From contig JAVTLE010000003.1 of the NCBI GenBank assembly GCA_033439295.1, forward strand, positions 1,426,001 through 1,490,000: a stretch of DNA of 64,000 bases, read 5' to 3'. A model generated the notes under the pieces. That model did no database searches. It had not been told where the DNA came from and saw only the letters and a list, made by a program, of their open reading frames with translations. A program made the position numbers and the translations under genes. Below are positions 1 to 64,000 of the stretch, one piece after another. The number at the start of each line of letters is the position of its first letter. The first letter of the stretch is position 1. The DNA is from Deuterostichococcus epilithicus (lineage: Eukaryota; Chlorophyta; Trebouxiophyceae; Prasiolales; Stichococcaceae).

Positions 1-718
1 TGCTCTGCCACCTCGTCGAGCGTGAAGGCATCCTGCTCCGGTCCGGCAAGGACGCTATCAGCGCTCCTCTTTCTTTGAAACTTGCGCGTCTCATTGACCT
101 CTGTGGTCATGGCGCCTTGCGCCCACCGCCGCCCGGGCTACCAGCAGAACGAAGGTGCTGATCACAGTGCTCACAGCTTGAACGGCCGGCAGAGCACCTC
201 AGCGCCTCGGTGCGCGCGGATCCAGGAGCACCAGTGCGGAGTCCAAATTCAACCGGCAGGAAAGTCCTAACTCACAAGTCCCAACCAGCTGTCAGAACGC
301 GTCTACTCTTGACGTCCGGCCAGGCGCGCGTGCAGCAGACGGCGTGCTGGAAAACGAGGGCAACTTCTCCCCCAGGTTACTGATCTCTGACTTGTACTAC
401 AGGGCGGCGAGATAGCCGGGCCTTCTCGACAGCACGCGAGGCTTCGACAGCGAAGCGAACACAATGACAGCAATGCAGGCATCACCCACACCACAACGCT
501 GATCTGTACAACAATTCCTGAAGCGTTCTCTCATCCCGCAGTGCAAAAGATAGCGGTTGCACCTACTGATTGATCGAGGCACACCATGATGCAGACCGGC
601 CATTTGCCAGGTGAATCTGCTCGCATATCGATGTCTGCCTGAAGTCAAGAATGCTCGCTTTGTCGCAGCGCACCCCAATGCTTTTGCGCACGCTGCAGAT
701 GCATTGGCAAGCTACTGC
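1..718. other. Upstream region of the ClpB gene, no gene recognised
   Basis: I recognise no conserved coding segment here on either strand; open frames are short and low in information. The stretch lies directly upstream of the ClpB start and should hold its promoter and 5' leader. The only motif I can point to is a near-canonical heat-shock-element-like array around 514-528, listed separately. Confidence 0.5.
514..528. promoter_or_regulatory. Candidate heat shock element upstream of ClpB
   Basis: The sequence TTC-CT-GAA-GCG-TTC resembles a three-unit heat shock element (alternating nTTCn/nGAAn blocks); the first two units have the canonical two-base gap and the third is offset by one extra base. 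It lies about 190 bp before the first in-frame ATG of ClpB, a gene class usually driven by heat shock factors. Position and motif are seen; function is inferred. Confidence 0.35.
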
Positions 719-3700
719 ATGCTGGCGCAGGAGATGATTCATGCGCCATACATCTGCACTGCAGGTCACACGCAGCGCTGCGCACCGAGTCAGCACAACA
801 GACCGGTGCTCCAGGCGGCCGCAGGCCTGCGACGAGGCACCCCCTTCCAGCCCCAGGCTCATGCGTTGCTGTCCAGCTGCAGCGCCTGCAGAGGCCCGTC
901 AGTGCATCACCTGCAGCCCGGGCAGCCGGCTGCCACAGCACCATCATGGCAGAGAAGGGCCCGCAGGTATGTTTTCGTGGATGCTCTGACTTCATTTGGT
1001 TGGATCCCATATTGCAGAGCTGTTGGCTGTGAGGGCTAGGTGCACGCCAGTCATGACACCATGGTGTGCTGTCCCAGGCGCATGCACACGCGTGCGGCGG
1101 CCAGCACCAGCGGCGGCGGCGGCAAGCGCATCAGTCAGAACGAGTTCACGGAGAAGGCATGGCAGGTGGGCAGGGCAGCTTTGCATGGTACTGGGTGGCT
1201 GGACATTGTGCATTCGTGGCCTGCCTCTGCCAAGTGTCCACCATTGCCAATGCAACAATGAGCTCGGCCAGCTGGCGAGAGGACGTCCAGATTGAGCTGA
1301 GACAAACAAGCTTTTTCGGGGACGTTGTCATGGATGTCAGTCAGACGTCCACAACAGATCCTGAAGCGCTGCGCCGCCAAGTGCAGGCGGTCACAGCGGC
1401 GCCCGAGATCGCGAAGCAGTACTCGCAGCAGATCGTGGAGACGGAGCACCTGCTCAAGGCGCTGCTGGAGCAGCCCAACGGCTTGGCGCGCAAGATCATC
1501 AGCAAGGCAGACGGGAACCCCACCGCGCTGCTGGACGCGACCGAGGCCTTCATCCGGCGGCAGCCCCGCGTCAGCGGCGACTCCTCCCAGGCACGTCCCT
1601 TTCGGAGTGATACAGGTTTCGGAGTGATACTGGTATCGAAACGGGCGCTGAGGCACAGTGCAGCTTCGCATGCGAGCCGCTTGGCAGGCGCTGCGACTTG
1701 TAGGGTGTGTTTCGGTTGGGGTTGCCAATGGTCCACCGCTACTTGTGCGGGGCGCCGGGCGCAGGGATGGCACATTCAAGTCCCTGGCATGCTACAGCTT
1801 GCCATGCATGCAGCACGTCACTAAGGCACTGACAGACGTCCCCTGCCTGCAGATCCTGGGGCGCAACCTGGAGGCCCTCGTGGGGCGCGCGCAGGAGCTG
1901 AAGGGCGACATGAAGGACGACTTTGTTTCAGTGGAGCACCTGCTGCTGGCATACGCCGACGACGCACGCTTTGGGCAGTCCGTGCTGGCGGCCGAGGGCC
2001 TCGACAGTGCCAAGCTGCTGGAGGCAGTCAAGGCGGTGAGGACACCCCTCTGTCTTCCCTCCTCTTTGCTTCTGTGCTTGGTCGATTGTGTGAGGCGCCC
2101 ACGTACACGATGCTGATGCGGCTCCTGTGTAAGCTGTCGCTGTGGCTTGGGCCATCGCGGCTGGCCGCTGCTCCTGACCGAGACCGTTGGGTGTGTGTGG
2201 CTTCAGCTGCGCAAGGCAGTCTTGTGGCGCCACGGTCTGTATGCTGACAGCCGAAACACGTGCCTTCCGGGGGACAGGTGCGGGGCAGCAACAGGGTAAC
2301 AGACCAGGACCCAGAGGGCAAGTACGAAGCCTTGTCCAAGTACGGCCGGGACCTGACGGTGGCCGCCCGTGACGGCAAGCTGGACCCCGTGATCGGCCGC
2401 GACGATGAGATCAGGCAAGACCCATGATTCAGAGGTTTCATCGTTCTGGAAACTTGATCCTGCTGTTTGGGACTGCACTCGATGACCTGCAGAAGGCACC
2501 TTGGCGAGCTTGTTCCAAGCAATTGCAGGCCACGCAGTGAGCTGGCACCTGAGGCGTCTGCTCTGCTGGCTTGCAGGCGAGCAATCCAGATCCTGTCGCG
2601 GCGCACGAAGAACAACCCGGTGCTCATCGGCGAGCCGGGTGTTGGCAAGACTGCTGCGGTGGAGGGCCTCGCGCAGCGCATTGTGGACAACGATGTGCCA
2701 GACGCCCTGCAGGCATGTGCTGGAGCAGCTGACTCCTTGTAGCCTAGGCGACTTGCAGAGGACGCTCGTTGTACTGACATTCGATGCTACCAGCCACTGT
2801 GCAGCAGTCACAGCACATGTCGCGGCAAGGTCCTCAGAAGGCGATTGCAGCCTCCCTGTGTTGGTGCAGGACAAAACCATATGGGCACTGGACATGGGCG
2901 CTCTCATTGCGGGCGCCAAGTACCGTGGCGAATTTGAAGACCGCCTGAAGGTACTATAGTACCTCTTGCCTTTCGCAGCAGCAGCTGCCTAAAGTTGCAA
3001 GAGCATGCACACGTAGACCCCTGCTGTGGAGTCATTGAGTTGCCACTGCTGATCTTGTACCGATCTAGCAATGTCTAGCAATGAGGGACGGATGTGCATT
3101 TGCGTTGTCAGCATGCGGTGTTTTCTGCACGCGCAGGCCGTCATCAAGGAGGTGACGGACTCCAACGGCCGCATCATCCTGTTCATTGACGAGGTCCACA
3201 CCATCTTAGGTGCGGTTTTCAATCTGCGCCATGCGTTGCGCTCGTCTCAGCCCCTCAAAGACTCACTTGTCACCGTAGTGCAAGAGAACCCATGATTGAT
3301 CAACGGCAATGCAGCCAGTGCGACACATGCAGTGGGCGGCGGGTGGCGGAATTCGATTGATGACGGTCTCACCTATAAGGCGTGCGCCTCGTATTGTCTG
3401 GCTCACATCAAACACAAATTTGCGAGGGGTGCAGGGAACTGCAACTCTTGTCGTGTCGGCGCAGGCGCCTCAGGGCTCCATGCACGCGCCCAATCTGCTG
3501 AAGTCGGCTGGCTCACAGCAGCCAACAGCTCTTACACAGATACTCAAGGGTTCTGCACAGCTGAAACGACAGCTGTCTCCCGGGCTCAGGCGCGGGCGCC
3601 TCGGAGGGCTCCATGGACGCGGCAAACCTGCTTAAGCCAATGCTGGGGCGCGGCGAGCTCCGCTGCATCGGCGCCACCACACTCGACGAGTACCGCAAGT

Positions 3701-6700
3701 ACATCGAGAAGGACCCGGCCCTGGAGCGCCGCTTCCAGCAGGTCGTCGTGCACGAGCCGAGCGTCATCGACACCATCTCCATCCTCCGCGGCCTGCGCGA
3801 GCGGTGATTCACCCTCCCACTCTCCCATCCCTTGTGCCTTGTTGTAAGCACCGCATCCTCTGCTGCTGGGGGTCGCTTGCTGGTCTCGCCTTCGAAGCTA
3901 CAGGCTTGTGGTCACATGGTGGCAAAGGCTGCCGTGGCACGGGACATGTCGACCCACCGCCTGGCGTGCAAGCCCCACAGGAGGTCTTCTGTGTCTGTCT
4001 GCACAGACTCGACTTGGATGCAGGCCCGTTCTCACCTGCCATGGCCTGCCTGCGCAGGTACGAGCTGCATCATGGCGTGCGCATCAGCGACAGCGCACTG
4101 GTGGATGCGGCGGAGCTCAGCAACCGGTACATCGCGGACCGCTTCCTGCCAGACAAGGCCATTGACATCATCGACGAGTCGGCGGCCAAGCTGAAGATGG
4201 AGATCACCAGCAAGCCGCTGGCGCTGGACGAGATCGACCGCAAGGTGCGGTTTCCAGAGTTCCGGGCTTTTGGGTACTGGGGCCCTGATTTGTTCTTGGG
4301 TTCATGGTCGGCAGGTCCAGGGGCAGTGGCAGTGTAGCGCTGACTCTGCACAGGGCCCTGATCAGACGCATCTAGGCAGAGTCGAGACCCCTGGCGTCTG
4401 CACTGCAATGCAGACATCCTGCGCTTGCTGTTGCTTTCACAATCTTCAAAATCTTCACAATTTTCACAATCAAGATGCTCACTCTCATGTCGTGTTGGTC
4501 CCCGACACAGCCGAGCACCCCCTCAGCCGCTTCTGCCTCCCCTGCAGGCCTTGCGCAGCACGTTCGACATGGTTGACAAGGTTCAAGCGCTTTGATCACC
4601 CCTTTCCGTTCCCGCATTGAACAGGTGCTGCAGCTGGAGATGGAGCGCTTTTCGCTGTCGAAGGGCGCCGACAGCGATCGGGCGGCTGGGGCACGCCTCA
4701 AGGGCATCGACAAGCAGCTCAAGCAACTCAAGGATCAGCAAAAGGTTGGCGATTCTCCTTGCGACCACAATTCGCACATCAGGACGGCTGGCTCAGGGGA
4801 TGCCAGCCTTGCGGTATCCACAGGAGCTTTTGCTTCGAGCACAGAAGCCAGTGAGCCGATGTGCCTGCAGGCCGCCGAGGCGTTGCCGTATGACCAGAAT
4901 ATCAATTTCCGAATGCTCTTGGTAGGACGCGGCGGCCGACTGCTCCTGCTAGGACGCGGCGGCCAAATGCTCCTGCTAGGACGCCGCGGCCAACTGGGAG
5001 CGAGAGCGCGACAAGATACAGCGCCGGCAGGACATTGTCAAGCCGTGGCCATCTTGGGAAGCTGACCGTGTCACATTATTTGCTATCCTCGCAGGACCTG
5101 GCGGCTAACTGGGAGCGGGAGCGGGACGAGATGAAGCATCTGCAGAACATCAAGGCGGAGATGGACCGCGTAAATTTGGAGATCCAGAACGCAGAGCGCG
5201 ACTACGACCTCAACCACGCCGCGGAGCTCAAGTATGGCACCCTCATCCAGCTGCAAAAGCAGCTGCAGGAGGCTGAGACCGCCCTGGAGGCTCAGGTGCG
5301 CCCCCCGCAACCACCCCCCAACCCACCCCACTGGCTCGGGGGTGCCTCCTCTAAGGCACACGGCGGGCAGGCTGGGGACACGCACCGCACTTCTGCATGA
5401 GCATCTGCGACGGGGCCTGCGTCGCGCCTGCAGCAGGCAGCATGTCACACAGCACAGAGCATGCAGCATATATTCTCGTACATTTCCTTTGTGCATGTAC
5501 ATCCAGAAAGTCTTTCGCATTGCTGTGCCTCGGAAATATCAGGCACTGCAATAGATGCGGCGGGTGTCGAACGGAGCGGGCGCAGCGCACATCTTGTCGG
5601 TGTCATCCGGCAAGTCGCGCTCGTCTGCCAAGGGCTCACCAGAAACGGATCCAGTGTACTCTCTGTTTGGCTGTGTCTGGTTTTCAGCCCTTTACAGTGC
5701 TCCACAGTTCGCTGAATGCATATCTGTGACCTGCCGCAGACGGACGGCGTGCGCATGCTGCGGGAGGTGGTGACGGAGGTGGATGTCGCAGACATCGTGT
5801 CCAAGTGGACCGGCATCCCTGTCTCCAAGCTGGTCGCCTCGGAGCGGGAGAAGCTGCTGCACCTCAACGATGTGCTGCACCAGCGGGTGGTGGGCCAGGA
5901 CGAGGCCGTGGAGGCCGTCGCAGACGCCATCCAGAGGTGTGGAGGATTCAGAATGGGGAAGTTCAGGGGTTCACTCATTGGTGAGACGGTCTGTTGTGCC
6001 TGGTTTCGTGGGCCAAGCCGAGGCCATGGTCGATGCCGTCCAGAGTTACAGGGCATCTTTTGATGTCACCTTCTGGAGCGGCATAATCCACACAGATCCC
6101 ATGCTATGCTTCAGCGCTCATTGAGGGTCCCACAATTGGCCTGCACGAGGCGTTGGGAGGCAGGCGCTCCGGAGCTGTGCCTCTGTATGGCACTGGAGTG
6201 CAGTGCCGCTGCCGCGTGAGGCTCCCAGCGCTGTGGTCCTGTCAACCGAACATGGCCTCGGCCTTTCATCAACGACACAGGGGCAGCCGCACGCGCCGCT
6301 CTGCCTCTGCCGGCGCCACAGGCCGCGTCCCCATCTTTGGTACATCGCCGCTGATATGCGCTGGATCCCAGCCCGTCCGCAGGTTGCGCGCGGGGACGTC
6401 CGACCCGAACTGCCCCATCGGCAGCTGGTTGTGCCTGGACCCCCAACCGGCATCAGCAGACGGGGCTTGGTTCGACTGCTGCTCACGCCCTGGTCAATGG
6501 TTTGTCACAGGTCACGTGCAGGGCTGAGCGACCCGAACCGCCCGATTGCCAGCTTCATGTTCCTGGGCCCCACCGGCGTCGGCAAGACGGAGCTGGCCAA
6601 GGCGCTGGCGTCCTACCTGTTCAACACCGAGGAAGCCATCGTGCGCATCGACATGTCGGAGTACATGGAGAAGCACACCGTCAGCCGCCTCGTGGGCGCG

Positions 6701-8851
6701 CCGCCAGGTGCGGGGCTGGAACTAGCCTTGCCGAGGAACACGAAGCCTGGAGACTGATTCTTTGGCAGGATCCGACCGCGCAGCCATGCTTGCGAAACCA
6801 CTGTCGATGCACGCCCTCTGGGACACTCGGCGGCCTCCTGGCGCTGCATTCCATGGTGTGCGCTCGGTTGTCAATCTGTCAGCCGCAAAGCTGTCAGCTG
6901 CCATGCTGGACGCCTGCCATTTGCTGGCTTTGTGGTCAGTGTGTGCCATAACTGGTCTGATCCGGGAAATCTGCTGCTTGTTGCGCCTGGAGGCTCTGAG
7001 GGTGCTCAGCGCTGCTCATGCCACAGCTGCACAGACGCTGATGGTGCTGACACCCTCGCGATGAGGCACACCCCTGATTGGAGTAGCTGTCACATGCAGG
7101 CTATGTGGGCTATGATGAGGGCGGGCAGCTGACAGAGGCGGTGCGGCGGCGACCCTACTCTGTCGTCTTGTTTGACGAGGTAAGCATCGTGGCCGGCATG
7201 ATGCCTGTTTCGATGTGCGTCATACCCATGTGCCATGATGCTTATCAGCTCAAGTGCTCAAGTGCTCCAGTGCTAAACCCTAAAACTCTTGAGCACAGCA
7301 AGGCTCTGGACGTCCGCATTTCAAATCCTTGCTGCTCTGACAGCAGCCTCGACTTCTGCTTACTGTGTGCCGGCTGCAGGTGGAGAAGGCACACGCGGAT
7401 GTGTTCAACATCCTGCTGCAGATCCTGGACGACGGCATGGTCACCGACAGCCAGGGCCGCAAGGTGTCCTTCAAAAACACCATCATCATCATGACCAGGT
7501 GAGGCACAGGCCGCTGACCGACTGTCCCTGCCCGGTTCTCCAACCTGATCCTCCACCCGCTGCCGCCGCTGCAGGAGCCCTGCTGTCATCCGTGCGTCAG
7601 CCATCCGTGCCTGCGCCTCGCTGACTCCGGGTGTGTTGCGTCTCCGCAGCAACATGGGGTCGACAGCCATCCTGGAGATGGGCGGCAAGGAGCCGGAGCG
7701 TGTGAAGGACGTCGTCATGGACCAGGTGCGCCTTGTGGAATTGGCTCTTTGTATGTTGGGCCTGTATAACTTAATTTCTGCCGAGCGCGTGAGGGATGTC
7801 CTCATCGTCCAGATGCGCCCTGTCGTTTTAGGGTCCAGGGTTCAAGGCCCTCGGCTATGTGGCAGATGCTCTGTAAGGTGCTCTATGAGCACGTTCAGCA
7901 GTCTACACACACAGCATCGTAGCAGCACGAGCAGGCAGCCTTGAGGTCTGTTCCCCTCCCCATGCACCCACAGCTGCCGACAGGTTCTTGCTGACAAAGC
8001 TCCCCTGCCGCCAAAACAAGTCAAATCTCAAGCCTTACCCAGCTCTGCTTGCGCGCAGGTGCGGTCACACTTCCGGCCGGAGTTTGTCAACCGGATCGAC
8101 GAGTTCATCGTGTTTGGCGGCCTCAACCGGGAGCAGATTGCCGTCATCGTGCGCCTGCAAGCTAAGCGGGTGGCGGAACGCCTCGCCTCCCGCAAGATCA
8201 AGCTGCAACTGGACGACTCGGCGGTCAACTACTTGGCAGACAAGGTGCGAGATGCTGCTTCACTCACGCTATCTCGTTCACCCCAGTGTGTGGCGCGCTG
8301 TGGCAGAACCCATCATGTGGCTTTAGCATTGTGTTTGGTTTGGCTGCGTGAGGCTCCGATGTGATCCTGAGGATCGTGGCATGTGTGGGCCCCATTCTGC
8401 GACGCTGACTGCTGCTGTGACTCTCTCGCTCATACAGGGCTTCGATCCGGTGTTTGGCGCACGGCCGGTGAAGCGCGCGGTGCAGCAGCAGCTGGAGACG
8501 GTCATCGCTAAGGCGCTGTTACGCGGCGAGTTCGGCGAGGAGGATGTGGTGCGACATCTTGCCTGTGGCACCACATTATGATGTTCGTGTGCGCAGCATC
8601 AGATTGCTACGAGCATGCATTCGAGCATCTTGATTGGCATCTGCAGTGCCGCAAGCATTTGCGAGCTTCACTGCAGGGTGAATGATGCCTTCTTGGTTGC
8701 GTGATTGCAGATCGTGGTGTCGGCGCCAAAGGAGGGGGCGCCGGACCAGGTGGTGCTCAGCCACGGCACGCGTCCCAAGGGCCACGGCCTGAGCGACAGC
8801 AGCTTGCTGGGCACGGCCTCAGTGTCGGACTCGTATGACATGGCGGCGTAG
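719..8851 (+). CDS. CLPB3: Plastid-type ClpB disaggregase (Hsp100), about 20 exons
   Basis: AAA+ unfoldase that works with Hsp70/DnaJ to rescue aggregated proteins; the sequence is closest to the plant organellar ClpB3 type. In order: an Arg/Ser/Ala-rich N-terminal presequence (719-966 plus the start of exon 2), the Clp N domain ([32 protein letters not shown]), AAA-1 with Walker A GEPGVGKT (about 2628) and Walker [11 protein letters not shown] (about 3173), the coiled-coil middle domain (about 4620-5295), AAA-2 with Walker A GPTGVGKT (about 6570) and Walker [11 protein letters not shown] (split by an intron at 7181-7378), and a C-terminal [13 protein letters not shown] small domain. The protein ends at TAG 8849-8851 with DSYDMAA. 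ATG 719 is the first in-frame Met; 734 is equally possible. No break is seen. Four introns contain decayed copies of adjacent exon edges (see findings). Confidence 0.95.
3457..3508 (+). repeat. Decayed copy of the following ClpB exon start
   Basis: About 52 bp inside the ClpB intron 3211-3589 match the first 57 bp of the real exon at 3589-3645 ([16 protein letters not shown]) at roughly 80 percent. They are in the same orientation, about 130 bp upstream. The copy is not needed for the protein. Confidence 0.75.
4434..4473 (+). repeat. Short tandem repeat in a ClpB intron
   Basis: About four imperfect units of the 9-10-mer AATCTTCACA (with AATCTTCAAA and ATTTTCACA variants) lie head to tail in an AT-rich patch of the intron before the exon starting near 4623. 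This is a simple minisatellite with no visible coding role. Confidence 0.6.
4915..5042 (+). repeat. Triplicated junction fragment and pseudo-exon in a ClpB intron
   Basis: The unit CTGCTAGGACGCGGCGGCC occurs nearly three times in a row (4921-4993). The last copy runs into 45 more bases matching the real exon at 5093-5155 at about 75-80 percent. Read in frame it gives [18 protein letters not shown], against [18 protein letters not shown] in the true middle domain. The copy keeps an AG in front but shows no clear donor behind. Confidence 0.8.
6007..6047 (+). repeat. Decayed copy of the preceding ClpB exon end
   Basis: The segment GTGGGCCAAGCCGAGGCCAT and following bases to about 6047 repeat the end of the exon at 5889-5938 ([17 protein letters not shown]) with small gaps. 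The copy is on the same strand, 70 bp into the downstream intron. Confidence 0.65.
6377..6465 (+). repeat. Decayed copy of the ClpB AAA-2 Walker A exon start
   Basis: About 85 bp align to the real exon start at 6510-6598 (acceptor, then [22 protein letters not shown]) at roughly 70 percent, including the acceptor-side AG. The copy has lost the P-loop codons, so it is not an alternative functional exon. Confidence 0.7.
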
Positions 8852-9407
8852 GCGGCTGGTCGGTAATTGATGGCAGGCAGCGACAAGAGGCAGTGTGCCT
8901 CCGGTGGGGGTCGGACTTCGTAGGGCCGCAGTCAGGGTTCTGGTTTCTGTGTTGTGATTCGTTGTTGTCGAACAAATTGTAGCTTGTAGGCTGTAGATGC
9001 TCGCGCTGGTCATTTCACGTACGCGCGTGTTCTGAGGTCAACGTATTTATCGTGCAGTCGTCACGACGGAAGGAACAATTTTGGTGGATGTTTGTAAGTC
9101 TCTGAGCTGTTGGAGTGCCGAACTTACAACCTCGATCTCTGCTGAACAGCAAGCGTGCGCCGCAGTCCCCTGATCAAGTGCTGCATTTGCATGACGCGTA
9201 AATTTCATACGCAACCCATATTTCACAATCTCCGTGTAAACAGCAGGTTACTTTGGATTAAGGCACGCCAGCAGCAACTCAGTCGCACTGTATTGCACCT
9301 TTTCTGAGGATTGTTCCGTCAATTGCTCACCAATCCTCACAACTCTTGACGCATCATCATCTTCGTCTACCTACTAACGTGAAAACAAAACGACATATTG
9401 ATACAGA
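8852..9407. other. ClpB 3' end and HCF164 promoter region
   Basis: No conserved coding segment seen. The stretch separates two genes on the same strand and becomes AT-richer towards 9180-9400. A TGTAA at 9235-9239 could be the ClpB polyadenylation signal. Confidence 0.5.
9235..9239 (+). terminator. Candidate polyadenylation signal TGTAA (ClpB)
   Basis: TGTAA is the usual polyadenylation signal of chlorophyte nuclear genes. This one lies about 385 bp after the ClpB stop and before the next gene on the strand. A five-base match alone is weak. Confidence 0.35.
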
Positions 9408-10568
9408 ATGATCTCCGTATCATGCATCACCACAGCACACAAGTGTGCAGCGGTACCAGCTTGGCTACCCGCATGCGGGTCCATCCGTCGGCAACAAGCT
9501 TTCCAAGCGGCATCCGCACAGCCCCAGACACGCGGGAAACGGTGTGTGCTCAGTCAAGCAGCCTCCTCGGAGGAGGACCGCGCTGTGGCAATGGACGACA
9601 CGGAGGCATTGCCTATCCCCATCATCCCCACGGAGGCGCCCTCTGTGCCGTCAAAGCTGCCGCTGGCGCTGGGCGCCGTGGCGCTCGGAGCTGCGGTCTT
9701 CCTAGCCACGCGGCTTGGCGGCGGCGCGGGCGCAGTGACATTCGAGACGCTGCAGTCTGATGCTGTGCCACTGTCGGCAGCGCTGGCGAACAACCGGCCA
9801 TCCGTCATTGAGTTCTATGCCAGCTGGTGGGTGTTACTGCAGACCGCCGTTCGAGTTCGTCAGACTGCGAATTCACAGCGCTGACTGCAGTGTACATTAT
9901 ACTGCAGACAAATATTTGCAGTGCCATCCAGATCGGCAGCCGCTGGCATGTACCACCCGGGCATGACTGCTGCGACGGCAATGCGGCAGGTGCGAGGTGT
10001 GCCGGGAGCTGCTGCCGGACACCGTCGAGGTGGAGCGCGCGTACAGGGACCAGGTCAACTTCGTGGCGCTGAACGTGGACAACAGCAAGTGGGCGCCCGA
10101 GGTCGCAGAGTACGGCGTGAACGGTGAGCCCCACATTGAAGCGCTCAGCGCTGGCTTTTGACTCTGGTTTCGGCTTCGGCTTCCTCCACCTTTGTACAAC
10201 CGTGCCTCGTCTCGCTGGCTGTGTGCAGGCATCCCCCAGTATGTATTCCTGGACGGCAGCGGCAAGGTGCAGGCATCAGCGGCTGGGAAGGTCCCACGCC
10301 AGGTGACGCGCTTGTTATCGGATGTTGTGCGCCACTTGCTTCACGACCAGCTAAGCTGCACCAGCACCAGGTGGCACGGGCAATGAGCAGTGGAGGACGT
10401 GACGAAGTGTTCCGTTCTCACATAAAGGTCCTGGAGCAGAACCTAGCAGCGCTTGCGAAGGGGCAGCCGCTACCGTTCGCACGCGTGCGGGAGGCGAGTT
10501 CGGAGCTGCCCACCGCTGGTGCAGTGACCGCGCCGCGCGCGCAGGTTGGGCCGAGGGCCCACGGCTGA
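9408..10568 (+). CDS. HCF164: HCF164-like thylakoid thioredoxin
   Basis: Membrane-anchored thioredoxin-like protein; in plants HCF164 carries reducing equivalents across the thylakoid membrane and is needed for cytochrome b6f assembly. About 255 residues in four exons (9408-9826, 9990-10123, 10229-10302, 10428-10568). Residues 1-60 look like a plastid transit peptide, residues 84-101 are a hydrophobic anchor ([18 protein letters not shown]), and the thioredoxin fold follows with active site WCEVC (the W codon is split by intron 1) and the cis-Pro loop GIPQYVFLD. The tail contains PFARVRE and ends RAHG, close to the plant HCF164 C-terminus. The start is the first ATG in frame and gives a plausible presequence. 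ClpB precedes it on the same strand. Confidence 0.92.
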
Positions 10569-11009
10569 TTTCTCAAACTTTTCAATCTACAGTGCCCATT
10601 CCGTGTGGCGAATTACTGACACTAATCCACGAGCCATTGACTGTAGCATCTGCTGAAGGATTGCCAGCGCAAGGATTGCAAAGCGTTGCTGTGATCCTAC
10701 TGCCACATGGTTGTTGTGACAACGAGTGCTGCAGCATGGCCACGAACTTGCTGTGCGATTGAACAGAAGCCGCTTGCGACGATAGAACAGCTTCCCACCA
10801 AGATTACACGATTCTCCAGGCTGCAACCGCCATTCCATCCGTCCCCAAAGATGCCCGTTGCTGCTGTCGGGCTTGTATTGGAGGCATACCCATACGCACG
10901 AGGTCTAACACAGAGCACTGGCCGTCGTACAAGCAGCTCGCTGCACGGATAGCCAGGCCGCGGTATGTGCAGTTCCGCAGGGCGCCGCCGGCCCTGCAAC
11001 ACCCGTCGC
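10569..11009. other. Convergent 3' region between HCF164 and the next gene
   Basis: Gap between two convergent genes; it should hold both 3' untranslated regions. I see no conserved coding segment and no strong repeat. Confidence 0.5.
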
Positions 11010-11924
11010 TCACTCCTTTTCGCGCCCTGCCCGGTTCTCGCCGTAGCCCTTGATGGGTGGCGTGTGCGTCGGCACCATGCGGTCTGCCGGGAAAGGGGTG
11101 AAGTCCGGCTGCGCACACAGCTGAAACAGCATCATGCATCTGACCACCCGCCGATGTAGCATTGTGACATGTGCAAGGACAGCAGTGACATCGAACCTCC
11201 AATCTTGTCACCTGTAATGGCTCCAGGTGCAGCGCCATCCGCGTTGCGCACACGACCATTTTCGGGCAGTCTGAGATGATCGCATCCTACCTGTTCTGCC
11301 GCCTCTCGCAACTGCGGCGGCAGCGCCGCCAGTGCGGCCTCCTTCAGCTGGATCTTGCGCGACAGGTCGCGCTGCCAGGCCCTGTGCTCCGCCATCTTGC
11401 GGCGGCTGTACGCCTTTGCCCGTGCGGTGTACTCCGCTTGCAGCTCCGGCGACAGCTGCTCATGGTCGACCTCCGCCGGCGTCAGGGCCTGCAGGCCAAC
11501 ATGTGCGTCCTTGCTCTTGCCGACGCTGTGACGGGTGCGGACCTTGCTCCTCACGGCATCTGTTAGGCTGCTGGCCCAGCGCTGCCTATGAGAATGCAGA
11601 ACATCTGGGATGCTCTCCCGCCATCAGAAGGTGACGCGCAGCAGCTCAGTTCGCATTCCATCAGCCCGCGCGCATCGTCATGACGAGTCCGAACCCCTTC
11701 TGGCAGACCTTAAGCAGCAGTTGGTGCTTCTTGTCCTTCGAGTCCTCGTCCCTAGCGACCGTGCCAGACGACGCCGGCTTGGGCTTGGCCGCCTGCTTCT
11801 GCTTCTGAGCGGGTGCGGCCTTTGCCTTTGCTGCCGTGGCAAACTCCTCAAACTGCGTGTTCTGCACCGATGCAGAGGCTGCCTGGATGCGGGACCGCAG
11901 GGCCGTGGCCGTCCTCCTCAACAT
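11010..11924 (-). CDS. Conserved plant/algal small protein, probably mitochondrial
   Basis: Three exons on the minus strand (11924-11709, 11488-11291, 11120-11010) give about 174 residues. The N-terminus MLRRTATALRSRIQAASASV looks like a mitochondrial presequence and is followed by a Lys/Ala/Gln-rich stretch. The conserved part reads KAYSRRKMAEHRAWQRDL, then IQLKEAALAALPPQLREAA and, in the last exon, PDFTPFPADRMVPTHTPPIKG. I recall the same pattern (Trp-Lys/Arg-Asp-Leu, ALP-x-x-LR-x-AA, TPFP, TPPI-x-GY) in small uncharacterised plant proteins; a mitoribosomal role is possible but I cannot prove it. It is divergent from the phosphoglucomutase gene across about 530 bp. Confidence 0.7.
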
Positions 11925-12454
11925 GTAAAGTCGTCACTCTGCCAGCTTGCTGGATCGTGAAGCGCAACGAATAGTGCAGCTCGTTATATGCCCTAAACCA
12001 GCACTAAAGTACAAGTTTTTCAGTGCTGGACGTGTGAGTTGCAGGCTTGCACCCGCTGTTGGCAGGGTGCCGCTGTGGGCAGGGTGCCAGCGTGGTGTTA
12101 CGTCATTGTCCGCTGCCCGCCCTGTGCCAAAACCGCAGCTGCACGAGCGGTCCGCAGGAAATTCATAAGCGCTGCTGCGAGTTGCGTCGTGGTGTACACA
12201 AGAAGATCTAGGATTGTGAGATCTCTTAAAAACACAATTTCGAATAGCGCATCCCCCACCTCTCGTTGGCCCTGCGAGCCAACGTTCTATCTGTGTGGCA
12301 ACCGAGCTTATGGCCGCCTTGCTTGCACAGCGCGCATTTGTGGATTGCGCGACTCGGCCTGTCAACAGCAGGTGATGCGTCGTGATCGATTATGCGTGCA
12401 ATGCACCGACACATCAACCGCGGCATGGGTGCACGTCAGTCAATATCCAACTGA
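11925..12454. other. Divergent promoter region, unresolved PGM 5' exon
   Basis: Lies between the start of the minus-strand small protein and the phosphoglucomutase gene. The plastid phosphoglucomutase presequence needs a start codon upstream of the in-frame TGA at 12452-12454, so a short first exon probably sits here, but I could not place it. Confidence 0.45.
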
Positions 12455-17136
<4,682 letters not shown>

Positions 17137-18013
17137 TGAGCCGGCGGCAGTCTGCCTGTGACGACTTCTAAACCACAGCACTACCCTGCCTGTTCACGTT
17201 GGTCGTCTCAGTCGACGTGAATACGGTGGACCGCTTTAACGGATAAGTCGGACTCGCGATGGCGACTCCTAGGCCTGATTTTCTCTTTGATTTTTTTGGA
17301 GGCGGCGCCGCAGTCGCACGTATTGCGAGTTGTGTAACCGAACAGCACATTCCGTCATCGCTCTTGCTGCGTCCTGAGGCTCTGCGATGAAAATTTTTCG
17401 AGGAGGGGGTTGGAAGAGGTGACAGAAAAACAGCTGACTGAAAATCAGCTCTGTGCAGCACGCGAGGGCGCCGCTGCTATTACAGTACTGCAGACGGCCC
17501 GACAACACACCGTCCACCTGGCCTGTGAGTACGTACTGTAGGGAGCTGCCGATGGGCAAGCGTCTCAGCAATTGCGTCGAGTGCACCAGTCTCACCAAAT
17601 GCCCAGCCACCACTCACCGCACTAATCGCACCACCACCACCTGGTCCACCAGCCGCAAGGAAGTTGCGCCTGCTGTCTTTTCGCCTATTATTTCCTCCTC
17701 AAACCATGCGCTGCAGGGCAGCGAATCATGTTGTATTTGATTCTCTGACGGCTTCAGACATGGCCCGCATGCGCTGGTGGCCCTGACCCGTCGTAAGACA
17801 CGGGCCCAGCTGATGCAAGCAATGGTGGATTGTGTGGCGGCTTCAGAGACGTCGAAGATAACTTCAGAAAGACTGCCTCATGGCCTGGCTTAGCAGTCAA
17901 GGCTTCAGGCGCGGTCCTGCTGCAACCTGCGTGCGGGAACGAGCTCCCGGTGAATTGGCCTTGGTTCTTTGGTGGTGTCTGACGACCATCTAAACCTGCT
18001 TCCGAACGTGCAG
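17137..18013. other. PGM 3' region and unresolved 5' part of the next gene
   Basis: Holds the PGM 3' untranslated region, with TGTAA at 17333-17337, and presumably the promoter and first exon(s) of the coiled-coil gene that follows. A 95-codon open frame at 17453-17740 has no recognisable conservation; I do not call it. Confidence 0.4.
17333..17337 (+). terminator. Candidate polyadenylation signal TGTAA (PGM)
   Basis: TGTAA about 200 bp after the PGM stop codon, at the place expected for a chlorophyte polyadenylation signal. Confidence 0.4.
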
Positions 18014-19762
18014 GTCATCGCAGTCCAGCCAGCGAGCCTTTGAGCCTAGTCAGCGGGCCTTCGAAGCCTCTCAGAGGGCCTTCGATCCTGCGGGGCTGAT
18101 GCAGCCGACACAGGCGCCTGCCGCATCAGCGCGGCCGTTCTCGCCTGCCTTCAGCGGCGGCCAAGCGCAGCACCAGCAGCGGCAGGCGCACCAGCATGCA
18201 GCAAGCAGCATGTCACAGGCAGGTCGCATTTACATGTTTAGTCGTCCAAGATACATGCGACATTGAGTATGACACCCTGGCTGTCTGGACACTGCTTGTA
18301 TATATCGCCCTGCCTTCTGTTGCCGTGCTGCACTGACCCTGTATCACGCTTGACACATCGTCATCACGCTGCGCAAATGTCGTAGAGAGAAACACATGAC
18401 GATTGACGACTGATTGCATCGACCTTATGGTCTTGCAGCCGCCTCCCAGATTCCATCAGGGCCAGTCGGCGGTGGCGCCACCTCTGAGTGCCCTGCGCCG
18501 GCCGTCGGTGTCGCCGTGGCACTTTGCGTCGCAGGGCACGGGGCGGCGGCAGCCGCAGCGTGGCGTGCGCCGCCTGCTGCCGGCCCCCGAGCTGCCGCAG
18601 GCGGTGCTGAGGCAGGTGGGTGCTGCTGGGGCCGTCGCTGGGGTCACCTTACAGCGCAGAATGCAATGAAGGCCTGCGCTTGCTGCCACTTCGGATGTAG
18701 ATGCGGCATGCAAGCTTGCCTGACGTTTCCGCCTGCAGGAGTCCCCTTGCGCCTACCAGAGCCACAGGTTCGGAGATTAGGGGACACTGAGGCAGCGAAA
18801 AATGCACTCGCGATTGCATTTTTCGAGGCACAGGCAGCCATTCAGCCAGACACGGACAACGTGAGAGTCTGCTCTCCGACCCGCAGGCGCCCGAGCAGGC
18901 GTTCTTTGCCAGGGGCACCTTCGATATCGGCTCCGCCGGCTCCCAGGCAGCGCCGCAGGGGCAGGCGCTGCAGATGGAGCTGCATGCGCAGCGCCAGGGC
19001 CAGCAGCTGACACCCGACTCCGTCGAGCCGGCGGCCACCGAGGAGCACGGTGGGAGAGAAGCGCACGGTGGGCAGCCGCCTGGAAGGGCATCCTTTGTGC
19101 ATCCAACGCCGACCATTGCATGTCAATTAGGCGGCTTGAATCCGGCCTGCGGGAAGAGTCGTGCTTTTGCATGGCCTTGTGTCCTCTGTCGTGCCGCAGC
19201 CACTGCATCTGCTCACTTTCCTGATGCATGCATGCACTTGCCGGCGGCATTGCAACTGGGCAAGCGTGTTGGCATGTCCCCGAGGGCCAGACGCGGCGGA
19301 GACGGCGGCGCGGCTGCTGCACGAGATGCGGCAGCAGGCGGGCGAGCAGGACGCGGCGGAAGACCTGCGGCACAGGGTGGACTCGCTGCAGGGCACCTGC
19401 GCTGCGCTGGCGGCCACCCTCGGCAAGGTGTGATCCTAGAACGCAAGCGTCGGTGCATACAGCTGATCAGGTTCCACGTGCCGCCTCTCTGCTCAGTGCT
19501 GGCTCGTCTTACACACGAGAAAAACACAAGGGTGCACGGACACATATTCTTGGCAGTGATCCGCGGAGACACCAAGCAGGGTGCTGGTGCTCCATATCTG
19601 CCGGTCCGCAAAACGCCACTGCCTGCTCTGGGATAGGTGCAAGAGGAGAACAGTCAGCAGAGCAAGACGATTGCAGCACTGCACTCGACCTTGCGGGTGC
19701 TGCACAACAACACCGCTGGCCTTGCTGACGCCGTGAGCAGCATCCGCAACATGTTGACGGCT

Positions 19763-19828
<66 letters not shown>

Positions 19829-21294
19829 CAGGCGTGTGCACCCGCATCGCTGCCGTCGTCGCAGCAGCACCAGCAGCACCGGCCGCCGCTGCTGCAACCA
19901 CTCGCCGCCGATCACGCCGCTGCAGCATCGGCGGGGCCAAGCATGCAGCCGGTGCTCGACGACGAGACCCAGCCTGCATGGGAGCATGCCCCCCCGCCGC
20001 CGCCGCCGCAGGAGCAGGCACACGGCTGGTGGAGCAAGGCTGGCGCTTCGAAGGCCTCGCAGCAGCACGAGACGCCGGGCCGACCGTCGAGCCGACCAGC
20101 TACGATCCGGGCTGCGGCCGACCGACGGCCAGCGGCAACTGCGGCGAGCGAGCCAGCAGTAGTACAGCCGCACGCCAAAAACGCGCGCCAGCGCAGCAGC
20201 AGCAAGGCAGCCGAGGGCACCGCACCAGATGCAGCGGCCAAGGCGGCGGCCATCAAGGCGACATTGGCTGCAAAGGTGGCGGCAGCAGCGCCCGCCGCAG
20301 CTGCTGAGCGGGTGCACCAGGAGCTGCGGCCCAGGGTGACGAGAGCGCGGGCGGCGCTGGACGTGGCCACCCAGACCGCATGCAGCATGGCGCCGGGGAC
20401 CGGGGCTTCGGCGGGCTTAGCAGACGGCAATATAGGCGAGGGCAGAGGCGGAGCGGCAGCGGCGGACCGGGCGCCGGAAGCGGCAGCAGCGGCGGTTGCA
20501 ACCGTGCCGCGGCCCCCGTCGCAGTGCGGCCCGCCGTGGCAGCGGGGCTTGCTGCGGCCGGGCAGCCAGCGGCCCGAGCTGNGGNCGCAGCAACACCCGC
20601 GCCGCCCACCAGCACGCAGACGTCGGTAGCGCCCAGCGGCCGCAGCAACCTGGACGGCTGGCTGAGCCGCAAGCGGGTGCGCAGCCCGCTGCCGCGCCCC
20701 ACGACTGCCGTAGAAGGCGCAGGGGAGCACGTCCCGCAGAGCTCATCACCCACGGTGCGCACAGGGAATGCCAGGCTTGCCGAGACACAAAATGCATCCT
20801 CCTTGGCTATGTGCAAGGCCTGGGTTTTCGGCGTTGAGATGAAAACAGAGACTGCCTCGTTTCACAGGACCGGGTACCGCTGTTTAAAATCGGAGATTGC
20901 GCCGGCGCCACGGGCAGCAAAGCGGGCCGCAAAGCGGCTGTGCACATTGACGACGACGACATCGCTCGGCAGGTGGGCAACACCAGCAGTGCCATCTAGA
21001 TCCTACTAGCTGGTGTCATGATGTGCAAAGCTAGCAGGCGACGAGCGATGCATGCGCTGGTCCAGCAGATAGTTGCTTCGCATGCTTGACCACTCTCCAG
21101 CCGTTTGCTGGAACATGTGATCCAACTCTGCTGTTGTTCAAGGACTCGGCTTCAAAAGCCGATGATTTAGACACAGGACATCAGCTGCCTGTCTCTGATC
21201 GCAGGTGAGAGAGAAGATGCGGCGCCACATCGCACGGCAGCGGCGCAGTCGCGGTGGTCCACAGCCCGGCAAGTACTGCGATGACGACTTTTGA
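18014..21294 (+). CDS. PolyQ coiled-coil protein, possible PRD3/PAIR1-like meiotic factor (5' end open)
   Basis: Not firmly recognised. The exon at 18014-about 18220 encodes three tandem heptads SQRAFEP, SQRAFEA, SQRAFDP in a Ser/Gln-rich region. An exon at about 18440-18615 is basic and Pro-rich. A heptad-like coiled coil follows (LLHEMRQQAGEQ...; VQEENSQQSKTIAALHSTLRV, 19282-19760), then 23 glutamines (19763-19831) and a long Ala/Pro/Gln-rich segment with two ambiguous bases at 20582 and 20585. The C-terminus has VHIDDDDIARQ followed, after an intron, by a basic tail REKMRRHIARQRRSR ending at TGA 21292-21294. Ser/Gln-rich N-terminus, central coiled coil and acidic-then-basic C-terminus recall plant PRD3/PAIR1, needed for meiotic double-strand breaks, but I see no diagnostic motif. 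The first exon(s) and the exons at 18730-18880 are unresolved. Confidence 0.55.
18031..18095 (+). repeat. 21-bp coding tandem repeat, three units
   Basis: Three degenerate 21-bp units encode SQRAFE/D plus one variable residue, keeping frame with synonymous changes between units. That suggests older duplication retained under coding constraint. Confidence 0.7.
19763..19831 (+). repeat. CAG tract encoding 23 glutamines
   Basis: Twenty CAG codons, one CAA, then two CAG, directly after the coiled coil. The single CAA interruption near the 3' end would damp slippage. Likely length-polymorphic. Confidence 0.9.
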
Positions 21295-22215
21295 AGCGCC
21301 AAGGGCACGCAACCAGGCCAGTGCCTGCTTGGAAGAAATGCTTCGAACACGGTCTGGGACGCTTGATGAGTGTTTGTCAAGTAAATGTTTCGAAAACGTG
21401 CAGGCTCAAGAAAACGTGCAGATGTAGTAAGAGGCTCGACCCCTTGACGGCGTGTTGCGAGGGGGATAAATCTGATGCACAGGGAATGCGGACAGCTGGA
21501 AAGAATGCAGCAAACTACATTCTGTGGCGCATTGCAACTGCAACATTTTGTGCGCGCAGTACGTGATGATCTGACATGCCCAGATTACAATCGGGTTGAC
21601 ATGGTGATGACTTTGTGGAGGCTGGCAGCAAAGCGACGGCAAAGTCGACACTGTTTGCCAGGATGGCTCGACGGCAAGCGCCGCCTGCACACGCACAGGA
21701 CGGCGCGTAAAGCTGACCTCGTGTGTTTTCTCGAGCAGAAAGTCATTGCTGCCAGGGCTTTGCGGCCACGGTAGCTCCGACTCAGGCACTCGCTTTTTGC
21801 TTGCATGCATATTCCACCGCACAGCATCCGCCATACGTGGCACACGCTGAGCGGATTGTTTCCTCGAAATCCTGATATTTGCCACCGCGCTGGAGTGCCA
21901 CAAGTGGCTTGCTGACGCGGATCGTTTTTTTGTGCTTTTCTTGTCCTCTCCTGCGCCCGCTCCGATCAGCCTGCCGGCCTCTGCAGCAGCTCACGCCGCC
22001 GCCGCGACCAACAGGCCTTCACAGAACCAGCATTCTCCCAGCCCGGGACCACACGCCGAGCTTTCCGACCCTTACTGGGGCACCTGGCCTTTTGTGCGCA
22101 TTTGACACCCCCTGGACCACGACACTCCACGTCCAGCCAGACACTGAGCCGCGCACTCCGCCGAGCGCCGTGGTCGCAGCCCGCTGCCCGCCGCAGCCGC
22201 AGCCGTGGCGCCGCT
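21295..22215. other. Convergent 3' region between coiled-coil gene and PABP
   Basis: About 920 bp between two convergent genes. An open frame crossing 21879-22352 has no conservation and runs over the last PABP exon on the other strand, so I do not call it. No repeat seen. Confidence 0.5.
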
Positions 22216-27205
<4,990 letters not shown>

Positions 27206-27815
27206 CGTGTCGGCGCTTGCTGGCTGACTTATGATAGCCTGGGGTGCTGCGCTGTCAGATGACTGCGCGAGCGGGTGTTTGGCTGCCCGTTCCGCTGCTT
27301 TTTTTGGGGGAGTGGGTTTTTGGGCCGGTGCGGCCTTAGAGCGGAGAGCTTGGTCTTTCAAAGCTTGGCCGTGGTGCCCTGCCTGCCTGACTGCGAGCGT
27401 TGCAGCAAGTGCGCACTAAAGCTTACGGGCGGAAGCTTGCGAGCGGTAGAGAGACCGATCGCAAGCAGCGCAGCATGGTTTTGCGCCTCGCGAAATATGA
27501 CGACTTGGTGACGACCATGTAATTGGTAGCACGCTTAGGACAGCGCCCAAAGCCGTGCTCACTTCCGTCGTGTCTGCAGCATCCACTGTCACTGCCATCA
27601 CTGTGAAAGTCATCCTGGCGATTTGCACGTCCCACACGTCGCCTGCCCTCCACCTTCCCAAAGCCTGCTGGGCAGGCAAGGCAATAAGTGAGCGCTCGAG
27701 CGTCCCTTTTGTAAAGGGAGTGCCAAGATGGAGCCTACACGAGCATGCACGCTTGACCTGCGCGCTGGCCGCGAACCCATCGCGGAGTCCAAGCCAGCAA
27801 GCCATCGAGTGCTGC
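27206..27815. other. Divergent promoter region between PABP and IDI
   Basis: About 610 bp between two genes on opposite strands. Short open frames on both strands (for example 27423-27653 minus) lack conservation. Probably holds both promoters and leaders. Confidence 0.45.
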
Positions 27816-29640
27816 ATGGCGCGAGAAGGCGCACTGCTCTCAACGTCGCTGCTACACCGCAGGTGTCGGACCGCAACGTCGGTCCTACCAGCCCATCTCT
27901 CCTCGACTGCCGAACAGGCTGGCCCTTCGACAGGTTGCGCGAGTCTGCAGTCAGGCGCGCGGCGGCGGCGCCGGCGCGGCGCGCCGAGTGGCCACCACCC
28001 TGGCGGCCAGCATCGGCCACCAGCCATGGGACGGTGAGCGGTCACACCTGCTTACCGTCCGCTGATACATGGTACATACCTTCCGCCAATACGTGGCGCA
28101 CAACACTGGCACTCTGCTATGCCGAATGGTGTTGGACCCAGCGCGGATCAGTCGGGCCGATGCACCAACCTGCCCTCCGGCAGGTTTCACTTGTCACACC
28201 CTGTCACACCCCGTCCAATCACGCAGGCACGGGCAGCCAGCACGACCTGCTGCTACGGGACCAATGCATCCTGGTGGACGGGAGCGACGTCATCACTGGC
28301 AGCGCCTCTAAGCGTGATGCGCACCGATTCGATGCGGCTCAGCCGGAGGGCCTGCTGCACCGCGCCTTTTCAGTGTTCCTGTTCGACGCCTCCGACCGGC
28401 TGCTGCTGCAGCAGCGCGCGCCCGGCAAGGCGAGACTTGCCAAGGCTCGTTTCGCTGCAGCAGAGGACCACCGCTGCATCATGGACCTTCAGTTGGTACA
28501 GGATTGCATCCTTGATGAGAGAGAGTGCTCTGGGCCACTGAACACGGTCCTGGCCGCTGCATGCACAACGCAGCAGTTGCAGCCCAGGCGCCAGAGATGT
28601 AGGAGTCCTGAGAATCCGTACTACACTGGCCACGCAGGTGACATTCCCCAGTGTGTGGACCAACACCTGCTGCAGCCACCCGCTGCACGGGCAGGCGCCG
28701 CCGGAGGTGGATGGGCCAGCAGATATTGCGTCGGCGGCGGTGCCCGGCGTCAAGCACGCCGCTGTGCGCAAGCTGCGCCACGAGCTGGGCATTGCGCCGG
28801 GGCAGCTGCCGCTGTCGGACTTCAGGTGAGGGTTTCTGTAAGGAAGGGGCCCTTGCCACCTGGCTTCGCTGCAGGCCGTGCACGCAGAAAGGCCTTGGCA
28901 GCCTTGCAGGTGGGCGCCGCCGGGCGACGCCCCGCCACAGGCGCTGCTGGGCTGCTGTGGCTGGCAGCCTATACGGCTTGCGACTCGGACCTACATCAAG
29001 GCTGAGACTGAGGTATGCCGGCTGCTGTTCCGAGTGGCGTGTCCCGATGCGCAGGTTCCTGACGCGGCTGCACTACTGTGCCGCGGACCCATCGCACGCT
29101 GGCAAGGCGGAGCAGTGGGGGGAGCACGAGGTGGACCACATCCTGTTCATCCGCGCGGCTGTGGACGTGGCGCCAAACCCCGAGGAAGTGGCGGACTCCA
29201 GGTGCCGAGACCTGTCCACAAACTCCACATCAGGAATGTGAACCATGCATGTTGGGTGACGATGGCCCTCGTTCGGGGGGGACCCCCTGACAGAGCTGAG
29301 AGGGTTCATATCACGCACCAGCGGCTCCGTTTAAGTCAAGGAGAAGGCTGACATCTATTCGTCTGCGTCTTGTTCAAATTGGCGGCCCGCCAAGGCTGCG
29401 ACTCTGGCCTGCCGCAGGTACGTCACACGGGAGGAGCTGCGGCGCATGATGGACCCGGGGTCGGGGCTGGCCTGGTCGCCCTGGTTCCGCATCATCGCGG
29501 ACAGCTTCCTGGACGCCTGGTGGGCGGAACTGGACGCCGCACTGACCAGCGACAAGTTTGTGGACACCCAGATGGTGCACAAGCTCGACACCGCGGCGAC
29601 GGCAGCGCAGTCGAAGAAGGCCGTGAAAGTGCTATGCTAG
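27816..29640 (+). CDS. IDI1: Isopentenyl-diphosphate delta-isomerase (type I)
   Basis: Nudix-fold enzyme interconverting IPP and DMAPP for carotenoid, sterol and phytol synthesis. Core: DQCILVDGSD, LLHRAFSVFLFD, then TFPSVWTNTCCSHPL with the catalytic Cys (28639-28680), AAVRKLRHELGI, EQWGEHEVDHILFIRA with the catalytic Glu (29108-29158), and SPWFRIIADSFLDAWW; TAG at 29638-29640. The core begins in the exon at about 28227; upstream an exon ending at about 28032 reads RRVATTLAASIGHQPWDG in frame, consistent with an organelle presequence. Its start is unresolved: ATG 27816 (MAREGALLSTSLLHR) is presequence-like but needs a small intron to join the frame. The intron after the exon ending near 28428 uses GC rather than GT as donor (AAG|GCGAGA). 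Confidence 0.93.
28053..28096 (+). repeat. Two-unit repeat in an IDI intron
   Basis: TACCGTCCGCTGATACATGG (28053-28072) recurs as TACCTTCCGCCAATACGTGG (28077-28096), 16 of 20 bases identical, 20 bp after the inferred donor. Intronic tandem duplication with no visible function. Confidence 0.6.
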
Positions 29641-30011
29641 TCACTGTGCTGGGCATCGCGTGATTGTGAGCTAGACAACTTGCTTGAGATGATTGAGCCA
29701 GCCTGGTGTGGCCGCTGAATGGCTGCTCCAACTTTTGCACCTCTGGTGAGATCAATGAGTGTAATCTAGTGGATGCACTGCCTGCTCTGGGTGATGCCAC
29801 AAAATATGTTGCAATTTGAGACGGTTACTGCAGGCCAAAAGACGGACTGTCCACATATCATGGCATGGCGTTTGCATGCACATGCGCTGGGCGAGCAAGC
29901 CACAGTCGTCAGTCACAATCCATCAAACCACTCCTGTCTACTCCTACCTAACCTAGCAATGTCACGTTGGGTTCCCAAAATCTCATAACAGACCCCCGAG
30001 TCTTCAGCTGC
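29641..30011. other. Convergent 3' region between IDI and UVDE
   Basis: Gap between two convergent genes. AT-richer than its surroundings; no gene or strong repeat seen. Confidence 0.5.
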
Positions 30012-33000
30012 TCACGCAGCTTTGACGCGGCGCCGCTTGCTGGTCTCAGCTGGCTGCGGGGTGGCTGGCTCGACCAGCTCTACGGCGGGCGCCGCCTTTC
30101 CTGCTGCCGCCTTCTTGCCCTTAGCCTTCTTGGCTGACGTTCCAGCCACTGCCTCTGCCACCACACCGGCTCTTGCCACCAGCGCTCCCACCTGCTCCTC
30201 CACCGCTGCTGCCTCCTCTGCGGCTGCCACTGCCATTGCCAGGCGCTTCTTCGAGGGGCCCCTCGCTGTCTTTGCCTTCCTTGGCGTCGCTGGCTCGACG
30301 ACTGCTGTTGAGGCTGCCTGCTTCGCCATCGCCTTGGCCTGCTTCGCGCCGGGCTTGGCCTGTTTCCCGGCTGCCTTTGCAGATCCTGCTGCTGCCTCCG
30401 CCTTTGCCGTCTCCCGCGCGGCCTTGGCAGCTGCCTTCGCCACTTTGTCTGCCTCGATCTCCTCCTTCGTCCGCCGCTTCCGCTTGGCAGGCGTGGGAGC
30501 TGCTGCGTCACCGTCTGACTGCTGGCTCGGGCTCTGCTGTGACGCCAGCTTCGCCGCTGATGCTCTTGCCGCAACCTGCGCGCAGCAACAGGTTCGTGTT
30601 GACAGACCAACAGACATGGCTCATGACGACTAGGCAGGCGTGCCTTCCTGCTGACAAAAGGCGGCACTCGCGACCAGAGCCTTGTTGCGGCACTGGCCGC
30701 ACCCAAGCACACGTTCCTTACTGAGAGGGGCTTTGGGGTGGGATGCAGCAGCACGCTGCGCATGTGCATGAGAACTGCACACCTGGGCGTTGCTGCGGAC
30801 GTGCTGCAGGCGCTGTGGAGGGACATGGTAGGAAAGAGGGGGCGGGGGGGAGGGGGGGAGAGGCATATTTGGCGGCTACGTGCATCGGTGCACACCTTGG
30901 CTTTGTTGCGGCGCTGGCTGCGGCCATGCAGTCGCTTGTCGTTGACGGGGATGATCTCAACACCCTCCAGCGTCACGCTCGGCAGCGGCTCGAGCTCAAC
31001 CTCGCGGCCTTCCGCCCTCGCCGCCACCACCCGAACTGCCTCCTCCTCGATCTCGTCAATCCCCTGGAAAAACGCTTCCCTGTGGCCGTAAAACGTGTAC
31101 TACAAGTCGGGGTTTGTCACGCATTGCAGTGATCTTCGTTCGTTGGAGAATTCCGTGCAGGCGAAAATGGGGCGCCAACGAGTCAAGATGTCGCCACGCA
31201 CAAGCTGGACATTGCGCTTGGCATGGCTCCACATGAAGCACATGTGTATGTGCATCGTGGACTGCATCGGCAACATATTTAACATCGCCTCTCAAACGAG
31301 TCGACACAGCTGCGCTGCACACCTGCCAGCTGTGCCATTCTTCAGGATGTCCCTGCGCGCAGGACAAGCGTCACGTAGGTCAGCGCAAGGAACAGCTGCG
31401 CTGCGCTGTAGAGGGACAAATTGTCTCCAAAACCACTCGACGGCGGAGCCATGTCTGCTAGCGCGCGAGCATCTACTCTTAAGCCTTCACTCATTTCAAT
31501 CGTATGAGAAAAATTACAATCCTTGCAGCAGCCTTGCCTGTACAGCAGGATGGACAGCTCCTTTGCCTTCGACTCGACCATGACATCGACCTCAGCGTCC
31601 AGGCCATGCAGATTGATGCGCCCCAGCTGCCCTATGTAGTCCTGCACACATCGAGTGAAATGCGGCGTCTGACAAGCTCCCTTTCATTACATCATCGGCG
31701 CTTCGCCGCCTCTTCGTCAGCCGCCCCTGTCATGTCCTAGCGGACGTGCCACGAGTGCATGCACGCCACACGCTGCGCGACACCTGCAGGAGGCCCTCGT
31801 CACGCGAGGTGGTAGCGGCAGCAGAGGAGTAGCAGACTTGCCGAGTGAGCGTGCGCTGCCTTGCCGCCCTGCGACTCGGACCAGTGCACCACCGGCCGAA
31901 TGCCCGGCGGCCACGTCGATATGGCCGCCCTCAGCGCCTCCTCTGACGTCATGCCGCCTGTACAATGGAACGTGCTGCACGTGAAAAGCTGTTGCAGCAG
32001 ACGCCCGCGGCCAGCCGCTGTGCGGAACACGGTAAGCAAGTCGATCAGATCCGTGATGCCCAGACCGAGGGCACCCAAGTGTATATTTACGCGAATCCGC
32101 ATGGCCGCCGGACGATGGGTTGTATGTGTGCACTGAGCCTACCCTGCCGTGTGCAGACGTCTGCTCAATGATGTCAGTAGCGCAATGCAGCTCGCCTGTG
32201 CAGAAGCGCCAGTGGTGGAAGTCGAAGACGATCGGCGCGCGCGGCTTCAGCATGTCGTGCAGCGTCAGCAGGTCGGCCACGCTGAACATGCTGGCGCGGT
32301 CGTCGTTCTCCACCGTGACACGCGCCTGGCAGGCGGGCGAGAGCCGCCAGAAATTGGCCGCAAATCGCCGCAGCGTCTCCTCCTTGTCGTTGTAGGTGCC
32401 GCCTGAGGTTCAGTGGAAAATGGATTGGCTGTATGTGAGTTTCAGAGCAGAGCAGTCGGCTGCAGCTGCAGAGAGGGGTAAGGCTGGCAGAGCCGAGGCA
32501 AAAGGTAGGCGGAGTGTCAGGACTGCCAAGGTTGGACAGATTGGAGATTGGAGAGGTTGTGACAAAGTGCAGACTCACCAACGTGGATGTTGATCTTGTT
32601 GTAGGGGCTGGGCTCGAAGCCCAGCAGATCAAACATCTGCACGCCATGAGCAAGTTCATGGATCAGCCATCGCTGTCCTGCAACGTCCCGGAAGCTGGCT
32701 CATGCCGTCAGCTCCGACCTAACCTAGCATCAGCCAGATGAGGGATGCGCCACCATCCTGCGACTCCGCAGCGACCCACCTCGCTGTGCAGCTCCAGGTC
32801 TGCCAGACTGCTCTCCACCAGCGCATCTGTCTGGCCGGCCAGCTTGACGAACTCGCAGGGGTGCGACGTCAGCCGCTGGCTGTGTTCGCGGGCGTACGCG
32901 CCCGCCGCCGCCAGCGCCTCTTTGATTTCCTCGTAGTCGGGCAGCTCCTTCAGCTTGTAGTGCACGTTGCCCCACGGGAAGAAGTCCGAGGACAGCCTGC

Positions 33001-34069
33001 ACCGAGTGGTCCGTGTGATGGCAAGCGTGTTTGGTGGCATATAGCAGTATAAAGAGCCACAGAGCACCAGGAGCATACTAGTTCACGATACCTAAGACTG
33101 CAGCACATGCCTGAAGAGCTTGATGCCATGCTCCTCGTTCCACTGCAGCATCGGCAGCAGGTCCTTACAATTCTGCAGCGCCAGCCCGCTGACAAAGTCC
33201 AGGCCCTGCGTGGTTTGATCAGACTTTGTCACACGTCTCATTGAGCCACATCAGACTGCGAGCCAGTGTGCTCCAAGATGAACAGAGACCATGCGTCACG
33301 GAGCAACACCCTGCGCGTTCAACGCAGACACCGGCCAGAGGGTGGCTGTCTAGACCCTGCGCGTTCAACGCAGACACCGGCCAGAGGGTGGCTGTCTACC
33401 TTTTCCTTCAGCGTCGCCAGCCGGCACGTTCTGTTGCTGAACATCGTGGGCTTCTTCCCGTCGTTCCGCAGCGTCACGTTCAGGCAGGCGTAGCCCATGT
33501 TCGGCAGCGGCGCGCTGGGATCGAAGGGCGTTGCCGGCTGCGGCGGCTGCGGCAAAACCCGCTCGGGCTTGTCCTTGGCCTGCCGCTTGACGGCCACCAG
33601 CTCCTCGATGACCTCCTCCTTCACGGCGGCGCCCGCCAGCGTGGCGGCTGTGCTGACGTCCCTTGTGTCTGCGTTGCACAGGCAGCATATTGGTGCAGTA
33701 ATGGGACTCGAACGTCTGCGGGCGCACAGGCAGCACACTGGTGCTTTGACGGAGCTCGAATGAGGGCTTCGGCAAGTCGACCAGTGTTAGCTGGCGCAAT
33801 GGTGGTGCTGCCTTGCCCCTCGCACCTGACAGGCGAGCTGTTGTAACGGCAATTGTGGTCTCCGATTTGACTGTGACCAATTTTCTCTTGGCCCGCACCA
33901 TTGTCCTGCAAGCCCCGAGCGCCGCTGTGCTCCTTGGCACCACTGCTGCAGGCGCTCTGTACGACAGCGTGCGGATGCTGGGCCTGATGAGGTCACCAAA
34001 GACTTGACGTATGCTAGCATCAACCACTGTGGAGCCGCAAGTGCGCAAGCTCCGAAGAGTTGCGAACAT
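30012..34069 (-). CDS. UVE1: UV damage endonuclease (UVDE/Uve1 family) with K/A-rich tail
   Basis: Light-independent repair nuclease that nicks 5' of pyrimidine dimers and 6-4 photoproducts. Roughly 700 residues in about ten minus-strand exons. The TIM-barrel metal and substrate motifs are present in order: MGYACLNVTLRND; QNCKDLLPMLQWNEEHGIKL; LSSDFFPWGNVHY; RLTSHPCEF; INIHVGGTYNDKEE; VTVENDD; IVFDFHHW; PVVHWSES; AHSDYI; DVMVESKAKE. The N-terminus (ATG 34069, MFATLRSLRTCGSTVVDASI) looks like a mitochondrial presequence, and an internal Met (MVRAKRKLVTVKSE, about 33900) could start a nuclear form. After the barrel comes a tail of about 190 residues rich in Lys, Ala and Pro (KRKRRTKEE; KRRRVKAA at the end), resembling a histone-H1-like or nuclear-localisation tail. 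Two introns contain tandem duplications. Confidence 0.93.
33308..33399 (-). repeat. Nearly perfect 46-bp tandem duplication at a UVDE donor
   Basis: Two 46-bp units (33308-33353 and 33354-33399) differ at one base. The duplicated block starts within two bases of the intron donor (minus-strand AAG|GTAGACAG), lies wholly in the intron, and looks recent. Confidence 0.95.
33667..33760 (-). repeat. 47-bp tandem repeat spanning UVDE intron 1
   Basis: Units 33667-33712 and 33714-33760 share about three quarters of their bases. The inferred first intron (33738 down to 33669, about 70 bp) has its donor in one unit and its acceptor in the other, so the intron lies almost entirely within the duplication. 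Confidence 0.75.
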
Positions 34070-34702
34070 GCGCGAGCGGATTGGTCGGCTTGGAAATCCT
34101 ACGTCATGGACTGCATTTACGTGCCAAAGAAACCACTGTGCTTTCGCTGCTATGATTCAAGAAGATATTTGCCGTAATACTGCTCCGCGAGCACCCGTCA
34201 AAAGCAATAGTGCGGCACCTGCACTTCAGCTGATTGCCGACGTCGTCAGCTTCACGTGAGCTGCGCTACAGAGATGTTGGAGAAATTGGGCTGGCAGGTG
34301 CTAGGTGGTGAAACACCTCAACGGTACATGGCAAACAGCTCAGTTCACGGGTTGATCACATCAGCTGTGTTCGTTCCAATGCATGTGACACGACGCAAAC
34401 GTTGACCATCAGCATGCGCGCCGCCGAGCCTTGGTGTTGCGGAGTCACGGTAATTGCTGTTTGCAATATTCGCACAACAGTGCGTCTCAATTGCTAGCAA
34501 CTGCACTTGCAAGCACGAACATATCGTACAGAACACACAAAGCACTCTTCGCCTCGAATGCCCTCTTTCTCAGAAGCACTCACAGATCACCCCCGCCGCG
34601 ACGTGCCGGCTGTCAATGATGCGGTCGTTCAAAACTCAGCTCTTGCAATTCGACTGTCGCCAATGAAACGTCTGCAATCGGCTGGAAGCTGCCCGCCGCC
34701 GC
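34070..34702. other. Region between FTR catalytic subunit and UVDE
   Basis: Both flanking genes are on the minus strand, so this should contain the FTR 3' end and the UVDE promoter. I see no conserved coding segment; the short open frames are not convincing. Confidence 0.5.
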
Positions 34703-35780
34703 TCAGCCTGCTTGTGACGTCGTCTCCTTGATTTCCTGCGAGTCAAGGAAGTATCGCGTCAGCTGGTAACGGGATGACCTGCACTATTTTGGCACTTCAA
34801 GACACTGGCAGATCAGCAACATGAAACAGATGAGAGCAAACCTCCATGGTGATGTCCTGCGCGTCGCCCGCGAAGTCGTTGTCGTCAGTCAAGAACAGCA
34901 TGCAGTGGCACTCCTGCGGATGGCCACGATGAAGACGTCAATGAACTTTGTCTGCCTGTTCCATCTGCACGTACTTCCTGCCTGCGGTCATTCAATGCTG
35001 GTCCTCTCGACTGCTCCTCACTGCAGCAAGTGACTTCTTCTCATTGGCGGCAAGGCGAAGATTGCCCACCTTCCGCTCGCGCATGGGAACGCAAGGGCAG
35101 TTCCAGAAGCCCTGGTCTGCCTCTGCCTGTTTGTCGTCGTAGTGCCGGCACGGACACAGCGGCGCACCCAGCTCGTCCTTGTTCTCCGCAAGACCCTGCA
35201 ACCACGTCGGCCATGCTCGCCCAAATTGGCTTGCGCCAGAGAGTAGCTATGGCGGGCGCGGGCGTCGGCAGCAAGATGCGATCTGCTGCTGACAAGAGAA
35301 TGAGAAGCAAGCCTCTTGGCTACGACAGAGAAGCTGAGCCAGCTCTCACCTGGATCACGACGGCTGTGACTGACTTATCCATGCAGAAGTAGGTGTCGGT
35401 CCTGCAGCGGCGCGGACAGCACAGCGTCATGTTGCAACTGTCAGGCCAAGCGCCAGTGGCCACCGCACTCGCCATAGCGTTGCTTTTCAAGACGCCTACA
35501 GGATAGTCTGGGTGCCCACCGTTTGGCGTACTGCTCTGAAAATTTCCGCATGACCTCCAAGTTCTTCGAGGGAGGCTGGTCCTCTCCTGCAAACGACAGG
35601 GGCGCTACGTTAGCGCCCTACCCATGGACAGATGGCACTGAAGACCAACACCCAAGAGCATTCCGGACCTGCGGCTGCTCTGACGTGCGATACTTGGCGA
35701 TGGCGAGCGCTATGGAGCTTCGGGCGAGCTGCCTCCGCGGTCCGCAGCGTACAGCTGGATGTGTGCATCGAAGCCATCAT
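34703..35780 (-). CDS. FTRC: Ferredoxin-thioredoxin reductase catalytic (beta) subunit
   Basis: Plastid 4Fe-4S disulfide reductase passing electrons from photosynthetic ferredoxin to thioredoxins. About 153 residues in six exons: transit peptide MMASMHTSSCTLRTAEAAR... (35780-35669), NLEVMRKFSEQYAKR, TDTYFCMDKSVTAVVIQ, then GAPLCPCRHYDD and WNCPCVPMRERK, then ECHCMLFLTDDNDFAG, and a last exon EIKETTSQAG with TGA at 34703-34705. The three Cys-x-Cys pairs that supply the cluster ligands and the active-site disulfide are all present. ATG 35780 is followed at once by a second ATG. It is divergent from the CID-type gene. Functionally it belongs with HCF164 in thiol redox control, though the two genes are 25 kb apart. 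Confidence 0.95.
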
Positions 35781-36693
35781 GTCTGCAACTTTTGCAAAAG
35801 CTCTTTGCAGCAGGGGTAGAGTACGCAGTGTGCCTCAATAGACGAATTGAGCGCATCAGAGGCCATCGCAGGTGATGAGGTGGAAGTTATTCCCCTTGCA
35901 CGTGGACACCTGCAGCTTCCTGCGTCCGTGGTCCTCGCCAACTACAGATGCTCGTACGCGCAAAGCTGCCGCCCAGTTGCTCAATTCCGTGCTTCAGAAC
36001 AATCAGTGTCATGATCAAGTACCGTATCGCCGCACCGTGACGCAGGCGCCGCTGGCGTGCTGTGTCGAGATCAGCGAGGACCACACCGAACACGAACGAG
36101 GCTTTAGAGGTGCGGTTCCATTGCTGCATGCATACACATCGTTCATGACGACTCATTGACGTACTCTTCGCATGCTAGGCCCAGTTTGGCAAGCGTCAGA
36201 GCCTTCTACGAACACGTTCTCTTGGATGGGCTCGTGGTGAGCTTGATATGCTACCTCAGTGCATGTTGCGCCTCTGACAGGGCGCCAAAGACCCGGCTTC
36301 TGATGATGAGGTGTCTTATGTGCCTCCGTTTGCAGGTCTCACTTTGACTTCTGCTCCTGCTGCCGACTTGCCTTTATCAGCAAAAGGATCAACGGGCAGA
36401 AGGTGCGACGTGCACTCGGTACGACACGATGCATCGCTTGACTAGATACCTTTAACAACGGTGTTGTGCAAGCACCGTCAGCCATGGCCTCTGCCGGCAG
36501 TCGACGGTTTGTGTGCTGCTGTTCATGATAGGGTCTGCAGCATGCATGCAGGCAGCATGCAGCTGGACCCCAAACTGTCCCGGCAACTGCACAAGCTCAA
36601 GCTCGACATGGTGCAGCAGCAAGCGGCAACTTCTGCAGGGTCGAACCGACGAGCACTGGTGCACAGGCCGTTCAACATGCATGCCGCCGCCAC
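35781..36693. other. Divergent promoter region between FTR and CID-type genes
   Basis: About 910 bp with no conserved coding segment that I can place. A non-coding first exon, or a short N-terminal exon of the CID-type gene, could be here; an open frame at 36461-36751 (with LSRQLHKLKLDMVQQQ) is suggestive but has no clear splice into the gene. Confidence 0.4.
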
Positions 36694-39173
36694 ATGCCCC
36701 TTGCTTCTGCTTTCAACCATCAAGCGTTCCAGCCCATGTCATATGCCGTAATGCAGGGCGACATTACCAACGCAAGGCCCCCGCTGCAACCCACGACGAA
36801 CAACACGAGCGTTCAGTTCGCACAACACAGCCAGCCAGGCAGCTTCGCGGTGCCCTACACATGCCGTCAAGTAAGCGGTGGCGAGCCGCCACAGGACATC
36901 CCAGCAGGCCATCCACCGGGTCGCGCCAGCGAGTATTCCAGTGTCTGCAGCACGGTGCTTGGCGGCCAGCAGCTCAACCTACTGGCGGCGGCGGGCGGCA
37001 GCAGCAGCCAGTACCATGCGACCTCTTCGGGCAGGTTCTTCAGCACCGACGACCCGGGCGTGAGCGGCCGGCGGCAGCACGCAGCGCAGCGCGATGTGAC
37101 AGCCTTCGCAGACAGCAGCAGGCCGTGGTGGTCGCCAAACGATGAGAACGCGCTGCCGAGCTACCGCACCTTTGCAGGCAGCAGCACTGCCGCCACCTTC
37201 CAGCCGTCTGCGCCCCGCCTGAGCCTCCAGCCGGCAGCGGGCGGCTACAGCAGCGGCTCCGACCCCTACAGCAGACCACTTGCCGATCCAGTAGAGCGGC
37301 CTGCAAGCAGCGCCTCCAAACCCGGCCACACGCCTTTCGGCCTGCAGCAGTTGACGTCCCAGCAGCTGGATTGCGACCCCCCGCAAGGCGCCAGCCGCAG
37401 CGTGCAGACACAGCCAACCTATTACGGCGTGACTTTCCCAGCAAGCCACACCAAAGCAGCTGTTGCCGACCTTGGGGCACCGCATCTGCCGGGACCAGAC
37501 TATGTGGGCGGCAGCTGCAGCCCATTGCTGCCGGCTTACCAGGCTGCGCCTCCCGATGGCAGTCTGGAGGCCCTGGCCGCTCAGCTGCAGCGCTACATGG
37601 TCAGTCACGCTGCCAGAAGCGATGGCAGCTTCAGCAGCTTCAGCAGGCAGCCCGGCGGCGGCCATCCCGACGCTCGGGCCGACTTCCACGAGGCTGCCGG
37701 GCCGCCGCCCGCCAGCCAGCAGCTGTTCAGCAGGCAGTGGCCGCCGCCTGCGCCCGGCCGCGACTGCACCGACTCGGCAAAGCTGCTGCAAGCCCGTCGC
37801 ACCGTGTACGTCTGCGACATTGACCCCGAGGTCGAGCTCAAGTAATCCTGCCTGTTTGTTTGGCTGCTGAGTTCTGCATGCCAGCTTTGCCGCCTGCTTC
37901 CGCTCACCTCTGCACTGGTGACACTTTTCCAGCAACGTCTGTGCTCCTGTTGAATGTCCTGCTGCTGTCCGCTGGGCTGCCTGCATGTATGACACCTATC
38001 TACTGACACGCCTGCAGGTCAGGGAGGCAACCCTGGCGGGCCTGTTCTCGCGGTGCGGCAGGATCGTGGACTGCCGCCTGTGCAGCGACCCCAACAGCGC
38101 GCTGCGCTTTGCCTTTATCGAGTTCTCTGCCGAGGACGCAGTGCGCCAGGTGTCCGCCTCACCACCTGCTCGCCGTTGTTCACGATGATGCAAAGCACCT
38201 GATTTGCTGCATGTGCACCTGGCAGCAGGTTTGCAGCATGCATGCAGCCGCGGCGCCTACCTGCTTGAAGACGACATGCACACTGAGCCATTGCGTCTCA
38301 CTGCTGACACCATAATGCGGAGTCCCTTGGGCGGCGACAGGCCCTGCGGCTGAACGGCGCCGCGCTGGGCATGGCCTCGGTGCGGGTGATGCGCTCGCGC
38401 ACGGCAATGATGCCGGTCAACAGGGACCTGCTGCCGCGCTCGGGTCCCGAGCACGAGCGCTGCGGCCGCACCGTGTACGTGGCCAACATCGACGAGCGGC
38501 TGGACGCCGCCGACATCCGCCGCTTCTTCGGCAAGTTCTGCGGTGCGCACTCCCCAAATGGGCAGCGCATGTGCAAGCCGTCTACAAGTCCGCCTGCTTC
38601 TTCAGCAACCTCTGCGTTGTGCATGTTTTGTGCATGACCAGCTGCACAACGCATGTGCAAGCCTCAAAAACTCTGCCGCTTGACTTGTAGCCAGTAGCTA
38701 CAGCGTGTGGGGCTGTAGATGCATGGCTATATGCTGCAGGTGGGGGCAGACTTCACTGAAATCCACTCTGCAAACCCCTCCCTTTCAAGTCCACCTGCTT
38801 GTCGTACCTCCAGTGCTTGAACCAAACACGATTTCTGCTTTCGGCAGGAAACATCATGGCGATGCGACTGCTGCGCAGCAGTAGGAGCGCGACGCAGATT
38901 GCCTTCGTGGAGTTCGAGAGCGCCGAGTCAGCAGCCGAGGCGCTACAGTGCAGCGGCGCGTTGCTCGGTGAGCACCTGCCGTGGCTTCGCATGAGTACCC
39001 CCTCCGAGATGCTCACCATCCTCTTCCATACAAGTGTGTGGTTCAGACATTTGTGTGGGTGGCGCTGTGTTTGACAGAGGTTCTCGAATCAATGCTTGTG
39101 CGCATGTTCAACAGGGTCGCTGCTGATCCGGGTTTCGCCGTCCAAGACGCCCATCCGCATCCACGATGAGTAG
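36694..39173 (+). CDS. CID-type two-RRM protein (PABP-interacting family)
   Basis: Related to plant CID8-CID13 RNA-binding proteins, which bind the PABP MLLE domain. A long first exon (36694-37830) encodes a low-complexity Ser/Pro/Gln/Ala-rich N-terminus. RRM1 starts RRTVYVCDIDPE and continues over the intron with VREATLAGLFSRCGRIVDCR, then LRFAFIEFSAEDAVRQ. RRM2: CGRTVYVANIDERLDAADIR, then MRLLRSSRSATQIAFVEFES and LLIRVSPSKTPIRIHDE, TAG 39171-39173. The first donor is placed at GTCGAG (37831) because it restores exact RRM1 spacing against the family; reading on meets a stop four codons later. A clear PAM2 motif (LNxxAxxFxP) is not seen; near the N-terminus SAFNHQAFQP is a shortened resemblance. 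ATG 36694 is the first in frame. Confidence 0.88.
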
Positions 39174-39477
39174 TTGGCTTCGGGACGCCCGGATCGGAGG
39201 AGGAAGAACACGTGGTATGTCAGGACAATTGCTGAAGGCTGCTGAGCAAGCAGGCTTGTGATAGAGCAAAACCAGTATGTGGATGTTCAGGAAATAAGGG
39301 CAGAACTGAGTCTCTGAGTTGCAGCATAGGCAGTTGATGTACAAAGCAATTCCTAGGTGCAGAACAAGTACCAGCTGCTACACATTTATCGGTGTTTTGG
39401 GGCCGCGTTTGCCAGGTAAATTACGATGAATCTGATAGATACCCTCAATCCCAAGTCAGAATTGAACATGCCACACT
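39174..39477. other. Convergent 3' region between CID-type gene and ADCL
   Basis: AT-rich gap of about 300 bp between convergent stop codons; nothing else seen. Confidence 0.5.
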
Positions 39478-41338
39478 TCAGCCTGGTTCGCGTGGCGGTT
39501 CATCGGTTTGCAGCGCCTTTGTTTCGGCGGCCAGCTGCTGGACCACATGCTGCCGCAGCCGGTCCGTCAGCGAGTTCGCGCAATGCGGCGGCAGGTTCAC
39601 AGCCCAGGGCTCGTCCCCACAGATGCCAGGCCTCGTGCAGACGATGCGCTTCAGCGGCTGCAGGCCCCTCAGACTGTGGCGGGCAAGAGTTTGTCATGAG
39701 AGTGCATCGCGCCCATACGCTATGTGCAGAAAGAGAGCATGCAGAAACAGAGCATGCAGGCACAGCAAGTGCAGCACCACAGTGCGCATGCGACAGGGCC
39801 ATGGGCCTTCAATCAACACCCACGCCACCCACACGCAGATGTGAGAACAGGCACTTTCGGCAAGGCCTCAATCCCCACCTGTTGGTCAGGAACGCTTCCC
39901 GCCACCTGGCATGACTGGACCAGTGTGGCGCCCGCAGCACCACTGGGACGCCGAGCGCCCCGCAGGCGGCTATTACATGATCCCGCATGACGCCGGGCAG
40001 AACGCCATCGGCTGTGGCCGCCGTCGCCACCATGAACCCGCCGCTGCTGTCATCTGCGGAGAAGTGGTGCTGCATTTTTGTGCAGCAAAATTCTCTGCCC
40101 TTGCAAGGCTTGCGAGGAGGCATGGCAGAGGCAAAATGGTGCCTTGATGTGCAGGCAATAACATCCAGCGCCCGACATGGATTGAGGTGCGGCAGGGGCA
40201 GACTGCACATGCACAAGCTGTCTGAGGGGCTGTACCTGCAACGACGAACAGATTGGTGAGCATGCCCTCCAACAGATGGCCCGCCCCATCGCACAGGATG
40301 CCGTCAGCGGCAGCCTCCGACATGTTGGCCACTAATCGCTGCCTGCAGACATCATCAAGAACCTCCTGTAGGCTTCCATCTTCCTTCGCTGCGAAGCTTG
40401 TGCACCCTCATCAAGAGACACACTGTCCGAATTGGTGGATGGTGTCATATCGGTCAATCCCGAAGAGGGACCGCACATGCATTAGAATTACGAAGCACAG
40501 TGTGGAGAGTTCGAAACTGACCTGTCTGTAACCCACTGCGAGTGCTTGACCTCGGGCAGCTGCCGGCCAGGCCCCACAACTGCCGCCTCGACCGCCTGAG
40601 GCTGCTCCGGCGGCGCCGGCAGGCACATTGTGTGTATGACCACGTCAGCTGCCCTATCCTGATGCAGGCGCACCCAACCTCAGCATGCGCGCCGGTGTGC
40701 TGGATGTGCGATCATGTGCAGCCGAACACAAGCATCTCGCCACCAGGAATTATGGCAGCATGCTGTGCACACCGCGCAGGAATCTTGCAGGCCAGCTGGA
40801 CAGGTTAACCTGTCATTCACCTATTACTGGAGGCTGCAGGCTCGCACAGGAGTATGGTGATCGCCATGCGGCCAGCGGCAGCGTCGGCTGGAAGGCCCGC
40901 AAGGTCGCTGCGGAGCTGCCTGTCTAGGAGCTGCTGCAGCTGCAACTCAGTGTCGTATCCATCCTGCTGCGTGCACCGTGTAGCGATTGGCCTCCATGCT
41001 CGTCTCAGTGCGGCAGAATTGTGATGCAGACAGCTTGATGCCGACGAGAGCTGAATTGTGAGGAAACACGAGTTGCGCACCTGCAGCGACGCCATGAGGC
41101 GGCTGAAGCTGTCGGGGCATCCCTGGCGGAGCCGCAGCACGGCCTGGGCCAGGCGCGCTGTGTGCCGGGGCCAGGCTTCAATGCGCAGCCCCTCGTGCGC
41201 CAATGCCGTCGTGTACGGCCCTGGTTCGCGTTGCATGAGCATCTCTGCGGGCCGCGCTGGGCATGCAGGCTGCCTGGCGCCATTGACGAGCTGCGCCGGC
41301 AGCGCCGCGCGCTGCGTCGAGTCACTGGCGGCGCCCAT
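39478..41338 (-). CDS. ADCL: 4-amino-4-deoxychorismate lyase (class IV PLP enzyme)
   Basis: Releases p-aminobenzoate from aminodeoxychorismate for folate synthesis; the plant homologue is plastidic. Minus-strand exons: 41338-41081 with PGPYTTALAHEG and HTARLAQAVLRL; an exon near 40960-40840 with LLDRQLRSDLAGL and MAITILLCEPA; about 40655-40525 with HTMCLPAPPEQPQ and GPGRQLPEVKHSQWV, whose Lys is the likely PLP-binding residue; about 40340-40255 with MSEAAADGILCDGAGHLLEG and MLTNLFVV; about 40045-39890 with TADGVLPGVMRD; and a last exon with SLRGLQPLKRIVC ending EPPREPG, TGA at 39478-39480. The order and spacing match plant ADCL rather than branched-chain aminotransferases. The N-terminus MGAASDSTQRAALPAQLVNG is short for a transit peptide; an upstream exon is not excluded. 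Confidence 0.88.
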
Positions 41339-41825
41339 GCTGCGATGTCAGCGCGGCGTGCCGGCGTGCTGAGGCTTCACATGTGCTGTCGCACGATACG
41401 TGGCGGGATGTCGGCCGGCCGAAGCCCGATGGAGACACATAGGGGTGTCAGGCGAAGTCGCACGAGCGATGAAGCTGCTGTCTAACTCGGAGCAGCAATC
41501 GGATCGCTCGGAAAGACAGCCTGCAGTGAGATTGCGAATGTCGTTGTAACAGAACTATCGGCAGGCTGTTGTTAATGCATGCTTTCTTTCCCGCTGCCAG
41601 CTGGCACGTCAATCCCAGCACTGCCCACGCCTCGGCGCTCACTGGCTCAGAACGCCAACCGCTTTCATCCTTACACTGAGCGCAACCAAAGCGTGAAGAT
41701 TTTGGCATCGTTTGCCTGTATTGGCGGCGCTGGCCGTGCGCCTCACCGCGGGCGGACAGCGAAGCGACTTCGCTGTCCCAGGGCACTGCCAGGCAGCGCC
41801 CCACTCCCAAACCGTGCTTGCTGCA
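41339..41825. other. Divergent promoter region between ADCL and RING gene
   Basis: About 490 bp between two start codons on opposite strands; should hold both promoters. No motif I can name with confidence. Confidence 0.45.
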
Positions 41826-42592
41826 ATGGGAGCCGGCAAACGCCATGAGGTGAACAACCTCGAGTGTGCGGTGTCAGCTCCTCGACTCCTTGCCTCGCGG
41901 TGTGCAGCAGGAACTCCTGTTAACGTCTCGCGTGCCTTTGACCGCAGGGGGAGCGAGCGTGCCCGCTGTGCATCGAGACTCTCGACCCCACCGAGAAGTC
42001 CTTCTATCCATGCCCCTGCGGGTGAGCTCTCCTGTTGAACGCAGCACCCAAGGCATGTGTTTGACCGCGGCAGTTTGAAAGGTCAAAGCACTGTTCGTGC
42101 ACCATTCCTGAGAGAACCACAGATTCGGGCCCTGACTCCAGCAGCCACTGCGTGATCATCACGGATGCTCAGGAAAGGCAGCTTTTGGTATGGGCATCAT
42201 GCCACTGACGCCGTTTCACATATCATGTGCAGGTACCAGGTCTGCCTGTTCTGCTTCGACCGCCTGAAGAATGACTGCGGCAATCTGTGCCCCGGATGCC
42301 GCACCGAGTACGGCTCCGACACCAACCCCTTCGCCAAGCGGGCTTCCAGCTCAGCGCTGCCGTCCTCAGCCGCGACCTCAACAGAGTCTCGATCCAGCAG
42401 CCCTGCGGCACTGCCGGCGCCGGCGCCGCCACCCATGGCCGCGCCGGCACCAGCGCCGGCGCGCGGCAACCCGCCCCCCACCCTGCAGCAGGCACGCCAG
42501 ATGCACCGCGCGGCGCAGCAGAAGCTGGCTGTACAGCAGGCGGAAGCGGCGCAGGCTGCAGAGCAGCAGGCCGCGGCTCAGCAGGCTGCGGC

Positions 42593-42669
<77 letters not shown>

Positions 42670-43277
42670 CGGTGCCAAAACCGTCTTCGCCTGCGAGCCG
42701 GGCGGCTGTCGAGCCGGCTCACCAGCTGTCACGGCGGGGCAGCAGCAGGGCATCGCGGCAGCACAGCGGCACGTTGGAGCAGCAGCCAGCTTCGTCCCGT
42801 GCCTTGGCGCAGCAGCCGCCGCTGCAGGTGCCCACGCCGCAGCCGCTGGCGCCGCCCCGCCAGCCCCCGCAGGCACCGCAGCAGCAGCAGCTGCAGCAGC
42901 AGCAGCCGGATTTCGGCCATGCGGCCTGGCCAGAGGCGCTGCTCGGCGGCAGCCGTGCGCCGGGGGCTCCCTTGTGCTACGACGTGCTGCAGGCGCAGCA
43001 GGCGCAGTGGCTGCCGCCCGCACCCAGCACCGGCGGCAGCAGCAGCCTCTGGGGCAACGGCTTGGCTGCAGCGGCTCCGGCGGCGGCGGCGGCCCCGCGT
43101 CGCACCGCAGTCCCCCTGCGGCCGCTGCCGCTGCAGGGTGGTCCGGCAGTGGAGGCAGCCCCTGGCGCAGAGGCGGAGCTGGCTGCGGCACGGCGGGCGG
43201 TGCAGCATGGGCGCATCTCGGCTTCGGAAGCCGCATGGAACTTGCTGTCATCGCGCGCTTCCGTCCGTGCCGCCTGA
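41826..43277 (+). CDS. NOT4-type C4C4 RING protein with polyQ tail
   Basis: Three exons: MGAGKRHE (41826-41849), an exon with CPLCIETLDPTEKSFYPCPC, and the long last exon from about 42234 starting YQVCLFCFDRLKNDCGNLCP. The eight cysteines CPLC / CPC / CLFC / CPGC form the C4C4 RING typical of NOT4/CNOT4, the E3 ligase of the CCR4-NOT complex. The RRM that normally follows in NOT4 is absent; instead there is about 320 residues of Gln, Ala and Pro-rich sequence with 25 consecutive CAG glutamines (42594-42668) and a short C-terminal ISASEAAWNLLSSRASVRAA. About 380 residues, TGA at 43275-43277. Either a shortened NOT4 or a separate algal RING family. Confidence 0.82.
42594..42668 (+). repeat. Uninterrupted (CAG)25 tract
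   Basis: Twenty-five perfect CAG codons encoding glutamine in the RING protein, with no CAA interruption, so it is probably unstable in length. Confidence 0.95.
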
Positions 43278-44175
43278 TCGGGTGTGCACCGCTGCAGGGA
43301 TACTGTCGTTGCAGAGCAGACGCCGCACTTGCCGTGGCATGGCCGGCATCTTCTGTACATTTCCGAACACGTGTGTGGCCCAGGTTGGTCTGTGTGCGGG
43401 CTCTGGCCAGCGGCTGCAAGGCTGGGCGGCTGAAACATCATGCATGATCTGCCCCAAAATCGAGTTTTGGAGAGGGTTGGTGCTGCAGGACGACATTTGC
43501 CACTTGTACGCAAATGTCACAAATAGATTGATGGTAGAGCAGAGAGGTTCAAAGCGGCTGTTGTTGGCGCGCATTTGTTGTCAGGAGCTATTCATGTCCA
43601 CACTATCTGTAAGCACGGTTGGTGACCTAAGACGACGTGCTCTCCACAGCGAGCACGTTTTTGCCAAATTTGCATGTGGCACACAATGTCATTTCTGTTG
43701 ATGCCTTTCATCTGATTGGCTGTCGGCCCTTTCATTCGCGGCATTGCGCCAACATTCCATTCTGGCTGCCCTGCAGCAGAATCGCGCACCAAACAATCAA
43801 TTTGCAGTGCAGCGACGTTGCTCCGCTGCAACAGCCATTAGGTTTGTCCTATCAACACTGCACATCGTCAGCTGAATTTGTCAGGGAGAACGATGCGTGC
43901 AGAGCAACTGGCCTGCGGGATCCCGCTAGGTCCCTCATGCCACAACCGCTTGGATCATCCCCATCCAACCGCCCCAACTTGTACTCTTGAATCATGCATT
44001 TGACGGACTGGACTTGAGACAATCCGCGATGCCCACGTTCGCTTGCGAACGACCATTTATAATTTCCGCGCGCCTCCGTGCCGGAAGCAAGTGCCGGAGC
44101 GATGTCGAGCCGCTCGCTGTGAACGCGTTTCGAATACAACTACGACAATTTTTTGGCGCTCCAAGCCAGCACAGC
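43278..44175. other. Region between RING gene and EF-hand gene
   Basis: Both neighbours are on the plus strand. TGTAA at 43608-43612 may be the RING gene polyadenylation signal. No conserved coding segment seen; an open frame upstream of ATG 44176 continues to 43987 and could lengthen the EF-hand protein. Confidence 0.45.
43608..43612 (+). terminator. Candidate polyadenylation signal TGTAA (RING gene)
   Basis: TGTAA about 330 bp after the RING gene stop codon. A short motif, supported only by position. Confidence 0.3.
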
Positions 44176-45257
44176 ATGAAGCTCCGAGCGATGGCGGATG
44201 AGAAGACCGTTTGCAGACCCAGATCAGTGCCTCGGTCCGTCACCCAACCGCTCGAGAACGTCAACCCCTGCCTGTCACCGGACACAGAACGATGGCTGAG
44301 AACCCACGGCCGGCCGCCTCAGCCAAAAATATCAGACACCCAGTGGAAGGAGCTCGACGAGTGCTTTAGGCTCATTGATACAGGTCTTCAGCGCACCCAG
44401 TCTGCCACGCCGAGCATGGGCACAAAGGATTCAAACGCTCCATTGTTTCTTCTGCTGTGATCTGTTGGCAGCTATGCCGCTGAGAGGCCCTGACCGTTCA
44501 GACATTTTGATGCAGACCGAGGCGGGACGATTGACGCCGCCGAGCTGGAATTCGCATTGAAGGTGCTGCACACAGGGCGTTCACCTCTACCTGTCATGTG
44601 CAACTGCCTGTTCTGAAACATGTCGAGAGGCTGCGACTCGCCTCGTACAACGGTGTTGGTTCACCCAATGCAGCTGCTCGGTGTGTCAGCCAGCAAGGCA
44701 GACGTCGCGGCGACGCCGGGCAAAGCGGGCGCAAATGAAGCACCAGAATTGCACTTGGATGCATTCAACCGGGTGATGACGGAGGTCCTGGCAAGGTCGA
44801 ACAACAGCACGTTGGTGCGCTAATTTGTGAATCTAGAGCATGACCGAGGTGTTGCTGTGATATGCTGAAGCCCAAACTTTCAGCGGCGGTTGACCCCATG
44901 TGGTTTTGTGAGGCGCAGGATGCAGACGGCGCAGGTGCAGGGACCAGCATGACGCTCAGCTTCGACACGACAGCAATCATATACCGCAGGCACGTCCATA
45001 GTGTTTGGTCGCCCCTTCCAAAGCTGCTGTTGGAGGGTGCTCGGCAGCACATATGATCCTGTGCCAGGGGCTGACCGAACACATGGCCAACGCGTCATGC
45101 CTGTTGCCCCTGCCACAGGAAAAAGCTGATGCAAGCCCTGCGAGAGCGAGACCATGTCACGCTGGCAACACTCATGGAGTATCAGACGGAGGCAAAAACG
45201 CCACAGCCGTTGAGAGACATCTCCAGCATCGTTTCCGCCAGTCTGACGCGTTATTGA
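44176..45257 (+). CDS. EF-hand calcium-binding protein
   Basis: The first exon encodes MKLRAMADEKTVCRPRSVPR and ends in WKELDECFRLIDT. The next completes a canonical EF-hand loop DTDRGGTIDAAE with all ligand positions filled, then LEFALK. Later segments: LLGVSASKADVA ... LHLDAFNRVMTEVLAR (a second, helix-loop-helix-like region without a good loop), SFDTTAIIYRR, and a last exon KKLMQALRERDHVTLATLME ending SASLTRY, TGA 45255-45257. Internal exon edges near 44840-45110 are uncertain. I cannot assign a specific role; calmodulin-like or ciliary EF-hand proteins are possibilities. Confidence 0.7.
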
Positions 45258-45960
45258 AGCGATGCTGCGACATGCTCTCCCGCCCCCGCGCCGGGGGAGG
45301 GGGGGTAAACCGGTGAGAAGAGCTCATATGGTCAACATAGTTTCACAGCCTAGGTCCTACACGTACCTAAGTCCCTAAACCCTGTGGTGTCCTGCAAAGA
45401 ATTCTCGAGCATTTCGAAGTCGCTGAACGTTGCACATAACCGACACACCTGAGGCCCCTGAACCTAAACACGCCATCACACCTAGATCACTGACGAGACT
45501 GCGCATCAGCCAAGTGAACTTGACCGGCCGCTGGACATATCGGCCGCCATGCAACTCTGCCAACAGGCAACAGACGAACCAAAATTGCTGCAGCCCCAGG
45601 AGCCACATTGCCCAATCATGCAACCCCGGAGCTGGTCCCCACGCAGCGGCCTCTCGTCGTGAAAACCGCGAGTGGGAGGTGCACTGCAGTCAGCAGCTGC
45701 GCTTGGACGCGGCAGCGATGACAGCCTTGCCGGCGCGGGCAGCGCAGCAGCCGCCACAGCCTCCAGAAGCTGCCCGCCTCCTTCTCAGGCGGCAGGCGGC
45801 CCGTGGGGGCCTCCGCTGACGTTCTGAGGCCTCAAGCGGCGGAGACGCCCCCACTGCCGCCGGCCGCCGGCCTTCCTGTCGCTCACGCAGCGACGGGTGC
45901 CCTAGCCAAGAGTGAACCGCCGGCCACGAGAACCGTTGCCAGGTGTTTTCTGAGGACACT
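45258..45960. other. Convergent 3' region between EF-hand gene and acyl-CoA oxidase
   Basis: About 700 bp, with a G-rich run near 45291-45306. No conserved coding segment on either strand. Confidence 0.5.
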
Positions 45961-48900
45961 TCAGGCGGCGACGGTGCCCCAGCCGATGGAGGCGAGGTAC
46001 TCGGAGTAGAGGTCCTCCTGCCCCGTGGCCAGCCCGATGGGCGCTCGGAGGATGTGGTCCGGGATGGCGAATGCCGCCACCAGCGGCACCGCCACGCCGC
46101 GGATCTGGCGGCGCACAACTCAGCAGGGTTTGCTGTGCGCTTGACAACAACTTCGTGATCTACGCCTTTGTGACGAACTGCACCTGGGCCGACGGACTCC
46201 GGCTGCTCTCAAGCGGGCGCTGCATGAGAGTCCTCCACCACGCGACCCTGCCACCCTGATGCACGCTGTGGCTGTCTGCAAACCAGGATGCACAGCCGCG
46301 CGCCTGCGGCGCCTGCAAGCACGTGCGGGTGCAGCGCCGGGGCCGCGCGGGCACCCGCGCTGTCGCTCGCATGCAGCCGCTCCAGCAGGGAAGGAGGGGC
46401 GAGGCGCGAGGATGGTCGGCCCACCTCGAGGCACAGCTCCTCCAGCAGGCGCGCTATGGCCTTGGCCTTCTCGGGGGAGACGTAGTCGTCGTTGCGGAAC
46501 AGCGCCTCCTCATGGATGCGCTTGAGCGCGAAAAGGTCCGCCATCGCCTGCGTGGGGTTCACACGGCGACAGCAGTGAGAGATGGTTTGCCGGGGCACTC
46601 GAGACATGCGCAGCGCGGCTGCAGTCCCCTCGTGTCGACAAGTGTCTCTCTTCCACACGAGGAACACGTGCCTCCCGAGCCCTCGGGCCCGTGAGCGCAC
46701 GCCCCGTCAGCCCCCCTAAGCGCACTTCCATGCAGTCAATGGCCATGGCGAGTCGTGCCGACCCCACGACTTTTGGGAGACAACACAACGGAACGACTGG
46801 AAGTTCAGGAGCTGCACCTTGAGGGCCTTGCGGCAGTCGGGGTCCACGCAGCTGGTGACGCCCGAGTAGAATGCGTCCAGCATCAGCGACTCCTGCGGTG
46901 CCGACAGTTGGTAAACAATCAACATCATTGTTTCGAGCCGTCCGTTATGACCTTCGGTACGATGTACCCGTCCTAAATATGACAAAGCATCTAGCTTTGA
47001 CATGCAGGCGGCGGGCGGTCAAGGCGGTCTGCGCATGCAGGCCGGAGCAGCTGGCAGCGTATCGGATGGGGGCGCTCCAGAAGCGGCAACGAGACAGCCC
47101 ACTCGCATGCAGCCGTCCCACAGCAGTCTCCCTCTCCTCCCTGATCCCCTCTGGGAGTCTCCCCAGGCTTGGCTAGCTGGGCCCGCACCTGGTGCGCGGT
47201 GGCCAGCGCCAGCAGGTGGTTGAGGCACTTGTTCCAGGCGTGGAAGGAGCCCAGCCGCCGCGTGTGCTTGCGCAGCCGCTGCGCCACAGTGTGCAGCAGC
47301 CTCGCCACCCGGTAGCTGCGGAGGGGAGTGAAAAGGAAGGGGTTGACACTTCAGTGCCAGACCTCGCAGCCCCTCAGTACTGGCCGCACAATCTCCAATT
47401 TAGAGATCCAGCCACTTGGGAATGCGCAGCCGAGCCTCAACTTGGCCTGCGCGCGACCGTGCGTCAGCAGCTGCAGACCAGTGGCTCAACAGGTGCGGTG
47501 CGGGAGACCGCGACCGGCCTGGGCCTCGTGCCGGGTGCAGCCCCCCCCAACAGCAGGCAGGACTGCGACGAGAAGGAGCAAAGGAGTCCCCTGAAGCTCC
47601 GCCCTCACCGCAGCGCGCGCTTGAGGAAGGCGGGGTCCCGCAGGTGGCGCGGCCCGGTGTCATGGGAGACCAGCGGGTTGGGCGGCAGGGCCCCGATAGC
47701 CCACTGGCGCAGGTAGGTCCAGGTGGCGGACACCGCGCCGCCCTTGAACTTGTCCTGGTACCGCTTCAGCAGCATCGCCGCCACCTGCTGCTGCAGCACC
47801 GTGTTGTCGCCTGCGCGCACAAGCGCAGGTACGGAGCCGTCACCGCCGGCTTGCTCGAGCCCGCATGCCGGCAGGCTCCACCTACACCACCTGGCTGTGG
47901 CATAGCAGAAGGCTATATGCGCGGTGAGACCGCGCTCTCGGAGCCTCCTGCCTCCGAGGCGAGGTCGTCGCGACCTGCGCGCTGCCGTGTGCACCTTGGA
48001 GGCACGGCAAGTGCAGGGACATCAGCGCACCCTCGAAGGTCTGGAAGGTGTCGATGGCTGCTTGCACACGCCAACGACTGCAGTGTGCAGCTTAGGGGAT
48101 GAAGCAGATCGAGGGAAGCACAGGCATGTGGCACACCCTCGAAGGTCTGGAAGATGTCGTGGTCGGAGCGCAGCGCGCCGAGCCTGTTGATGGCCGCATA
48201 GCCGTGCCCGCCGCACGCCTCCCGGCACACGCTCAGCGCATTTGCGGTGTAGGACGTCGTGTAGGCCTTCAGGCCTGCAAAACGGTACAAAGCCTTTCAG
48301 GCACGAGATCAGACGGGCAACATGCGTCGGCTGCTGTGAGTGCTACCTGGCGAGGCTCGCTCGGCAGGGCTCTATACTGCACTCCAGGCTTTGTAGGTAG
48401 GCCCGCTGCCGAGTCACGTTCCCCCAGTGAGCACAGCTGCGATTTGCAAGACGTTCCAAAAGGTCGTGGAGTCTGCAATTCCCACACTACCCAGCACCCA
48501 GGCGCACAGGGCCACAGGTGCAACAACCGGATCGGCCTGAGGAGGGATATAAAGATGCTGCGGCCAGGCAAGCGCAACCCCTCGAAATGCCGTGACGGCG
48601 GAAAACGACTGCACATTGGCGATGAGCTCTTCATCATCATCATCGTCGGAGCACTTCATCTCGTAGCAACTTCGGCAGTTGCAGGGGTCGGAGCAGGGGT
48701 CGGAAAGGCTTTGCTGCAGCAGTTTGAGACGGCTTCTCACCAGCAGAGAAGGAGTGCACATCGGCGATGAGCTCCTCGTCTCGCGAGCGCTTCATCTCGC
48801 AGTACATGTCCACCAGCTGGTTTTTCGCAAAGTGAAGCGCATATGTCGTCGCCAGCATGGGCATCAGCCGCCTGCAGGCGGCACCAGCAGCGGCGGCAGT

Positions 48901-51667
48901 CAGAACCTGTGACGTGCCTCTGTCAGCCCAGGAGCCTGGCGGCCACTGCACATTGGTGTTGGGGGCGTCTCCGGAGCACACGTGCAGAGCCGGGAACTCT
49001 GCAGGTGTATGAGTTGCGCGACGAACACTTGAGCAGACATCGCTTGACGCGGGTGCGTTCGCTTCACGCGGGCGCGGCATCGCAGAGGGCGCCGGCAGGG
49101 CGAGGCGTGTCGGGCCGGGGATGCCGTGCAGGCGGGTGCGCGTCGAGAGCCGAGGGTTCAGGGACATGCAGAGCTCGAAGGGTGCGCACCACTGCAGGCT
49201 CTGGTAGTCCAGCACTGCAATCTCGGAGCCGTCCGGCGGGCCGAACTGCTGGCGCTGCGCTGCGTACCGGATGGCAATTGTCGCCGCGCCCTGCGATGCT
49301 GAGATGGACCCTGCTCAGTAGTAGAACCAAATGTACGACACCTGCAGGCGCTGACTGCAGATCCTCTCGCACGTCAAGGGAAAGCGCAATGTCTGCACAG
49401 CCCAAAGCTACTTGTTCGCCGCCGGGCGCAGCAAGCAGGTTGCAGAAGGCTGCAGCCGCTCTAGAGGTCTCGTCACCGTGCCGCCCCGCTCACCTTGAGG
49501 ACACCCAGCGAGCCGGCAGTGAGGCCGACCCGGCCGCCAGTGAGCTCGCCGAGCGTCGCGGCGAACCGCTTGCCGGCGCTCGGCAGCGGGCTGCTGTATC
49601 GCCCCGCACGGTCCACGCTGGCAAAACGGTCCAGCAGGTTCTCCCTCGGGATGCGCACGTGCGTGAAGCGGATGGCGCCGTTGTCCACGCCGTTCAGGCC
49701 CACCTGCAGTGGTGACATAAGTCATCGGCCCACTGTGACATAAAGAAGTGTGAACTTGGTGCAGGATGTGCAGCGCTGATGACGCCAAGGCCTCTGCGGT
49801 CCCAGCTGCCACAACGTATGACCCCTACCTCGACTGAGCTGGAGCACGCAATGAGCAGGCGAGCCGGTGCATGCTCTGCCATTGTTCTGCAAGGACGACG
49901 GCTGTGTGACCGTGCAGGCCCCGCCTCTGCCCCACATCCGTGCAATAATCTGCCATGCAAGCACTCTGCTGAAACTATTGGGACCCACCTTGCAGCCGCA
50001 GTTGTGAAATCTCATGCGCCTGCCTGCATGAAACTACAAAGGCGTGAACAATACAAAAAATGCCTATTCGCACCTTGTAGCCGCAGTCGTGAATTTCCAC
50101 GCCCGGGAGGCAGACACCGGCGTCGTCTCGCAGCGGCACAATAAAAGCATGCACCCCATGGTCGTCGATGGTGCCGCTGCCATCGGGGGCGGGCACTCGC
50201 AGCCGTGCAAAGACCGTTGCCGCCCGGCCGTCCTCCGCCGCATTGCCGATCCACCACTGCAGCAATGCAGCAGGAAAGCTCGTGAGCAGAGCTTTGCACC
50301 AGCCTCCCAGCCGGCCTCATTGCAACATTGAGGGTTGCCTGTTTTCAAGAAGCAGCCCGCCGAGATAGGGCAGATTGCACTCGAGGTGCCGTCGCATTCA
50401 GCAGCGTTGCGTTCTGCAGGCCTGCACCGCTGCAGGCTCTGACCCAACGCATGCAGCTCCCGCAGCGGCTGACGGACTGAAACCCACGAGATCATTGTTC
50501 AGAAGCTTACCTTGATGGCGCCCTCGTCGGGCGTGTGCACGTCCCACTCGTCTGCTGCGATATCCAGCATCGCCTCTGTCTGCAGGCCCGCCACATTGGA
50601 ACCGTGGCGCAGCTCCGTCATCGCGAAGCAGCCGGGAAGCCGGAAGCTGTCGATGTCATCAAAATACTTTTCCCGGTGCCGCTCAGTGCCCAGGTTGACC
50701 ACGCTGCCGCCCCACAGGCTGTACTGGACGCCCATCTTCACCATCTGTACGTGGCCAGAACAGGGGTATTTGATCCATCAGCCTGCGGTGCGGCACTATC
50801 CGATTGCGACCCTGACGTTCACAAATGCCAATATGCCACGCAGTTCAGGTCCTGAGATGCAACTGTAGTTCGATAGCACCAACTCAAAGCCCCGTGCTTG
50901 GCCTGATGCTGACACTGATGTTGCCACCGCTGGGCATGGCACGGTGGGAATTGCCTACCGATGACAGATCGATGAGGCTGTACAGCTCTGCCAGGTAGAA
51001 ATATTTTTTGTAGTCGTTGGCGAAAAACTTCATGGGGTTGTAGCCCGCCTCCAGCACCAGGCGCAGGTGCTTTCGGCAAAGCTCCCGGTGCTCCTCTGCG
51101 CAACGGATTTGACGGATTGCGTGAGTCAACACCAACCTGGCCAGCCCAGCCGTGTGGCAGCGCCATTCACTGCTTCGCGTGACCACAAGGTGACCAACGC
51201 GGGACTGCATCAGCACTCTGGCTTAGCCGACTGCATGCAATGCAGTTGAAGTCTGTGGTGTCTGGCCAACATCAACATTGCGGCGCCGCACACAACACCC
51301 ACCTTTGCTCATGCCCTCGCCGATGGCGGGCAGCAGCTCCGGGTGCTGGCGGAACAGCTGCACGCAGCAAAACCAGAGGCTTGGCTGAGCAGTCTGCAAG
51401 GGCGTCAGCAGCAGCTCATGGGCAATCCAGGCCACTCAGCCCCACCTCGTAGACCTCGTTCTTCATGCTCCGCAAGTCGTCCAGGTAGTTGGCCAGCACG
51501 TTGCTGTCAAATCGTGGCAGCGTGCGGCGCACAGCGCTTGAGCAGGCCGCCATAGACACGCCAGTTGACACGTCTGCTGCTTGCACTTCACCGCCATCGT
51601 TTTGGCCGACCCTCAAGTGGCGCATCAGCGCCACGAGACGCCCCTGTGCTGCTGTATGCGACTCCAT
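45961..51667 (-). CDS. ACX3: Peroxisomal acyl-CoA oxidase, ACX3 type, with PTS2
   Basis: FAD enzyme catalysing the first step of peroxisomal beta-oxidation; closest to plant ACX3 (medium chain). From ATG 51667: RLVALMRHL at residues 10-18 fits the PTS2 consensus R-L-x5-H-L, and the C-terminus GWGTVAA is not a PTS1. Then [221 protein letters not shown] and [20 protein letters not shown] at 45961-45963. About 20 exons. Three introns carry decayed copies of exon ends. A second Met upstream (51727) would bury the PTS2, so I prefer 51667. Confidence 0.94.
48027..48062 (-). repeat. Decayed copy of an ACX3 exon end
   Basis: Matches the real exon end at 48134-48168 almost perfectly over ATC/CTTCCAGACCTTCGAGGGTG; the copy reads DTFQTFEG against DIFQTFEG and keeps the GT donor. 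It lies about 105 bp downstream in the minus-strand intron. Confidence 0.8.
48598..48670 (-). repeat. Decayed copy of an ACX3 exon end with an Asp expansion
   Basis: The copy reads [20 protein letters not shown] and then FSA, against the real [20 protein letters not shown] at 48741-48805. Same strand, about 70 bp into the downstream intron. An ATC/GAT triplet run has grown inside the copy. Confidence 0.8.
49985..50020 (-). repeat. Decayed copy of an ACX3 exon end with donor
   Basis: Copy reads MRFHNCGCK followed by GTGGG; the real exon end at 50070-50105 reads VEIHDCGYK followed by GTGCG. About 80 percent identical over 35 bp, 50 bp apart, with both splice donors intact. Confidence 0.8.
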
Positions 51668-51986
51668 GATGCCTGGAATCCAGCAAAACAAATTGCGCGG
51701 ACAGCAGAAGGCGCTCCAGTGCACCATCCAATCAGCGGCGTCACCAGCTCCGGAACAGTCAGCGTGTGGTCCCGTCCCGTCATGGCAGTCCTCGCCCCCC
51801 TCCTTGGCTCGTTAGCTCGTTTAGTTCCCTATTGCTATTAGGACGCATGAATTCGAGTCGGATGTATTGAAGAGCAGGGTTCAACGAAACTGCAGTTGCC
51901 AAAGCTCTCAGAGCCCAAAGCCGGATTCAGCAACACAGGGCTGCAGGCCAGTGCTGTCACATTGACGGGCTCCCCACTCAAAGTCA
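51668..51986. other. Region between MBB1-type gene and acyl-CoA oxidase
   Basis: Both neighbours are on the minus strand; it should contain the 3' end of the MBB1-type gene and the ACX3 promoter. Nothing else seen. Confidence 0.5.
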
Positions 51987-54900
51987 TCAGGACCGCTCGT
52001 CCGGCTGCCACTTTGGCAAGACTAGCTCGTCCGCTTTGGACAGCAATTGCAACTCTGCCAGCTCGCTGCGGCTGAGGATGGCGCCGACGCCCCGTGAGGG
52101 CTCGCTGCCGCTGCTGTCACTGCTCGGGCCGCCCCCGCTGCCGCGCGATGCTGCTGCCTTAGCTGCAGCGGCGGGGTATGCCGGGCCGCTCACGAGTGAT
52201 CTGGACCGCGCAGGCGGCTTTAGCTTGCTGCCGTCTGGCGCCAGCCAGTCTGGGGAGCCGCGGGCACCTGCAGACACGGTCAAGACATGCTTGGCACGGT
52301 GCCCTGGAAACGGCAAGTCGTGCAAGCTTCGAGATAGCAGGTCCAGCGCCCGTGGCAAGTGGAAGGTGCATGCGCATCTCTGCGCTGAGGCAGGGGCGAC
52401 ACTGCTGCCGGACCTGCCCCGCGACCCAGCCGCAACTGGACCAGGACGGCAGGCTGAGGGCGGGTGCGCACGCTGTTGCGAGCTGGAGGCCTCGAACCGC
52501 TCGAACCAGGTGGCTATCTGCTGCAGGATGGGCTCCAGCGGCTCCAGCACCTGGTCTGGGTCTGCAAAGTTGCGGGGCGCCACCACCTGTGCGCCCATGT
52601 AACGCACAGCTTGCGTGAAGGGCAGCTGCGGCTCATTGAAAAGGCCCTGATCACCCCTGATGGCTCATGGAATACGGAACACACCTTTTCCGGCAGAGGT
52701 TCATGTTCCAGCATTGCACAGCGCTGCCGAAAGCCCGGCCTCAAGCCGGGTAACACACCACGGCAGCATCGCAGACGAGCTTCACATGCTCGGCGTCCGA
52801 ACGGCAGCGTTTGCCGAAAGCACGGTGGCAGAACCAGGCCACGAATTCAGGTCATCAAAACCGAAGTTGCACCTCCTGCTGCTCCTCGAGGCTGTACTTG
52901 CGCAGGTCGTCCGCGCGCTGCAGGAAGCCCAAGTCCTCCTCCATCTGTGCCCACGCCTGCAGTCTCATAAAATGTGACTCAATACACCGGATTTGCATGA
53001 GCTCCAGTCCCTTTCGCCTGGCGCATTGCACGAAGCCCAGATCCTCCCCCATCTGCCCCCGCGCCTGTGTTTGCACACATTGACACCATAGTATTTGCTA
53101 CATTACAGACCGTGCGGGCTGCCTGGGGACCCTACATGTGCGCCCACGCTTGCACTTGCAAAGAGATGTGCAAAATCACACCCAGCCTGACACACGGCGA
53201 ATGAATCTGTCTACAATAGTATTCCACCTGTGCCCACGGTTGCAGAGCATGACACGGCGCTAGACATGTCCCTAATGGCACCATTTGAAGGTCTGCCATG
53301 GGTAACGAGCAGGTTGGCAGACGCCAACTTGACAGTCAACATTTGCCAATCCATGCCATAGCCCCCAATCCAACAGCAAGCGTTCGTGTGCGGGCTGGAG
53401 GGCGCGCCTTCCAGCTGGGCTCCGACTGGGGGAAGGCCTTGACGGCACAGCGGAACAGCTGCCGCGCCAGCTGGTGGTTGCCCGCCTGCTTCTCCAGCAC
53501 ACCCCATGCCTACGCGGCGCCGACAACCATGTGTTGCCGTGAGACTACTAAACACTGTCTGCGGCAGGAAAGCAAGGTGCTGAACCATTACGAGACCAGG
53601 AGGTCACCTGTCTCAGTCGTGACGGCTCAGCCACAGGTACTTGCTGTCAGCCGCATTGGGTGCAGAGGAAACGTGCACCGTGCACATGATTGGGCACACG
53701 TTTAGAGTCTCTTGTGGATGTAGTGCCATTTGCACTATTGACCGCAACATTAAAATTTAGCGGGCATGTGTGGCATGCACCTGCCAGACGAAGGCCACGT
53801 CGCGGCTGCTGGAGTCGGCCCAGACGCCCTCCTGGAACAGCTCCCGCGCCCGGTCCACGTTGCCACGCCGGAACTCCATCACGCCCCATGCCTGTGAGCG
53901 AACATGTGACGGATGCACTTCGAAACGTTATTCCTGTTTGTGTGCTACTGTCACAGCAAACTCTTACGATATGATGATGGTCGCAGGCACGTTGACAGCG
54001 TGTAATGCCTATGGAAACTCTGGCGCCATGCAACAGACGCCACCTGCCGCACAGGGAAGCCCGGCGCTTGGGTGGCTGACTAGGGGAGCACTCTGTGCCG
54101 TCGAAGTTCATTGTGCAGATGACAGCAAAGGGGCTGGCGCCGCCGTCGTGTGCGCACCTGCCAGATGTGGAGATGCTTGGGGTCGGCCTGGGAGCCCTTC
54201 TCGAACACCTCGCGAGCCGCCTCGATGTTGCCCGCCTCCTCCTCCAATATCGCCAGCGCCTGTGAAGGGCAGCCAGTTGAACGTTTGCCATGCCTCAGGG
54301 TGCCTGTCACTTCTCAGTACGAATCGTGAAAGAGAGCATCGCAATCGCAAAGCAATTTGCCAGTTTGGGGACTCGGAACAGAGACCCCTCCCACGCCTCG
54401 CCGCTTGCAGGCCGAGTAGCAGCCAAGACTGATCCGGGACCTCCGACAGACGCACCACAGGCTCGGTGTCACAGGAAAGAATGCATTTTAGTCACCGGTG
54501 CATCAGCACACCTGCAGGATGGCGGCGTCGCCGGGGTTGAGGTCGTGGCCGCGCTCCAGCAGCTTGCGTGCGTTGTTCAGGTTGCCCTGCTCCTTCTCCC
54601 ACGTCGCCCACGCCAGGTGCAGGTACCTGCACCGAGTTTCATGCGCACTCAAATCAGAAGATGGTGTCGGGCTGCATCTAGCAACGTTGTGCCGCTGTAG
54701 CCTGTGACCTCGACTTGAGCTGCCAGCATTGAGCAAGTCCACAAGCCCGCACGAGCTCTGCTGCCCGGCGCTTAGCTGCTGCTACACCCGCACACGAAGC
54801 GGAGGGAAGTGGCGCACTTGACGTAGAGGATATGTTGCGGAAATACATTGCATGCGTCGCAGCAGCAGTCGGCAACCCTCCAATGCGAGCGGGGTCAACA

Positions 54901-57074
54901 TGCACAACAGCCCTTGGGCTCTGATTCAGGACAAAACAAGAGCAACCAGCCCTTGGTATGGTCATCATCTGACGCACCGGGAGCGCGGCCCCACGTCCAT
55001 GCAGCGCTTGAACAGGTATCGCACGGCGGTGGCGTCGCCCTGGCGGGCCTCCATCAGCGCCCATGACACCCATATCGCGTGGCTCGCTTGCCCCTGCGTG
55101 AGTCACGAGATGTGCGTGGACGCCTTGCCTGACAGCCGAGCTCCCGTCACACGTTGCAGGTTGGAGAGCTAGAGAATGCTGGAAGCAGCTCGGTGCCGGC
55201 GATGGCCAGCCGGGCATTCCGACGTACTGCGGGCCCCTAGCCATGTGCAAAGGCGCACATACATTCTCACTCACCAGGTGCAGGCGCTGTAAAGGAGCAG
55301 CTTGCGTGAAGCAGCAAACCCTCATTTGAGCAGGAGGCGGATGGTCACTCCCCACCGAGAGGGGCGTGTGCCGCGACCTCATCTCTTCAGCTACTTGGCA
55401 ACTGATGGCTGCTCACCGCCAGGGTGCGCGTGCCGCGCAGGAACCACTTGCGGGCCTCCTCCGTCAGGCCCATGTCCGCCGCGAGCTGCGCCACCGACTG
55501 GTACAGGAACGGGTTGGGTTGCGACTGCGTCTTTCGGATGCCCTGCGGAAGGCAAGAGACCAGCGTCAATTTCGCGCTGCACACGGGATGGGCGGTGGAA
55601 ACAGGAAGATGCGGGTCTCATGTCGGAGCTTTGCTGGCGTGAACCCAGGTACATTGCAGTTGGGAGGTGGCAGTCCGTCCCATGAGCTGAACTCCACGAG
55701 CAGAACAGGAAGAGCAGCACAGGTAGCCCTGCATCGCTCCAGACTGCTCTGCCAAATTGCCCCCCTCTTCCCCCCCCATTAACTCAAGCTTTCTCCTGTG
55801 CCGCACCTTGAGCCACAGATCGCGCGCGCGGATGAGGTTGCCCTGCCGCTTCTCCAGCAGCCCCCAGCCGTGCCAGGCGGCTGCGTGCTCGGGGCTGGCG
55901 ACCGTAGCGGCGTCATACAGCTTGCGCGCCACCTTGGCATTGTTCAGCTTCGCCTCCAGGTACGCCCACGCCGCCCAGATGAAAGGATTCAAGCTCTCTG
56001 CAGACCGGCATTGTGTATGATTATCTTCCAGGTGCAACTTTGAGCAATATTGTCTGCCGCGTCAGGGCGTCAGGGTGCCAGGAATACTAGGCAACGCAAG
56101 GTAGGCCGCATCGCATCTTGCCTTCCATCGAATAGCGCCCAGTTCTTTGCGAGATGATTGACTAATGCGATGCTGGGAAGAGTCACTCCAGCCACCATTA
56201 CATCCTCAGGAGACGAACAAATGCCGCACCCGTGAGCCGGGTGCCCTCCTCATATAGCTCCCGCGCCTCCTGGTACCTCCGCTGCTGCACCAGGATGCGG
56301 CCCAGCTGGACGTAGGCCCGGCCGTCCGTCGGGTGCATGGCCAGGCACCGCCGCAGCCGGGCCTCCGCCTCGGCCAGGTTGGCGTTTTTCTGCCGCGGGT
56401 CCTTGGTCCGCAGCGCCCGTTGCCGCTTGGAGCGCGCTTTGTACTGCGATGACACGAAGCAAGCAGAGAAATCATCAGGAAATTCCGCCCAGCCACGACG
56501 TATCCTGCTTGGCGCGCGAGCCAGCAGACGCAGAGCGCGCTGCGGACGCTGGCGGTGGTGGCGCCTGCACGCGCTGAGGCATGCAACCATTGTGAAAGGT
56601 GCTACTTCGTGCTTGGGAGTGGTCCGTGGATGGTTCATCTTCTTGTCATTGTCCCTTTTGCCAGGCGCATCTCTGTTTGGTGAAGGCATCGTTTCGAGGC
56701 AGTGACTATGCGGCGCGCAGTTTGTGCACAAGTATCAACCTCACCAGCTGCAGGTCCAGATTGATCTTCAGAGGCCGGTCTGTCAGTGGCCGGCCCTCGA
56801 CCTGCTGCGCTGACCATGACTTTGCTGCGGAGGTCTGCTGCTGCTGCTGCCGCTGCCTGCCGTGGCCGCTGCCTGTCCGCGCCTGCCATGCGTTGGCGGC
56901 GATATCAAGCTGCGCCTGTTGCTGCGGTGGCGCCGCAGCATGCAGCACGCCTTGCGGTCTGCTGCACTGCACGAGCTGCCAGTCTCGGCCTCGACACGCA
57001 CGCTGTCGTGGTGCACCGGGTACGCATCGCCCGCTGAAGCCTGCGAGCATGCCGCTCTCGACGCGGCGGCACAT
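51987..57074 (-). CDS. MBB1: MBB1/HCF107-type HAT-repeat chloroplast RNA-binding protein
   Basis: Helical-repeat protein that in plants and Chlamydomonas binds and stabilises psbB-psbT-psbH mRNA 5' ends in the chloroplast. Conserved entry segment DRPLKINLDLQL, then YKARSKRQRAL, LRRCLAMHPTDGRAYVQLGR and HAT units: WAAWAYLEAKLNNAKVARKL; WHGWGLLEKRQGNLIRARDL; YQSVAQLAADMGLTEEARKW; IWVSWALMEARQGDA; LHLAWATWEKEQGNLNNARK; ALAILEEEAGNIEAAREVFE; AWGVMEFRRGNVDRARELFQ; AWGVLEKQAGNHQLARQLFR; AWAQMEEDLGFLQRADDLRK. A Ser/Pro/Ala-rich C-terminal exon ends WQPDERS. The spacing of units follows HCF107. The start is uncertain: ATG 57074 or 57050 gives an Arg/Gly/Ser-rich transit peptide (MLAGFSGRCVPGAPRQRACR), but the frame is open further to about 57431. 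Confidence 0.88.
53029..53246 (-). repeat. Three decayed copies of an MBB1 exon start
   Basis: The real exon start (52972 downwards: CAG then AWAQMEEDLGFLQRA) recurs upstream in the intron at 53029-53073 (ARGQMGEDLGFVQCA, with AG retained), and shorter junction-only remnants lie at 53132-53156 and 53224-53246. All are in the same orientation. Confidence 0.75.
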
Positions 57075-57333
57075 CGAGGGCGGTGTAGTGATGCAGCGGT
57101 GTCGTGCAAAACAAGGCGTTGTGCTAGTGTTGCACCTGAGCAGCTGCTTTTGCGAGATTGCCACGTGTGCATCGGCAGTTTCAACACCACAGGGCGGCCG
57201 GCGGCGCGCCGAGATGTGCCACCCACTCGCATGTGGCTGATTGAAGGTCCCTGGTAACCGATAAGAATTTATGACCGCTGCGATCGGTCTTCCATCAGTT
57301 TCCGTTGCATTTTGGTCACCTCTACAGTCAAAC
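57075..57333. promoter_or_regulatory. Compact bidirectional promoter between MBB1 and CSP41b
   Basis: Only about 260 bp separate the preferred start codons of two divergent chloroplast RNA genes, so both promoters must overlap or lie inside the opposite transcription unit. I see no named motif; the call rests on arrangement. Confidence 0.5.
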
Positions 57334-60300
57334 ATGGCGACGTGCATGGTGCACGCGCAGGCGCCCCGCTTTGCAGCGCCTCTGCTGGATCGCAAGCATT
57401 GCTTCAAGGGCCACAGTGCGCCGCTCCGCACACAGCAGAGGGTGCGGCCCGTTTATCTGGGCTGCAAACTTCGTTAAAGCGCGCCAATCTGCTGCGTCAT
57501 CGCTATCGTCTTGATGCTTCAAAGCCAACGTGACACACCAGATCGGGTTGCTAGGCGGCAGCTTCAGTAGCTGGCCCCACACGATCGAGTGCTTGACTTT
57601 TCCGGCTTTCAGTGTTGATCCACCGTAATGGTGGCATCCAGGAGTGTCGATACTTCTCAGTCCATCAATCTCGATCAATGTGACGCAGGCTGCGGCTCGG
57701 GCTCAGCGGCAAACGGCGGTCACAGTGTCCGCCTCTGGCAAGAACATCCTCATGCTGGGTGAGGCGCGACGCCTCAAGCATACCCAAACAATTGAAGCTC
57801 TGCTCAAGTCATAACCTCTTGTCGCTGCTCCAAACGCCATGAGGTTTGGCGCCTGCGCGCCAAGCACGAATGACGGCAAACTGTGCATCCTGGAGACAAC
57901 CTCGCACGGTCACGCGCTCTTCCCCACATGCAACACGCCCGAGGCTACCTCGTCACACTTCTCCCATACAGGCGGCACGCCCTCCATCGGTGCACCTGAT
58001 CTGATCTTGTCGTGCGTTGATGCACAGGCGGCACGCGGTTCATCGGCGCGTACCTGGCGCGGCAGCTGATAGAGGACGGGAACGAGGTGACGCTGCTGAC
58101 GCGCGGCAAGGCGCCCATCACGCAGCAGATCCCTGATGACACCGACGCCTCATACGCGGAGTACAAGGGCCAGGCGAGTGACTTCTCTTTTCATGGCCCC
58201 CTTGCGGACGGCATCGCTGAGTCTATGACGGCGCCGGCACAGGCGCCATCTGTTCTGACACGCAAGGCGGCTGGCGACTGCGGCTGGCTCGCTCAGGAGC
58301 AGCATACCGAAAATGACGGTGCGTTTCTCCAAACTCAGGTGAAGCATGCCAAGGCGGACCGAAAGGACACCGACGCCGTGAAGGACGCCATCGGCGGCAA
58401 GAAGTTCGACGGTGAGGCTGCACTTGCTGTCGAGCTTCGCTTCACATCTACACTGGTCACATCTACGCTGGTTGGCACTGGCAGCGTGCGAAGCCACAGG
58501 AACGTGAGGAAGGGACGGTGCTAGCATGTGCAGAGGCGCTGGGCGCAAGCAATGAGCGACCTTTGTGGAAGCAGGCGCGCATGAGCGGCGGCAGGTGGGC
58601 GGCTCGGCGGGCAGCACCATGCTGGGCGCTGCACAGTCGTGTCAGCAGTGCACTGCCGCCAGGGCACACGACCTCAGCAAGCGCTGCAAACGTGTCAGGG
58701 CAGCAGCGTGTGCGGCGCTGCGCGGCTCAACTATCATGCCATAAATCAGGGACACATATGCCGTCCTCATCAAGCCGAGCCATGAAGATTCCACGCTGCG
58801 GCGGTTGAACGACATGATCGGGAGGCGGCCGTCATGGATGGCGGCGGTCGGCAGCATCACTCCCTCAGATCACCTTCTCAGGCTTGTGGGCGCCAACAAC
58901 ACGGTCGGGTCTGGGCGCCGCCGTCCGCACAAGCATGCTTACACTCTCATGGCGCAATGGCCGCAGTGGTGTACGACATGAACGGGCGGGAGGCGGCCGA
59001 CACGGAGCCCATCCTGGCGGCGGTCGGCGACATCGAGCAGTACATCTTCTGCTCCTCCGCGGGCGTGTACCTCAAGTCGGACCAGATGCCGCACATCGAG
59101 ACCGACGCCACCGACCCCAAGAGCCGCCACAAGGTGCCGCTCCTGTGCACCTGCATGTCGAGACCGCCTGTGCCTTCCTGTGTCGGAGGACTGGTGGTTG
59201 GGGGGAGGCGTGGGACCGTCAGAAGGGCGCGGCGACGGGAAAGGGTCGGACGGCAAGCGAATTGCAGAGCCAGCTGACGTCACCAACAGAGAAGGAGCAC
59301 AGCACCTCGGGGGGCAGGCGTGACACACAGGTGCCGAAAGTCCTGAGCCCATGCGTCAGCAGCAAGTTCTTGCTCGGAATGTTGAGAAGTGTTATAAAAG
59401 CCTGGTGCTAGCCTCGAACTGCATCGCTACAGGGCAAGTTGAATACGGAGGACCTGCTGGAGCAGAAGGGGCTGAACTGGACCAGCGTGCGGCCCGTCTA
59501 CATCTACGGCCCACTGAACTACAACCCGGTGGAGGAGTGGTTCTTCCAACGCCTCAAGGAGGGCCGCCCCATCCCCGTGCCTGGCTCCGGGATGCAGGTG
59601 CGGGGCAGATGGCATCCGAGTAGTCGGCTTGAATCACGAAGGATTGAAAAGCACCCTCGTAGTCCCACTCGCTTTTGAGGCAGGCACAGCAGGATGATGG
59701 GAGCAGCGGGATGTGCGCCAACGCTGCGCCTAGTGGCGGCCTACGTGACGCTGGACCAGCCCTGCGGTCGCCTTTCATATGGTCTGCGAAACGCTCATCC
59801 AACATCAGGAGGTTTGTCCAACATCGCAGGTGACGCAGCTGGGGCATGTGAAGGACCTAGCGACCGCCTTCAAGCTCGTCCTGGGCAACGAAAAGGCCAA
59901 GGGCCAGATCTACAACATCTCCGGCGAGCGGTGCGCCTCAATGCCCCGGCATGCCAGCGCAGGCTCACTGTGAGCCGGCTGAATGGCGATGGAGCACAGG
60001 GGCACAATTCTTATCCGTTGTCGTTTCTGACATGTGTTCCTGACAACTGCGCAGGTATGTAACCTTTGACGGCATTGCCAAGGCATGCGCGGAGGCGGGC
60101 GGCTTCCCGTCGCCTGAGCTGGTCCACTACGACCCCAAGGACTTCGATTTTGGGAAGAAGAAGGCGTTCCCACTGCGATCGCAACATTTCTTCACGTCCA
60201 TCCACAAGGTGCCGCTGATGAAGACATGAATGATCGAATAATGATGGTATACAGAAAACGCACGGGGCTGACTTCGCTCAACTGCTGGTTTCGCATGTGC

Positions 60301-60446
60301 AGGCGAAGCAGGACCTCCGCTGGACACCCAAGCATGGCTTGGTGGATGGCTTGCGGGACTCCTACGAGAAGGACTTTGGGCGCGGCACGATGAGGAAGGA
60401 GGCGGACTTTGAGACGGATGACAAGATTCTGTCAGCGCGGAAGTAG
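57334..60446 (+). CDS. CSP41B: CSP41b-type chloroplast RNA-binding protein
   Basis: SDR-fold protein that binds and can cleave chloroplast stem-loop RNA and associates with plastid ribosomes. Exon 1 (57334-about 57449) is a transit peptide, MATCMVHAQAPRFAAPLLDR onwards. Then TVSASGKNILMLG, GGTRFIGAYLARQLIEDGNE (nucleotide-binding Gly loop), RGKAPITQQIPDD, KADRKDTDAVKDAI, VVYDMNGREAADTEPILAAV, YIFCSSAGVYLKSDQMPHIE, WTSVRPVYIYGPLNYNPVEE, QLGHVKDLATAFKLVLGNEK, YVTFDGIAKACAEAGGFPSP, DFDFGKKKAFPLRSQHFF and RKEADFETDDKILSARK, TAG 60444-60446. The whole length matches plant CSP41b. Two introns contain decayed copies of the exon start that follows. Divergent from the MBB1-type gene and convergent with the deformylase. 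Confidence 0.95.
57966..57999 (+). repeat. Decayed copy of a CSP41b exon start
   Basis: ACAGGCGGCACGCCCTCCAT and following bases repeat the real junction ACAGGCGGCACGCGGTTCAT at 58024, 58 bp downstream. Copy reads GGTPSIGAP against GGTRFIGAY; the AG acceptor is kept in both. Confidence 0.85.
58806..58862 (+). repeat. Decayed copy of a CSP41b exon start (second intron)
   Basis: The blocks ACGACATGA, GGGAGGCGGCCG and TGGCGGCGGTCGGC occur here in the same order as in the real exon at 58970-59030, with a deletion between them. Same orientation, about 160 bp upstream of the exon. Confidence 0.7.
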
Positions 60447-60571
60447 TTCAGATGATGATCAACTACTACTGTATGCTTTTACCACTACTGAAATGCCATG
60501 ACACACAATAAGATGAGATTTGACAGCTCGTACCGTACTAGGAAAGCCCGTATGCAACTGCCATCTTCACG

Positions 60572-61895
60572 TCATGTGGTTTGGTGTGTGGCCTGCCAGT
60601 GCTCTTCCAACTCCTTCAGGAATGGCACAATTGCCTTCTTGGCATTCTTGCTTACGCGGTCTGGGAACAGCGTCCCCTGCAAGCAAACAATGCATGGAAT
60701 ATCAGCTCGTGGCAAATGAAAATTAACAGCCATCTCCGTCCAGAATTAGGTGTGCTACGAAGCCTAAATCGATTCCTTCCACTCTTCTGCACAGGCGCAC
60801 CTGCAAGTGGTCGTACTCATGCTGGAAGATTCTGGCGGTCCAGTCGGTGAAGGTCCGCTGAAACTTGTTGCCGTCCACATCCTGCGCCTCCACCTTGACG
60901 TTGACGTGCCTCTGCGGGGTGGCAGGCACTGGTTGCATTGTGTGCCACATGAAGCCGCTCTCCTTATGTCTGCCGCTGCGACCATGGGGGTTCCGGCAAT
61001 CACAGCCAATGCAGACTGGCATGCCATGCTGAAGGGAGCTGCCGAAAGGCGGCGGCAGCTGCCCATGGCGCCCACCTCGACGTCCGCCCGGATGAGCTGG
61101 TCGCTGTTGAGCTTGAGGAAGGAGAGGCAGCCCTCCTCCCCCGCCTCCTGCTTCCTGCTGCTGCTGATGATGCGCGGGTTGGCCATCACCAGCTCCTCAC
61201 CGGCGCCCCGCTCCCCTTCCGGGTTGAAAACCATCAGCCGCACGTTGACGCCCACCTGCGGCGCCGCCAGCCCCACTCCGGCGTCCCTGCAGACGGTTCG
61301 ACATGCGCTGATGAGCTGCACGAGAAAGTCGTTAGCTGGCCCTGTTTGGAGGTTCTCCACTCCACGGCCGCTCAGTGATCTGCATGATGCTGCCCTCGCG
61401 CACACATACATCATGCGGTCGCAAAAGGGTCGTCTGCACCTGTACATGACTTCGAACATGTCATCTGCCAGCCGCTGCAGCTCCGCGCCAAAGACGCCGA
61501 CAGGCGCGTTTGGCGCACGCAGCTGCGGGTGCGGGTACTGCAGCACCTCTAGAGGCGCGCTCCATACCAGCTGCTCGACTGCGCGCCAGGATCGTGATGA
61601 TGAATCAAGGTTAGGACGTAGAGGACCTGTAGGACTATGCATGCATCCAGACGCGTGCGGGCCGATGCGCCCGTGCGCACTCACCTGGCGGCAGCTCCGG
61701 GCTCTGCTCGCTGTCCTCCTCCTCTGCTTGCAGCTCCCGCAGCTGCTGCAGTGCTGAGGAGCGCCTCGCACGGCAGGCAACGTCTGACCGCGAGACCAGT
61801 GTGCGTGCATGCGTGTGCCACAGCGGAGCACGACCTGTACGTGGCCCTGGCGCAGCATGTGGCGCAACGCCGGCCGCGGCAAGCCCCACTTGCAT
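60572..61895 (-). CDS. PDF1B: Plastid-type peptide deformylase (PDF1B)
   Basis: Fe/Zn enzyme removing the formyl group from N-terminal Met of new plastid proteins. From ATG 61895: transit peptide MQVGLAAAGVAPHAAPGPRT onwards, then EVLQYPHPQLRAPN; motif 1 GVGLAAPQVG (61280-61240); motif 2 EGCLSF with the metal Cys (about 61130); motif 3 QHEYDHL with two metal His (about 60810); a last exon GTLFPDRVSKNAKKAIVPFL ending TTHQTT-like residues (ATHQTT), TGA at 60572-60574. All three deformylase motifs are intact. In the first part of the gene EGCLSF is followed by LKL rather than the usual PGI. Convergent with CSP41b, 125 bp between stop codons. Confidence 0.93.
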
Positions 61896-62482
61896 ATTGC
61901 CAATTCGACGAGGATGCGGACCCAATCCGGCCGCTGCGTGAGGCGGGCTGGGCTTGTAAGATTGTAAGATTGGCGCTGCCAAGGTTTCAATGCTCGCAAA
62001 ATGTCGAAGGGATGAGCTCTGCAACCGAGACGGGCAAGCAGTTACAAGTAGGAGGGATACTGAGAATGCGATGCAAATGCGCGCGAGTCGCACTGGGTGA
62101 CGCAGTGACGCTGCACCCCCAGGAAAACCCTGGTGCAGGTGCGCAGCTGGGTGGTGCAGCTACATTTGCTACTATTGTTGTACTGCGTAAATCGAATGCC
62201 TGCTGCTGTCCTGCCCGGCTCATCAACGTCAGCACAGCACAAGGATTGGAAGGATGCCGCCATGATGAATGCGCATGCGAGCCGCCTCAAGTGCGCCAGT
62301 AGAGCTTTCCCTGCTGCATCCTTGCAAGGTTCGGTATGGCCTGGACGGCTGCTGGACAGACGAGAAACACCACTCTCAAGGCGTGGCCAGGTCTTGGCCC
62401 AGCCGATTGTTCGGGGCGGGCGAGCCCATTCCACCGCTTGCAAATGCTGTGCATCGCTGCCTGTGAACACAGGAGTCGCACT
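61896..62482. other. Region between OST48 and deformylase
   Basis: About 590 bp between two minus-strand genes; expected to hold the OST48 3' end and the deformylase promoter. No conserved coding segment seen. Confidence 0.5.
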
Positions 62483-63600
62483 TCACGAGTACAGGAACAC
62501 CAGGGTCAGCACGCCGAAGCCCAGCATCGTCGTCAGTGCGGTGGTGTAGTATGGGTAGGCGGGGACCAGGAAGCGGTCGAACTCGTCGTGCTTGAACGGC
62601 CGCACCGCGATCTGCTTGGACCGCTCAATGTGATTGTACCTGCGCCGCGCAGCAGCAGTCAGCATCGCAGACACATCGCAGACGACACGACTTAGTTGTG
62701 CTGAAAAGCAGCAGCGCTCGAGCAGAAGATGAGCATGCATCCCTTTCCAGGGGTGCACCGGCGCACCCCGCTCGCCGATAGTCGATGACGAATTTGAAGA
62801 CGCCGTAAACATCGGGCACCTGGAACTTCGTGGAGAAGTTGCCCTGCGCCACAACAAGGGGCGAGACTTTCACATCGTGCCGCTCGCCTCACTGTGCCCG
62901 ACTGGCGTGCAGGCTTATGAGCTCGGCAGAAACGATGCTGCTGGTTCAAGCGCTCGATGCTGCAACATCTCAGCTCAGGGCTGCGCAAGGGGCCGATGCA
63001 TGCCAACAGCAGGGAGGAGGCCGGGCCCGAAAGCCGTGACGGTGCGGCGGTGGGCACCTGGTTGTCGTGAGCCAGAGTGGTGCGCAGGTAAGGGTCCAGC
63101 ATCACGAACTCCATCTGCACGTCGTCCGCCCTGCGCGGCACGACAGCCAGGCGCCTCGCAGACCGTGCTGGGAGGAGCCGAAGGGAGAAGAAAATCCAGT
63201 CGCTCCCTGAAGAGAACCTGGCATGCACCGCAGTCGCTGCCTGCAAGGCAGTCAAAAAGTCGTAGCCCATGCCGCCTGTGCCGCCAGCTGCCTGAATGCT
63301 GTCGAGGTCCTGAGCCAGCCTGATCAGGCATCTGGCCCCCTCAGGCGCTCTGCCCTTTCGCACCCCACACCAGGTATCAGGGTTTGAGGGTTTCCCCACC
63401 TATACGGCTGCCAGGCGCCGTCGACCAGCTCCTGAATCTGCACCGAAAACTCCGCCTGGTCCTTGATGCGGTAGGCGTCCGGCTGGGAGGCGGCGCCGGG
63501 CGAGGCATGCACGAAGTCGCCAAAGCGCAGCAGCCCGCGCTGGCGCAGCAGCCACCGTGTGACCGCGCCTGCAAACTCCTCGTTGCCCGCCTTGACGGGC
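62483..63600 (-). CDS. OST48: OST48/DDOST subunit of oligosaccharyltransferase, C-terminal part
   Basis: Subunit of the ER complex that N-glycosylates nascent proteins. Seen are four exons of the C-terminal half: AGNEEFAGAVTRWLLRQRGL with AYRIKDQAEFSVQIQELVDG (63600-about 63399); DDVQMEFVMLDPYLRTTL (about 63137-63055); GNFSTKFQVPDVYGVFKFVI (about 62848-62770); and HIERSKQIAVRPFKHDEFDR, then FLVPAYPYYTTALTTMLGFG, ending VLTLVFLYS with the single transmembrane segment, stop at 62483-62485. The order matches plant and animal OST48. The N-terminal half must lie further left on the minus strand, beyond the window edge or in unread exons after 63600. Confidence 0.9.
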
Positions 63601-64000
63601 CTGCAGCGTGTGTGGGAGCGGGCGTGGGCGCGGATTTGCTCACATCCGCGGACTCGAGGCTGCTGGCACAGTGCCGGAATGCCACCGTGTGCAGGAGCAT
63701 GTTGCAGCACGAGGCGGGTGGCCGGGCGTGGAGAGGAGATGGCGGGGCCGTGCACCTTGTGCTGTCAGGTCTCGTTGTCGCAACAAATTTGACAGCAAAC
63801 ACCATGGGAAAGGTCGTTCACCGCTTCGAAAGTTGCTTCATGCATGGTTGGGCTTGCAATGCGATGCGGGTATCGCCGCACTGCTCGAAAACTGCCAGTC
63901 CAAGTCACCATTCATCCAGTATGTGCAAAAGGGGATCTGCAGCATATGCGCTGTTTATGGTGCGAAGGCACAGGACAATGCCAGGGCGGCCAGCAGACTA
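63601..64000 (-). other. Presumed OST48 intron sequence at window edge
   Basis: Starts with an acceptor-like CTGCAG on the minus strand directly before the first visible OST48 exon. I cannot identify another OST48 exon here; the open frames are not conserved. Confidence 0.4.

Follow-up and report, generated by a model that had tools for sequence, protein, structure and literature searches.

Direct copies of exon edges in adjoining introns within a 64-kb stretch of the Deuterostichococcus epilithicus genome

Results

Genes, gene models and exon-edge copies in the window

The window, by which we mean the whole 64-kb stretch of DNA analysed here, contains genes for ClpB, PABP, UVDE, ACX3, MBB1 and CSP41b, together with a gene encoding an RRM protein; every count given below is a count for this one stretch and not for the genome. 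Exon–intron models were predicted from sequence alone with a self-trained HMM, which yielded 147 internal introns (median 213 bp, GT/GC-AG). The coding models of ClpB, ACX3 and PABP were checked against PDB relatives, and those of the remaining genes through Pfam. A pattern scan for relatives of PABP gave one pattern match in viral_contigs and 50 in genome_contigs, with no relative in either. In the seven genes named above, a direct copy of an exon edge, usually including its splice site, is present in the adjoining intron, which is the feature expected of a duplication that crosses an exon–intron boundary. The copies are collected in Table 1 with the tandems that lie wholly within introns.

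Table 1. Exon-edge copies and intron-only tandems in the window (offset, distance between exon edge and copy or between tandem units)
Gene	Position	Strand	Copied segment or repeat	Offset (bp)	Remarks
ClpB	3458..3503	+	acceptor and first 47 nt of exon 3590-3803	131-133	intron 3210-3589; p 7e-5; copied acceptor (cag/GCGCC) outscores the acceptor in use; intron half repeated too, p 0.005
ClpB	4909..4996	+	intron-only 27-bp tandem x3		every unit contains TAG plus an exon-start-like stretch
ClpB	4971..5035	+	acceptor and 56 nt of exon 5095-5295	115	intron 4745-5094; 65 nt ungapped at 75%; p 7e-5
ClpB	6008..6029	+	tail 5890-5911 of exon 5740-5936, weaker copy	118	score 16; gapped test p 0.0005
ClpB	6380..6467	+	acceptor flank and 73 nt of exon 6522-6707	128	intron 6340-6521; p 7e-5
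ClpB	7783..7823	+	final 30 nt of exon 7650-7725 and 11 nt of intron	87	gapped test p 0.0038; donor GT reads AT in copy
PABP	24330..24371	-	final 39 nt of exon 24454-24589 and donor	121	p 7e-5; intron-half homology looked for in three tests and not found
UVDE	30679..30709	-	tail of exon 30896-31079, second copy	221	about 2x 113
UVDE	30776..30798	-	tail and donor of exon 30896-31079	113	repeat scan and pair test; copied donor equals used donor in strength
UVDE	33308..33398	-	intron-only near-perfect 46-bp tandem x2		directly after donor
UVDE	33676..33760	-	intron-only tandem	48	78%
RRM gene	38596..38623	+	tail of exon 38341-38542		p 0.0002; unit extends into the intron for about 84 nt; copy has TT in place of the donor GT
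ACX3	48025..48053	-	tail of exon 48137-48274	106	27/29; p 7e-5; donor intact
ACX3	48598..48635	-	tail of exon 48741-48871	145	p 7e-5
ACX3	49986..50017	-	tail of exon 50074-50256	85	repeat scan, gapped test only p 0.0098; donor intact
MBB1	53021..53067	-	acceptor and first 44 nt of exon 52873-52956	108	intron 52957-53407; p 7e-5
MBB1	near 53131-53155	-	acceptor region of exon 52873-52956, weaker copy	193
MBB1	53223..53245	-	acceptor region of exon 52873-52956, further copy	283
CSP41b	57968..57993	+	acceptor and head of exon 58028-58173	56
CSP41b	58812..58838	+	head of exon 58967-59133, partial copy	168	intron 58412-58966; acceptor side p 7e-5

Exon edges are copied into their own introns in excess of chance

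An ungapped scan for local repeats (lag 15-400, score >=17, four low-complexity stretches masked) returned 26 direct repeats, while three shuffles of the sequence gave 0, 2 and 1, and the inverted repeats numbered 5. The direct repeats comprised 14 between an exon edge and its own intron, four within introns only, six between exons and two outside genes; one of the 14, at 30776, entered this class after a predicted 21-nt micro-exon was re-read as intron. When the distribution of lags was examined at score >=16 with eight stretches masked, 13 exon/intron repeats fell at lags of 50-150, against about 0.34 expected from lags of 600-3000. The twelve nearest copies lie at offsets of 56-145 and two further copies at 221 and 283, and the introns that carry copies represent 14 of 127, or about one in ten.

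Each intron was also aligned to its two flanking exon edges. The test set consisted of 128 introns of 60-600 bp outside the masked stretches, which provided 243 of 256 possible intron/exon-edge pairs once edges shorter than 15 bp were excluded. At p<0.001, 10 of the 243 pairs matched on the same strand, five on the acceptor and five on the donor side, and none matched on the opposite strand; introns re-paired with other exons gave a mean of 0.145 matches and a maximum of 1 over 200 permutations. The looser cut-off of p<0.01 gave 16 same-strand and two opposite-strand matches, and the first gene models, subjected to the same test at p<0.001, gave 9/298 and 1/298, respectively. The shuffles, the inverted repeats, and the non-adjacent and permuted pairs rule out base composition as the source of the matches. 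Protein domain repeats were rejected as well, since the TPR and RRM repeats gave matches between exons at longer lags and were left uncounted.

Copies of exon edges at splice boundaries in adjoining introns are thus a real feature of the window. A sequence-only reading of this DNA had proposed same-strand copies, usually with the splice site and on both the donor and the acceptor side, and both the repeat scan and the pair test bear this out; an equal number of opposite-strand matches, which would have spoken against it, did not occur. Six of the genes that it listed (ClpB, PABP, UVDE, ACX3, MBB1 and CSP41b) were recovered, and PGM was not (best p 0.057). The 45/46 repeat that it took for an exon-edge copy is the intron-only tandem at 33308-33398, which starts at a donor site. 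One case, in the RRM gene (38522), lies in a gene absent from that list.

The duplicated unit and intron length

When the alignments were extended past the splice site into the intron, the extension was significant over the 14 cases, with a combined p of 2.6e-8 against random intron sequence and of 0.003 against the splice flanks of other introns. Individually, the intron half was clear in three of 12 cases (ClpB 3458, the RRM gene and ACX3 48025; p <=0.005), and an ungapped test of the intron half gave p >0.3 in six of 12. The mean intron-half score of 8.5 was much closer to that of unrelated intron (6.55, sd 0.57) than to those of simulated duplicates (10.1-28.9), and an initial test for a tandem unit was weak, with one of nine between-copy segments at local p <0.05. 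In the cases that allow it to be recognised, the duplicated segment is a tandem spanning the boundary, and its intron half decays faster. Purely intronic tandems also occur, with periods of 17-48 bp, and the 27-bp tandem in ClpB is a second round of duplication adjoining the copy at 4971..5035.

Carrier introns were longer than the others (median 338.5, n=14, vs 204, n=113; p 6.7e-6), a comparison to be read with the caveat that longer introns offer more space in which a copy can be found. Subtraction of the offset reduced the carrier median to 225.5 and the difference disappeared (p 0.66), whereas subtraction of the copied segment only left a median of 294.5 and a persistent difference (p 0.0008). 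The offsets of the recognisable events total 1844 of 30032 intron bases, about 6%, which falls short of showing such duplications to be a main source of intron sequence.

Decay of the copies

The exon part of the 14 copies retains an identity of 0.77-0.96, and only one of the 14 shows <0.12 substitutions per site, so that the description of a continuing process appears doubtful. Differences between exon and copy occur at 34/159, 22/165 and 34/159 sites at codon positions 1, 2 and 3 (p 0.098). Because they are spread over all three positions, the copies show no clear sign of coding constraint, and functional coding copies were rejected, third positions not being enriched in differences. Six of the 14 copied splice sites score at or above the lower quartile of used sites, and the other eight are weak or lost.

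Existing introns rather than new ones

The sequence-only reading had also envisaged new introns arising from these duplications. In none of the 14 cases did the offset equal the length of the intron, as expected for AGGT intron gain, and it was shorter in all of them (offsets of 56-283, introns of 182-466). The AGGT register was further assessed in 107 introns by comparing the intron head with the downstream exon head and the intron tail with the upstream exon tail. One head and three tail matches exceeded the 99% null quantile (1.07 expected each), the birth signature thus being at chance level, and one head exceeded the 99.9% quantile (0.11 expected). Most likely, existing introns were lengthened, not born, as judged from these sequence comparisons. 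A transposable or introner-like family was rejected by comparing the window with itself on both strands, with distances binned to 20 kb, which gave one direct match of score >=80 beyond 1.2 kb and no inverted match.

Discussion

We propose, with a probability of roughly 0.6, that short tandem duplications across one exon–intron boundary explain the exon-edge copies and lengthened the introns while leaving the mRNA unchanged. Segments spanning one boundary would repeatedly have been duplicated, mostly at offsets of 56-145 bp, with slippage, end joining or unequal exchange as candidate steps. Use of the outer splice site (the distal acceptor or the proximal donor) would then restore the old mRNA, and the duplication could therefore persist. 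The exon copy on the inner side, together with its splice site, would become part of the intron, lengthen it by one unit and decay without coding constraint, and the exon half would remain recognisable longest because selection holds the real exon while the copy decays. Successive rounds may have produced the ladders of copies in MBB1, UVDE and ClpB intron 4745-5094. The turnover of splice sites suggested by the sequence-only reading is not demonstrated here, and the proposed model predicts continued use of the old outer site.

This proposal is in some tension with neutral simulations of uniform age, in which intron-only repeats made up 35-44% of the events detected at these offsets (observed, 0/12), the stronger half was exonic in 61-69% (observed, 11/12) and identity exceeded 0.9 in 21-43% (observed, 1/14). 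Fixed older ages combined with many indels lowered the intron-only share to 0.106, with a probability of 0.26 for 0 of 12, and eased the first of these conflicts; the lack of intron-only repeats at such offsets nevertheless remains more or less at odds with every neutral simulation. One intron-only match at score 16 is part of the unit in the RRM gene.

Exon-edge repeats outnumber intron-only repeats more strongly than neutral simulation predicts, as would be expected if the copies were preferentially made or kept near splice junctions, for example as splicing decoys or enhancers or through duplication coupled to transcription and splicing, and the six copied splice sites at or above the lower quartile of used sites agree with this. 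We consider it unlikely, given the eight weak or lost sites and the lack of a clear codon-position bias in the exon copies, and faster intron–intron decay, older age and indels can yield much of the excess. It seems doubtful, too, that duplication in units of about 110 bp is aimed at or selectively kept at splice junctions above neutral expectation, with ladders of decoy splice sites and steady candidate micro-exons as the outcome.

Alternatively, double-strand-break repair could have copied nearby DNA by templated insertion or proximal capture, so that the exon-edge segment alone was pasted and a tandem unit never existed. Half of the cases show no intron-half homology, and in vertebrates repair has been described as duplicating short stretches of neighbouring sequence, splice sites among them (PMC2671141). 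This origin is nonetheless improbable: the pair test yielded no opposite-strand copy in 243 pairs at p<0.001, whereas an inverted exon copy is among the cases described in that source; the match is located at the exon edge, often spanning the splice site; the excess of intron length corresponds to the offset and not to the copied segment; and three cases, together with the 27-bp, 46-bp and 48-bp arrays, are simple tandem repeats.

It is very improbable that some copies are real alternative in-frame micro-exons, in which a duplicated boundary yielded an additional exon and a new intron as described for the potato RdRp gene (PMC4974935): although the HMM called 57972-57989 (18 nt, CSP41b), 30783-30803 (21 nt, UVDE) and 48031-48057 (27 nt, ACX3), with acceptable sites at both ends, Pfam scores are higher without the micro-exon than with it in ACX3 (168.7 vs 158.7 bits) and CSP41b (84.2 vs 79.5 bits), and ACX3 aligned to its best PDB relative shows a gap in the latter at the position of the micro-exon.

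Tandem duplication across the boundary, the reading that we prefer, has relatives elsewhere. An earlier study reportedly found internal duplications of exon and intron segments, the kind of event proposed here, to be a common process in eukaryotes. In the potato RdRp gene, RNA evidence confirmed that a tandem duplication had created a new intron and an inserted exon (Ma, Lan and Niu 2016, PMC4974935). The cases here resemble it, as that source presents it, in that the duplication extends over one intron–exon boundary and repeats the acceptor and the exon head, and differ in that the copy most likely remains within a lengthened intron and that about a dozen decayed cases occur in 64 kb. According to the Rogers model, tandem duplication of an AGGT-containing segment gives a new intron whose length equals that of the duplication (PMC3443670; Drosophila cases in PMC2891723). 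Short tandem duplication rendered harmless by splicing would be common to both, but the offsets here are smaller than the introns and the AGGT register signal was not found. The vertebrate duplications attributed to repair, a survey from which near-tandem copies (within 50 bp) were excluded and which includes one inverted exon copy (Pace et al. 2009, PMC2671141), are likewise short and local, and some contain exon parts and splice sites; unlike those reported there, the copies described here are direct only. A literature search at the level of titles returned no paper on decayed exon-edge copies in algal introns, which is not a claim that none is in print.

For gene prediction, these copies carry a warning, three decayed ones having been called as in-frame micro-exons in this window. 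More generally, the rapid decay of introns tends to obscure where their sequence comes from and why they lengthen. A boundary-crossing duplication keeps one of its halves tied to a conserved exon and so provides a dated reference for intron growth that is otherwise invisible. If the proportions found here, 14 of 127 introns and about 6% of intron bases, hold genome-wide, growth by boundary duplication would become countable, datable and comparable across species from a single assembly.

Gene models of the window

The 64-kb window has a G+C content of ~61% and intron-dense genes, those of plastid type suggesting a green alga. The products matched were ClpB, acyl-CoA oxidase (ACX3), poly(A)-binding protein (PABP), phosphoglucomutase, peptide deformylase, the ferredoxin-thioredoxin reductase beta chain, UvdE, a NUDIX protein, an RRM protein, thioredoxin, an NAD epimerase-family protein, which we take to be CSP41b, and a TPR/HAT protein, presumably MBB1; scans of two contig collections with PABP found no relative. 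Exons and introns were predicted with a codon and splice-site hidden Markov model, self-trained on the window and then limited to GT/GC-AG introns, which gave 157 exons and 147 internal introns (median 213 bp). Translations were almost stop-free, the single internal stop lying at a merger of two genes, and PDB relatives aligned over most of the length with the ClpB, ACX3 and PABP models. The model sometimes fuses same-strand neighbouring genes; the reductase beta chain and UvdE were modelled as one gene, and the 936-bp gap between them suggests two adjacent genes. Short predicted exons of 18, 27 and 51 nt (CSP41b, ACX3) were counted as intron in the ungapped repeat scan and later analyses, and one of 21 nt (UVDE) in the lag-distribution analysis and the neutral simulations; Pfam scores favour intron status for the ACX3 27-nt and CSP41b 18-nt exons, and that of the 51-nt and UVDE 21-nt exons is a judgement.

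Features of the window and their positions (a single coordinate names a copy)
Feature	Position	Observation
GC instead of GT donors	1591-58966	23/147 predicted introns, a high share for GC-AG introns, a few predictions doubtful; donor often otherwise strong, CAG|GCGAGT-like
Ferredoxin-thioredoxin reductase beta chain	33899-36129	
UvdE	30012-33647	
CAG arrays	19763-19831; 42594-42668	two long arrays of 23 and 25 units, in exons predicted as coding, where they translate to polyglutamine
ClpB copy	6008	gapped test p 0.0005, ungapped score only 16
ClpB copy	7783	similarity runs 22 nt past splice site into intron
UVDE copy	30776	similarity runs ~50-60 nt past splice site into intron
ACX3 copy	48025	similarity runs ~50-60 nt past splice site into intron
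CSP41b copy	58812	gapped test p 7e-5, ungapped score only 16
ClpB 27-bp tandem array, x3	4909-4993	every unit contains TAG and exon-start-like sequence
UVDE intron	33308-33398	near-perfect 46-bp tandem duplication beginning at donor site; youngest local duplication seen
Introns with weak whole-unit self-similarity, among others	26614-26972; 3804-4057; 63131-63399	

Exon-edge copies in adjacent introns

The gapped test of 243 intron/exon-edge pairs returned 10 same-strand matches at p<0.001 and none on the opposite strand, and across 200 random re-pairings of introns and exon edges the matches averaged 0.145 and never exceeded 1. At p<0.01, 16 same-strand matches compared with 2 on the opposite strand. 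The ungapped scan recovered 26 direct repeats of score at least 17 at lags of 15-400, against 0, 2 and 1 in three shuffles and 5 inverted repeats; 14 of the 26 joined an exon edge and the adjacent intron, and the 14 copies comprised 8 on the donor and 6 on the acceptor side. Exon/intron repeats were enriched at lags of 50-150 (13 of score at least 16, with ~0.34 expected from distant lags), and further copies were found at ClpB 6008 and CSP41b 58812. The excess over re-paired and opposite-strand controls bears out the sequence-only reading that introns carry same-strand copies of adjacent exon edges; PGM, which it had listed among the carrier genes, drops out, no copy being found there (best p 0.057).

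In several cases similarity also ran on beyond the splice site, reaching ~50-60 nt into the intron of the RRM gene, where the entire intron head (~84 nt) is present twice. Combined over 14 cases, this extension gave 2.6e-8 against random intron sequence and 0.003 against the splice flanks of other introns; in a stricter ungapped test, intron halves (the intronic part of the duplicated unit) were clear in only 3/12 cases taken singly, with a mean near unrelated sequence. Carrier introns had a median length of 338.5 bp versus 204 bp for other introns, a difference lost on subtracting the offset from exon edge to copy (225.5 bp, p 0.66) and retained on subtracting the copied stretch alone (294.5 bp, p 0.0008), these comparisons being possibly confounded by the greater room for a copy in a longer intron.

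Origin of the copies

Tandem duplication across the exon-intron boundary, with use of the outer splice site, is probably the mode of origin. Following duplication across an acceptor, use of the downstream acceptor would restore the old mRNA, as would use of the upstream donor following duplication across a donor; on either side, the inner exon copy would fall within the intron. This origin would account for the copies being direct, adjacent, present on both sides and accompanied by the splice site. It would also account for exon halves outlasting intron halves, since the exon is conserved and just one member of the pair drifts. No codon position was free of differences between exon and copy (first 34/159, second 22/165, third 34/159), and 6/14 copied splice sites were at or above the lower-quartile strength of used sites, the other 8/14 being weak or lost.

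A neutral simulation of tandem duplication with uniform ages fitted poorly. Purely intronic events made up 0/12 of those detected at these offsets versus 35-44% simulated, the exon half was stronger in 11/12 versus 61-69%, and identity exceeded 0.9 in 1/14 versus 21-43%. Older, similar ages with a high indel rate, parameters chosen rather than measured, lowered the simulated purely intronic share to ~11%, making 0/12 unremarkable. Since these values were chosen, exon edges may be preferred, in origin or retention.

Copies occurred at offsets of 108, 193 and 283 in MBB1 and of 113 and 221 in UVDE, and the ClpB 27-bp array adjoins a copy at a 115-bp offset; these introns look like products of successive duplication rounds. 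Weak whole-unit self-similarity at offsets of ~77-137 bp (p<0.05) was direct in 12/128 introns and inverted in 4, with 6.4 expected, and possibly reflects older intron-only duplications.

Comparison with known systems

Tandem duplication is an established route to new introns (PMC3443670, PMC2891723), and published cases include one boundary-crossing duplication in potato (PMC4974935) and short local repair duplications including splice sites in vertebrates (PMC2671141). No signal of the AGGT signature, the head/tail match pattern expected of an intron born by tandem duplication of an AGGT segment, emerged above chance among 107 window introns, and the suggestion that exon-edge duplications perhaps yield new introns was not upheld. 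Compared with these systems, the window differs in outcome, its duplications most likely lengthening existing introns, and in density, with recognisable copies in 14/127 introns and whole offsets totalling 1844 of 30032 intron bases.
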